From: Romanomermis culicivorax
Taxonomy: Eukaryota; Nematoda; Enoplea; Mermithida; Mermithidae
DNA length: 64,000 nucleotides
Direction: 5' to 3'
Assembly: GCA_963922205.1 (NCBI GenBank)
Contig: CAWUHX010000346.1
Location: 186,001 to 250,000, forward strand
A program made the position numbers and the translations under genes. This document shows positions 1 through 64,000 of the stretch, in pieces. How positions within the stretch are numbered: the first letter of the stretch is position 1; every line of letters begins with the position of its first letter. The notes under the pieces were generated by a model, which saw nothing but the letters and a program-made list of their open reading frames with translations, had not been told where the DNA came from and did no database searches.

Positions 1-1678
1 CAAGGTTTGCCTGACGGCGTCGATAAAGCGTTGAAAAAATTCAAACGGGGTGAAAAATCTACTATTCATATGGCGCCCTGTTGGGCCTACGGTAGCAAAG
101 GCCATGAAGCTTACGGTATACCACCGAATGCGGCCCTAGATTTTGAAATAGAGTTGAAAAATTTCACTAAAGTGAGTCAATTTCTAAAATGAACGCGTGT
201 TGTGCGATAGAAGATATATTTCATCATGAATTTCAACGAAAAATGAATGAAATGTCATATAGAAAAAAGTTTGTTGAAAATGATTGGAATCCAGTTGATG
301 CAAAAAGCCGTTATATTCGATCTTTGTTCAGGCCAAAGAGTCGTGGGAAATGGATTCCGAAGAAAAACTAGTCGAATGCGAAAAACTGAAAGCCAAAGGA
401 ACGGAATTTTTCCAGGTTAGGAAATTGGGAAATATCGATTATTTTACGCGAACCTCCAGTATTTCCTTCCTCTTCGCCGAGGAAAATCATCGCAGATGCA
501 CACAGAGAGTAACGGGCGATGCCTCCTGTCTGGAGTCCCAAATACTCCTGTCTGAGTTTACAATTTGGCCAAAAATTCTCAAAACTGGGCGTTTTAAAAA
601 AAATGTTGAAATGTAAATTTTTCTCTGAATTTTCCCTTTCACAGTTTCCCGAAAATTTTAGCCGTATACGTCTCTCAGTTCCACTAACGTGAAGTTTTCC
701 TTTTAGAAAGGCAAAAATAAAATGGCCGCAGCAAAATACAAACGTATCGTTGATATGCTACAGTACGAAACTACTCTAGACGAGGGAAAAAAACCTCGAC
801 GAGACGCCCTCTACCGCGCCGCTCACCTAAATTTGGCTTTAGTATTCTTGAAAGCCGGTGAAAATGCTGAGGCCGTCAAGCACTGCGATAAAGTTCTGGA
901 GGAGGATAAGTCGAACGTCAAAGCATTGTACAGGCGCGCTGAGGTGAATATTTTTTTCAAAATTCGAGCTCGTGACAATCGAAACTTCCCTTTCCTTCCT
1001 ACATTAGTTTTTCGATAAGTCTATTCATTCGTAAAATGATACAGCTGAAGTTCATTTTCTGATATACCGAATGGAACCATATAATTAAAAACTCCGACGG
1101 AGTACCTCCATTCAGAATTTTCAAATTTCAACAATCTGATGTTGAATATTTTTGAAATCAGAAACCGTTTCTTCAAGTTATTTTATCTATTATTGTTAAG
1201 GAATTTAATTGCAACTTTTGAGTGCGATAACTAATCGTTTTACGCGTGTTTTATGTGAAAATTTTAGGCCTATCAGAATCAAAACGATTTCGAATTAGCC
1301 ATAAGCGACTACGAACGAGTTATTTTCGTCGAACCAGAAAATAAGGCGGCCAAAAATCAAATTGTGGTTTGCAAACGGAAAATAGCGGAAGTTAATCAAA
1401 AACAGAAGAAACTTTATGCAAATATGTTTGAAAAATTGGCCAAAGCCGAATCGGAAGAACAAACAGTAAAGATTATTGGAGATTATGATGCGTCAAAGAA
1501 ACACTGAAGTCGCTCGAAATTTCTCGCTATAAACTAATACTGTTCAGTTTCCGATTAGGGTCGAACTTCTATTAATAGCTTATTTTTTCAGAATGGCGAA
1601 GCTCAGACGAACACGGTGGTGGGCCAAGAGAATACTGATGCGGAAGTCATGGAAGCAACAGACGCTGCACAAGCTTAG
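1..1678 (+). CDS. FKBP4: FKBP4/FKBP52-type peptidyl-prolyl isomerase with TPR domain (3' part, 5 exons)
   Basis: Partial gene, cut by the left window edge. Exons read 1-171, 332-415, 707-943, 1268-1465 and 1592-1678 (stop TAG). All introns are GT..AG and phase 0, and the join is 777 nt (258 residues). Exon 1 holds the end of an FKBP domain (GLPDGVDKAL, then AYG, then a closing strand around FEIELKNF). Exon 2 gives the linker AKESWEMDSEEKL. Exons 3-4 give three tetratricopeptide helices pairs, with HLNLA, VKALYRRAEA and the C-terminal KKLYANMFEKLAK helix, all typical of large FKBPs. Family knowledge: the TPR groove binds the C-terminal EEVD of HSP90 in the cytosol, and the protein acts as a co-chaperone and prolyl isomerase. 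The tail is short (29 residues after the last donor). If the donor at 1466 is skipped, a stop at 1505-1507 gives an alternative end. Confidence 0.9.
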
Positions 1679-1904
1679 TCGCTGCAATCAACCCTTTGTA
1701 CATTGGAACTTGCTCGATATGTTCATTTTCTTTATTGTACTCCTAACGTTGTGATTTGATTGCAATTTTTTCCGAAGTAACCCATGTCATTATGGTTAAA
1801 ATATAGTGCTATTTGGTTTTTTTATCCGGTTGAATTCCTCGGGTAGTGCGCGGGTGTAGCAGTGGGTCTGTTCAAATCAACAAGGCGGATAATATCTCTC
1901 GATT

Positions 1905-3290
1905 TTTACCTTGCCAATTCTCATGAAGCACTAAGACACCATTTCTGAGAGGTTCTACCTTTTTTCCATAGGCCTATGATAAGTTGAAAATGAATCATAC
2001 CTAAAAATCAGAAATTTTGGGTAGTTCCGTGCTCTGAGTTTCATGGTGACGTTCGTTTTGCTTGTTAACGAAAATTCGCGCCGCTACAGTATGTCAAAAT
2101 TTTAAAATCGATGATTTTTTGGGATTTTTCAGCAATCTTGCTAGCCAAGCGATATTTCGAGATCGGTTCGATCTTATTTGCTGAATGAATATTCATTTTA
2201 TAGAGGATAGATTAAGCTCTCTTCTGATGTAGCACTTAGAGTAAATAATTGCATATTACACTTTTATCAGAGCTTAAAATGTCAAAATTGCAAAAAATTT
2301 ATGGGCACTCCCGAGCACCTTCCCATCGGAAGCCGCAGAATTTGATTTTCTTATATTGTAGCTCATGCATTTTTACTGCATTGGTTAAATTTTTATGGAA
2401 ATTTTTGCACCGTTTTGGGAGCTGCACAGCTCTGAAAAAGGCATACTCATGAAAATTTCATAGAAATCATTGTATTTGCCAGGTGGTCCCTGTCTACCCC
2501 TTGTGATATATTAATTACCTATACTGTAGAATTATCAAATAACTAACAGACTATATAGTCTGTTTTTTATAAAATGCTTCCAAATATAAAACTGACACAA
2601 ATCATTACTGTCGTTAAAATCGTTTACATAGAGCACTTACCGTAAAATTTTTTGCTCTAAAAATTATTAAAGGTTAGGTCAGTAATCTCAAAAATTTCCA
2701 GTCCTATATGATATACTGTTAATCAGAAAATCGTAAAATTTTGAAATACTACTTGCTTTCCACTTTCATTACTTAGAAGCATTTCAAGAAAAACAAACTA
2801 TAGTTTGATGTATTAATTGTTTCGCAAGCAAACATTTTACACTCGGCAAGAAAGTATGAAGAGTCAAAAATTAAGAGAAATGCTAAATAGAGGCACCCCG
2901 AGCACTTTCACCTACTATGCTGCAGAATTTTATATTTTTTTCCTTTGGTCCCACATTCCTACAGTAGATATGAAAGCAACATCGCGATTCGAATACCCCT
3001 TGAAGAGCTACATAGATCCAAAGAAAGCAAAATCCTGAAAATTGTTCAAAAATCAATAAATTGTTTTTGGCATTTTTGTGTTTTCATGGAGTTGGTTCAT
3101 TATTTCAATATTGAAACCAGAAAATACATTAAACAGGTCACAACTTTCTGGACACGTTGTAGCAAAACAGTGATTTATGATTTCAACTGCATTATCATCT
3201 ACTTGATAAATTCTGTCCAATTCCTTTGAGTAACTGATCTAAAAGGATGATACAAGCCCACCGCCTAATCAAACCTCACAAAGTCTATGT
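1905..3290. repeat. Left arm of a large inverted-repeat (foldback-like) element
   Basis: This stretch reappears, inverted, at about 14835-16015. Landmarks that match in reverse order include TTCTGAGAGGTTCTAC at 1945, the CGCGCCGCTAC segment near 2080, the GCTAGCCAAGCGATATTTC segment near 2140, and AGGCACCCCGAGCAC near 2890. The innermost match is the GATGATACAAGCCC segment near 3245. Identity looks to be about 75-85 percent with small indels. The outer end is estimated, since homology fades around 1905-1945. No coding sequence is apparent in the arm. Confidence 0.8.
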
Positions 3291-4085
3291 CATCCACCTG
3301 AAATAAAATCATGAAGCCCACTGTGTGAATAGCAGTTTGATATCTGTGTTTGCGAGTCATTTTACATTTGTCATATATGTACATGTAGGGACATGATCCA
3401 TCTTCAAGGTTTGAAGACGTGCAACATATGAAAAGAATCTCATGAGCAAATCGTTAATCTAAATCAGCACTGATATTTTTTTCTACTCATACAGCAAATC
3501 TTGGGAAATTTTTTCTTAGAAGGCTTATGAGTACTTTGTGTTTTTTATCTACAAAACTTTGGAGATGGAATTATTGTAATTACCAATAGCATTGCACAGC
3601 TAACATAAGCAGCAAATTGTTCACTGAAAACTAAAACATTTTCTTATTGCGGTTGGTAATTTATTTTTAGTCAGCTGTCATACATATATACAAGAATTGA
3701 CACAAATGAATTTGATGTAACAAATTTTTGTTTTCTTTATGTTTAGGGATTCACTGTATTTGCTGACACAATCAATTGACATCTATCTTAATACAAAGTA
3801 AAAAATAGTTGGTCAGGTTGATAGTCATGAAAGATCGGATCATGATCTGGCAACAGTTTCCTGTTACCTGGTCTACTATTACACTCCATTTAGTTAGACA
3901 TGATCGAAGCGGTAGTCACAGTTCAGGCAAACAGCACCTTACTAGTGATTATGAAACCAATTTCAAAAATTTTGAAATGGTTAGAGTAGAAAGAGTGATC
4001 ATCAAGGAGTCCGTATCATGAAGGAAAAATTTATTGAATAATAGACTTAATGAGTCTTCCATAATTTTAAACAAAATTTTGGTGC
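3291..4085. other. Non-coding interior of the inverted-repeat element, left of E1
   Basis: AT-rich sequence with no credible open frame and no match that I can see elsewhere in the window. It ends with GTGC (4082-4085), the left copy of the 4-bp target duplication made by insertion of E1. Confidence 0.5.
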
Positions 4086-4959
4086 TGTAACGACCAGATT
4101 TTGTGAAGCACTTTACTTTAATGGACGTTACGGCGGAGGGGCGCGGCGTGGAACCGCTACGATAATACAATGAATGGTCGAGGGTCGCTTGAACGTCGAC
4201 TACACATAATTGGACGGCGCGTTTGCTTGCAAATAAAAATACGACTCGGTTTAACTGCTTTCGAAAACGGTTGCTTGCAAATAAAATGAGCGGGCCGCGG
4301 ATCAAAACAAAGAATTACAATAATCACCAATAATAATAAAATCACGCTTTGCTTCTCTTTAAATATGACGTTTTTGGCCACTCCCTGGGCGTCGCGGGAG
4401 GCTGTGCTTCTGTCCATCTTCTTCCGCCAATCGTCACTTCCTGCTTTGCTTTTCATGCTTACTTAGCCACACCCTTTAACACTTTTCTAGTAAGGTATGC
4501 TTTTCGTGTATTGCTTGCTTCATACGGTGGGCTTAGCCACACCTTTGTGCTTCTGTGCATGCTTCCTGTATCGGTTTCTCTGTATACACATGTTTTGTGG
4601 GGCCATCGCTACCGTTGCACTTGAGACTACTGTCTGGCGGGGCTTTTACTTATTTTACTGTGTGCAGGTGTTGTTTACGATTTTTATGGGGGATTACGGT
4701 AGCCGTGGAATGTGTAGTTTAGTGTAGGTTCTAGGGGACCAGCTGCCGTTTGTGCAAATTAATTGGGGCATCTTAATTGGGCTACCGGGGTGTGAACGGA
4801 TCAAAATAAAGTACTTCACGTAATTTTATAGGAATGTTTGGGTGTGAATCCCAGACACCCTTGAGACGATAAAATACGAAAATGAAATAATATTTAATAA
4901 ATGTCTATCACATACAGTATGCTATATATTTACAGTACTGCTTTAGCAGGTATGTTACA
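4086..4959 (-). repeat. E1 3' LTR
   Basis: An 874-bp copy of 12420-13302. It begins TGTAACGACC and ends GTTACA on the + strand, so the six terminal bases are perfect inverted repeats. Because the element is coded on the - strand, this is its downstream LTR. Open frames inside it (for example on both strands at 4157-4727) recur in the other LTR, but they carry no recognisable domain and are not called as genes. Confidence 0.92.
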
Positions 4960-4972
4960 TTTCCCTCCTTCC
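4960..4972 (-). other. E1 polypurine tract
   Basis: On the - strand this reads GGAAGGAGGGAAA, directly abutting the start of the 3' LTR at 4959. That is the expected position and composition for the plus-strand primer of an LTR element. Confidence 0.75.
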
Positions 4973-5113
4973 AGAGTTGAACGTCCTCGTTCAAGGGTTT
5001 CGAGGGTAGAAAGGGGTTGTCTCGTTTACATGTACCATAAATGTGATATTCTTATGGGGGTGTTTGAGTGTAATGTTGGGGTACATGAAATTTGTAACTG
5101 TATAGGGCCCGTT

Positions 5114-6739
5114 TTAGCGAGGGAGGAATTTGGGAGTCAGCCCTTGTTTACATGAATGATTTTTGTAGAGAATAAGATCACCTGCCTTGTAATGGATGTT
5201 CTGAACATGCTTGTTATACTGACGGGTATAGTGATCTTGGGCTTTTTGTAAGCTTTTCTGTACGGTTGAGAGTGCTTCTGTAAAGTGAGATTTTACACGA
5301 AGGGTGTAATCATCTAAATCAACCATGTAGGACGTGGGGAAAAAATTTAAAGCTGCGTCTGATGGAAGATTAGCCTGTCTACCATGGAGCAATTCAAATG
5401 GGGGATAGGAGGTGCTATCATTCTTATGAATGTTGATCGAAAAAATGGCATATGGTAGATAAGTATCCCAATCAGTGTGATGTGAATTGATGTACATGCA
5501 GATAGGGGTGGCTAGGGTCTGGTTGCAGTGCTCAACTTCCCCATTGGCAATGGGAATGTATGGGGTGGTATGAATTTTCTGAGTGTTGCATAAGCTAGTG
5601 ATCCGTGAAAAGAGATCGGATACAAAATCGGAGCCACGATCACAATGGATGATTTTTATGGAGCCATGACGGCAAACGATTTTGGTTAGGAATAATTTGG
5701 TGATAGTGGCTGCAGTGATATCAGGGGTCGGAAATGCCTCCACATACTTGGTGAAATAATCGATGAAAACGACAATAAATCGGTTGCCGTCTTCAGTGAG
5801 GGGTAAAGGCCCCATGCAATCAACACCGACTCTATCAAATGGGCCAGTCGGCTGAATTGGTACCAGATTCACATGTACTTTGTGCCGGAGGGCTTTCTGT
5901 GTCTGGCATGGGTGGCAAGTTTTGCAGTAACGTTTGATATCGCGGCTCATTTGGGGCCAAAAATATTTTTGCCTGAGCAAGTGTAAAGTTTTCCTGGCAG
6001 CGAAATGACCTGTGAATTTGCTGTCATGATGAGAGGCAATGAGATGCTGGACTTGTGATTTGGGAATGTATAGTTTGGCCTGTTTGTTGACTATGCGAAA
6101 GAGGATGTTGTGATGCACTGCGAATTTGATCATAGTAAGGGGGTGTTTTTTGGCCATTTTTGCTAAAATACATTTGACAGTTGGGTCAGTGCGTTGGAGT
6201 TCGGCAAAATTTTTCTGTTGTTCTTCTTGTTCAGTTGCTTCAGCCTCAAGAACAGAATTTATGGTTGATATTTCAGGGCGGGTTTCTAGTTGCTCAATAT
6301 CAAAGGATTGCTTCGCTGTCTGTGAGGGGAATCGAGAAACAGCATCTGCGTTGCGGTTAGCAGTGCCTTTCTTAGGTCGAATGTCGAGCTGAATACCGGA
6401 GAGGGCTAATCCCCAATGGGCAATGTGAGGGGATGGGTTTTCCTTCTGTAAGACTGCTTGAACTGCAGTATGGTCAGTGTGTACAATAACATGTTGCTGG
6501 AGAAGGTAGGGGCGGAAATACTTGACAAACTCAACTACTGCAAGGGTTTCCAACTCAGTTATTAAGTAGTTGCATTCTGCGGGTTTTAATGTGCGGCTCC
6601 CAAAAGCAATGGTGCGATCCTGACCTTTACTGTCTAGCTGACTGAGAATGGCGCCGATTCCGAGTTTTGAGGCGTCAGTTTGCAGAATAAACGGTTTGGT
6701 GAAATCGGGATGCTGCAGTATTGGGGCATGAATTAACAA
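5114..6739 (-). pseudogene. E1 RNase H and integrase
   Basis: A 541-codon open stretch of the pol frame. RNase H: catalytic acidic residues in FILQTDAS, TELETLA, VHTDHTA and NADAVSR (residues about 20-145). Integrase: zinc-binding HH-CC segment (HHDSKFTGHFAARK ... CKTCHPC), then the core with D in VGVDCMGP, D in CDRGSDF and E in NGEVEHCNQ, so the DDE triad is present. The C-terminal part has the YKAGDLIL and KQGLTPKFLP segment found in Ty3/gypsy integrases. It is in frame with the upstream RT segment and separated from it only by the stop at 6830-6832. Family role: degrades RNA in hybrids and joins the cDNA to the genome. Called pseudogene because the upstream frame is broken. Confidence 0.88.
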
Positions 6740-6829
6740 TTCTTTTAGTTTAGTGAATGCGTTTTGGTGTTCAGGGCCCCAGGAAAATTTCGAATTCTTT
6801 TTGAGTAGGGCTGTGAGTGGGGTAGAGAT

Positions 6830-7636
6830 TTAGGAGCAATTTGGGATGAATCTACGATAATAAGAGGGTAGGCCAAGGAATGACTTAACTTCTTTTGAGC
6901 TTTTGGGCGTGGGTATGTCATAAATGGACTGTACCTTATTGGGGTCTGGTGAAATGCCTTGTTGAGAAATGATGTGGCCTAAGTATTGGACTTGGGGCTG
7001 GCAGAATTTGCATTTTTGTATGTTTAGTTTAAGGCCTGCTTGGGAGAACCAGGCAAGGATAGTGTCTAAACCTTCCAGCATTTGGGCATGGGAGTTTGCG
7101 AAGACTAAAACATGGTCAAGATAGACAAGGCATGTGTTCCATTGCAATCCCCAAAGAATAACATCCATTAACCTTTGGAATGTGGCTGGGGCATTGGTGA
7201 GGCCAAAGGGAAGATAGTTAAACTGATATTGTCCAGCTGAGCAATTAAATTCAGTTTTTTCTCTGTCTGCTTGTGCTATGGGAATGGAATAATAGGCATT
7301 GGATTGGTCAAGGGACATAAAATATTTCATTCCATGGAGGGTGTCTAGAATTTCGTCTATGCAGGGCAAGGGGTAGGTGTCTTTTTTGGTTACTTTATTG
7401 AGGCCTCTAAAATCAATGCATAAACAATGGCCCCCATCTTTTTTGGGGACTAAAACTGTGTTGGTACACCATGGAGAATTGCTCTGGCTTATGACACCTG
7501 CTGCTGGGAGTTGCTCAACTTCTGCTTGTATGATTTGCTTTTCCTTTGGGGTGGTACAAAAAAGGTGTCTGGGTACGGGTTGGGAGCCATTGGTGTCAAT
7601 TGTGTGTGAAACGAGGGTGGTTCTACCTACGTCCAT
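6830..7636 (-). pseudogene. E1 reverse transcriptase, catalytic motif altered
   Basis: RT fingers and palm of Ty3/gypsy type: WCTNTVLVPKKDGGHCLCID, DFRGLNKVTKKDTYPLP, motif A as MSLDQSNAYYSIPI, and LPFGLTNAPATFQRLMD. Motif C reads YLDHVLVF, where the usual second aspartate of YxDD is histidine (codon at 7112-7114). Family knowledge says that residue binds catalytic metal, so this copy is probably inactive. The stretch ends at an in-frame stop (6830-6832), after which RNase H continues in the same frame. An in-frame stop at 7769-7771 separates it from the protease upstream. Confidence 0.88.
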
Positions 7637-7768
7637 TTTGGATTTAGCATATAATGTAGGGTACTTGGATAGGGCGTGTAGAAGTTGAGTTTTTTCGGTT
7701 TCTGTGAGGTCACTGGAGGTTAAATTAACGTTTTGTTTTAACCATGTGAATGTATTAAAACGGTTTGG

Positions 7769-8690
7769 CTAGTTTTGCATCGAGGGGGTTACTTTAGGGG
7801 AAGCATCTTGTTTTGGGATGTAACATGAGACTGTACCAATGCATGCTCCAGGGTAAAGAGTTTGGGCTGTGTCTTGCGTGTTGAGGACCGATATGCGTAT
7901 GCGACTGTTTTGGTTTTCAGAGACACAAGCTGCGAAATGGACTTTGGGATTCTGTTTGGGTTTCTGGGTGAATTCAAGCTGTTTGACCTGTAGGTACAAT
8001 TTGGGCAAGGGGACAGTAAATTCTGTGACTGTACGGGGTGGTAATTCTAATTTTTTGTCTAAATAGGTGCCACCATGGGTTGAAAGGGGGCTATATTCTA
8101 GGCCATCACAAGGTAGTATGACATTGCCAAATTTGACCTGGGATTTTTGGTTGTTGATAGTGTATTCCGAAAATCGACTGAGAAAATTTTTGCCTAGAAG
8201 GACGTCTGCTGTGCAATCTTTTTGGACATGGACCATTATTGTTTCCTGGATTGTTTGGGCTGTTACTGTGACAAAAGTGGTTCCTACAAAGTGAATCGGG
8301 AGGTTATTTGCTGCTTTTGCTTGGACTAGCGGGGGTTTCATGTCTAACTGTAGAATTTGAGCGATCCGTGAATCAATGAGTGAGTATACAGCACCAGTGT
8401 CAATCATGCCTTTTGTAATTAGCTTGCTGTTAAGTGTGATGGGAATGTGAGGGGTATGTTTCTCAGGTACATTTTGGGGTGGCTTGTTTGATCCAGCTTG
8501 ATGAATTTGATTAATGAGTTCGATTGCAGGAGTTCGGGGGGTATCAATATCGACAAGGACGTATTTCTGCTGTGTTTGTGCCCCACGACGATTAGCTAAT
8601 TCTAAGAGAGCATGGCCGAATGATGGGGGAATGGTCTCATGTAAACATCTGTTGTGTGATGGTATTTCGTATGCATGTTCATTTGTGGCA
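7769..8690 (-). pseudogene. E1 aspartic protease region (single retropepsin-like domain)
   Basis: The frame continues directly from the env membrane segment. A linker leads into KGMIDTGAVYSLIDSRIAQI (active-site DTG near 8400-8415), and VLLGKNFLSRF (near 8170-8190) matches the hydrophobic-hydrophobic-Gly motif of retropepsins. A further ~130 codons follow before the stop TAG at 7769-7771. The corresponding E2 region has an extra upstream protease domain. Here only a stretch around VLVDIDTPRTPAIELI near 8520-8570 resembles it, without a DTG. Family role: self-cleaving homodimeric protease that matures the polyprotein. Confidence 0.8.
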
Positions 8691-8699
8691 TGATGCTTT

Positions 8700-10450
8700 G
8701 GGAAAGGGAAATATTTTCGAAGAACGAGAAAAGAGTAAAAGACGCCTGCAATAACTACAGTAATAACGACTAGATTAATAATGATTTGTAGGGGTCCTTT
8801 GAGTAAATTATTCAATCCATCTGTGAGACTTTGGGTAGTACCGGTTATTACATGTTCTATGCCTTGACCAGCGCCAGAGAGGGTATTTCCCATTGCTTGG
8901 CCACTGCCTGAGATCATGTTGTAAACTGTATCTGAGTTAAGGGACATTTGGGCAGTGTAATTGACGAGTTTTTAACAACATTTTCGAGTGTGTGAGTTTT
9001 GTAAATGTATTGTTTCAAAAAGAGTAAGTTTGTCGAAATTGTTGCAAGTTGATCATGAAAAATTGCGGGCATGTTAAAATGGAAAAGGGAGAAATTTTGG
9101 TTCCAGACGATTTCTAAGGGTAAATTTGTGACATTTGAGGATCCTGTTTCACTGACCCATGTATTATTCTGTTTGTAAAGGGCTACATGCATGTGATGGC
9201 AGTCAATGGTTTGTGAGAACGGGGTCAAATCGTTGCGTCCTGGGTTCAAAAACATGAGTTCAGCTCCTACCAGGATAGGTAAAAGTTTGTAGCATGTTTC
9301 GTTGATTTTATGGCTGTAAAAGACTTTAGATGCATTTACCTGCTTACGGGGCCAGACTGTGAGGGCTTCTCCTGTGAATTCTGCTATTATGTCGGTTCGC
9401 TGTAGGAATGCATGCGCCCCAAGGGTTGCATCAAGGCGCAAAATTTGCCATACTAGATCAAGGTGATGCTGTGCCTGTCTGCATAACTCACTACATATGT
9501 TTTTGAAATTTTGGATTTTGAATTCCTGGATTTTGTCTGCTAGATAGTTTAGTTTTGCGTTAATGGGTTCAAAATCATCAAAATGCTATAGTGTAGTATC
9601 AGTTTCATTGGTTTTGGGGTTAAAAAGGCATTACGATGTGGAGTGCTTTTATCTAGCTGGACAACAATGCCTTGTTCGGTTAGGATGCTGTCTTGGATTT
9701 CTGGGCAGTTGGGGTTCTAAAAGAGTGTATTTTTAATGGAGAATGCACCTTGTAGCTCTTCTATTATCATGTGGGTTTGCATGAGTTTTATGGGATGTGT
9801 ATTTTTGTATTCGAAAGGGCATAAGTTTTCGAATGCTGTTTCATTCCAGATAATGGACCCGTTGGTCATTACACAGTGGCCTGATGTTGATTTGCATGAC
9901 CCCAGGTCACCTAATGTACCTGTCATAGATTTTCCATTCCAAGATGCTATTTGTCCTATTTCTATGATGACGTTAGTGACCGAGGTACAGTGGTCTGTAC
10001 AACACCATGTGTATTCTACGCTTAGGGAGTTATTTGTTGACCAAAATCCTGGTTGGGTTTTGTATAATTTTTGACCATTGTGTTCTTTGTCTATGACGAT
10101 TGCCTTACAAACATGCGGGGTTAGATTTTGCATTTCAGTTTGGTCGAAAACAATACCTTTTGATCCAAAAAATCCTGTATTAGTACAAATTTTCCGTTTG
10201 CGAACACTGCATTTGTATGCATCTGTTATGTGGGGTTTAGTGGAGGGGATATAGATTTTTCCGAATGTCTGTACTGGTTTGTCTACTGTGGAAGGGGGAT
10301 GCATGATACAAGTTTTGGTATGCTGACTGAGTGACCGCTCAATGAAGTTCCACAGATCTGAAATTGGGCACTACACGATGTGGGGATTTTTATACAAAGA
10401 AAAATACAAAACATCGGCCAATACAATGTTTTAGTGGAGGCGGCGGGGCA
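8700..10450 (-). pseudogene. E1 envelope-like glycoprotein, between gag and protease, frameshifted
   Basis: Coded on the - strand in three separate frame pieces (about 10450-10283, 10304-9717, 9441-8914), then in the pol frame from 8947. A hydrophobic signal-like segment (CIFLCIKIPTSCSAQ) precedes the ectodomain. Cysteine-rich landmarks shared with E2 are [31 protein letters not shown] and LGDLGSC; then NGSIIW; then ALTVWPRKQVNAS and the PAIFHDQLA helix. Many N-x-S/T sites are visible. A Gly/Ser-containing amphipathic stretch leads to a membrane span (IIINLVVITVVIAGVFYSFLVL, near 8705-8800). I cannot place it in a named fusion-protein class. At least two frameshifts and a stop at 9717-9719 make it a pseudogene. 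Confidence 0.7.
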
Positions 10451-10653
10451 CTGTATTTTTTCGCTCTGGCCAGTTTGGCGTGGCGAGTGTCGTCGTTTGT
10501 TTGCGATTTTGAACTGGGGGGGGGGTGGCCGGTTTGTAATCTGAACAGTCTGTAAAATTTTAGAAGTTGAGTCATGGGATGGGGTTTGGATTTGCTTACT
10601 TGTGGGGGTCAGTAGCAGTGTTTGGCAGGGGCCGAATTGGTAGGGTTCGGGGG

Positions 10654-11190
10654 TCAGGCCATGGAGAAGGGACAACAAGTTACGACCTGTTTTTGATGGA
10701 GTTTCGGGGGTGGTGGGCGACTTGGTGTCTTGTTTTCGGGGCATCTTGTAGCCTGCCGGGATGGTAGGTGGCGATTTTTCGATTTTGGCGGCTTCGGGCA
10801 TGGGGGTGGTGACATGGTGCACCAATCGAGTACGTCCAGGTCGAGGACGTACTCCTCCTGACTATGTCGGTGGGTGGTGGGCATAATGGTTCCTAAAGTA
10901 GTCTGAGGGCCGTTAGTTATGGCGGTTAATGTTGAGTAAAATGCAGGGTCATCAATGTCCATTAGGGGTTGGGGTTGTCTGTACTCAATGCAATTTTGAA
11001 TATTACGACTTTGTTGATTCGGACAGTACCTACTTGTATGACCTCTCTGCTTGCATAGAAAAATTTGAAAATTTGAGTAGGGTTTTGAAAGGCAGTTATC
11101 AGATCTATGTCCTGTTTGGGAGCAGTGGATGCATCGGCTTTTACAATCACAGGTAGTGTGATTATTACAAAAACAGATTTCACATGATTT
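10654..11190 (-). pseudogene. E1 gag 3' part: extra zinc knuckles and acidic/proline linker
   Basis: Continues the gag frame after its TGA stop (11191-11193). Codons just downstream still spell zinc-knuckle sequence: CEIC...H...C, then CIHCSQTGHRSDNC (a full CX2CX4HX4C), then a third knuckle whose first cysteine is replaced (LCKQRGHTSRYC). The frame then runs open through MDIDDPAFYS to a proline-rich tail ending at 10654, overlapping the start of the env-pol frame (10825) by 172 nt. In E2 the homologous knuckles are continuous with gag, so the TGA here looks like a disabling mutation and not a natural end. Confidence 0.65.
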
Positions 11191-12177
11191 TCAGGTGCCT
11201 ACTGATTTACAATTATGAGCTACATGTCCAAGTTGTCCACACTGGAAGCATGTGGGTTGCCTAGGGGTGGTATTGTTCCTGTAAGCATTATTCCTGCTGA
11301 AAGTATTGTTACTGAAATTGTTGTAGCTACTCTGTTGTGGGGGTTGAGGTTTTTGCTTGATCTGCAACTGTAAATCTTTTACTTGTTGTTCTAACTGATG
11401 CAAAAGGTCCTGTTGGTCTGTATTTTTGGTTAGGGAAAAGATGGGTTCGGGTTTTGGGGGTATAAATGAAAGGGTGTTGGACTTTAACTCATTTCTAAGG
11501 ATTTGTTGTTCAATGTAAGCTGCTTCGTCTGACATTTCTTTTAGAGTTGCGAACTGTCTGTACTTAATTGCTTCCCTGATTTTGTTTTGCATGCCTTCTA
11601 CAAAGAGGGGTTTTATAATCATTTCTCGTGCATCTGTGTTAAAGTTAGGGTAGGCGAGGGTTGCGAGATGTTCTAGATCAAACAAGAATTCAGTGACTGT
11701 TTCTGATCGCTTTTGTTTTCTCTCGCATAAAAATTGTTGATGTAGCTCATTATCTCGATTGTTAGGGAAAAATGCCTGTAATGTGATTTTATACTGCTCG
11801 TATGTGTGGGGAGGGTTTTCGGAATTGACTAAACTTTTGAATTTTTCTAACGGGGCTCCTCCCAAATGAATCTCTAAACATGCCAACTTTAACTGTACGT
11901 CTGTATCTTTCATGCCTTTGAGTGCCATGAATTGTTCTAAACATTTGTTCCATTCACCAAAATGTTGAGTCACGCTGCCCGTGAATACTGTAGGTTTCGC
12001 GTAAAAATTATTTGCCATGTTATTATGAATGTTTGCTGTTCTTAGATCCTGTATTAGGGTAGGGTTTACTGTATTCTGATTCAATTGTGTGCGCAGAGTA
12101 CGAAAATGTTCTGAAAATAAATCGTTTATTTGTTCTCTAACAATTTCTCGTAAGTGATCTTGCATTTGGTGGGTCAT
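11191..12177 (-). CDS. E1 gag (capsid and first zinc knuckle)
   Basis: Open frame of 328 codons starting at a clear ATG. The N-terminal ~65 residues are helical and polar. A capsid-like retrotransposon gag domain follows (VFTGSVTQHFGEWNKCLEQF ... DVQLKLACLEIHLGGAP ... LHQQFLCERKQKRSETVTEF). Then comes a Gln/Asn-rich stretch and a CCHC zinc knuckle, CFQCGQLGHVAHNC. Role by family: structural protein of the virus-like particle, with RNA binding by the knuckle. It ends with TGA at 11191-11193, although knuckle-coding sequence continues beyond it. Confidence 0.85.
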   Translation of the reverse strand: MTHQMQDHLREIVREQINDLFSEHFRTLRTQLNQNTVNPTLIQDLRTANIHNNMANNFYAKPTVFTGSVTQHFGEWNKCLEQFMALKGMKDTDVQLKLACLEIHLGGAPLEKFKSLVNSENPPHTYEQYKITLQAFFPNNRDNELHQQFLCERKQKRSETVTEFLFDLEHLATLAYPNFNTDAREMIIKPLFVEGMQNKIREAIKYRQFATLKEMSDEAAYIEQQILRNELKSNTLSFIPPKPEPIFSLTKNTDQQDLLHQLEQQVKDLQLQIKQKPQPPQQSSYNNFSNNTFSRNNAYRNNTTPRQPTCFQCGQLGHVAHNCKSVGT

Positions 12178-12400
12178 TCTTGGTTTACGCTGGGATTTCT
12201 GCTTAAATGCTTCAATTTTTGCTTCAGGCTGTATTCGTTTAAATGTATCGCTTAATGTTTTGTTGGAGGGGATTTCCAGTTTGCTTTCTATGAATACTGT
12301 CTTACTGTAGGAAATAATTACTACTATATTATCTAATGCTTCGAAATGCCCGGATAAGAGTACACCTAATTGGGGCAGGGAGTTCCAGTGGTTAACGGTA

Positions 12401-12419
12401 CGGTACGGTCACCAAAATA
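12401..12419 (-). other. E1 putative primer-binding site
   Basis: On the - strand, five bases after the 5' LTR end, the sequence reads TGGTGACCGTACCG. TGG is the expected complement of a tRNA 3' CCA end, and TGGTGACC could pair with a tRNA acceptor end. I could not match it to a specific tRNA. Confidence 0.35.
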
Positions 12420-13302
12420 TGTAACGACCAGATTTTGTGAAGCACTTTACTTTAACCAATTGGACATTACGGGGGAACAAAACAGGGCGCGGGGCGGAAC
12501 GGCTACGATAATACAACGAATGGTCGATGGTCGCTTGAATGTGGACTACACAAAATTGGACGGTGCATTTGCTTGCAAATAAAAATATGACTCGGTTTAA
12601 CTGCTTTCGAAAACGGTTACTTGCAAATAAAATGAACGGGCCGTGGATCAAAACGAAGAAATACAATATCCACCAATAATAATAAAATCAGGCTTTGCTT
12701 CTCTTTAAATATGACATTTTTGGCCACTCCCAGGGCGTCGCGGGAGGTTGTGCTTCTGTCCATCTTCTTCCGCCAATTGTCGCTTCCTGCTTTGCTTTTC
12801 ATGCTTACTTAGCCACGCCCTTTAACGCTTTTCTAGTACAGTATGCTTTTCGTGTATTGCTTGCTTCCTACGGTGGGCTTAGCCACACCTTTGTGCTTCT
12901 GTGCATGCTTCCTGTATCGGTTTCTCTGTATACACATGTTTTGTGGGGCCGTCGCTACCATTGCACTTGAGACTACTGTCTGGCGGGGCTTTTACTTATT
13001 TTACTGTGTGCAGGTGTTGTTTACGATTTTTATGGGGGATTACGGTAGCCGTGGAATGTGTAGTTTAGTGTAGGTTCTAGGGGACCAGCTGCCGTTTGTG
13101 CAAATTAATTGGGGCATCTTAATTGGGCTACGGGGGTGTGATCAGATCAAAATAAAGTAGTTCACATAATTTTATAAGAATGTTTGGGTGTGAATCCTAG
13201 ACACCCTTGAGACGATAAAATACGAAAATGAAATATTTAATAAATGTCTATCACATACAGTATGCTATATATTTACAGTACTGCTTAAGCAGGTATCTTA
13301 CA
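12420..13302 (-). repeat. E1 5' LTR
   Basis: An 883-bp copy of 4086-4959, starting TGTAACGACC and ending CTTACA on the + strand. It is followed by GTGC (13303-13306), the right copy of the target-site duplication. On the coding strand it is the upstream LTR and should hold the element promoter. I could not fix a TATA box or start site. Confidence 0.92.
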
Positions 13303-13479
13303 GTGCCAACCCTGCTCCGATCATTTCAAAAAGAATGCAGTACACTGACACTTTGCTGGATACGTTCTTTTCATTTTTTTCATTGATATTTTTTCATCAG
13401 ACAAACTTGAGGGATGTATTCGGCTCAATTCTGATCTAAAATTTACTGCAATATGAACTGTAGGAGATCATTTCTCAAC

Positions 13480-14790
13480 TTCATCGACTTTCAATTGATT
13501 GTTAGCAACACATTGGCATCATACGAACATATACGGGGTGCCATAATTTAAGAAAAATTAATAATGATCCTACAATAAACTGCACTGTATTAAAGATGTA
13601 GGGTACCCTGAAACAAGCAATATAAGTATAGAAATCCGGGCCTTAGAGTCAACAGGGTTTCTGCAAATTTGAAAAAACATGTAAAAATAGGCAGGGACAT
13701 CCTCCTGAATCTTGAGGACTGTTGAGCCTAAAATCTAGTTATGTTGTAGGTGTGCAGGGGGCCGAGCTTCATCAGTGAACTTTCAGTGATATGAGGATGT
13801 CATCATACATGCACATAGGGGGGTAGGGGGGGGGTAAACCCCATCTGAGACCCTGGTCACCCCCCCCTGGCCAAAAAAATCGTCAAACACCGCCCTGAAC
13901 TTTTTCCAAGACAGCTTTTTTGATTATTTTTGTGCATACTTTTTATGAAAAACAGGCTTGCGGAACTTTTTTTTTTGTTTTTTTTTGCTCACCCAACCCC
14001 ATACAACCCTGGAAAAAAGTCCATGGACCCTCCCCCCTGAAAAATTGTTGCTGTGCATGTCTGGATATCATTGCATAAAACCTTTGTCCTAGGATTTTGA
14101 AAACCAAGCTATTGCCACTCGATTGGCATCAAAAGGAGAATACACACCATTTCACTGATATAATGTTGATGTTATTGTAAAATTTTGACATTGGGTTATT
14201 AGTCGCACAACAAATGATTCAGATGACTTGAATAAGGACTCGAGTGGTAGAGAAAATGTCGTCTGTTTGAAGGTGCTGTACTTCTGGTTCGTGGATTCTG
14301 CAACATCTTTTCAGCATATGGGTAGCACTCATGGTCAAAAATATTTTATATACTTCATTTTCAAATTAGACTAATTACCAGTGCAGTATTAAGGAAAGTT
14401 TTTACTCAAAGTTTGGGTTACTGTCATCCCATGCAGAGTAACTTGATCAAACTTTCTTTATAAATTTACTGATGAAACTCGGCCTCAATCACACCTACAA
14501 AATATCCAGATTTTGGACACAACAGTTTTTGAAATTCCAGGAGGATTTTTTCCTATTTTTGCATGTTTTTCCGAATTTGCAGAGACTGTTGATTTTAAGG
14601 TTGGGGTTCCTATACTTATGTTGCTTCTTTCAGGGTATGCTACATCTTTGGTACAGTGCACATTGCTGTAAGATTAAAGAACAATTTCCTTACATGATTG
14701 CCGTACATCTATGGTCGGCACAAGCCTTTTTATCATTTCACTCTAATAGGTTTAGATCATCAGACACAGACACAAAATGAATTCTGCTTA
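13480..14790. repeat. Hairpin repeat family, copy 1
   Basis: Two inverted arms. The left arm, around 13590-13780, contains GATGTAGGGTACCCTGAA, an AACAGGGTTTCTGCAAATTTG segment and TTGTAGGTGTGC. The right arm, around 14470-14680, repeats these in reverse complement (CACACCTACAAAATATCCAG, TTTGCAGAGACTG, GGGTATGCTACATC). The same arms occur at 19095-19845. The central part contains homopolymer-rich C and T runs (13815-14040). No coding capacity is seen. Confidence 0.6.
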
Positions 14791-14834
14791 ATTCTGATCC
14801 GAAGTTTACTGCAACAATTCACACAGCGAGCATT

Positions 14835-16015
14835 ATAATTAATCTTTTTCAGGAGAATGACATAGATTTTGTGAGGTTTGATTAGGCGGGGGCTTGTATC
14901 ATCCTTTTAAATCAGTTACTCAAAGGAATTGAACAAAATTCATCAAGTAGATAATAAATAATGCAGTTAAAATCATAAATCACTGTTTTGCTACAACGTG
15001 TCCAAAAGGTTGTGGCTCTTTTAATGTATTTTTTGGTTTCAGTATTGAAATAATGAACCAACTCCATGAAAACATGAAAATGCCAAAAACAATTTGTTGA
15101 TTTTTGAACAATTTTCAGGATTTTGCTTTCTTTGGATCTATCTAGCTGCTCAAGGAGTATTCGAATCACGATGCTGCTTCAATATCTACTGTAGGAATGT
15201 GTGAACAAAAGAATAAAAAGATAAAATTCTGCAGCATATTAGCTGAATGTCCTCGGGGTGCCTCTAAGCAGGATTTTTCTTAATTTTTGCTTCTAATTTC
15301 TGACTGTTCAAACTTTCTTGCAGAGTGTAAAATGTTTGCTTGCGAAACAATTAATACATCAAACTATAGTCTGTTGGTCATTTGATAATTCTACAGTGTA
15401 GGTAATTAATATATCACAAGGAGTAGACAGAGGCCACCTGGAAAATACAATGATTTCTATGAAATTTTCATGAGTATGCCTTCTTCAGAGCTGTGCAGCC
15501 CCCAAAATGGTACAAAAATTTTGATGAAAATTTAAACAATGCAGTAAAATGCATGAGCTCTGCGGCTTCCGATGGGAAGGTGCTCGGGAGTGCCCATAAA
15601 CAAAATTTTTTCAATTTTGACCGCTCGTTTTTGACACTCTAAACTCCATTAAAAAGTGTTATATGCAATTATTTACTGTAAAGAATACATCAGAAGAGAG
15701 TTTATTCTCTCCTTTATAAAATGAATATTCATTTATCAAATAAGATCAATCCGGTCTTGAAATATCGCTTGGCTAGCAAGACCACTGAAAAATGCAAAAA
15801 AATCAACAATTTTCAAACTTTTTTGTAGCGGCGCGAATTTTCGTTTATAAGCAAAACGAATGGTACCATGGACCTCAGCGCACGAAACTACCCAAAATAT
15901 CTGATTTTGAGGTATAACTAATATTTTCAACTTATCACAGGGAAAGTAGAACCTCTCAGAAATCGTGTCTTAAACATTCTTGCATGGGATAAGTTTTCCC
16001 GCCAAGTAAAGATTG
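14835..16015. repeat. Right arm of the large inverted-repeat element
   Basis: Reverse-complement match to about 1905-3290, beginning with the AATGACATAGATTTTGTGAGG segment near 14860 and running out to the AGAACCTCTCAGAAATCGTG segment near 15950. The open frame at 14912-15169 is simply the inverse copy of sequence at 2985-3240 and is not a gene. The outer boundary is uncertain by some tens of bases. Confidence 0.8.
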
Positions 16016-17459
16016 CATTTTCATAAAACTTCTTTTCGTTGCGTCCGTCATGTTGAATCAAATTCCATATTTTTTCGATTTTCTGCTGAATTGTATATCA
16101 CTTAGCTTTAAAAGACAATGTCTCAGAAAATTAAGCCTTTCAAGAGGTGTGATGAGTGAAAAATTAAACCTACCTGTTAATCACAAATTTGCTGTAACTT
16201 GATGCGCAAGGAACGAGACTCTGTCGGTTGTTCTAAGGCCATTCCCTACCTGCTCAGGAACCCGACAAAGGAACAACATTTGGATCCTTATCCGAAATTA
16301 ATGCATTTTGGGTGAAAAACAGCATTTTTGACGTTTTCCCAAAAAAATTGCGGAAAATTTGATGGAAACATTTTTATCGGATTCCCCAATGCCAAACAAC
16401 CCTCCTCTGCCATCCTCCACAAAAACGAAGGGCACCCTCCGCCGGCAGCAAGCCGTGACCTCAGAAATCAACTTTGAAAGGTTGTCGTTCATATAACCTA
16501 GGAAACAGAGCAACGCTTTTGATTGCCTAGTTTTAGAAATTTTCGTTCTCTGGATGTACCGCCTATGATGATTTTTTTCATCATGACATCTTCATTTTTT
16601 TGAAGATGGGGTCTCGATACTTTTTGAAGACGAAATAGATGCCATCTGGATTGTTTTCAAAATTTCATCTTCAAAAAAATGCGATGCACTTGAAAAGAAA
16701 GTCGAACATCGATAAACTCTTACATCTTGATTTTTTTGCGATGCATCTCGAAAAAATGTGCATCATGTTGGAGGGTAACGATTTTTTTTCAAGTGGGAAC
16801 AACTTTTTTCAAGTGGTAACGATTTTTTCAAGTGGTATTTCTTGTATTCCGTAAGAAGCACCAATAAATTCCACATTCAATAGATAATAAATGTCAAAAA
16901 ATTACGGAAATACGCCAGGGGGTCGCGCAACCTGGCGTTTGAACACTTATGATTATATTTCTGGTAGTTACAACCTCCACTGTGGAACTATTACAGCCTG
17001 ATAAATTTCAAAAATGTGATATTAGGGCAAGTTTCCTATAGTGAATATTAAGATAATTCCTAAACTCATAAAAAATAAAATTAGCAGGGCTGTAATATCC
17101 CAATGTTTGGAATTTTTGCATTTTTTAGCATTTTCTGTCTATTTACGAGATTCGGGATATATCGGCCTAGGCATAAAGTAACTTTACTATTGACCGTCCA
17201 TCAGATACAGAAAACAATGCTTTATAATGCGGTATGAAGATGTTTTCCAAATTTTGCATTTTACACTTTTTAGGTAGTTTTAAAATGTCAAAAATAAGAC
17301 CGTGGAAATGGTGAAAAAGCAGGGGAATATTTCCGTCTGTTTCAGACGAACTCTACAAGCTGTGGTCCAGATTCACTGTATTGCTCTGTGAAGAAGGCTC
17401 AACCGTTATGAGTCATGTTATCGAAAAGTCAATATTATCAAGATATGAAAAATTTACAA
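16016..17459. other. Intergenic, no gene recognised
   Basis: AT-rich. Short imperfect palindromes of the ATGATG-TTTT-CATCAT and TCTTCA-TTTTTT-TGAAGA kind lie at 16565-16690, and T runs at 16770-16825. A 71-codon open frame on the - strand (16298-16513) has no recognisable features. I see nothing else to annotate. The 3' UTR of the LAMP-like gene should lie at its right end. Confidence 0.4.
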
Positions 17460-20400
17460 TCAATCCATATAAGCATATCCATGTTGTTCAGCAAAAATGT
17501 ATCTTTTGGCAGAATATCCAATGAGTATAGCCACAGCCACGAATCCTAAAATGCACCCGGCTAATATAGTCGTGTTGCTGTGTAATCTTTCCATCAGCCC
17601 AATTTCACGTGATCGTTCGCATAAGTATTCTATATTCAAAAAGTTAAAATTTCGCGAATACTGTAGATAAATGCAAAAAGCAAGCTATAAGTATTGGAGA
17701 GAGACCAATTACATCTCACATTCTATCGCTGAGACTCGTTTGGATTTGCAAGAAGATGTTCATACAGATATTGAACCTATATAGTATCATCGTTTGCTTG
17801 TGCATGTAAATTGGCTTGTTGGAACGGTATTGTTCAAAGCGAGCAGGAATTTTTTGTTACAAAAAGAGAGCAATGAAGCAGAGGAACGTTTGACCACAAG
17901 ATCAAGTGTATTTGCAATTAACCGATTTAGAAAAACTGTGTACGATAATTGTTCAGGTGCATGAATCTCATCAAGGATCAGTGCTTGCGTTTTCGAAATC
18001 AGTTTCCTCATTTCTTCACGTTTACTATTTTTGGATTTGACAGCGTACTGTGAAACATGAAGCAAAACGCCTCTATAGACGCTTACTATTGCTGAAAACC
18101 CCATTCGATTCCACGTTATAAGGCTGTATTTTTATATCAGCTTTGAATTGTAAGGTGACGTCGACCGTCTTCTCGGAATTTTCAGTATTCGAATCTGCTA
18201 AGGTAACGTTCAATGAATGCTTGCAGTAGAAACTTTGGGTCAGCGGAGCAAAAATTTGCGATCTCGACAACATTGTACCGACGAATGTTTCATCTAAACA
18301 TCAATGAAAAAGTCACTGTAAAGGTCGCTGTCGCAGTTTTTCGTTACGAAACCCATACCCGAAAAAAATACTTTCAAGGACCTTCGCTGAACTTTGAGGG
18401 TGTGTGGTATATTTCTCAGTGAGTTTTTTTTAAAAAAACATTGCCCGAATAGCTTGGGACAGTGTATCTTACGCACCTTAAATTCAGCTGAAAACGGCAA
18501 AAACATACACCAATAACGAAATTTTACTTCATTCATAGGTGATATGACCATTGAGTGACATTATAAAATAAAGCTGAAAGACAGAGACTTTCGTATGATT
18601 TTTTCTACCCCTAAATTCTTCTTCATTGATACTCTTCAAGAATTCCTTGAACTCATTCAACCTGTACTATGAACATGATTACTTATTGTTCGTGCTGTTG
18701 GTGGATAATACGTCAACTTGACGTCCGATAGTTTCCATTTGTATTCTTTGGTACCTTTTTTGAGGTTAGCTGCAATATCCTAAAATGAAAGTAAAGACAT
18801 AAAAATGTTCAATTCCGACTAAGCAGCAACGCGGTATACAATAGAAAAAAAGATGGTCAGACTTGAGCAAATGGCATAGAGAATTCAGTGTTTTGATTCT
18901 GCTACTGGATTCGATCAGCTTTTTCCTCATCGTATATGATCATTTGGCTGCTTCGTACATATGGTGTGCTGAAACTTTTGAGGCGAATGGATCTCTCCAA
19001 ACAAAAGACATTTTGAATAATTGTTGGAGGCAACTGTAAATGTCAGAGCATTTTTATTTTAATTGAATTGGCTCCCGAACATAGATGTACGGCCATGATA
19101 TAAGGAAAAAATTTTTTAGATCCAACAGCAAAGTGCACTGTACCAAAGATGTAGATTACCCTGAATGGAGCAACATAAGTATACAAAATCAACAGGCTTT
19201 CAGCAAAGTTGGAAAAACATGTAAAAATAGGCAAAAACATTCCTTCCTGGGAATCTCAAAAACTGTTGGGCCCCAAATTTAGATCTTTTGTCGGTGTGAT
19301 TGGAGCCGAGTTCCATTGTTCGCCATGAGTGCTACCCATATGTTAACAAAGATTGTACAGAATCCATGATCGAGAAGTATAGGACCCTCAAACAGGTGAA
19401 ATTTCCTATCGAGTTCCGTCACTCAGGGTTTTCTGAATCATATGCCATGCGGCTAATAACTTGTAGTTTTCAAATTTTTACGGTAACACCAACATTATAT
19501 TAGTGAAATAGTGTATATTATCATTTTGATACGGACCAAGTGGCAACAGCGTGGTTTGCAAAATCCCAAGGCAAAGGTTTGATGCAATGCCCTCTACAAT
19601 GCATTGAGTGGTTACCTCATGATTTACCAACGAAATTCGGTCCTATGCACACCTACAAAATATCTAGATTTTGGGCCCAACATTGTTCGAGATTCCAGGG
19701 GGTTGTCGTTGCCCAATTTCACGTATTTTTTCAAATTTGCAGAAACCCTGTTGATTTTGAAGCCCGGGTTTGTATACCTGTATTGCTCGTATCAGGGTAG
19801 TCTACATCTGTGGTACAGTGCGCTTTGTTGTAGGATCATAATTATTTTTTCTTAAATGATGACATCCCCCCACCTGAGTCTATTCTCAAGTGAGCGATTC
19901 CCAATTGAGTGGTTCCCAGGTGAGCGATTCCCAATTCAGCGATTCTCAATTGAACGATTTCCAAGTGAACGATTCCCAAGTGAGCGAATTCCCAAGTGAA
20001 TGAATTCCAAATGAGCGATTCCCAAGTGAGCGAATTCCTAAGTGAGCGAATTCCTAATTGAGCGAATTCCCAAATGAGCGATTTTGATGTGAGCAATTTT
20101 TACTCGAACGAATTTCCAAACGAGCGAATTCCTAATTGAGCGATTTCCATGTGAGTGATTCCCAATTGAGTGAATTCACAAATGAACGGATCCCAATTGG
20201 TCGAGTCCAAATGGGCGATATAGAATATAATAACACTCTTTTCACATTTTGCTTCTTTATCTTATATTTTTCTTTGTATATATTTCTTTTTTCTTTCGTT
20301 CTGTGTTGCTTATATTTTCGTTTATGCATGTTTTTGCATTTTTATCTTTTGTCTCTGCTTTCTTTCATTTTTTTCTTGTCATCTACTTTTTTCTTATTTG

Positions 20401-23400
20401 CTCATGAAATAATACATTACAAGTTGTCATTTTTAATAAGCGTCGTCTCCCATATAATTCTTTTACAATTCGACACACTCTATTTCCAATTTAATTTTAT
20501 CTTTGTGATTTTTTCTTCGCTCTTACCTACTTTTCATCTTAGTTTTGCGCTCTTACTTCTTTATTTTTATCCTATATTTCTTTATTTTTCTCCTTCTCTA
20601 ATTTGTTCTTTTTTCACGTTATTTTTTTCTTCCTTGCTGCTTTCTCTATCCTTCTTCTTTCTTGTCACATTTCTATGTTTTTTTCTTTTTCTAATGCTTT
20701 TCCAGAGTTATCACTTATTCTTAATGTCTTCATTTTCATTGACGTTTCCTTTCTCTTGATGTTTTCTTTCTTCCAGCATTCTTTTGTTTATATTTTTACT
20801 AGTTTATTCGAAAATTCCCCGATGGGGCAGAAAAAAGAAGGATATACTTGCGTCTTTTTTGAAAGCAGAACAGAATGACAGGGATAGTTCAAATTGCTTT
20901 CCATCTACCATCCCCAAAAAGTCCTCTTTCTGCAAATTTCAGTTTAAATCCAAAAACTGTGAATATTTTGTTGAATAGGAGAATAAATTTGTTTACAGCT
21001 TGTAATCAGTAGAATTTATGGAGTGAATACTATACGATATGTTATATAAAATGAGTGAATTAAACATATGTTGCGCAATTCATTTAGTTGAAAGATAACT
21101 TTGTGCTGTAGCCTTTTCTGGATTCCTGTTATTTCCTATTAGCAATCAGCTAAGTGCAGTGCAACAATCCTCAAGCAGAAATAAACACAACCTTGTGTCA
21201 CTAACAAGTAACTGGAAACTCTAACTCTTGCAATCCAAAAGCAATCAGGGTCTCCCCAGATGCTTCCTAAAGGCTTACACAAATAAGGAGAACTCACTAT
21301 AATGACGTCCAGGAAGGCTGGGGCTTTCCTTGGCAAATAGCTCCTGGGTAAGTGGCTCCCACCTCCCCTAATTTCGCAAGTAAAATATTATTAACAATAA
21401 TAATAACATTATAAAATATTATGTAAATTGTTGAAGGCTGTCGACGTTCCATTTTATTGGGTGTAAAATGGACAAATATACTAAGAAAGGGTGTGACTCG
21501 CCCACCACACAACGAAGTTGTAAGAATGATAAACATCCTGTCCCTTGGTCGAATTGTGGCTTCGTCCACTTCACCAATTTTGCATAGATGTGGGATGACT
21601 GCTACCATAAGTACATCCCCAACAGAAGCACATATGTGTGAGGGAGGACATGGGGGGTACAAACAACCAAGGGTTTTGAAACTGAAAAATTTGTTTTGAA
21701 AAAAAAATTTACGGTCAACTTTTTTAAAATTTTTGTCTCAAAAAATGCCAAAAACCAAGGTCTACCCCTGTACCCTCCTCAAAATTCCCGAGATGCACAT
21801 GTTTGGTTGGAAAGTGTGTTGATGCACTCAGCTGCAGAATATAATTTTTCACAGACATTGAAAATTTTTTTGAGAAAGATTGAAAATTCTATATAATGAA
21901 AGTGAATTTCTTCGCTCTTTAACCCAAGTTCACAAAAATCTAGTCCACTTCTTTTTCTAGCTTGGCAACTATCCAAGCAAGTATATTCTTCTTTTTTCTG
22001 CCATATCGGTGCATTTTCTAATAAACTAGTCGACCTCTTTTTTGAGCACCTCATGCATGAAAACCTTGATAGAAGCACATTGAAGTTTTAAATTTGGTCA
22101 ACTTCACATCAAAGAAACACTAAACAAAAATCTTAAAGCTACAAATTCTCACTTTCAGTAAAAGAAAAAGATGTGTTAACTGCATAGAACCTAAAACGCT
22201 TTGTAAACATAGTGTAAAAGGATAATTTCCATTGAATTCCCCAATGATCAGGAACCTGTCAACCCAAAAAGCCGCAGAAATACCCTTGTTTACATATAGA
22301 ACAATTTTTTTGTGTGATGTGACTGTGTCCATTGAATTCCTCATGGTCACAAGCCTCTTCCCCCAAAAATCGCAGAAATACATTGGTACACACTCAATTT
22401 AATTTTGTGTGTAAAATGAGCATTCACTAAATTCCCCGTGGTCGAAAACAGCTTCCACGAAAAAGTCACGAAAATGGGCTTGGTTAAATCCGAGATAATT
22501 TTTTTGTGTAAAGTGACGCATCCATTGAATTTGCCGCAGTCGAAAACCCTTTCCACAAAAAAATCACGAAAATATGCTTGTTTAAGCACGGGATAATTTT
22601 TTGTGTTAGGTGACCACATTCATTGAATTCCCTGTGGTCCAAAACTCCTTGCCACAAATTATGACGTCTTCCTCCAAAAATTCATGGGAATACCTTCATT
22701 TACAACCAATGGTAATTTTTTGTGTAAAGTGACTACATTCATTCAACAAGTTTATTTATCAACATTGTCAAATTTCGCGGTTCCCGGGACTATGGACAAC
22801 CATATAATTGAATGGAGGCCATATATTAAAAAAATAAAAAATCGCATTTGAGATTGCACCCCCAAGATGCTTAGGCCTAAGTATAGAGGTTGGATATGGC
22901 ACATGCTGGGCATGGTGGAACTGAGGGGCCTAAAAAAGTGCGTTTTTTGCATGTTTTTTGGGCACCACTTGCAGATAGAGGCGAAATGACAAAAGGCACC
23001 ACATAGTTTGCCCCTATGCCCGAAATTATGGAAAAACCCAAAGGTTCTAGCTCTAAACGTTTTGGCTACAGGCGAGGGGCGACATGAAATTTGGGGGCCA
23101 AGTATATTACAGGTTGATGCTATCGCGCCACCTATGGTGAAGATTTTTCCCACTTACAACAATGAAAGACTCGAGCATTCCGAACTGGAAGACTATGGAT
23201 ATTTAAAATGACGTACTGTATCATGAGCAAAAAAAGAAAAAATTAGATAACAAGAACGAAGAAAATGAAAGAAAGCAGATAAAAAAATTAAACGTTAAAA
23301 CATACGTAAACGAAAACATAAGCAATACAAACAGAAAACGAAAGAAAAAAGAAATAAATACAAAGAAAAATGTAAGGTGGAAAAGGAAAATATGAAGAAA

Positions 23401-25224
23401 GTGTTATTTCATTCTTGATCGCTCGTTTGGAATCGTACAATGGGGAATTCTCTCATTTGGGAATTCGCTCAATCGGAAATTCTCTCAACTGGGAATCGCT
23501 TACAAGAGAATCGCTCAATTGGGAAATCGCTCACTTGGAAATTCGCTCAATTGGGAATCGCTCGCACGGGAATCGCTCAATTGGGAATTCGCTCATTTGG
23601 GTCTGTTTTTTTGAAATGCTTGTAACCGAAAAAAGACGAAATGAAGTATGCATTGTTTGTTTAATTACTGCGCGTGAGCACACTATACTGTATTACAATA
23701 AAAACGCGGTAATTGAAGTTATTGACGGAATTGAAGGCCATTTGTTTGGAAAAAAGTTGGAAATGAGAAAAAATTTTCGCACGTGGTTCTCATTTAATGA
23801 AAAAAATTCGGGAATCAAGATCGCGATACAATTGGTGTGCTTTGGAAAGTTGAAATCTCAAAATCCGGCGCATCGCAGCGCAGCGCTGGTTATTTGCTTA
23901 GCTTTTTCTGCGCAGAGCGATTTTTTAGCCGTGTGAGATTTTTTTTGGAAATTGCTCGCATCGGACAGAAATTATTTTTTAAAAAGTTATCGATTAGAGT
24001 TAAGCCTGAGAGTTTAGTTACAGTTTACAGCCGCCAGTTGATCGATTCCTAACATGCAGTCAACAACGATATTGTCTTGACACGAAATTCTGCATGTGTA
24101 CTTACTTTCAGCATTTTTGCGTTACAAGCATTTGAAAAAAACCAGACTATAGTGAATTTTTGCATTATTCGCTTAAACAATAATATTATTTTTCAGTTGA
24201 AAATTCAGACCAAGAATAAAAAAAACATCTCTATAGAATGAATTTTTCCACATAAGAGCTTCTATTCAAAAATTGAACGAAGTGTCGGAATAATAATTAT
24301 TGCTGTTCACATCTTTATTCGCGCTCCAGCAATGGACTTGATCCGATTTTTACAAATACGATGCTATAGACTTCTTGATAAAGTTTGTTTAAATTTTGTT
24401 TCCTCTATTCTTGGTATGGAATTTGAAAAATTTTATTTTTTCGTCTCATATTTGACGACTAGTGATTCCACAGATCATGCATTAAAACGATAAATAAAAC
24501 GTTTGTGGGCATTAATGCAAAAATTTGCGTAGGGAAATGCAGAAAAGATTCTTCACCTTGTTCACCATTTCTGAGGAAAAATTGAGGAAAAACAACGGCA
24601 TCTCCTCCTAGAAATGCTTCTAAATCTTAAAAACTAAAAGGCAAATGCTGTTTAATATCTGTGCTAAATTTATGTTACATGCGACTATTAATTCGGGGGC
24701 ATACACAACTAATCTTAATAATTAGTGAAAGCTTTGTATGAACGATTGACGACAATGCTTATACCTTCATTTTCCAATTTACCAGAATTTTATAAAGACA
24801 AAAGATTATGGTCATTGTGGTCTACTCCAACTTTTCACAGTAGTATAATTGGCAGCTAATATGCATATTGAACTGTATTTTATCAAAAGCCTTACAGCAG
24901 TGAACGACAATCGTAATCTGAACCTTTTGCCCTCGATGGCGCTCCAAATCAGTTCCAAATACGGCTTGTCGATTTTATCTTTGGCGCAAGTACCCAATAA
25001 ACTGACGTCTCCCGGTCGGATGTCCTCGATTGTTTCCTGCTCAGAGTTATACTGCAAAAGAAAGCGATTTCTTGTGGAACTATTTTTGAAAACGTGGATC
25101 TATCTCACATCCAAGCCTAGAGTTCTTATGACGAGTCGACCCTCGAACGAGGCTAATAAGCAGTATTGTTCGTTCCAAGATTTCAAACCGAATATTTCAT
25201 TTTCTTGGAAGGCATAGTATTTTT
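17460..25224 (-). CDS. LAMP-like lysosome-associated membrane glycoprotein (5 exons found, 5' exon missing)
   Basis: Exons on the - strand: 25224-25109, 25051-24896, 18779-18683, 18293-18087 and 17629-17460 (stop TGA 17462-17460). All junctions are GT..AG and phases agree (the first exon begins with two bases of a split codon), giving about 248 residues. Four cysteines sit as in one LAMP luminal domain: YCLLASFEG, LLGTCAKD, SFYCKHS and FSNKYLC. Strand segments between them include LELIWSAIEG, RFRLRLSFTA and KWKLSDVKLTYY. The last exon has a membrane span (ILAGCILGFVAVAILIGY) and an 18-residue tail with GYAYM, which fits the GYxx-hydrophobic lysosome-sorting signal. Role by family: heavily glycosylated lysosomal membrane component. 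Intron 3 (24895-18780, 6.1 kb) contains foldback A and hairpin copy 2. No signal-peptide exon was found. Confidence 0.75.
17787..18104 (-). other. Open frame, mostly in the last LAMP-like intron, weakly helicase-like
   Basis: A 105-codon frame in the gene's own orientation but a different frame from the exon it overlaps (18087-18104). The central part, MRKLISKTQALILDEIHAPE, resembles the Walker B region of PIF1-type helicases (hydrophobic run followed by DEI). No Walker A or other helicase motif is present. It may be a fragment of a Helitron or PIF1-like transposon gene, or chance. Confidence 0.2.
19095..19845. repeat. Hairpin repeat family, copy 2 (in LAMP-like intron)
   Basis: The left arm around 19120-19320 (CACTGTACCAAAGATGTAG, CTACCCTGAATGG-like, AAATCAACAGG, GGTGTGATTGGAGCCGAGTT) is repeated in reverse complement at 19640-19840 (CACACCTACAAAATATCTAG, CCTGTTGATTTT, CAGGGTAGTCTACATC, TGGTACAGTGCG). 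The spacer is ~300 bp. Same family as 13480-14790. Confidence 0.65.
19888..20220. repeat. 15-16-bp tandem array, left end of foldback A
   Basis: About 22 imperfect copies of GAGCGATTCCCAATT / GAGCGAATTCCCAAGT. The inverse array lies at 23410-23602 and a short array of the same unit at 53427-53505. Confidence 0.85.
22110..22745. repeat. 96-97-bp minisatellite in foldback A
   Basis: Six or seven degenerate units, each with a GTCGAAAAC-type segment, an AATCACGAAAAT segment, a run like ATAATTTTTTTGTGTAAAGTGA, and CCATTGAATTCC. The same unit is found at 50110-51115 and, inverted, at 54015-54610. Confidence 0.8.
23410..23602. repeat. 15-bp tandem array, right end of foldback A (inverse orientation)
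   Basis: About 12 units of the type AATTGGGAATCGCTC, the reverse complement of the unit at 19888-20220. Together the two arrays form the terminal inverted repeats of the element. Confidence 0.85.
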
Positions 25225-26145
25225 CTGCAACCATCACATATAAAAATCATGTGAATCTACCCTCATTCATCATTAGCTTCTATATAAGACACTGTTCGAT
25301 AATAGCGCTATACTACAAGTGGTTTATCAAAAATTTTCGAAATGCATTATGAAACGCAAGTGAACAGCGACATCCTCAACATTGAGTTTCAGCAGATCTG
25401 TAAAATTGAAACAACTTGAATTTTTTAATAGATCTTACGCTAAATATATTCTAATTTACATGCTTGCAGTGCTATACGATAATTGATGTGAAGCGCGAGT
25501 AGTATTTCCTATTTTTAAGATTTTTTACTAAACCACATGTCACATAGTACTGGAAACTTGTGAGTATACTCAACTGACTCTTATAAATGTTTTAGTGAAA
25601 ACCCTTAAAGTGAAACCGTAGTTTAATCGATTTTGACAACAGTGCTGATTTTTGTTACTTTTTTATTCATAACCATTTTATAAAAAACAGACTCTATAGA
25701 TCTATCGATTATTAACTCTTGGATGGAAAAGCTTTTTCTGCACTTTGAACAAAATCGTAACTTTGGCTGGAATAATGTCCTGGCAGGCCTCACGACACAA
25801 CGGCCTAATTCAATGCTTGCTGGACATTTTCCCTGCAATATTTCTTCAAAAAGATTTGTTATTAGACTTCTGATTAACGTCAAACTTCTATATCCTCACG
25901 CTTTTCAATACACCGCATTAAAATTAAATAATCATTCAGAATCCTAGAACTTTTTTTGATTATTGTAATATAACTGAACTGAAGCATCGAAAAATCGACT
26001 TATGGTATAGGCATGTTTTAGTCTTGTGTAATCAGAATCTCAAACCCATCGGGATGAGAACTTATGCTGTTGTATTATTTTAAGTGAATGTAAGATGTTA
26101 TTGTCGCAGGAGTCAGGCAAGAATGCTGGTGCCGGTTGCAATATT
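25225..26145. other. Region upstream of the LAMP-like exons, no exon recognised
   Basis: The missing signal-peptide exon of the LAMP-like gene should lie in or beyond this stretch. I did not find a convincing hydrophobic ATG exon with a phase-1 donor. AT-rich, with no repeat structure noticed. Confidence 0.35.
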
Positions 26146-26284
26146 CGGGTTTAAGTCCGAGCTCGCGATTATCTCCAGCAAAATAATTGCGAGCTCGCGA
26201 TTAGCAGTTGCAATAAGCTCGGGATGATCCCAACGTCGCGATTATCTCGAGCTCAAAATAATCGCGAGCTCGGATTTAAACCCG
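26146..26284. repeat. Short palindromic element (MITE-like hairpin)
   Basis: The left arm 26146-26172 and right arm 26258-26284 are inverse copies differing at one of 27 positions (CGGGTTTAAGTCCGAGCTCG... type). GCGAGCTCGCGATTA palindromes lie between them, and GGTTGCAATA sits outside both arms. Non-coding. Likely a small terminal-inverted-repeat transposon remnant. Confidence 0.7.
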
Positions 26285-27573
26285 AGCTCGAGCAGTGTGG
26301 TTGCAATAAATTTTCTAGTCTAATTCTGATCGCGAGGTCGGTTTCAGTGGTATGCTAAAGCTAATCGTCATCAGTAGTAAGTTTAAGTCCGAGAAATTTG
26401 TTGTTTTTTATACTTGTCATAATGAATTTTCTACATAATCAACTAAATAATCACTAAGCGAATCGAGCTGGATTTTTTCAATATTTTGACAATAAATATT
26501 TGGTTTTGGCCTGTATTCAATGTTGCTAAAATGCGAATTCCGATTTTTCGGATTCGAATTTTTCTTTTTCTAAATTCAGCTTTTCGCTTTCTGATGCTAA
26601 TTTTTCTTGCTTAATAGAAACACTGTTTCGTTCCAAAGGATCCACTTTTTGCCACTTCGGCTCTTCAATCAATAAACCTAGACTTCCTCATGAAACTTTC
26701 GATGAAACAGTGGCCAATTCAGATAAACTAGTATCGGATTACAGACCTCCCCCGATCTCTTGGAATGCTGCTATGATTGTTTAAGAATTTTTGGAAGGTA
26801 GACAAGAATCGGGCGGTGCACCAACCGTTTTCCAAACCGCTTTTTTTCCTTTCTCAAATCTTCTTTTGTATGGCTTTTCACATTTTTTATTGTAATTGTT
26901 ATATCTTCCAGAGACCTATGGAAAATGGGATTTTGTGCATTGTCTTCAGCTCCGATTATATTCCAGACGTGGGGCCGGTTTCATCAAAGAAACTTAAGCT
27001 ACAGCTGAGCTGCGGCTTAAGCTGTAGCCCAGTAGCTTAACAATATATTATACCATCGTCATAAACATATCGAGAAGGTTAAGATGCAGCTGAGCTGTCC
27101 AAATCCAAAACTAATCGATATTCGAGACAAATTTCTCTCAAAAGTACTTCTTTTCTAGGTGTTCACTTTGGAATGCATTTTATCCTTGAAACTACTCGAA
27201 ATTTAAAGGCGGATTCATACTGAAAGCATATTTTGTATGCAATTTCAATAGAACCACGTGTTTAATTGGTTTTTGCAGATACGATGTATGTGGGAGATAT
27301 CGATTTTTTAGTTGAGGCAAAATTTTGTGTTTTTAATTATGACGTTCGTTTAATTTTTGATTGCTGAATATTTTGAATGTTTTTTCTGTTCTTGAAAGCA
27401 TTAAAAAAAATGCTAGATCAAGAATATCTTGTTCGTCTGACATCATCAACTAATAATTCCGAGTAGACTTGGAAAATAATATTATATATATTTTTAATAC
27501 GCCCTTTCTCTTGAGACAAAAAAATATTGAACAGATTTCAAAGTATTTTAACTGTCACATGTTTCGCCTTACA
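26285..27573. other. Intergenic, short palindromic repeat at 26990-27100
   Basis: AT-rich with no gene. At 26990-27045 an inverted segment built on TTAAGCTACAGCTGAGC and its complement (CTTAAGCTGTAGC) forms a hairpin, and a diverged copy of one arm lies at 27080-27098. It ends at the left boundary of E2. The four bases TACA (27570-27573) are matched by TACA at 43736-43739, a possible target duplication. Confidence 0.4.
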
Positions 27574-28978
27574 TGTCACGTGTATGACATGCGGACTTGG
27601 GAGAGCTGGGGAGGTTTGGGTATCTCATCAGGTAATACCGTGTTTTAGACGTCACATTGATGGTGAACCATATCAGATTGATCCTATTACAGTGAGTAAT
27701 AGGCTGTGACTCCTGATGGATACTGGCATTTTCCCCAGGCTTCCCAAGTTGGCGTTGGGGGCCTAACCTGGCGAATGGTGGCTATAGAGAGATCTATATT
27801 TGGTTCTCTTGTGTTGTCCTTGGGGTCTTGCTGTAGGGTAATGGACAACGCTGCCAGGCTAGGTGCGACAATCCCCGAGTCCTACTCAGTGAGAGCGGGG
27901 ACAGGGTCACTCGTAAAATGACCTAATTTGTGGGACCCGGTTGTGAACCAGACAGCCCCTTTTTAGCCCGAACCTGAGAGGTGGAGGCCCTACTTATCTG
28001 TGGACTTGGGAAACCGACTTAGGAAGGATTCCCCAACAAATACGCCACAAATAACAACAATCCCCTGAGAAGACTCACCTAGTCCTGTTTCTCAAGTGAT
28101 TCGACGCGACGGGCGGCAAGTCCCTGGATGCTTTCGGTCTTCTGGCACTGGGAGCGGGGATGTGATCCTCAAAGCGTCCTAGCGGCGAGCGGGAGCGAGC
28201 GGGAGGCGAAACTCCAACGTTAATTCACGAACCGGGGCGGTCGGACACCTGGCACTGATGGGCAGCGGGGTACTGTAGGCGGTAGGCGGCGGACGCAGTG
28301 AACAAGGGTAAATTTATGCAAATTTATTGGTAGTAAGGCGGCGGACGCACGGGTGTACAATAAAAATATGCAAATTCGACGAAGAGCGGCGGACGCGGAG
28401 TTACAACCGGACGAAAGCTTGGTGAACCCAAGAATGAGCAAAAAACTAAAGAAACATGTCCTTTTAAGGACATGTTTGGCTACAGCTGCAGCTTGGGCGG
28501 AGTTTCTCAGCGCTCAAGCTAACTTCTGCAGCTAGACGCGATGCAGAAGATGCCTATGAGCACATAGACATTTTTTCATTCACATGCGTTTAGCACTGAG
28601 GCCGGCTGCAGTGCCTATGCTAAGCATATGAACGTCTTTAGCTAAAACTTCTTAGCTAGTCGTTTTTGCGTAACAAAAACGACGCTAATTTTGATGATAA
28701 GAGGTGCGTGAGCGCACCAAAAATAGCCATGTGCTCATGGAGCACGACTGGCGGAAGTTTTTAGCTAAAGGGCCTACTGTAGCCCGCGTTTGTAAAGAAA
28801 TAAAAATACAACAAAACGAAACAAAAATGCATGAGAAGTATAAAAACGAACGCAAAATGCATGTGTAAAAATGAAATAACAAAAACATGATCGAGTAATA
28901 AATAAAACAGGAAAAAATAACAAAAATGTCGGCATGATCAGGATCACGTGACATTGGAGGATTGAGCGGCACGTGACA
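27574..28978 (-). repeat. E2 3' LTR
   Basis: A 1405-bp copy of 42316-43734. Contains several short perfect hairpins: AAACATGTCCTT/AAGGACATGTTT at 28452-28477, GTCGTTTTTG/CAAAAACGAC at 28659-28683, GGTGCG/CGCACC at 28703-28718 and TGTGCTC/GAGCACG at 28730-28746. Open frames within it recur in both LTRs and show no domain. Confidence 0.92.
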
Positions 28979-29496
28979 CGGCGGTCCTTCGAAAAAGGGC
29001 GTCCTCGTCCTTGCAGTGGTCAGTAGTGAGGTTTTGTACGGCATGTCTGTGGTCGTAGGTCATTCCAAGGTGTGACGGCAAGTGGTCGAATAGGTCCGTT
29101 GGGTTGTTGGCGGATGGCGCCTTCTTTGGTCGTAATTCGTTGGGCGGTATGGTAACCGGAGGTTGTTGATGCGTGAAGTTACCGACATTGAATATCCTGT
29201 GCGAAAGTCTGGAACACAGAAAAGAAAAAAATTTTCAGGGCAAGATGTAGGCTATCGCCGAGGATGCGCCCAGTGAGGTACAGATTGTCGGGCTATCGCA
29301 GGGGATGCACCCAGTGAAGTGTAGGCTATCGCGTGCGGATGCGCCTAAGGCGTGACGCTTGGGTTGCTGAACGCTCTCTTCTATCCACTAAGATCCAGCA
29401 TGGACAAGAGTGGATACTTCGTGAGGGGCACGGCGGTCCTTTGAAAAAGGACGTCCTCGTCCGTAAGCGGGGACAATGAAGAGAGTGCATCTTGAG
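28979..29496 (-). repeat. E2 3' untranslated segment with short duplications
   Basis: A ~35-bp motif (CACGGCGGTCCTTCGAAAAA plus GGGCGTCCTCGTCC) borders the LTR at 28976-29010 and recurs with few changes at 29428-29462. E3 has the same pair (57832-57866 and 58237-58270). Between them a ~37-bp unit, GTAGGCTATCGC...GGATGCGCCCAGTGAGG, is repeated about three times (29247-29350). There is no purine-rich tract next to the LTR, unlike E1. Confidence 0.6.
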
Positions 29497-31100
29497 TTAA
29501 GGGTCGGGGACCTCTGCATCAAGATGTGGGTCAATCAGATTCGGTGTAAAGTCCCGGCTTATTGAGGGATACAATAAGGGTGCCGAACCTGTTGCCTGTG
29601 AAGTGGGAGGTGTATCCTCTGCTTCACTCGGTTGTTCAGGGGACACGTAAAGTCGAAGCTGGTTGACATGTACAGTGTCTTCCTGATCCATCTCGAGACG
29701 AAGTGTGACATTGGGATATGCCACACTTGTTACAAGGTAGGGACCATCGTAGATGGGCAGCAATTTAGGAGTGAGCCCACGTTTGCTGGAGGTGCGCAGT
29801 TTGAGCACCTGATCCCCTACTTTGTACGAGACATCATGTGCCTTCCGGTCGTACGACCGTGCATAGGCTTCCTGTGCTTTCTCAATCCGACTCTGGATTA
29901 AGGTTAACGCATTCGTGAAATGATGTTTGACCTCCATATCATATGAGGAAACATTAATGATATGGGCCGGAGGGTTGAATGAGAGCGCGGCATCAACAGG
30001 GAGCATGGGTGTGCGACCGTACATGAGTTCAAAGGGCGAGTACCCTGTTGACTCATTCATGCTGATATTGACGGCAAACACAGCGTATGGTAGGTGTTCA
30101 TCCCAATCGGTATGTCCTTGGTGAACATACATACGTAGCCGTGTGGCTAGCATTTGATTAGCTCTCTCCACCTCGCCGTTGGTCATTGGATGATAGGCGG
30201 TAGAGTCGATTTTCTTCGTTGCGCAGATCGCGGTGATCTCAGTCATCAGTTTTGATGTGAAATCAGTGCCACGATCTGACTGAAGAATCTGCGGTGCCCC
30301 GTGCCGGCAGACAATTTGCGTTACAAACAGCCGGGCTATGGTGTGCGCAGTGATGTCCGGAGTAGCAAAAGCCTCGACCCATTTCGTAAAGTAGTCGATA
30401 AAGACTACGATGAAACAGTTGCCAGCTTCGCTAGTGGTCATTGGTCCCATACAGTCGACACCTACCCGATGAAACGGTCCCGTGATGGTGATAGGTTTCA
30501 GGGTCGCAGTGGTTTTCTGTCGAGCGGGCTTATTCCGTTGGCAAAGATCACACCCCTGACAGAAGGACTTGACATCCCGACTGAGGGAAGGCCAGTGGTA
30601 TCTGCGAGCAATGAGCCGCGCAGTACGTTTAGCACCAAAGTGTCCAGCTAAGATGTCATCATGATGAGCCCGGATAATGGTAGTAACCATGGATCTGGGT
30701 ATGACAATCTTATTGGACTCGCCTGTCCATTTCTGAAGAACATTATCCAACAGATGGTAGCCTCGCACATCATTCTGGTCGCCCAGAGGCTTAAGGGATC
30801 GAATGATGTCGGCTAACTCCGGATCCTCCAGCTGAGCAGCGAAAAGGTCGGGGTGCTGCGCACCAACCGATATCTCCGCATAAGACTCTGATCGTACCGG
30901 GCGCTCCGCGCCAGCAGTGATCGGTGCTGAAATACTTGAACGCGCCAGGTGCTGCACACCATCAGTCAAGGTTCTTGATCTCGCCAGGTGCTGCGCACCA
31001 TCGGTGATCATCATAACATGCCCCTCAGGTCTGTAGAGGGGAGTATCATCAATACTCTGACCGGTGAGGGAGTTAGGATCCGGCAGGCGTGATAATGCAT
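29497..31100 (-). CDS. E2 integrase
   Basis: C-terminal third of the E2 long frame. Zinc-binding domain: HHDDILAGHFGAKR ... FCQGCDLCQ. Catalytic core with D in VGVDCMGP (codon 30454-30456), D in QSDRGTDF (30274-30276) and E in GEVERANQ (30166-30168). The C-terminal domain has YKVGDQVLKLR and KRGLTPKLLPIYDGPYLV, the GPY/F-type module of Ty3/gypsy integrases. A Pro/Ser-rich tail ends with DPHLDAEVPDP before the stop. Role by family: binds LTR cDNA ends and inserts them into chromosomes. The triad is complete. E3 has a substitution at its first aspartate. Confidence 0.9.
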
Positions 31101-32440
31101 CAGCATTACCATTAGACTGACCTTTTCGCGGCCGAATTGTCAGTTTGAATTCGGCGAGCGCGAGTCCCCACCGAGCGATCCGAGCAGAGGGGTTAGGCTT
31201 CTCCAACACTGCTTTGACCGTGGTATGGTCAGTCTGAACGACCACCTCGTGCTGGAAGAGGTATGGTCGAAAGTGCTTGATGAAATGGACAACAGCGAGA
31301 GTTTCCAGTTCTGTAATGGAATAGTTTTTCTCGGCCGCTGTTAACCGTCGGCTGGCGTACGCGACAGGATGGTCGTATCCATGTTCGTCTAACTGGCTGA
31401 GAACCGCTCCTATCCCCGAAATACTCGCATCAGTTTGAAGGATAAAGGATTTCGAAAAGTCCGGATGGCGCAGGATAGGAGGGTTGGTCAGCAGGCGGCG
31501 GAGTTCATCGAACACCTCCTGCTGAGGTTTTGACCACTGGAAAGTAGTTTCCTTCCGTAAGAGCTTGGTGAGTGGCTCGCTGAGCCGGGCACAACCAGGA
31601 ATGAAACGCCTGTAGTAAGACACGAGGCCTAGGAAGGACTTGATGTCTTTGGCGTTTTGTGGAATGGGTAGGTTTTGGACGGCGGCCAGCTTGGCTTGGT
31701 CAGGTTCTAGGCCGCTCTGTGAGATGCGATAGCCTAGGTACTCTACCTCTGAGTGCGAGAATTTGCACTTGCTCAGTCTGAGCTTCATTCCACCCCGGCG
31801 AAGACGGGCGAACACATCTGCCAGGCGCTCAAGCATTTGGGTGTGAGAGTTCCCGAACACCAAAATGTCGTCGAGATAAGTCAGAACCGTGCGCCATGGG
31901 ATTCCAGTAAGGAGGAGGTCCATAAGGCGTTGAAATGTCCCTGGCGGGTTGCATAAACCGAAAGGCAAATAATTGAATTCGTAAAGTCCAATAGGCGTAT
32001 TAAAAGCCGTCTTTTCCTTATCCGCCTCGGCAATCGGGATTGACCAATAAGCGTTAGCCTGGTCAAGGGTAGTGAAATATTTCATACCCTTGAGTGTGTC
32101 GAGAATGTCATCTATCCGTGGGAGAGGGTAGACATCCTTTTTCGTGACCTCGTTAAGACCACGAAAGTCAACACACATACGGTGAGAACCGTTTTTCTTG
32201 CGCACCAGGACAGTATTAGTAGCCCACGGAGATGTGCTCGGCCGAATAATACCTTTCTCCTGGAGCGCCTTGACCTCTTGCATGATGAGATCCTTCTCCT
32301 TAGGTGAGGACCAGTAAGGGAAACGGCGGACTGGGCGGGCATCGCCCGTGCTGATTTCGTGCTGGACGAGATCAGTGGAACCTGTGTCCTTTTCATCAAG
32401 AGCATAAAGGTTGGTGTATGCAACCAGCAGGTCGAGTAAG
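31101..32440 (-). CDS. E2 reverse transcriptase and RNase H
   Basis: Within the long frame. RT: TNTVLVRKKNGSHRMCVDFR, GLNEVTKKDVYPLPRIDDIL, motif A as TLDQANAYWSIPI, LPFGLCNPPGTFQRLMD, and motif C YLDDILVF (aspartates at 31867-31872), then SKCKFSHSEVEYLGY and FLGLVSYYRRFIPGC. RNase H: FILQTDASISGIGAVLSQLD, TELETLAVVHF, VVQTDHTTV and NADALSRLPD give the four acidic residues. Role by family: copies genomic RNA to DNA and removes the RNA strand. All visible catalytic residues are intact. The LDQANAYW motif A is shared with E1 and E3 (LDQ in place of the commoner LDL), linking the three elements. Confidence 0.92.
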
Positions 32441-32889
32441 GCTGCCCGGTCCCGAGGGGAGATGTCCGGTGAGATTACAGCATTGGCCTCGACCCACTGA
32501 CGATCGAGGACGGGGTCTGAGTCGACCGGTGATTCCCGTGAGGGCTCACTATGCATCTGCACATGACCGATGGTCGTGTGCGGGTAGAGAACCACAGAAT
32601 GAGTACTCGGGTTAACTACCTGAAGTGGTATGTGACCGTTGGTCAGGCTACTCATGCTTCCAGCAAAATATACGTGTCTTTGAGATCCGGTGAGGTGCTT
32701 CGGAAAGAAGGCCACCTCAGGCACGTTCGTATAGATTGGTGGGACAGGGACAGTGAATCGTGTCAGGGAGCGAGGCTCTAGAATTACCAAGTCCTTCAGG
32801 GGCAAGGCGCGGCGGGCAGAAGGTGGGCTGTGGATGAGACCGTCACAGGGGATTCTACTTTCTTTGAACTGGAGGAAGGATTTCTCCCA

Positions 32890-33220
32890 GTTCAAGCTGA
32901 CACAATTGAACCGGCCGAGGAAGTTGGTTCCAAGGACCAGTTCAGCTGAACAGTTCTCCTGTATTTGGACCTGAATCCATTCAGAGACATCAGCCACTGT
33001 AACTGTGATGTAGGCTGCTCCTAGCAGTGGGATCGGGGACCCATTGGCTGCGATAGGGCGTGCCCTGGTTGGTGATAGTGACAAGTTGGGCAGCTGGGCC
33101 GCTAACTTGTGGTCCAGGAGTGAGAAAACAGCTCCTGTGTCGACCAGTGCCTTTGCTTCTACCCAGTTGTTGAGGGGAACTTTGATATGGGGTGTCCGAA
33201 TATCATTTGGGTAAAAAGCA
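32890..33220 (-). CDS. E2 second aspartic protease domain (PR2)
   Basis: Part of the long frame. Active-site segment KALVDTGAVFSLLDHKLAAQ (DTG near 33137-33145) and LVLGTNFLGRF (near 32908-32940) match the two halves of a retropepsin fold. It aligns with the single protease of E1 (MIDTGAVYSLIDS ... LLGKNFLSRF). About 150 codons of linker separate it from RT. Role by family: dimeric protease cleaving the polyprotein. This domain is in the position expected for the pol protease. Confidence 0.85.
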
Positions 33221-33499
33221 GTGACCACATGACTGGAATCAGGTGTGGTGGCACCACAAGTGTGTTTGGTCGTACCGGACCGCTTTGGAATCGGCAGTCC
33301 CGTACGACGTAGTAGACCTACTAGAGCGTATCCGACGGAGGGTTCCGGGTCGTTTAGAAGGGTGGACTCCTCCTGTACCGTGAGTACGTGGTCTGAGTGA
33401 TCCTTCGGACTCTGAGTAGCTCCTAGTGATTCAATCTCGGTGTCCGATAGCGGTGGCGCGTTTGGCACGGGTGATGCCGGAGCATCTGAATCACTTGGC

Positions 33500-34240
33500 T
33501 CTAGGTATCGGCCTTTCTCTAGCGTGACTGGAGAGGTTCCAGGCGGAGGTCGAGGGCAACCTGACCCGTGCAAGGTCGACAGATGACGACTTGCCCGTCT
33601 AGAAGAGGCCCGGGATCCCCTGGTTGACCCACGTGATGAGGCAACTGAGGAGGCCCGTGAGTGTGGCCGAGAGATGGACGAAGCCGTGGACTGCGATCGT
33701 GATCCCGACCTGTGTGAGCTTCGTGAGAGAGCATGGGTGTTCTCCCACCAGGGGTCGATCTGGTCAATCTCCGGCGTGGTCAGCAGGAGGGGTAATTCTA
33801 TCGCGTCCAGCCGACAAACATTACGTTGGTAGTCAAACATAATGTTCTTGAACTGTTCTAAGAAGTCCAGTCCGAGTATAAGGTCAACAGGTGCCCAGAA
33901 GGGAGACGTAGTCTTGCACACATGGAGATGTATATCGATCCATGTGTTCGGCTGGCGGTTTCCGGGCAACATGATTTCATATGGTCCCGAGAGGATGGTA
34001 TGAACGGCTTTACCATTGATGCTCATCAATGGGTTAAAGTCGTGATGTTGCTGGAACGCCATGACCGCCTTCCGACTTTCTTTAGCCAAGGCCTTATGAA
34101 GGTGTTGGCTAATGATAGTGCGGGGGCAACCCGTGTCAAGGAAAGCAGGAGTTTCCTTAGTGTCCAGCAGCACGACGAAACACGGTGTGATTCGGTCAAG
34201 CTGGGAGGGCACATCGTTTTGCACGTAGTGAAAACCGATC
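33500..34240 (-). CDS. E2 first aspartic protease-like domain (PR1) and Ser/Arg-rich linker
   Basis: Directly after the env membrane segment, in the same frame. PETPAFLDTGCPRTIIS-type active site (FLDTGCPRTIIS near 34112-34147), a flap-like region around MSINGKAVHTILSGPYEIML, and VDLILGLDFLEQF (near 33850-33890): a complete retropepsin-like arrangement. A linker with repeated Ser/Arg dipeptides follows (33580-33740; SRASSVASSRGSTRGSRASS), then acidic/proline-rich sequence before PR2. E3 keeps PR1 but with Cys replaced by Phe after the DTG. E1 lacks it. Whether PR1 is an active enzyme is unknown. Confidence 0.75.
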
Positions 34241-36072
34241 CAGCATTGGACTTTGCGGTAGAGACCCAATGGGGAGAAATGGCTAACAAACCTGACCTGT
34301 TTGCTCCGCAGACGGTAGCTGAGATAATAAGATACACCAAGATAGGCAAGGTATCCGACACCGATCAGCACGGTCAGGGTAATTAGGATGTTAAAGATCA
34401 ACTGGACCTGCCCGCTCAGGACAGCATGCAAGCCCTGGGCGAGGGTGTGTTGTTGACCCGTAATAACATGGTTTGCTGCCAAACCGACACCTTCCAGAGA
34501 GGCCTTGATGTCGGTTCCTACCCCTGCAAAGGCCTGGTAAATGGCGTCTGGTTGCAGGGATAGACCAGCGGTAAAGTTTACCAGCCGGTTAAGTACCGCT
34601 TCAATTTGCTCAGTCTTGTAAACGTACTGTTTAAAGAAGGCAAAGTTTGAAGGGGTCATCGCCAACTGGTCATGGAAGAGCGCTGGTGCCTCAAAGTGAG
34701 TGATGTTGAAACGCTGCTTCCAGAAGAGTTCCAGTGGGATGTGGCTCACATGGACCGCGCCAGACTCAGTAAACCAGCCCGAGCGATTTCGGAAAATCCC
34801 GGTAAAGTGGTGATGACACGGCACAATTGGGCTAGATTTAATGAGATCCGGACCACCGGGGGTGGCGAAGTAGATGGTGCCGCCAACCTGTACAGGTAAG
34901 TACTTGTAGCAAACGTTCCCCACCCGGTACGAGTGGTAAACGTAGGTGGCGTTGACCTTCTGACACGGCCATATTGTCAGCGCATCGCCTGTGAATTCCC
35001 CCGTCAAGTCATTCCTCTGGAGGAATGCCCGGGCACCCAGGGTGGGGTCGAAGCGAAGCAACTGCCAAGTCAGATCAAGATAGCGTTGAGCGTGAGAGCA
35101 AAGCTCAAGCCACGTGAACCGGAAACCGTTAATTTCCGACTCCTTGATCTGCTGAGCCAGATAGTTCAGTTTGGCATTGACAGGATCGGGACGGCTGTCC
35201 TTTGCCGTTCTGAACAAGTTTTGGGTCAAATTATATTTCCCGTGGATGCGAAGGAGAAGACCCTGATCCGTCCGGACTGTGGTGGAACGTAGTTCTGGGC
35301 ACAGTTGGAAGACGCGGGAGTTTCCCGGGATCTTGAGGGCAACCTGTAGATCATCGATGATGACGTGGTTCCCTGACATGGAGGCAGTGTAATTTCCCTT
35401 GGGGTGATAATGACACCACGCCGTGAAGTTTTGTGCAGGCCAGACAATGACCCCGTCGAGAGTAGTGCACTGGCCTGCAGTGGGACTGCATCCACCTACA
35501 TCGCCTAAGGTGCTTAGGGCCGTAGTGCCGTCCCACGAAGCGACTTGTCCCTCCTCGATGAAGAGGTTAGTCACTGTCTTGCAGACGTCGCTGCAGCACC
35601 ATTCGTACATCACTTCCAATGTTTGGTTTGTGCTATAAAAGCCAGGGCGAATGCTGACAAGTTTTTGTGAACCAAACATCTTAGTGCGATGTGCTAGCGT
35701 GCATGCCGCAGGCGCTAAGTGCTGAGTGGTGATGACGTCTGCAGTGATGCCCCTAGAGCCGAAGAAACCAGTGTTGGTGCAGACTTTGCGGGAGCGCAAT
35801 GTGCATTTCCACGCTGTGGCTGTAATCGGGTCTGAGCTAGGGACATACACCGTAATGTTCATGCGCCGCGGGCTCCATGAAGATTGCAGTGGTTTACACT
35901 CTACACGCTGGGGTAACTCAAGTGGATGTCCGCTTCTTGAGAGACCGCAAAATTGATACTGAGCCGCCGGTGCTGACAAACTCACCCCTAGAAACAGTGA
36001 TGCTACCAAGGTCAATTTTATTGTCAAAAACAACTGTACAAACGTAATTTGTAAGTGTTCACTCAATTTCAC
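34240..36072 (-). CDS. E2 envelope-like glycoprotein, in frame between gag linker and protease
   Basis: About 600 codons of the long frame. N-terminal hydrophobic stretch ([21 protein letters not shown], about 35985-36055) ends in LSAPAAQ, like a signal peptide with cleavage site. Ectodomain is Cys-rich with many N-x-S/T sites. Blocks shared with E1 and E3 are [39 protein letters not shown] and DGVIVW; then [40 protein letters not shown] and [20 protein letters not shown]. The membrane span is [20 protein letters not shown] (near 34320-34400), followed by a basic residue and PR1. No ATG lies near the signal segment, so it is probably made from the polyprotein, by frameshifting, or from a spliced RNA. 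Class of fusion protein not identified. Confidence 0.75.
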
Positions 36073-36094
36073 AAATCTGGCCTGAGGGGCAGTG

Positions 36095-36841
36095 TCAGAT
36101 TTCTTCTTCGTCGCTGTCGGACGAGATTGGCTCCTGGCCGGGGAAATCGAGGACCAATCCACCGCACGGGTGGATTTCCCGGAGGATACCGATTTTTGGC
36201 GACCGTGGGGCGACTGCCGTTGGGAACGGAGATTCCTCAACGATGCTGACATCTTCGTTAACTGGACGTAAGGTCTCGTCGACGGCCATGTGTTCGACGA
36301 CGGGCGACTTGGTCGCAGCGGTCGGAGATGTCTCTTGGGCTGGCGCCGGCGATTTGGCTTGGGCTGTTGCCGACGATGTATTTTGGGCTGTTGCCGGCGG
36401 TGTAGGATCATTTGTGGGTTCCTTGGCCGGGGGCGAGGAAGCAGTAATGTCCATTTTTGTTGGCGATGTCGCGGCAACAGGTGGTGCTGCTGTCGGTGAT
36501 GTAGCGGCGACAGCAGGCAGGAGGATCCGACTGGCCTGTTCGACTGCTCGGCGGACGGCATCGACTGAAGGCGAGGATGGCTCCCCGTCCAATAAGAACT
36601 TCTCGACGGGCGAGATTGTGACAGTCCCATTGGCAATGAACTCGAGTGCCCATCGGGAGACGTCGGGTCGTAAGAGTCGCATTGAGACGGGTGCTGCAAG
36701 AACGACGTCGGCGGCCGTGAGCGCTTCGACATGCGATGGCTCGTTGAGCAGAGTCCACGGCAAATGCGGGTATTTCTTGGCCAGGTCAACTGACCAGATG
36801 GCCAACATCGCGTCTTGGATGGGCGATGGCACTGTGAACAA
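36095..36841 (-). CDS. E2 alternative-frame ORF between gag and env
   Basis: A 248-codon frame, -1 relative to gag and starting from a TTG. It overlaps the long frame, which here reads as an unlikely run rich in Arg, Gln, His and Pro. This frame looks like real protein: a folded-looking start ([40 protein letters not shown]), then Ala/Pro/Thr-rich repeats, then an acidic tail [12 protein letters not shown] ending in TGA at 36095-36097, 22 bases before the env signal region in the other frame. So coding may pass gag to this frame to env by two shifts, or this is a separate overlapping product. No slippery heptamer was recognised. Confidence 0.5.
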
Positions 36842-36849
36842 GAAATCGA

Positions 36850-38616
36850 TAGAGTCGTGGACTGAGATAGATTTCTAGTTCCTACTCTAGGATCACCTGA
36901 AGAAGAAGGTAGTATACCTGACAAATTCATGGGCTCGACCTGGTCGAGGACTTCCGTAGCTGAATCCGTGGGGATCGAAGGCGGTGGTCCTGGAGGGACG
37001 ATGCGGGCCGGTGGCGCCGAAGACGTCGTGTTCGCGGCTGGAGCTGGCTCGGCAGTCTTAATTTTTGGAATGCGATACGATGCGAGGATGTTAGCGTGGC
37101 CAACAAACTGCGGTGTCGTCGAGGGGTCCAGAGTGACCGGCATCGCATACTTTGGTGGTGGTGGTGGCAGTGGTATGTCCGATACATTTATCGGTACGGG
37201 TACCTGGGCTGCTTGGACCACTGAAAATCCAATACTGATTACGCAGACAGGATAACACTGTTGTGAAGAATCTGTCAGGTGTTCAGCAAGTGCCTCATCA
37301 TCGAGGTCAAGAGGATCTCGATGAGGAGGGCCATCAGTAGCCCTGACGGCGTTGTTGCGACGTATGGGCTGCCGATATTGGTTTCCCATCCCGTTAGGAG
37401 GGTAATAACCACTTCTCTGATGATACACATTTGTCCCCTGGGAAGAATAACCAGTATCTTGGTAGACATTCTCACCCGTGTTTGCCGGATTGCGCTGCAG
37501 ACAGGCAGTTGATCGGTGCACTCGCACTTGACGACAATGAGGGCATGGCCTATCACATCAGTCCGTGGGGTGGGCACGTGTATGGCAAAAATAACAGCGA
37601 CCACCGTTAGCGGCGTTGTTACCGGGAGTGGCACCGGTGGGACGCTGGGCCCGGCAGTCAGCGTCGCTATGTGTACACAGTCCGTGGAAGGAGCACGTTT
37701 GAAGGTGTGCTCCCGACGAGCGTCGCCCGGCGGACTGATTTGGTGTCGACGGCTGTGGAGGCGGCGTCTGTTGGATTGGCGCTGGTGCACGTTGCTGGGC
37801 CGTGAGCCTGGCCATTTCCTGTTTCAAGCGGCGAACCTCGTCGGCGGAGGATGACGACGTTGGAGCGTTGCTCTGACGACCGTTTGCGCTTCTGTTAGGC
37901 ATATCGGGATTATATCCGGCGTGTTTAGGTTCTGAAGAGAAAACGGCGTTAGATGGAGCAGTGTACCGGATCTCGTCCCGAAAGATTTGGGATTCTGCGT
38001 AACAGGCTGCCTTGAGTGTCTCTTCAAGAGTCGTAAACTCCCTAAACTTGATACTATCTCGGAGGACCGGCTTCAGTCCTCACAGGAAGATAGGTTTGAT
38101 GATAGAATCTCGGACATCCGTCGCGAGATCTGGATACGCTACCCTGGATAGTCTCTTGAGGTGCTCAAGGTAGACTATCGCAGACTCTGTCGGCTTCTGC
38201 AGTCGATCTTGGATCAGCTGCTGATGCAGATCAGAGTCGCGCCCTACCGGAAAATCTCTCCGTAGAAAAGCCGTAAACTATTCGTAGCGGGTAGGTATTG
38301 GAGTGCTGCTGCTAAAGTCCCGGTAGGAGGCAAGAGCAGGATTCGTGAGGCATGACTCCAGAAAGGCGATTTTATACGCATGATCGGTTTCGCTTACACC
38401 CTGGAGTGTAAAGAAACGAGTAAGATGCGACATAAAATCGGTGATAGACTCACCAAAAGCACCGGAGAAGGTGGGAGGGGCCATAAAGCTGGACACGGGA
38501 GGGTGCCTCCGACCATTCATGGCCTCTAACTTTTGGTTGAGGGGTCCAAGAGCATTCTCAAATGCTGCTTGGACCTTGTTCTCGATCTGTAAAGGGAGAT
38601 CAGCTTCCGACTTCAT
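36850..38616 (-). pseudogene. E2 gag (capsid, zinc knuckles, Pro-rich linker), three stops
   Basis: Same frame as the 2676-codon ORF. Begins MKSEADLPLQIENKVQAAFE, with capsid-like sequence (FMAPPTFSGAFGESITDFMS, FTLQGVSETDHAYKIAFLES). A Ser/Gln-rich region and zinc-knuckle region follow (CYFCHTRAHPTD, then CPHCRQVRVHRSTAC), then a proline-rich linker (DIPLPPPPPKYAMP). In-frame stops: TAG 38278-38280, TGA 38080-38082, TGA 37558-37560. The last falls inside the CX2CX4HX4C knuckle, just before its final Cys. The sequence remains recognisable as gag on both sides of every stop. The gag of E1 aligns position by position in the knuckles. Confidence 0.75.
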
Positions 38617-38766
38617 GTCCGAGGGTTCGTTTTCCCGTAAGGTGGTTAGAACAGACGTCCTTGCCCGTGAAGCAATTAAGTCAAATTGGATAGAGAGCGG
38701 CTCACTGGTCTGTACAGGCTGGGTACTGAGACGGCAGGAACGACGGGGTGTCTCTATTGTGTAAAA

Positions 38767-41700
38767 TGAAAGTGAGTACTACTTTTGAATTCGCGGCGGA
38801 AGAGCACGTGAATTCGGGAAACGCGTGCACGACGGCGTTTGTGACGTAAACTTGATTTAGCTTAAGACTAGCGACCACGAAAAGGGAGCTAGAATGGAAT
38901 AGGATTATAAGATGTAAGATCAGAATACATCAGGGTGACGCAGAAGGGAATTTATCTGGTCGCCCGTGATGGACAGAGGCATGGCCTGAGGTATGGGGGA
39001 ATCGATCCCGACCAAAAATGTAGAGTTGGGGCCTGGACCCGGCAATTATAATAGCTGAAGTGGACAGAAGATCAGATATAAAAGGAGAGAAGAGGCGGTT
39101 TTTCCTGCCGAAAAATAAGATGACGGATGAACCCGCTCAGGAGGGATTTTTCCTGGAGGTTCGACCGCTGTACTAGTTTACAAACTTTGGGGCGAGGCGG
39201 ACTCGTAGCCGGCAAGATCCTACTCACCAGGAGTAGCGCATAAAGTGGCATAAAGTGAAAAAGATGGGGACAACTGAAGGTGAACTTTAGAGGGAGCAAT
39301 AAATAGGGTCAAAACTAATTTACAAACCCAGTTACACAAAGGGGTCGCGCAGTTACGCAATGGGCCTCACTCGCCAGGAGCGATTGCGATCTCTGCATAG
39401 TGAGATGGAATATACAGGAGGTTCCGTGTTGGACGACATTCGCAGGTAACTTACAGCCGTGTCCGAAACGGGAGCCCGCATTCTGAACAGAACGGACACT
39501 CTCCAGGAGTATTATATACAGCTGGTGGCCGGGTTTGCCGATCACTGAGATGAAGTGAGGTTCGCAGGTCACACAGTAGAAGAGAGAAGGAGCACGGGTA
39601 CCAAGGGTGCTATTCTGACACACTCAGTCAGTTAAAATGAATTACTCTGGATGTTTTGAGGGCGCACCCGAAAACATCTAAGGGATCACGGGTACAAGGT
39701 GTCCCTGGTTGAATATGAGTGTAAAATAACTGAGGCGGACGCAGTTATGTATCGAGGCGTACTCAATACCTTCGCTGAGGCGGACTCAACGGTGCCTATT
39801 ATTTTACATGACTAACAGGGGTGGACCGCGGAGGCGGACTCTGGGTCAGTGGCGACTCTAGTGCGGGCATCGTTAAGCCAGTTAACAAAGGCGTTCGAGT
39901 GAATGAAATGTGACAGGGGGTCCTATACACTCTAGGCCCAACCGGAGGCTGTGCCCCGGTCCCTTAAGAACCACTACGGCGGGGACACTAAAGAAGATCT
40001 ATGTATGACAGCTCGATGAGATGAAAGAGAATGAGTGAATTTAGATAGGAAATTTACAAGAAGGCTGCTGAACCCTTGCGGATGTCAGACACAGGCAGTA
40101 CCGACTGCAAGTGCCTGCTGTCTGCACGAGTCAAGCAACCAACCCAGCTGAGGCCGAGTGTAACTCGTTCAAACCTGCAGTTAAAGCTTGAAGCAGTCAC
40201 GTGCTGATCAACAGTGCCGCTACCCAGGCGGACAACCTGATCAGTACGCAGACTAGAGAGCATCTCAGGTGGTGTATGTATGTGGACTGATGTTTCCCAG
40301 GCATCAGTCCCCAGACACACACGAACCCTTTGACAAGAGAGGTAGGTGATAGGACCATGCGCCAGCGACCACCTACAACTCAAGTGGAATACTCATAGGG
40401 CTGACAGTAACCTGGTGCTGACGTCAAAAGGTAGGGGTATGAACCAACACATGACCTTGGTGCTGACTGCAGGTGCCTGGGATAAGAGTATTCAAGTATC
40501 ATGTTGCAGTTGCAGACGCCAGGGGTGAGTGCCTAAGGCCAGCAAAACCCCTGCAGTAGCACGTAATGTTACCGTTGCAGACGTCAGAAATAGGATCATG
40601 TAATCTCAATTCCTGCTGCGAGAACATGATACATTGTCACTGCTGACGTCAGCAATAGGGCCCTGAAGCCAACTATCAGTATACAGCAACACGTGATGGT
40701 GCCGTTGCTGACGTCAAAAGGTGGAGCCGAGGGTCTGATACCTTAAGTCAATGACATGAGATGCAGTTGTTAGAGACGTCAGATGTGGCACCCATAAGAC
40801 CTGCACATCTTTGAATAGTGACACGGTGCGTCACCATTGCTGACGTCACAGATGGGGTGCAGAGAACCAGCCGAACCTGTTGCAACAACGTACGCTTCAG
40901 CTGTTGCAGACGTCAGAAGTCATTACTGCAGGAGTATTAACTTAAAACAGCAACACGTAATGTCACCGTTGCTGACGTCAGGAGTAGAACCCGGAGGGCT
41001 ACCCACCCCTTAAAGCAACAGCAAGTGAAGTGGCTGTTGCAGACGTCAGTGGTTGCATCCGTGAGGCTGAACCACACAACAACAACAACCCGTAACGTTG
41101 TTGTTGCTGACGTCAAAGAGCATGACCCGTAAAGTCTATGGTCTAGATGCAACAACCCGAGAATGGAAGAGAGCAGACCTTACAGTAAGTAGAAATGAGA
41201 AAGAGAGAGAAACTTACGTAAGGGTGTCATACTGTAGCGGTGGCATCAGAAAACAGAAAAAAAATTTTTTTTTTTTTTTTTTTTTTTTTTCGACGCTGCT
41301 CAGATGACCGAGAAAAAGAAATGGAAAGAAAAATAACCAAAACGGGGAATAGGAGATTTGGACATACGCGTGTTAAATGTGTAAACAGTAGGTGTAAAAT
41401 TTTTTTGGGGCCGGAAAAGTGAGCAATTCCGACAGTTTCCGCCGACATACAAAAATACTGTACACAGTTAACAGATCGCAGCCACGTATGACTTCCAGAA
41501 TCATACGTGGAGGGTGTACGGTATCATGGGGTCATGGACCACTGACAGTCAGGAGAGGCCGTCAACCCCTACCGCTGTGATACCAGTACCCGCGTATGGG
41601 TATACTGTAGTTACAGTACGGGAATGGACACAGGCGTACTGTAACGGCACACACCCTGAGGGTTACAGTATACCACCAAAAGGAGAAAGGGGGGAAAATA

Positions 41701-42315
41701 AATGGAAAATAAACAAATAAGGTAGTTTACAACACAGATTAGGTATGCAGAATATACAGGATTAATCAGAGGAGAAATACAGAATACTCGATATATAACT
41801 CAACTCTGGGGCAAATAACTCGGCTCTGGGGATAAATAACTCGACTCTGCGGGAATTTATTACTCATAGGGGTACTACACACGCATGAGATAATTATTTA
41901 CACATATATATATCACATTTAGATCACTCGTAAGGGCAAGTCCCGTCTTACAGTAATTAAACTCGATGTTAAGGAATAAATTCCCGACCTACAGTAATAA
42001 CTCTCGGTGGCACGGGAAAAATTCCGACTTACAGTAATAATACTCGACCTAAGGGGAAGTTTCCGACCTACAGTAGCGGTAATTCGAAATAAGGGACATA
42101 CCCGACCCATCAGGCAGTAAACCCGAATTTGGGGGGGGGGGATCTCCGACTTATTGGATGGCTAGTACCCGATTTTAAGGGGGCTTGTCGGACTTAAAAT
42201 GGGAATTGACCCGACCTGGGGGTAGTTCCGGCCCAAGGGTGAAGTTTTTGCACTTAAGGGCGAGTGCCAGACTTAAGGTCGATTTTCCAGCCTCGCCATG
42301 TCACATTTTACGCCA
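38767..42315 (-). other. E2 5' leader, repeat-rich
   Basis: A 3.5 kb untranslated leader between the 5' LTR and gag. Contents: scattered GAGGCGGAC motifs (for example near 39193, 39733, 39775, 39830), the CRE-like tandem array (40419-41115), a run of ~22 T (41269-41290), ~27-bp repeats of AATAACTCGGCTCTGGGG type (41795-41860), and ~38-bp repeats built on CCGACCTACAGTAATAA (41945-42095). On the - strand, TGGCG abuts the LTR end (42311-42315) and may start the primer-binding site, although I could not match a tRNA. No coding region recognised. Confidence 0.6.
40419..41115. promoter_or_regulatory. Tandem array of CRE-like TGACGTCA sites in the E2 leader
   Basis: TGACGTCA or AGACGTCA at 40419, 40579, 40644, 40709, 40774, 40841, 40908, 40973, 41041 and 41108, plus a degenerate AGACGCCA at 40513. 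From 40513 on, spacing is 65-68 bp. Each site is usually preceded by GTTGC, with ACACGTAATG-type sequence upstream. TGACGTCA is the palindromic site of ATF/CREB bZIP factors. The arrangement recalls the repeated Su(Hw) sites in the leader of Drosophila gypsy, but with a different site. Confidence 0.8.
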
Positions 42316-43734
42316 TGTCACGTGTATGACATGTGGATTTGGGAGAGCTGGGGAGGTTTGGGTATCTCATCAGGTAATACCGTGTTTTAGACGTCACATT
42401 GATGGTGAACCATATCAGATTGATCCTATTACAGTGAGTAATAGGCTGTGACTCCTGATGGATACTGGCATTTTCCCCAGGCTTCCCTGGTTGGCGTTGG
42501 GGCCTAACCTGGCGAATGGTGGCTATAGAGAGGTCTATAGTTGGTTCTCTGGTATTGTCCTTGGGGTCTTGCTGTAGGGTAATGGACAACGCTGCCAGGC
42601 TAGGTGCGACAATCCCCGAGTCCTACTCAGTGAGAGTGGGGACAGGGTCACCCGTAAAATGACCTAATTTGTGGGACCCGGTTATGAACCATACAGCCCC
42701 TGTTAGCCCGAACCTGAGAGGTGGAAGCCCTACTTATCTGTGGACTTGGGGAAACCGACTTAGGAAGGATTTCCCAACAAATACCCCACAAATAACAATA
42801 ATCCCCTGAGAAGACTCACCTAGTCCTGTTTCTCAAGCGATTCGACGCGACGGGCGGCAAGTCCCTGGATGCTTTCGGTCTTCTGGCACTTGGAGCGGGG
42901 ATGCGATCCTCAAAACGTCCTAGCGGCGAGCGGTGGCGAGCGGCGGCGAGCGGGAGGCGATGCTCCAACGTTTTCTTCACGAACCGGGGGCGGTCGGACA
43001 CCTGGCACTGGTGGGCAGTGGGGTACTGTAGGCGGTAAGTGGCGGACGCAGTGAACAAGGGTAAATTTATGCAAATTTATTGGTAATAAGGCGGCGGACG
43101 CACAGGTGTACAATAAAAATATGCAAATTCAACGAAGGGCGGCGGACGCGGAGTTACAACCGGACGAAAGCTTGGTGAACCCAAGAATGAGCGAAAAACT
43201 AAAGAAACATGTCCTTTTAAGGACATGTTTGGCTACAGCTGCAGCTTGGGCGGAGTTTCTCGGCGCTCAAGCTAACTTCTGCAGCTAGACGCGATGCAGA
43301 AGATGCCTATGAGCACATAGACATTTTTTCGTTCACATGCGTTTAGCACTGAGGCCGACTGCAGTGCCTATGCTAAGCATATGAACGTCTTTAGCTAAAA
43401 CTTCTTAGCTAGTCGTTTTTGCGTAACAAAAACGACGCTAATTTTGATGATAAGAGGTGCGTGAGCGCACCAAAAATAGCCATGTGCTCGTAGAGCACGA
43501 CTGGCGGAAGTTTTTAGCTAAAGGGCCTACTGTAGCCCGCGTTTGTAAAGAAATAAAAATACAACAAAACGAAACATAGAAATGCATGAAAAATACAAAA
43601 ACGAACGTAAAAATGCATGTGTAAAAAATGAAATAAACGAAAGCATGATCGAGTAATAAACGAAATATGAAAAATAACAAAATGTCGGCATGATCAGGAT
43701 CACGTGACGTTGGAGAATTGAGCGGCACGTGACA
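42316..43734 (-). repeat. E2 5' LTR
   Basis: A 1419-bp copy of 27574-28978 with TGTCACGTG...CACGTGACA ends. On the coding strand it is upstream and should contain the promoter. The GTCGTTTTTG/CAAAAACGAC hairpin is at 43412-43436. Followed by ATACAC; TACA at 43736-43739 may be the target duplication if the true end includes one more base. Confidence 0.92.
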
Positions 43735-44390
43735 ATACACAAAAGTCAACGCGTGTCTATGCCCTTTGTGACTGGGTATAACCGGATTTTTCTACTTCAT
43801 TCCTCTTTTCTGCAATCTCAAAATTGCTTTTTTATCCATTGTGATTGATGACATGGTCACTATTGGTCAGTATTTAGTCTTGAAGAGTAGATTTTCTTTC
43901 CATTATCCTTTGACCCCTGACAGTACGTTGTTCTCCTCTCTTTGTGCATTTTGCGTGTACGCATTTTTCCTAATGTAATCATACTTTCGTACTGCAATAT
44001 CGAGATTCTGTGCCTTTTATTCGTGTTTCAGCCTTCTGAACAATGGCATCTATAGAAAAACCCTTGTCCAATTTCTACCAGTGTTGCTGAACTGAGTGAC
44101 CAGCTCTCCCTGGAAGTAAGCCTGGAGCCGGTTACAGGGCAGTTCGCACATCCATTTTTCTTTCTATTAGACCTGAACAAATTTAATAAAAAATTGACCA
44201 AAAAATAGGGCTTAGCTCGGGTAACCCACATTTGCTAGGTTCATAATTGTGCTCCAAATATATTTTCTTAAGTCGAAAAATTGAAAATTAATTTAAATTT
44301 AGTTTAAAAATTTGAATTTAAGCGAAAAATTTAATACTCGATCCATTATTGATCACTGTTTTCTATTCCAATTCGACAATATTTTCAAAC
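43735..44390. other. Upstream region of the defensin-like gene
   Basis: AT-rich with no open frame of note and no recognised repeat. It should contain the promoter of the gene starting at 44391. I could not fix a TATA box or transcription start. Confidence 0.4.
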
Positions 44391-45564
44391 ATGAAAGCCG
44401 TTCTCGTCGTCGTTGCCGTTCTGATGCTGACGGTTATGGATCCGATGATCAACTCTAATTCGCCATCATTCGCGCAAGCTGCGTGTGGTAAGAAGTTTGA
44501 AAATGTTATTTTTTTCGTTATGGACTAGCATGGACTATGAACTGGTAATGGGCCATTTGGATTCGGTTTACGGTACGGGTAGAGTGTGAGTTCCTGTTTC
44601 TGTTTTTCCTTTTTTTTCTGTTCCTGTTCACAGCAACCATTCAAACTTAGACTGGTCGCAAATTAGGAGACCAAAATTCAATATTGGCTCTGTGGTTAGA
44701 AAATTCGAACCGTAGCTGCAGGGCCCCAGGTTTGAGTTCCAGACCGAGCCTGGCTTTTACTCAAAACCCGAGCAACACCGAGATTGCATAAACAGTGTCA
44801 GTTCTTAAAGCTCCGTCAAATTCCACAGTCGAGGGTGGCTGCAGCAGCCATTTCGCACAAACCAGCGTAGCAAATTGGAAATGCCTTCATCATCGCTTGG
44901 TTGAGTGAGTTTATTAGAGCATGCAGAGCATAGCAGCAATGTTCAGGGTTCAAGTTACGGACCCATCCTAACTTTTACTAAAAACCCAGGCAGTAGAAAC
45001 CAGGTTGCTTCAACACTAGTCACTCTTGGTGGTCCACCAATTAATGTTGAAGGAATGTGTGTAATAGTGTGCATAGGGCATTTCGTATTTTTGAGAATGA
45101 CCGGTAAGTTCGTACACAATATCTGTCAACGTTTCCAGATTGTTTGAAGCCGAACCTTCTGTATGCGATTGAAGTGATTGGGTCGTTCTTGGGTTTTTTT
45201 GTAGTGAGCGTGGATTCCTCTCACTTAAATAGCCTGTCAGAATAGCCTACGCCAAACTTTCCGCCGAAAATTTATCCAAGGCAATTTAATTTTGTCATTT
45301 TTTCTTTGCAAAAATAAATTAAATTTTTGTTCACACCAATTTAACAATAATAATCATTTGAGAAGGGTTAAAGATTAGAAATCGAGTAGAATAATGGATT
45401 CTTCCCAATTCATTAAATTGAATTTTCAAGAATTTTAACTTTTAAAAAATTCACTTTTTCCAGTGGAAGCCGACTGCGCTGTTTACTGCAGCAATAAAGA
45501 CTGCGACAGCGGGTTTTGCAACTCATTCGGAAACTGCGCCTGTTCGTCGTGCCATATGGGCTGA
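44391..45564 (+). CDS. Secreted eight-cysteine CS-alpha-beta peptide (defensin-like), two exons
   Basis: Exon 1 44391-44487 and exon 2 45464-45564, intron 44488-45463 (GTAAG..TTTCCAG, phase 1), giving 65 residues. Residues 1-15 form a hydrophobic signal core after MK (AVLVVVAVLMLTV). A short pro-like stretch ends in FAQA just before the first cysteine. The mature part has eight cysteines spaced C-x4-C-x3-C-x4-C-x4-C-x5-C-x-C-x2-C. CxxxC (residues 37-41), GxC (49-51) and CxC (57-59) are the signature of the cysteine-stabilised alpha-beta fold, and the CxCxxC end is typical of eight-cysteine mollusc and nematode-type defensins. Role by family: antimicrobial peptide, although ion-channel toxins share the fold. 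The mature peptide is mildly acidic, unusual for a defensin. AATAAA lies at 45959. Confidence 0.7.
44690..45010. repeat. tRNA-derived SINE-like tandem pair in the defensin-like intron
   Basis: Two related ~90-bp segments. 44690-44780 contains GGCTCTGTGGTTAGA (A-box-like) and GGTTTGAGTTCCAGAC (B-box-like), followed by CTTTTACTCAAAACCCGAG. 44905-45000 contains a parallel AGGGTTCAAGTTACGGACCC and CTTTTACTAAAAACCCAGGC. The B-box resemblance and shared downstream tail suggest a SINE. No intact tRNA fold is present. Confidence 0.4.
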
Positions 45565-48126
45565 TGCGGGGATTTTCGAGAAACTCGATTTCGCTGATTT
45601 AAACGATTATTATTTTTCCAAGCTGTAACTATGAACGTCATGATCTTTTTTGTAACGCAAATTTAAGTATAATTTTTATGAACAGATGTTTCTTGGACGC
45701 TAATTTTTTCCATCAAATATACCTTTGATGAGATACTAATTTTGCTGCAGTGTGATAATCCCTCAGTTTAAACACTGTTGCTCTCTTCTAGGAACTCATA
45801 GACGGGCTTACGCGCAGGTTTTTCATATGCCTGAGAATCTCGCGCCAACCGAGACTCATTTGAAAAAAAGACTATAATCAAAGTCTGCTCATTTGATGAT
45901 TTTGCAAAAGTTATGTAGGGTGAACGTAACTTATTTTCATCCATAAAATCAAGAAATCAATAAACATTCCAAGCATTCAAAAGGTCACATAGATAAAAAG
46001 TTCAAAAACATGCATCATGAAATACGAGGTAATAAAGGAGGTATAATTGATTTCGAAAGTATAAGGCGCACAAAATTAGAGATTCGAAATATAAGGATAC
46101 ATACATTATGGCTTCTTACTGTTTATCACTGCAATCGTTGCACCATGTGACGCCTGAAATTTTGATGAAAATTATCTCTTGTTTAAATGCAATCAATAGA
46201 GTGTTGTACGTTCAATATTCTGCAAAATTAAGATATTTTCTGACCCAATAAAATGAAAATTGACAATATGGCTTAGCCGCAACTGAAGCTAGTTGAATTT
46301 TCAGTATCCAACAAATTAAAATACTGCTAAAAACAGGAATGATGATTTTAGATGTAACATATTGGTTTATGAATGATGTAAATAATAAAGGAGAAAAAAT
46401 AAACAAACGGAGAAGAAAAAACGAGGGAAGAAAGAGAGAATATGAAACTGACAAAGGTACAGAAAAGGCCCCAAAAGAGAAAACAAAAAAGGAATAGATA
46501 AAGAATCAAACATGAAAAATAAGAAATAAGCGTTAGGGAAACAAGAGTAGAACAAAAAGAATAAGGAGACAATGACAAGTGGAGCTTACAAGTATATGTG
46601 ACAAGAATAAGTGGAAATGGAGCCCAGAGGAAAAAGATGAGTGAAGAACAAAAATGGAGAGATAAAATAATAACGAATAGGATAGAAAAAAGAAAACATG
46701 CACATTAACTTACAATAATGAAAAAGAAAAAAGAAGGGGAGAAAAAGAGGCGTGCAAAAATAGTATAAACGAAGACAAGCAAATGGAAAAGATGCATGTG
46801 AAACAAAGCAATGACAGAGAACACGAATGAAAAAGACAGTAAAAAAGTAATAACAAAGCTGAAAGAGGGAAAAATAGAGATAAAAAACGAACAAAAATTG
46901 CAGATAAAACAATTATTATGGAGCTGAAGTGGCCGACATCATAATGGATTCTAGCTGGTACTGAAAAGGCAGCCTGGAGCTGTCCTTCACCCATTACAGA
47001 TACTTCCAGTTGATCACAGCATCAAAAATGGTTTTATAAGTACAACCAGAAACCCACTCCTTGATTTATAGTGACATAAAATTTGTGTGAACGTTTTAGT
47101 ATGAACACCAAAAATCAGTGCATGATCATGCCTCTACATTAAAGTTATTTAACTCAAACTTATAGTATAAACCGGACTCAATCAAGCTCAACGAAATGGA
47201 AAGATCCATAGAGCAATCCATCACAAGTTGGATTATTTCAGTTTTGATATCATTCACATTCCTCTTACGTGTTAAAGCTACGCAATGAACTTGATATTCT
47301 AAAGCAGGAACTAAAATGAGGCTAAAAAAGAAACATGCTAAACACTTTCATGCTATTCACTAAATGTCATATTCACAAAATAATAGAAGCCGGAAAAAAA
47401 TCTGACACACAGCTATTTCAAGAGTGATCTATGCTGTTTCCTAAAAACACTAGGAACCTACTCCACCGAGAAAAAATTTATGGAAGACATCGTCAACAGT
47501 ATCACTGTAGCCACCGCATCACTACAGCCACCAAGGTTATTTGAAAAATAATAAGCCAATATTTGCTGAAATCCCCGACTTTCGTGTTGGTTTGTATTAA
47601 AAGCTAAAAATACAAACATAAAAACACAACAGTATTCAAGAATTTTCACATAGTCCTCTAGGCTTTTACCCAATTGATATTCATCTTTTCTATCGAACTT
47701 AAAATAGCACACAATGGCCCGGTTGTTCGTTAATTTCTAATGTGCTTTTTATGTTAGCTTGTAGTACGAAGTCTCATAATGAAGAGTGTCCGCCACAGAT
47801 ATAGGCAGGGTCAGAAATCTGGAGGTATCAAGGGGGTGTGATAGCTCGGCTCTGCAGCCATAAAACGTATTAGCTCTAAAATAGCGTTTTTAAGCGTTCT
47901 TATGGTCCTCCTTTATTTCAGAAGCAAACGGGGACTTTCTCCAAGAGTTGTCCCAAATGCCTACTGTAGTGAGGCGAGCCCCAAATATATCCCTCTTATT
48001 TTTCGTGCCTTTGTCTTGCAATGTGGCGATAGTACGCTTCATCTTTTGATGCAGGACTTGCAAAGCAGCAAGTACAGAGACAATATACAACAAATATTTG
48101 GAAAATTACGAAAGAAATAGAAAGAA
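45565..48126. other. Intergenic with purine-rich tract
   Basis: No gene recognised. 46380-46912 is strongly purine-rich on the + strand (GAAAAA/AAGAAA units). Its - strand open frames are low-complexity Phe/Ser/Leu and not genes. It resembles in composition the purine-rich flank of foldback A but does not align clearly. 47060-47700 is AT-rich without features. Confidence 0.4.
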
Positions 48127-48535
48127 ACTAGTTTATTAGAAAATGCCCCGATGGGGCAGAAAAATGGAGAATATACTTGCTTCGACAGTTGCCATGGTAG
48201 AAAAAGAAATGGACTAGATTTTTGAGAACTTGGGTCAAAGTTGGAAAAAATTCACTTTCTTTATATTGGATTTTCATTCTTTCTCAAAAAAATTGTCTAT
48301 GTCTGTGAAAAAGTATATTCTGCAGTATCCTGCATTTTGTCCTTCAACTGGCATCAACTACAGTAAAATTTTTCTATATGAAAATTATATGCACCTGACT
48401 TCGAGTGTAAAGAAATGGTAAACCGATAGCATTCTAACTTAAGACCAATTCAAAACTCCTGCCTCTCACACTAGCTGGAAAATAGTGTGGGAGGCATATT
48501 ATAGTCATTTTTAGAACTATAAAGAAACCTGGCGT

Positions 48536-48760
48536 GGTTGCACTAACCCAACATGAGGATAATCTCAACATCGGGATTAAATTGACGATCCTGAGGTTGA
48601 GCTAATCGCAATGTTCAAATTATTTTCTTCCAATGCACAAATCATACTCACTTCAGGATTAACTAATACTGAGGTTTAAGTTCGAGTTTGGGAATTGCAG
48701 AAATTTTTATATTTATTTGCTTTAGAGATAAGAAAATTATGCGAAAATGTTAGTGCAACC
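48536..48760. repeat. MITE-like hairpin inside foldback B
   Basis: GGTTGCACTAACCC at the left and GGTTAGTGCAACC-like sequence (GTTAGTGCAACC, 48748-48759) at the right are inverse copies. GAGGATAATCTCAACATCGG sequence inside recalls the 26146-26284 family. Non-coding. Confidence 0.45.
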
Positions 48761-50109
48761 CGACAGCTCGAGCTGGGGATAATCTCGACATTGAGCTCGT
48801 TATAATCCTGATGGCATTCAATTTATACCGGACTTGAGATCAGACTGATTCGCCTTTTTGTTCGAGATTATTTTGCGCTGGAGCTTAGACCCCTTTTGTG
48901 CAACTGGGCCTTGGTTACAGTCATTGGGCACTGATCTGCAAATGGGTTTCAGCCGTGCCTATATTAGGGTTGTCACTATATTAGATATTAGGGTGTTCTC
49001 CTCGACTCTACTGGCACTCCCATGGCAACAAAACGACTTTTTTAAAAGCAGGACGGGAGCAACAGGGATGGGCGAAATTGCTTCCCATCTGGAAACCCGT
49101 AAAAAGCGCTCTTTCTGCAATTTCAGTTTAAATCCAAAAACTGTTAATGATGCTATTTTGTTGCATAGTTAAATAAAAGAGAATAGATTTGTTTATAGCT
49201 TGTAATCAGTAGAACTTATGGAGTGAATTTTATACGATATGTTATATAATATATAAAATGAGTGAATGAAACGTATCGGGCACAATCGGTTTAGTTCTTA
49301 GAAGACTTTGTGTTGTAGCTTTTTTTTCTAAAAAAGCTGAGTGAGATTTTATGTGCCACTTTCCCACAGTTGATTTCTTTTGTTGACACCAAATTCAGTA
49401 AAAAAGTTCAACACAGTTGGAAGCAAACATGTGTGAGAGGGGACATGGGGGCACAAACTTCCACAAGGGTTTTGGAACTGGAAAATTTGTTATGCAAAAA
49501 ATTTTTTGGTCAATTTTTTTTTAAATTTTTTATCTAAAAAACGCCATAAAACCAAGATCCACCTCTGTACCCTCCTAAAAATTTCAGAGATGCACATATT
49601 TGGTTGGAAAGTGTGTTGATGCACTTAGCTGCAGAATATACTTTTTCGCAGACATAGACAATTTTTTTGAGAAAGAATGAAAATCCAATATAAAGGAAGT
49701 GAATTTTTTCCAACTTTGACCCAAGTTCTCAAAAATCTAGTCCACTTCTTTTTCTACCATGGCAACTGTCGAAGCAAGTATATTCTCCTTTTTTCTGCCC
49801 CATCGGGGCATTTTCTAATAAACTAGTTCACCTCTTTTTAGTGGGCCTCAACCATGCACGAAAACCTCCATAGAAGCACATTGAAGTTTTGAATTTGGTC
49901 ATCTTCACGTCAAAAAAACAATAAAAAACCATCTTCAAACTACGAATTCTCACTTCCAGCAAAAGTAAAAGATGTGTAAACTGCATAATACTTAAAAAAA
50001 CATTGTAAACAGACTGAAAAATGACCACACCTATTGAATTCCTCATGGTCTAGAATCCTTAAACCCAAAAAATCGCAGAAATACCTTTGTTTACACTCGA
50101 TATGAATTA

Positions 50110-51115
50110 GTGTGTAAAGTGATCACATTCATTAAATTCTCAGTCATCAAAAACCCCTCCCAAAGAATTTTTTTGCGTAAAGTGATCGCATTCATTAAAT
50201 TCCCAATGATCGAAAACCCCTTCTACAAAAAAATTACGAAAATAGGCTTGGTTAAATCCAGAATAATTTTTTTGCGTAAAGTGACGCATCCATTGAATTC
50301 CCCACAGTCGAAAACCCCTTCCATAGAAAATCACAAAAATATGCTTGTTTACACCCCAGATAGATTTTCGTGTAAAATGACGTATCCATTGAATTTTCCG
50401 CAGTCGAAAACCCCTTCCACAAAAAATAACGAAAATACACTTGTTTACACCCGGAATAGTTTTATACGTAAGATGACCGCATTCATCAAATTCCCCATGG
50501 TCGAAAACCCCTTCCACTGAAAAATCTGGAAAATACGCTTGTTTACTCACGGGATAATTTTTTTGTGTAAAGTGATCACATTCATGGAATTCATTGTGGT
50601 CGAAAATCCCCTCCACAAGAAAATCACGGCAATGCGCATGTTTACACCCTGGATAACTTTTTTGTGTAAAGTGAAGCATCCATTGAATTCCCCGCAGTCA
50701 AAAACTCCTCCCATAGAAAATCACAAAAATACGCTTGTTTGCACCCGGGCTAGTTCTTTTATGTAAGATGATCACATTCATCAAATTCCCCGTGGTCGAA
50801 AACCCCTTCCACTGAAAAATCACGAAAATACGCTTGTTTACTCACGGGATAATTTTTTGTGTAAAGTGATCACATTTATTGAATTCCTCGTGGTCGAAAA
50901 CCTCTTCCATCAAAAAATCACGAAAATACGCTTGTTTACACAATGGATAATTTTTTGCGTAAAGTGACCACATCTATTGAATCCCCGCGGTCGAAAACTC
51001 CCTCCACTGAAAAATCACGAAAATACGCTTGTTTACACCCGGGATAATTTTTTGTGTAAAGTGACCGCGTCCATCAAATTCCCAATGGTCGAAAACCCTA
51101 GCAGCCCAAAAATCC
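50110..51115. repeat. 97-98-bp minisatellite in foldback B
   Basis: About ten tandem units. The GTCGAAAAC landmark recurs at 50307, 50403, 50500, 50599, 50697, 50795, 50893, 50990 and 51088, so the period is 96-99 bp. Units contain AAATCACGAAAATACGCTTG, TTACACCCGGGATAATTT and GTGTAAAGTGACC segments. Several short open frames across it are by-products of the repeat. Confidence 0.92.
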
Positions 51116-51671
51116 CAATAAGGCTACAAGTTCAATTGAAACTGCAAAAAAATTAGTAGTGCATTATGCGGCAAAAAATTATTTTTTTGAACCCATAAGT
51201 ATTATATAACAAAATTGGGGAATTTGGCGTTTTCCAGGACTTTAGTCAACCATATAATTGAATTGAGGCCATATTTCAAAGAAAAAAAAATTCGCATTTG
51301 AGATTACACCCCCAAGATGCTTAGGCCGAAGTATGGAGGTTGGATATGGCACACCGATTGCTGGGCATGGTGGAACTGGAGGGCCTTAAAAAGTGCGTTT
51401 TTTACCTGTTTTTGGGGCCCCACCGAGCACCACTTGCAGATAGAGGCGAAATGACAAAAGGCACCCCATAGTTTGCCTCTATGCCCGATATTATGCAAAA
51501 AACCCGAAGGTTCTAGCTCTTACCGTTTTGGCTCCAGAGGAGGGGGGACATGAAATTTGAGGGCCAAGTATATTATAGGTTGACGCTGTCGCGCCACCTA
51601 TGATTTGGTTGCCGATATTTTCAATATGTTTATTGTACATCATTTTGAGCAATCTTATTATCTCAAGTAAG

Positions 51672-51898
51672 ATGCCTGCGACTTATGACGAAGAAAAAAG
51701 GAAATTTTTGAACGACGTTGAACAAAATCAAGCCGTTATTTATAGTCAAATTTTGCAAATTGTGGACCCAAGTGCGAAAGTTCGATGGACTGATGCCGTA
51801 GATGCGCATTGTTGGGTGAGTAAAAAACGTGAGTAAGTTTGTAGCATATAACCGAAAAACACGTTTCATTTCAGAAAAAGTTCGAAGATTTGTGGTGA
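51672..51898 (+). CDS. Possible small two-exon gene of unknown function
   Basis: Exon 1 51672-51815 (MPATYDEEKRKFLNDVEQNQ ... DAHCW) and exon 2 51875-51898 (KKFEDLW, stop TGA), joined by a 59-bp GTGAG..TTCAG phase-0 intron: 55 residues. The frame is open upstream to another ATG at 51600, which would add a hydrophobic 24-residue N-terminus (LPIFSICLLYIILSNLIIS), giving a single-pass or secreted protein of 79 residues. That ATG lies at the edge of the foldback B repeat (ending ~51603). Charged, Gln/Asp-rich, one Cys. I do not recognise the family. The upstream sequence could instead be intron or promoter. Confidence 0.4.
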
Positions 51899-53426
51899 TC
51901 GATTATAAATTATGCCTTGAATCGAAATTAAATTGTTCAAAGATTGTGATTCATTTAAGTTTCCATGGAAAAAAGGAAGATGACTGAATTATAAATGAAT
52001 GATAAGGTTTCAGTGTATTACTCAATTTTTATACTCAATATTCCAAACACAGACACTGCTCTCACACGATTGCAGTGCCGAAGTCATATTTTGACAAATG
52101 AGAATAGTGAATTGAGCTAATATTTATGTATTTTACTGATCATCAACTGCATGGTTATTAATGAGGCAGGTTTAAATAAAATTCCTTGAATTAATAGTTA
52201 TACAGAGCCCCCACTAATTTTTTTGTGACTAAATTTTGCTTTTTTCTGGCTTGATGTTCTTTTAGCTCAAAAATACTTTTTAAGCCTTTTTATTTTCATT
52301 TTCCACAACTCATCTTTGCATAACCTGTATCTCCTCAATAATCGTGTTTTAAAGTTTCAGAACTTTTCGAATTTACGAGCCTTGTAATATCTACTGAATT
52401 TTTGTTCATCAAGACGACTTCCAGAAAAACAGTCTAACTGATTTGTTTGAACTAGACAAAATTACAGCCGTCTGAACTAGCAATTATTCCACTGCACCAT
52501 TCACGACACTGTTGCCCCAATGATTGGGAGATGAATATTATGAGAGGACTGTTTGTGTTTTCAAATCGCATGTAAAAAATTGAAATTCAGAGAAGTCTAC
52601 GAAAACTTCCAGGAAATGGCCTAGATTGCAATGTCAATTGCCCAAATTTGTTTAGGTTATGAAAAATTATCATAGTACACATTTTGTTACCAAGCTTGTC
52701 TTCTTCACACCAAAGACATTCTCATCCGGGTAGGCTTTGTTTGTGGACAGATTCTGGTAATGGTCCTCTTGATAACATCTTTGTGCAGAGGCCGTTTTTT
52801 GTCAAGAGAGGGTGGTAGGTTCAGTAAGATCATGTGATATTTTTACTATAACTATTTTCTTGACCATTTCCATGCTGTTTCGATGTTAATTTTTCAGGTT
52901 TCTTACTCACTCATCTTGAAACTGTTTGCACAATAAAAAAGTGGTACTGTATAGAAGATTTGCTTGCTCATCCTGCTCAATAGATGAATAGTCACTTTTC
53001 CAGAATTTTTAAATTTTTGCTTTCCAGTAGATTTCACAAGTCAGTATCTTATTCCCTGTACGTTGATCTGTTGCATGTACCTAACCCCTATCAGCACCAT
53101 TTAAATTCTAATAAATCTTTTTGGCGTAAAACATTCGGTCAGCCATAGCTGATATTAGAGGCAATGATTATTAGTGACCTACAATTGTTGCCAGAAGTAA
53201 TATTTTATTCATAAACCACGTTCCAGAATTGCACCTCTACTTTTTCTCCAAATGCTTGGTTGAGTAAATCGACAGCAACCTTCATGAAAACCTTGCCGAA
53301 AATTTCTCAACAATAGCAGCACCAATCAGCTATTTGGCGATCTGAAGTTTCTATTCCACCAAGAGTGAGCCTTCTGCTCGGCTTCGCCTTTTTTAATATT
53401 ATCAGATTGCTGTTTCGTACGGCCTA
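51899..53426. other. No gene recognised
   Basis: AT-rich unique-looking sequence between foldback copies B and C. No frames, repeats or RNA genes that I can support. It ends where the 15-bp units of foldback C begin. Confidence 0.4.
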
Positions 53427-55056
53427 TTCCCAAGTGAGCAATTCCCGATTCAGCGAATTCCCAAATGGGCGAATTCTCAATTGAGCGATTCCAAACCAGC
53501 AATAGAGAATGCAATCATAGGTGGCGCGATAGCATCAACCTGTAAAATACTTGGCCCTCGAATTTCATGTCCCTCCTCTCTAGAGCCAAAACGGTAAGAG
53601 CTAGAACCTTCGGGTTTTTTCCATAATTTCGGGCGTAGGAGCGAACTATGGGGTGCCTTTTGTCATTTCGCCTCTATCAGCAAGTGTTGCTCGGTGAGGC
53701 CCCAAAAACATGCAAAAAACGCACTGTTTATGGGTCCCCAGTCCCACCATTCCCCACAATAGGTGTGGTGTATCCAAGCACCATACTTCGGCCTAAGCAT
53801 CTTGGGGGTGCAGTCTTCATTTTTTTTAACATATGGCCTCAATTCAATTACATTGTCGTCCAAAGTCCCGGAAGCCGCCAAATTTGGCAATTTTGTTATA
53901 TAAACTTACGGCTTCAAAAAAATAATTTTTTTGCATCGTAATGTACTACGGTGCCTGAATTTTTTGCAGTTTCAATTGAACCGGTAGCCTTATTGGGATT
54001 TTTGGGCTGTAAGGGTTTTCGATCATGGGGAATTCAATGGACGCGGTCACTACACAAAAAACATCGTTACTGTGAATAAAGGTACTCCTTGACTTTTTCG
54101 AAGAAGGGGTTTTCGACCATTCGGAACGCGGTCACTCTACAAGAAAAATGATCTCGGAAACGAGCGTATTTTCGTCATTATTTGGGGCAAGGGGTTTTCG
54201 ACCACGGGGAATTTAATGAATGTGATCACTTTACACACATCATCAAATTGAGGGTGAACAATTGTATTCCTGCGATTTTGGGTTTAAAAGGTTTCTGACC
54301 ATGGGGAATTCAATGGATGCATCACTTTACACAAAAAATTATCTCGGGTGTAAACAAGCATATTTTCGTGATTTTTTTGGAAGCTGTTTTCGACAATTGA
54401 GAATTTAATGAATGCGATCGTTTTACGCACAAAATTATATTGAGTGTAAACAAATGTATTTCTGCGATTTTCGGGGTAAGAGGTTTCTGACCATGGGGAA
54501 TTCAATGAACACAGTATCTTCACACAAAAAATTATTCTGTGAGTAAACAAAGATTTTTGTGCGGTTTTTTTGTGTTGAGCGTGGGGATTTTAATGGAAAT
54601 GACCACTTTACACTCTGTTTACAACGTGTTTCCAGTTTTATGCGATTCACGCATCTTTTACTATTACCGAAAGTGAGAATTCATAGCTTTAAAATTGTTT
54701 TTCATTATTTCTTTGATGTGAAGATGACCAAATTTAAAACTTCAATGTGCCTCTACGAAGGTATTCATGCATGGCCCATTAACAAAAGGTGGACTAGTTT
54801 ATTAGAAAATGCCCCGATGGCGCAGAAAAAAGAAGAATATACTTGCTTGGATAGTTCTCAAGCTAGAAAAACAAGTGGACTAGATTTTTGAGAATTTGGG
54901 TAAAAGTTGGGATAAATTCACTTTTGTTACATTGGATTTACATTCTTTCTCAAAAAAAATTTTCCATGTCAGTGAAAAAGTATATTCCGTGGGTGAGTGC
55001 ATCAACACACTTTCCAACCAAGCCCCAGTTGCACTAAAGGGGTCTACACTAGGGCT
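53427..55056. mobile_element. Foldback-like element C (inverted relative to B, truncated)
   Basis: Order from the left: ~5 copies of the 15-bp unit (53427-53505), the ~480-bp segment in inverse orientation (53520-53990, starting CATAGGTGGCGCGATAGC), the inverse 97-bp minisatellite (54015-54610), then ACTAGTTTATTAGAAAATGC (54793-54812) and the ~200-bp inner arm (to ~55010). It is cut on the right by an LTR at 55057. It lies in opposite orientation to copy B, 1.8 kb away. Confidence 0.75.
54015..54610. repeat. 97-bp minisatellite in foldback C (inverse)
   Basis: Six or so units with the landmark GACCATGGGGAATTCAATGG (or variant) near 54025, 54115, 54200, 54297, 54395, 54491 and 54585. These are reverse complements of the units at 50110-51115. 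Confidence 0.85.
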
Positions 55057-56395
55057 TGTCACATTAAGTAGATTGGGAGCCATGTCATGTTAACTGAATT
55101 TGGTGATCAGTCACATTGATGGGAAAACCCATACCATATCCCATAAGAAATACGGCCATGACACTGTAAGTGACATGCTGTGACCCTGTGGGTGGCTCTG
55201 TTTGGGTATCTACTTCGGGAACCTAACCCAGCTGGTACTACCACAGGAAACCTATGGTGTACCTTGACCTTGTCCTGGGGTTCAGCTGTAGAATAATGGA
55301 CAACGCGGCCAGGTAAGGGATGACAATCCCTAGTCCTCATTCACTGGGAATGAGGGACTGTGCCATTCATGGAATGGCTTACTGTAGGGGACCCAATTGT
55401 AAACCTAAATCCCCTTATTGGCCCTGACCTTAAGGGTTCAAGGGCTTTTCTAACTGAGGGTACTCTCAAGGGAAAACTGGCTTAAGGAGGATTCCCACAA
55501 ATATACCCTTAACAATAATATCCCTGAGAAGACTCACTTGATCCTCTTTTCAAAGTACTCGGTGCTGGGCGACGGGTTCAAGGGTTAAAGGTGGGTCCTA
55601 GGGACGACAGGGAGCGGTTACAGTAATACGAAACGATTCAGTGTGGAGTGTCGGCAAATGCCGGTTGGCGAGCGGCGATACAAAGCGTACCTTGGGGAGG
55701 TGAGAGGGGTTCTTGATCAACAGGCGAGGGGGTAACTCCTAGGTTGGAATATGGTAATGGGCAACACAAGGGAGATCGAAGGGGAATATGTTAATTTATT
55801 AAGAAAAGCGGTGGATGCAGGTAAAATATGTAAATTTGTATAATGACAACACAGAGGAATGCAAGAATGCAAGCTGGAAAATGCAAAGACGATTAGGCCC
55901 AAAAATGAGTGCAAAATTAAAGAAACAAGTCCTTTTAAAGGGCCCCGTAATCTACAGTATGCCTTGGGTGGAGCTAAGACACACCCAAGCTAACTTCTAC
56001 AGGGGAAATCGCTGCAGAAGGTGCCTATGGTCACATAGACATTTTCCAGTTCACTATGTTCAGCATTGGGGCGAGTTTCACTCTCCATGCTGAACATTAT
56101 GAACGTCATCTAGTGAGAATCTCCAAACTAGTTGTTTCACGTTGCGAAACGTTGCTAGTTTTTACTGATAAGAGGTGCACATTGTGCTCCAATTACAGCA
56201 ATGAGTTCCGAGAGCTTATCTTTAATAGAAATTCTGACTAGTGGGTTAATACCGTAGTCTACGTGCCCAATGGAAAAATAACAAATTGTAATGAAAATAA
56301 AAGTGCAAAAATGAAACAAAAACAAAACGCAAAAAGTACACACAGAAAATGCATGTAAAAATATAAAAACAGAACACAAAATTAATGTAAGTTAC
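55057..56395 (-). repeat. Truncated LTR abutting the E3 LTR
   Basis: Starts TGTCACATTAAGTAG at 55057 and aligns along its length with 56396-57834 (for example ATCAGTCACATTGATGGG at 55123 and 56445). It stops at 56395, about 100 bp short of the CACGTGACA end, where the next LTR begins directly. It is either a solo LTR cut by later insertion of E3 or the product of unequal recombination. Confidence 0.75.
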
Positions 56396-57834
56396 TGTCA
56401 CATTAACTGAAATTGGGGGCCATGTCACATTAAGTAGATTGGTGATCAGTCACATTGATGGGAAAACCCATACCATATCCCATAGGCAATATGGCCATGA
56501 CACTGTAGGTGGCATGCTGTGACCCTGTGGGGTGGCTCCATTAATGGTTTCAGTTCGGGAACTTAACCCAGCTGGTACTACCACAGGTAAACCTATGGTG
56601 TACCTTGGCCTTGTCCTAGGGTTATGCTGTAGAATAATAGACAACGCAGCCGGGTCAGGGATGCCAATCCCTAGTCCTCACTCACTGGGAATGAGGGACG
56701 GTGCCATTCGAAGAATGGCATACTGTAGGGGACCCGATTGTTAACCTAAATCCTCTTATTGGCCCTGACCTTAAGGGTCTGAGGGCTTTCTCAACTGAGG
56801 GTACTTCCGAGGAAAACTAGCTTAGGGGAGACTCCCACAAATATACCCTCAACAATAATAACCCCTGAGAAGACTTACTAATCCTCTTCTTAACCTACGC
56901 GGTGATGAGCGACGGGTCCTGGAGGTCAAAGCATGGGGTCCTAGGGACCGCGATGAACGGGTACAAAATCCGAGCGATTCGGCGTGGGGTACTGCAGCTG
57001 CGGATCGGCAGGGGGCGGTATCAAACGTTTCCTCGGCGAGGGCGACGGGGTTCCTGATTAACGGCGATGGGGACAAGTTCCTACGGTTGGGTTACTGTAG
57101 TGGTAACGTATATGAAGGCCGGAGGCGAGAATATGTAAATTTTATTCAACAAGCGGCGAACGCAGTTGACAATAAAACAATATAATAATAATGACGACAG
57201 CAAAACGCAAGACGCAAGGCTAAAACGCAACAACCAATTAGAGTCGAAGACAAGACGAGTCAAGACAGAAAAATGACAAAACATGCCCTTTTAAAGGGCT
57301 CCATAAACTACAGTATGCCTTGGGCGAAGTTAACACTCCCCCAAGCTAACTTCTGCAGCGGAAATCGTTGCAGAAGATGCCTATGGTCAGATAGACATTT
57401 TCCAGTTCACAACGTTAAGCGTTGGGGCGAGTTTTCACTCTCCATGCTTAACATAGGAACGTCACTAGTGAGAATTTTGAACTAGTCGTTTCATGTTGCG
57501 AAACGTCGCTAGTTTTTACTGATAAGAGGTGCACCTTGTGCTCCAATTACAGTGATGAGCTCGGAGAGCTTATCTCTAACCGAAATTCTTGACTAGCGGG
57601 TACATACTGTAGTCTATGTGTATAACAAAATAACAAATCGAAACGGAAATAAAATGTGTGCAAACGCAACAGAAATAAAACATGAAAAGTACACACATAA
57701 ATTGCATGTGAAAATTATAAAAACGAAACACAAAATTGATGAAAATTACTGTTACACAAAATGTAACGAAAAACATAACGAAAAATTGTGATGTGAATCA
57801 CATGACGTTCGACGAAATTCGTCAGCACGTGACA
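56396..57834 (-). repeat. E3 3' LTR
   Basis: A 1439-bp LTR beginning TGTCACATTAACTG and ending CACGTGACA, followed by CGGCCGTCCTTCGAAAAA as in E2. It keeps the E2-type hairpin with a compensating base-pair change (CGTTTC...GAAACG at 57488-57506 versus CGTTTT...AAAACG in E2). Confidence 0.85.
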
Positions 57835-58296
57835 CGGCCGTCCTTCGAAAAAGGGCTTCCTTGTCCTTGTGCGGCATGTCTGTGGAGGTCAAACGTTCAG
57901 GTGATGGTGATGGCGGGCGGTGGATGGTCCAGTGGTTTTTCGGTGCGTTTTGGCTTGTGGAATTATGTCAATGGTGGGTGGAATTGCTGGCGTCAATTGG
58001 AGATGCCTGGAGTTGCTGACGTCAGTTGATCCGTTCGGTGAAGTTGCCAATTGTCGATTGATTTGTGAAATCTGAAATGAGACTAAAGAAAAATTTTAGG
58101 GGTGAGATATAGGCTATTGCACGGATGCGCCTGTGATGTGAGGCAATACCCTAGTTTAGATGCATTGATCGCTGCTCATTCTCTTCTTTACACTGCTATT
58201 CCAGCATGGAACAGGAGTGGGTATTCTGTGAGGGGCACGGCGGTCCTTCGGAAAAGGAAGACCCTGTCTGTAAGTAAAGAAGAGAAGAGCCATTGA
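57835..58296 (-). other. E3 3' untranslated segment
   Basis: Homologous to E2 28979-29496. Contains the duplicated GGTCCTTCG-AAAAAGG motif at 57838-57855 and 58241-58256 and one copy of the TAGGCTATTGCACGGATGCG unit (58110). A 60-bp stretch with CTGGCGTCAATTGGAGATGC and GCTGACGTCAGTTG (57987-58027) includes one CRE-like TGACGTCA (58018-58025), echoing the array in the E2 leader. Confidence 0.5.
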
Positions 58297-59811
58297 TTAT
58301 GGGTCGGAGACCTCTGCATCAAGATGTGGGTCAATGAGATCTTGTGTAAAATCTCGGTTTGTTGATGGAATCAACAATGGTGCCATCTTGATGACCTGGG
58401 AAGTGGAAGGTATCTCCTCTTCTTCTGTAGGCTGAGCAGGTGACACGTAGCGTCTAAGCTGGTTGACATGTACAGTGTCTTCTTGGTCAGTCCCAAGTGG
58501 GATAGTGTTATTGGGATATGCCACATTCATTACAAAGTAGGGCCCATCATAAACGGGCAGCAATTTAGGCGTTAGGCCACGTTTGCTGGTTATGCGCAGC
58601 TTGAGCACCTGATCCCCAACTTTGTATGAGACATCTCCTGCCATGCGGTCGTATGACCTGGCATAAGCCGCCTGTGATCTCTCGATTCTGCTCTGGATCA
58701 AGGTCAAGGCATTTGTGAAATGCCGTTTGACCTCCATATCATAAGTAGAAACATCTATGATATGGGCCGAAGGGTTGAATGAGAGCGCCGCATCAACAGG
58801 TAGCATGGGCGTACGGCCATACTTGAGCTCAAAGGGTGAATACCCTGTGGACTCATTCATGCTAATGTTGACGGCGAACACAGAATACGGCAGGTGTTTA
58901 TCCCAATCAGTATGACCTTGGTGGACATACATACGTAACCGTGTAGCTAGCATTTGATTAGCTCTTTCCATTTCTCTGTTTGTCATCGGGTGATAAGCGG
59001 TGGAGTGGATTTCCTTTGTTGAACAAGTGGCAGTGATTTCAGTCATCAGTTTGGATGTGAAATCAGTGCCACAATCAGACTGAAGAATCTGTGGTGCCCC
59101 ATGTCTGCAGACAATTTGTGTGACAAAAAGTTGTGCTATGGTTTGGGCAGTGATGTTGGGAGTAGCAAAAGCTTCAACCCATTTAGTAAAGTAGTCTATA
59201 AAGACTACAATAAAACGGTTTCCACTTTCGCTAGTGGTCATTGGTCCCATACAGTTGACACCGACTGGATGAAATGGCCCAGTAATGGTAATCGGTTTCA
59301 GAGTTGCACGGGTCTTTTGTCTTACGGGTTCATTCCATTGGCAAAGATCACACCGCTGACAAAAGGACTTGACGTCCTCACTGAGGGAAGGCCAGTGGTA
59401 CCTGCGGGCTATAAGCCTCGCGGTACGTTTCACACCAAAGTGTCCAGCAAGAATGTCATTATGGTGAGCCTCAATAATGGTAGTAACCATTGATCGGGGT
59501 ACGACAATCTTGTTGGACTCGCCTGTCCACTTCTGAAGGATGTTATCCAACAGGTGGTAGCCATTAACATCATTCTGATCACCGTAGGGTTCTAGTGACC
59601 TAAGAATGGAGGCTAATTCCGGATCCTCAAATTGAGTTGTGAGAAGGTCATGGTGCTGGGCATCCTGTGATATCTCTGCATAAGACTCAGACCTCGCCAG
59701 GTGCTGCGCACCATCGGTGGTCCTGTTGGATGATCTCGCCAGGCGATGCGCACCATCGGAGATCATTTGAGATGTTCTCGCCAGGTGCTGAGCACCATCA
59801 GAGATCATCAT
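58297..59811 (-). pseudogene. E3 integrase, first catalytic Asp changed
   Basis: A 504-codon stretch aligned with the E2 integrase: zinc-binding HHNDILAGHFGVKR ... FCQRCDLCQ, core with QSDCGTDF and REMERANQ, C-terminal KRGLTPKLLPVYDGPYFV. The first catalytic position reads VGVNCMGP, with Asn (codon 59254-59256) where E2 and E1 have Asp, so strand transfer activity is not expected. The N-terminus has three copies of a ~16-residue repeat (SDGAQHLARTSQM / DGAHRLARSSN / DGAQHLARSES), also seen in E2 with degenerate forms. Upstream it joins RNase H in the same region after a stop. Confidence 0.85.
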
Positions 59812-59922
59812 AATCTCTCCCTCAGGCCTGTATAGGGGAATATCGTCAATACTGTCCCTGACACGGGAATTAGGATCAGGAAGGCGTGGGAATGTGTCAG
59901 CATTACCATTAGACCCACCTTT

Positions 59923-61164
59923 TCACGGCCGAATTGTCAGTTTGAATTCAGCGAGCGCGAGGCCCCACCGAGCTATCCGGGCTGAAGGGTTGGGTTTCTC
60001 CAACACAGCCTTAACAGCAGTGTGATCGGTCTGAACGACCACCTCATATTGAAAGAGGTAAGGTCGAAAGTGCTTGAGGAAATGGACAACAGCGAGAGTC
60101 TCCAACTCCGTAATAGTGTAGTTCTTCTCAGCTGCTGTTAACCCTCTACTGGTGTACACAACAGGATGGTCGTATCCATTACCATCTAACTGGCTCAGAA
60201 CTACTCCTATCCCCCAAATACTTGCATCAGTTTGAAGTATGAAGGATTTTGTAAAGTCCGGATGGGGCAGAACAGGAGAGTTCATGAACAGCCTTCGGAG
60301 TTCATCGAACGCCGCTTGCTGAGGTTTTGACCACAGGAAGGTAACTTCCTTCCGTAAGAGCTTGGTCAGCGGCTCGCTGAGCCGAGCGCAACCAGGGATG
60401 AAATGCCTATAGTAAGACACAAGACCAAGAAAAGACTTGATGTCCTTGGCATTCTGTGGAATGGGTAGATCCTGGATGGCAGCCATTTTGACTTTATCCG
60501 GCTCTAGACCTTTCTGTGAGATATGGTACCCTAGATATTCTACCTCGGAGTGCGAAAACTTGCACTTGCTCAGTCTGAGCTTCATCCCACCTTGACGGAG
60601 ACGCATAAACACATCCGTCAGGCACTCAAGCATCTGGGTGTGAGAGTTCCCGAACACCAAGATGTCATCGAGATAAGTCAATGCCGTGCGCCACTGCAAT
60701 CCTGTGAGAAGCAGGTCCATGAGACATTGAAATGTCCCAGGTGCATTGCAAAGACCAAAAGGCAGATAGTTGAACTCGTAAAGTCCAATAGGCGTGATAA
60801 ATGCCATTTTCTCTTTGTCTGCCTTGGCAATAGGTATAGACCAGTAGGCGTTAGCTTGATCAAGGGTAGTAAAGTATTTCATACTCTTGAGTGTGTCGAG
60901 GATATCATCAATCCGTGGGAGAGGATAAACATCCTTTTTCGTGACCTCGTTAAGACCACCAAAGTCCACACACATCCGGTGTGACCCATTTTTCTTGCAA
61001 ACCAGGACGGTATTGGTAGCCCAGGGTGAGGTACTAGGCCAAATAATGCCTTTTTCCTGGAGTGCTTTGACTTCCTGTATGATGAGATCCTTTTCCTTGG
61101 GCGCGGTGCGGTAAGGGAAATGGCGGACTGGGCGAGCATCACCCGTACTGATCTCGTGGTGCAC
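59923..61164 (-). pseudogene. E3 reverse transcriptase and RNase H
   Basis: A 413-codon open stretch: TNTVLVCKKNGSHRMCVDFG, TLDQANAYWSIPI, LPFGLCNAPGTFQCLMD, YLDDILVF (intact), RNase H with FILQTDASIWGIGVVLSQLD, TELETLAVVHF and VVQTDHTAV, ending at a TGA (59923-59925) just before the last RNase H motif (NADTFPR follows in frame). Compared with E2, the stop corresponds to a CGA codon, a single C-to-T change at CpG. It is connected to PR2 upstream only across a frameshift near 61178. Confidence 0.88.
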
Positions 61165-62378
61165 AAGGTCAGTGGAACCTGTGTGTCCTTTTCATCAATA
61201 GCATAGAGGTCAGTGAATGCGACCAGTAGGTCGAGCAACGCTGTTTTGTCCTGTGAGGAGATATCTGAAGATATCACAGCATTGGCTTCAACCCACTTAT
61301 GGTCAAGAATGGTATCAGACTTGACCGCCGATTCCTGTGAAGAATCAGTGTGCATCTGCACATGACCAATGGTCGTGTGCGGGTAGAGAACCACTGAGTG
61401 TGTACTCGGGTTAACTACCTGTAGGGGTATGCGACCATTAGTCACAGTACTCACAGTACCAGCAAAGTACACACTGCGTTGCTGTCCCAAAAGAGGCTTA
61501 GGAAAGAAAGCTACCTCGGGTACAGTTGCGTATAATGCAGGTACAGGTGTAGTAAATTGTGTCAACGAGCGAGGCTCAAGGACAATCAACTCCTGCAAGG
61601 GTAGTGCCCCATGAGTGGAAGGAGGATTGTGAATGAGCCCCTCACACGGAACCTGAAGTTCCTTGAACTGAAGAAAGGATTTCTCCCAGTTCAAGCTGAC
61701 ACAATTGAACCGCCCGAGGAATTTCGTCCCCAAGACTAGTTCAGCCGAACAATTCTCTTGAACTTGGGCCTGAATCCGTTCAGAGACATCAGCCACTGTC
61801 ACCGTGACGTAGGCAGTGCCTAGCAGTAGAATCAGAGACCCATTGGCTGCTATGGGGCAAGCCCTAGTCTCTGTGAGCACCAAGTCGGGTAACTGAACCA
61901 CCAACTTGTGATCCAGGAGTGAGAAAACTGCTCCTGTATCAATTAGAGCTTTGGCCTCCACCCAATTGTTCAGTAGAACTCTGATATGAGGGTACCTCAT
62001 TTCAGTAGGGTAGAAAGCTGCCACTACATGATCTGGGTCAGGCACGGAGTCATCAAAACTCGACTTTGGCGCATCGGTTCGCCTTGGTATTGGCAAACCA
62101 GTGCGCCGGAGTAATCTTACCAGAGCATAACCAACCGAGGCTTCCGGATCGGTCCCAGGAGTGGGATGAATGTGAACAGTAAGTACATGATCCGATCGTT
62201 CTCCTGAGCTCTGAGTAGCTCCTAATGATTCGACTTCAGCGTCAGAGAGTGGATGCACCTCTAGTACAGGGGATGCAGGGGCATCAGAATCACTAGGCTT
62301 GCGAAAATGGCCTTTCTCTAGTGTGACCGGAGGAGCTCCAGGCGGAGGTTGAGGACAGTTTGACCCTGACCTGGTCAT
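61165..62378 (-). pseudogene. E3 second protease domain (PR2) and linkers
   Basis: The frame runs from 62378. It starts in the Pro-rich linker (PPGAPPVTLEKGHF), has the active site KALIDTGAVFSLLDHKLVVQ and AELVLGTKFLGRF, then the ~150-codon linker that precedes RT. The frame then slips: E3 has two extra bases (GTGTGTCC versus GTGTCC in E2) near 61178, so the RT must be read in another frame. Homologous to 32440-33560 of E2. Confidence 0.82.
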
Positions 62379-62399
62379 AAAGTGACTGCTGGCCCATCT

Positions 62400-63240
62400 A
62401 GAAGAGGTTCAACTCCCTCTGGTTTACCCACGGGATGAGGCAATTGAGGAAGCTCACGAGGGTGACTGAGAAATGGACGAAGTCCTTGATCTGGATCGGG
62501 ACCCCAACCTGTGGGAGGCCCTTGATAGTGAAGGTGTGTTCTCCCACCAGGGTTCGATCTGGTCAATCTCAGCCGCTGTCAAAAGAAGTGGCAGTTCTAC
62601 TGCATTCAATTGACAGACTTGTTGTTGGTAATCAAACGTGATATTCTAAAATTGTTCTAGAAAGTCCAATCCGAGAATCAGATCGACCAGTGCCCAGAAA
62701 GGAGACGTAGTCTTACACACATGGAGATGTATATCCACTCTTGTGTGGGGCTGACAGGTTCCAGGCAACATGATCTCATACGGTCCCGATAGGAGAGTAT
62801 GGACAGCTTTCCCATTGATACTCATCAATGGGTTAAAGTCATGATGTTGCTGGAAAGCCATCCCCTCTTCGGACTTTCTTTAATCAAGGCTTTGTGAAGG
62901 CGTTGACTAATGATGGTACGTGGAAAACCAGTGTCAAGGAAAGCAGGAGTTTCCTTGTGGTCAACCAGTACGACAAAACACGGAGTGATCCTGTCCAACT
63001 GAGTTGGCACATCCTTCTGTACGTAATGAAAACCTATCCAACGCTGAACTTTCCGGAGGAGGTTCAACGGAGAGTATTGGCTAACAAACCAAACCTGTCG
63101 TTTCGGCAGGCGGTAACTGAGGTAATAGGAGATCCCAAGGTAGATGAGAAATCCTGTACTGGCCAGCACTGCCAGCCTGATGAGTGTGTTAAAGATCAAC
63201 TGCACTGGTCACTCAAAAGAGACTGTAAGCCCTGTATGAG
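62400..63240 (-). pseudogene. E3 first protease-like domain (PR1) and env membrane segment
   Basis: Pieces in different frames. 63205-62825 has the membrane span (FNTLIRLAVLASTGFLIYLG), a basic stop-transfer YRLPKRQ, and PR1 active site FLDTGFPRTIIS. 62861-62646 has MSINGKAVHTLLSGPYEIML and VDLILGLDFLEQF. The Ser/Arg-rich linker is mostly lost. This shows the two-protease layout is not peculiar to the E2 copy. Confidence 0.75.
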
Positions 63241-64000
63241 GTTGTGCTGTTGACCAGTAATCACGTGGTTTGCTGCCAGACCAACACCTTCCAGTTAGGC
63301 TTTGATGTCAGTCCCTACCACTGCAACCGCTTGATAAATAGTATCTGGTTGGAGGGATAGACCAGCGGTATAATTTACCAACTGGTTCAAGACTGCTTCA
63401 TTTTGCTCAGTCTTGTAAACGTACTGTTTAAAGAAAGCAAAACTTGAAGGGGTCATCGCCAATTGATCATGAAAGAGCGCAGGAGCGTCAAAGTGTGTGA
63501 CATTGAAGTGCTGTTTCCAGAACAGTTCAAGTGGAATGTGGCTCACATGGACCGTGCCAGACTCAGTAAACCAGCAGGAGCGATTTCAGAAAATCCCCAT
63601 AAAGTGATGGTCACACGGCACTTTTGGACTGAATTTAGTGAGATCTGGGCCACCAGGGGTGGCAAAGGCAAAATAAATGGTACCGCCAACCTGTAGGGGT
63701 AGATACTTGTAACAGTTGTCTCCCACCCCGTACGAATGGTAGACATAAGTGGCGTTGACCTTTTGACACAGCCATATCGTCAGTGCTTCACCGGTAAATT
63801 CCGCCCTCAGATCATTCCTTTGCAGGAATGCCCGGGCTCCTAGTGTAGGGTCAAAACGAAGCAACTGCCAAGTCAGATCAAGGTAGGGTTGAGCCTGAGA
63901 ACACAACTCAAGCCCATGAACCGAAAATTGTTAATTTCCGATTCTTTGATCTGCTGAGCCAGGTAGTTCAGTTTGGCATTGACGGGGTCAGGGACGGAGT
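63241..64000 (-). pseudogene. E3 envelope-like glycoprotein, C-terminal half (partial)
   Basis: Two open pieces, 63906-63586 and 63546-63295, matching the E2 ectodomain: [40 protein letters not shown], then [20 protein letters not shown] and [21 protein letters not shown] frameshift separates them, and a TAA (63295-63297) ends the second before the membrane segment. The N-terminal half is beyond the window. Confidence 0.75.

Follow-up and report, generated by a model that had tools for sequence, protein, structure and literature searches.

The window analyzed here is the whole 64-kb stretch, from a genome whose cuticle collagens mark it as that of a nematode. Three LTR elements, E1, E2, and E3, lie on the minus strand of the window (Table 1). 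In E1 and E2, tblastn and Pfam cover the complete order from gag to integrase, namely, gag, zinc knuckle, signal segment, ectodomain, membrane span, protease, reverse transcriptase (RT), RNase H, and integrase, and in E3, they cover the second half of env through integrase, with the window ending before gag. The placement of an envelope-like module upstream of the pol enzymes, proposed in an earlier sequence-only reading, is thus borne out for E1, E2, and the partial E3. Space for an env gene 3' of pol is lacking, with ~520 nt (E2) and ~150 nt (E1) from the end of pol to the 3' LTR. The gag regions of E2 and E1 match at 34% over 199 aa (tblastn, 5e-34), a CCHC motif is discernible by eye in E2, and the upper limit of the E2 gag (38799) was inferred from the frame lengths of its relatives. 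E3 is 79% identical to E2 across 5.8 kb. An Rfam scan of the window produced no matches.

Table 1. Features of the three elements in the 64-kb window
Feature	Position	Strand	Evidence
E1 5' LTR	12420..13307	-	93.3% identity to 4086-4964
E1 gag with zinc knuckles	10657..12408	-	PF00098
E1 Env module (signal segment, ectodomain, membrane span), frameshift-broken	8702..10417	-	tblastn to E2
E1 protease	8072..8554	-	PF13975 8.8e-8
E1 RT, RNase H, integrase	5117..7768	-	
E1 3' LTR	4086..4964	-	
E2 5' LTR, TG...CA ends	42299..43734	-	94.5% identity to copy at 27553
E2 primer-binding-site candidate, starts TGG, directly after 5' LTR	42281..42298	-	
E2 gag region in env-pol frame, with stop codons	37561..38799	-	capsid homology 37966-38559
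E2 uninterrupted frame running from the zinc-knuckle end of gag through linker, env, protease(s), RT, and RNase H to integrase	29497..37557	-	
E2 internal signal-like hydrophobic segment	35977..36033	-	hydropathy 2.08
E2 Env ectodomain, gB/Monjiviricetes-like, 16 Cys, 9 sequons	34405..35961	-	PF24664 1e-13
E2 Env membrane span	34345..34401	-	hydropathy 2.26
E2 additional weak aspartyl-protease-like domain with DTG, between span and main protease; boundaries approximate	33841..34164	-	
E2 main aspartyl protease	32899..33186	-	PF13975 5.5e-10
E2 RT	31588..32496	-	PF00078 8.5e-29; homologous to E1 RT
E2 RNase H	31147..31536	-	PF17917/PF17919
E2 integrase (H2C2 + core)	30208..30702	-	PF17921, PF00665
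E2 3' LTR	27553..28978	-	LTR pair match, ends read
E3 from the C-terminal half of Env through protease, RT, and RNase H to integrase; frameshifted	58300..63998	-	
Two tandem LTR-like copies adjoining E3	55057..57766	-	79% identity to each other

Of the three elements, only E2 has one intact frame in the window, open from stop to stop over 2,686 codons and starting with the zinc knuckle, and the single open frame that the sequence-only reading had drawn from 37527 to 29497 lies within it. The same reading had placed env in the pol frame in all three elements; this is the case in E2 but not in the present copy of E1, where both ends of the env module are in the pol frame and the middle is split over two other frames, nor in E3, which is frameshifted and truncated by the window edge. 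The extra protease-like domain of E2 matches PF13975 at 0.0071, below the cut-off, and its DTG motif is present in E3 as well.

Several lines of evidence bear on the nature of the env module. The blocks expected to be common to E1 and E2 are indeed there, CTNTGFFGS in both, together with GQVASW/GQIASW, and the expected signal-like segment and C-terminal span coincide with strong hydrophobic stretches in E2, where only one further segment, the weaker one at 37245-37189, rises above the threshold. All nine rows of env alignment A1 match the middle of the profile PF24664 (Monjiviricetes_fusion), and one piece of the E1 env matches it at 8.6e-18. Among solved structures, herpesvirus gB is recovered at 5.3e-5, collinear at the N-terminus and in the core, each stretch being weak alone. 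The env module thus appears to be a class III-type, gB-like fusion protein; the sequence-only reading had allowed that it might have no membrane glycoprotein fold, and what we find is a match to a viral fusion-protein profile, from which the fold itself is predicted. The ectodomain contains 9 sequons vs 3.0 in shuffles (P 0.0025) and is the only one of four tested segments to be so enriched, and basic residues follow the span in the alignment rows that extend that far. Between E2 and E3, dN/dS is 0.079 and 0.111 for env and 0.127 for pol, values that point to purifying selection on env. That env is dead cargo is ruled out by its dN/dS of 0.08-0.11, and chance likeness is ruled out because the E-values of the profile and tblastn matches are far lower than chance would give.

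The arrangement extends far beyond the window. Env precedes protease in each of the 20 copies sampled across the genome; most of these are broken, and only two are uninterrupted from gag to integrase. Long frames are nevertheless numerous: 60 of the 113 scored RT matches of the E2 family lie in frames of at least 3,040 aa, and 48 of the 127 of the E1 family in frames of at least 2,470 aa, in both cases long enough to run from gag to integrase. Of 77 env matches, 49 are followed on their own strand by a listed RT at a distance of 3,800-3,802 bp, and most paired env matches (43/50) report a frame length equal to that of their RT. Trees of five domains agree broadly, with no well-supported conflict. 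Other public collections contain eight long proteins in which env likewise comes ahead of protease or RT, four of these proteins having a recognizable gag upstream, so that the order recurs elsewhere, and relatives with env after integrase, the finding that would have spoken for recombined copies, were seen neither among the copies nor among the proteins examined. A one-off rearrangement, a nested insertion, or an assembly artefact might be suspected from the broken state of E1 and E3 in the window, but given the 20 copies, the agreeing trees, the constant env-RT spacing, and the eight outside proteins, such origins have next to no probability, and a one-off rearrangement, specifically, is ruled out. 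The same copies, concordant trees, and outside proteins, along with purifying selection, support the claim of an inherited architecture, and one capture would account most simply for the long inheritance of the env position. A protein search with the env-protease piece, in which only proteins of similar length were eligible, gave no matches, and this restriction is perhaps why it failed where a longer query succeeded. Scans of viral contigs with env and RT, and of genome contigs with env, both requiring exact short patterns, recovered no relatives, nor did a phage collection.

By sequence comparison, the pol region is evidently Ty3/gypsy-like. Among solved structures, the RT best matches that of Ty3 (3e-75), followed by 8r0s, 'Enzymatic polyprotein' (1.3e-48), which we take to be from a caulimovirus, and by foamy and other retroviral RTs (~1e-24), and Pfam assigns no BEL/Pao-type family to the pol pieces. 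The elements share with errantiviruses and gypsy the LTRs, CCHC gag, PR-RT-RH-IN order, and Ty3-type RT; the gypsy env is a fusion protein of a different type. Other traits of Metaviridae are the TG...CA ends of the LTRs, the primer site, seen in E2 and represented in E1 by a TGG stretch 5 nt away from the LTR, and a target-site duplication, for which 4-6 bp are expected: E1 is flanked by the 4-bp GTGC (read by eye), and none was seen at E2. Cer-7 of Caenorhabditis, a BEL-type element with a herpesvirus-derived env downstream of pol, resembles the present elements in its nematode host and gB-related env and differs in its pol and env position. In the ICTV account, members that have an Env encode it downstream of integrase, and env is not required, one- and two-gene members without it being included (PMC7879559). 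Neither E1, E2, and E3 nor any of the 20 sampled copies has env 3' of integrase, and the group, compact and recurrent, is a variant at odds with this description.

The env position is not unprecedented, although the sequence-only reading had implied that it was; its novelty holds as a departure from the ICTV description and is reduced by Burro, the giant gypsy-like elements of planarians reported in 2019, in which env lies in frame between gag and pol and matches fusion glycoproteins from mononegaviruses of arthropods and fish (PMC6431247). Burro, the only case of env between gag and pol in the literature surveyed, has a gypsy-like pol and env between gag and protease in one large ORF. Compared by description only, it differs in exceeding 30 kb, in its flatworm host, and in carrying MATH, BCL2, BIR, ankyrin, Ubi, and dUTPase-like parts, none of which Pfam detects in the scanned pieces of E1, E2, and E3; here, E1 is ~9 kb and E2 ~16 kb, the host is a nematode, and several lineages are involved. 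In the present genome, the arrangement comes in compact form and in many copies, is maintained by selection, and recurs in other data sets. Anakin, described in a source that also names Cer-7, comprises Pao elements with a chuvirus glycoprotein (PMC7642597), that is, the same broad type of glycoprotein captured by an LTR element, with a BEL/Pao pol in place of the Ty3-type RT found here.

How such an element might be expressed is suggested by the order of its parts. We consider it likely that these are Metaviridae elements with a long-inherited class III gB-like Env placed after the nucleocapsid end of gag and before the protease, translated as one flavivirus-like Gag-Env-Pro-Pol. In flaviviruses, the order is capsid, signal, glycoprotein, span, and cytosolic enzymes. 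A single genomic RNA would, by analogy, yield the polyprotein, in which the internal hydrophobic segment would act as a signal peptide and hence leave Gag in the cytosol; the glycosylated ectodomain would enter the ER lumen, and once the span had returned the chain to the cytosolic side, protease, RT, RNase H, and integrase would fold there on the membrane. Signal peptidase would cut Env at its N-terminus, and the element's own protease, which lies tens to a few hundred residues past the span, would make the cytosolic cuts. This topology would resemble that of the flavivirus and alphavirus polyproteins, in which a cytosolic capsid, internal signal, lumenal glycoprotein, and membrane span likewise occupy one chain, although these viruses are unrelated and lack reverse transcription, and would be unlike the spliced env of retroviruses.

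Retroviral expression relies on a separate env message, and retroviruses avoid equal amounts of Gag, Env, and Pol. A single polyprotein would deliver the three in equimolar amounts, and no regulatory device for the Gag:Env:Pol ratio was found. The broken state of most sampled copies likewise speaks against a single product, as does the Met that adjoins the signal segment in the window copy of E1 and in L002, P0018, and P0019, which makes a separate Env-Pol start possible in some members. As a general rule, a separate Met-initiated env ORF is ruled out, since the aligned env sequences share no Met upstream of the signal segment. That absence would also be expected if Env were made from a spliced RNA, with a gag exon providing the ATG, a second intron or early polyadenylation removing pol, and the shared frame serving the unspliced product, much as retroviral Env is a spliced product (PMC10309623). 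Uninterrupted copies, however, have no stop between env and protease, so that removal of gag alone by splicing would still give Env-Pol, and we regard this route as improbable. Fusion of env to pol in one frame, and the very many copies, ~98% identical within one genome, that intragenomic spread predicts, would suit an Env co-opted as an internal anchor in membranes, where it gathers Pol and Gag for intracellular transposition, not infection; yet conservation extends beyond the span itself to the ectodomain, the Cys pattern, and the signal segment, which makes this the still less probable of the two.

If the single Gag-Env-Pol polyprotein is the product, a broader scenario becomes conceivable, perhaps even plausible, although we hold it tentatively, namely, that an animal-wide, deep branch of Metaviridae became enveloped viruses independently of retroviruses, through insertion of the fusion protein into the reading frame, with one membrane-threaded Gag-Env-Pol, in the manner of flaviviruses, and no env message, and that Burro is a bloated offshoot. 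A multi-copy group of several lineages with Env inside Gag-Pol represents another retrotransposon route to virus-likeness, and it raises questions about the Gag:Env:Pol ratio, activation of the protease at the membrane, and the topology of a membrane-made reverse transcriptase. For repeat annotation, env should not be sought only 3' of pol, and for experiment, this one animal offers enough copies with long uninterrupted frames for a study of expression.

The LTR retroelements E1, E2 and E3, which lie in an assembly of 359 Mb in 595 contigs, carry an envelope-like glycoprotein module (Env) in their middle, in the order gag, CCHC, signal segment, Env, membrane span, protease, RT, RNase H and integrase, seen in E3 from the second half of Env onwards. 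The genome is that of a nematode: of 85 candidates scored, 50 match PF01484, the N-terminal domain typical of nematode cuticle collagens. A search for an arthropod cuticle domain yielded no match, its controls being silent as well. A COX1-like copy in the assembly follows a mitochondrial code of the invertebrate type, with AAA at conserved lysine positions, which speaks against a flatworm host. The RT is Ty3-like (3e-75 against the solved Ty3 RT). The sequence-only reading had placed env upstream of protease and in the pol frame: the order is upheld by Pfam and tblastn, and the shared frame holds in E2, but not in the window copies of the other two elements, the Env of E1 being distributed across shifted frames and E3 being frameshifted as well. 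In E2, gag lies upstream of the open frame and in the same frame, interrupted by stops in the window copy. Because only ~520 nt (E2) or ~150 nt (E1) separate the end of pol from the LTR, no second env is concealed 3' of pol.

Features of the window and their positions
Feature	Position	Strand	Description
E1	4086-13307	minus	LTR element; LTRs 93.3% identical
E2	27553-43734	minus	LTR element; LTRs 94.5% identical
E3	incomplete at window end	minus	LTR element; 79% identical to E2 across 5.8 kb
Open frame of E2	37557 to 29497
Leader of E2	38800-42298		~3.5 kb, no ORF of 120 aa
Second DTG protease-like domain, E2	33841-34164		degenerate; between membrane span and main protease
Second DTG protease-like domain, E3	near 62900		degenerate; between membrane span and main protease
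LTR-like copies	55057-57766		two, in tandem
Repeat family, ~98 bp unit	22200-23136; 50000-51600; 53500-54580		direct and inverted copies

The LTRs start with TG and end with CA. E1 is flanked by a 4-bp duplication (GTGC) and has, by eye, a purine-rich tract ahead of its 3' LTR; E2 has a TGG primer-binding-site candidate immediately 3' of its 5' LTR, and neither a flanking duplication nor a clean polypurine tract was seen in it. Compared with 20 shuffles, the kilobase of the E2 leader adjoining the LTR folds better (z -2.8), and the E1 gag frame begins ~12 nt or less from its LTR. A simple motif scan, which also missed the main protease in several copies, did not find the second DTG domain in other sampled copies.

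The same order extends across the genome. An env profile search yielded 68 scored matches (of 2,320 candidates), all passing the Pfam cut-off, and 20 of these were sampled at even steps, the flanks before and after env being fetched separately. Env precedes protease in every sampled copy and, taking the best match per domain, the order is never violated, with protease recovered in 20, RT in 19, integrase in 18 and gag in 17. An uninterrupted frame joins env with protease in 11 of the 20, with RT in eight and with integrase in three; gag shares such a frame with env in six copies, through to RT in three and through to integrase in two, one E1-like and the other of a third lineage. By these counts, the majority of sampled copies are broken somewhere.

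Long frames are numerous among the scored matches. Of 113 for E2-family RT, 60 stand in frames of 3,040 aa or longer (34 in frames 3,092 aa long and 18 in frames 3,100 aa long); the frame is 2,990 aa or longer for 43 of 77 E2-family env matches, and 2,470 aa or longer for 48 of 127 E1-family RT matches. A span from gag to integrase can be deduced for the E2-family frames from their length (3,100 versus 2,686 for the open frame of E2) and from one relative, whose gag was read in the frame expected. For 50 of the 77 env matches, the listed RT matches include one that is on the same strand and no more than 15 kb away, 49 times at 3,800-3,802 bp downstream and once 12.2 kb upstream, the latter presumably belonging to an adjacent element; for the remaining 27, no RT is among those listed, the best 113 of 8,456 candidates.

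Five domain trees (gag, env, protease, RT and integrase; 10 or 11 rows each) concur, where the rows are present, in uniting E2 with E3, L014 with L016, E1 with L011 and L024, and L009 with L010/L012. The env tree separates L014/L016 from E2/E3 (61/20), the four remaining trees join the two pairs (48/15 to 90/83), and a larger env tree places L014 with E2/E3 (81/81). Support for linking the E1 group to L010/L012 is strong from env and RT but weak from gag (57/41) and integrase (41/4). The differences being confined to weakly supported places, these trees, together with the constant position of env ahead of protease, bear out the earlier claim of an inherited architecture. For E2 against E3, two env stretches of 82 and 149 codons give dN/dS values of 0.079 and 0.111, and 884 codons of RT-RNase H-integrase give 0.127. 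In three closer env pairs the values run from 0.20 to 0.38, the highest pair including a row whose end is off frame; an E1 piece compared with L007 yields 0.158. Deeper pairs are close to saturation at silent sites.

Whether the gag-env-pro-pol order recurs elsewhere can also be answered. A protein search with an env-protease piece and scans of viral_contigs and genome_contigs found no relatives, a search by profile brought up three env relatives, and a longer query scored by env alone found eight proteins (1,079-2,847 aa) in other public sources. Env lies ahead of protease or RT in all eight, with gag homology upstream in four, RT in seven, and integrase and a recognised protease in six each. 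The env and RT trees of these proteins both contain the branch parting P0012 and the main nematode lineages from the remainder, and both cluster L015, from this genome, with P0013 and P0015; they disagree on the exact place of P0012 and on the branching of P0014, P0016, P0017 and P0019. Burro elements of planarians have been reported with an env placed between gag and pol in the shared frame (PMC6431247). Pao elements carrying chuvirus-type glycoproteins are also known (PMC7642597), and a 2023 survey reports no clear capture by Gypsy (PMC10084718). Since the arrangement has prior art, and its compact nematode version was not found in the literature searched, the elements with env in the middle are a new variant of a known, little-noticed arrangement.

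The Pfam family of Monjiviricetes fusion glycoproteins, PF24664, is recognised in one piece of E1 (8.6e-18) and in all nine rows of an Env alignment (E2 and eight genome copies), covering the profile's middle rather than its full length. Against solved structures, the profile of this alignment, whose invariant columns include 11 Cys, finds herpesvirus gB (best 5.3e-5) through two collinear stretches, the signal with the first Cys block and the core, each weak by itself (9.2 and 14.4 bits in the best chain). From these sequence matches we infer a class III fold. The E2 ectodomain has 9 N-glycosylation sequons against 3.0 in shuffled sequence (P 0.0025), an enrichment not shared by the three other segments tested. 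In P0011, a basic RKRRQ stretch resembling a furin site separates two ectodomain halves; inspection by eye of the window Env alignment showed none like it in any row.

The signal segment has no conserved start codon in a comparison that leaves out L005. A Met stands there in the window E1 and L002, and L008 has two ~30 residues ahead of the ectodomain; the closest lies ~100 residues upstream of the ectodomain in E2 (counted by eye) and 62 upstream in L004, with none within 116 in L007. The Env-protease junction is without a stop in E2, as in the 11 sampled copies. On the simplest reading, the product is probably a Gag-Env-Pro-Pol polyprotein, whose internal signal would thread the ectodomain into the ER, while basic residues following the span would hold the enzymes in the cytosol, where the protease of the element could release them.

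Several copies adjoin one another. Env matches recur every 8,365 bp in a head-to-tail array at G000:C180:404-17640, where the fetched piece touches neighbouring elements and so shows an integrase end ahead of gag and the start of another gag downstream of integrase, and RT matches recur every ~12,180 bp in another at G000:C17:1929774-1955212; an RT fragment ahead of gag in L036 likewise comes from a neighbouring element. Inside another contig, locus L049 (G000:C117:992573-993922) holds a COX1-like frame of almost full length, in which 11 TGA codons are read as Trp, either a nuclear copy of mitochondrial DNA or a misassembly.
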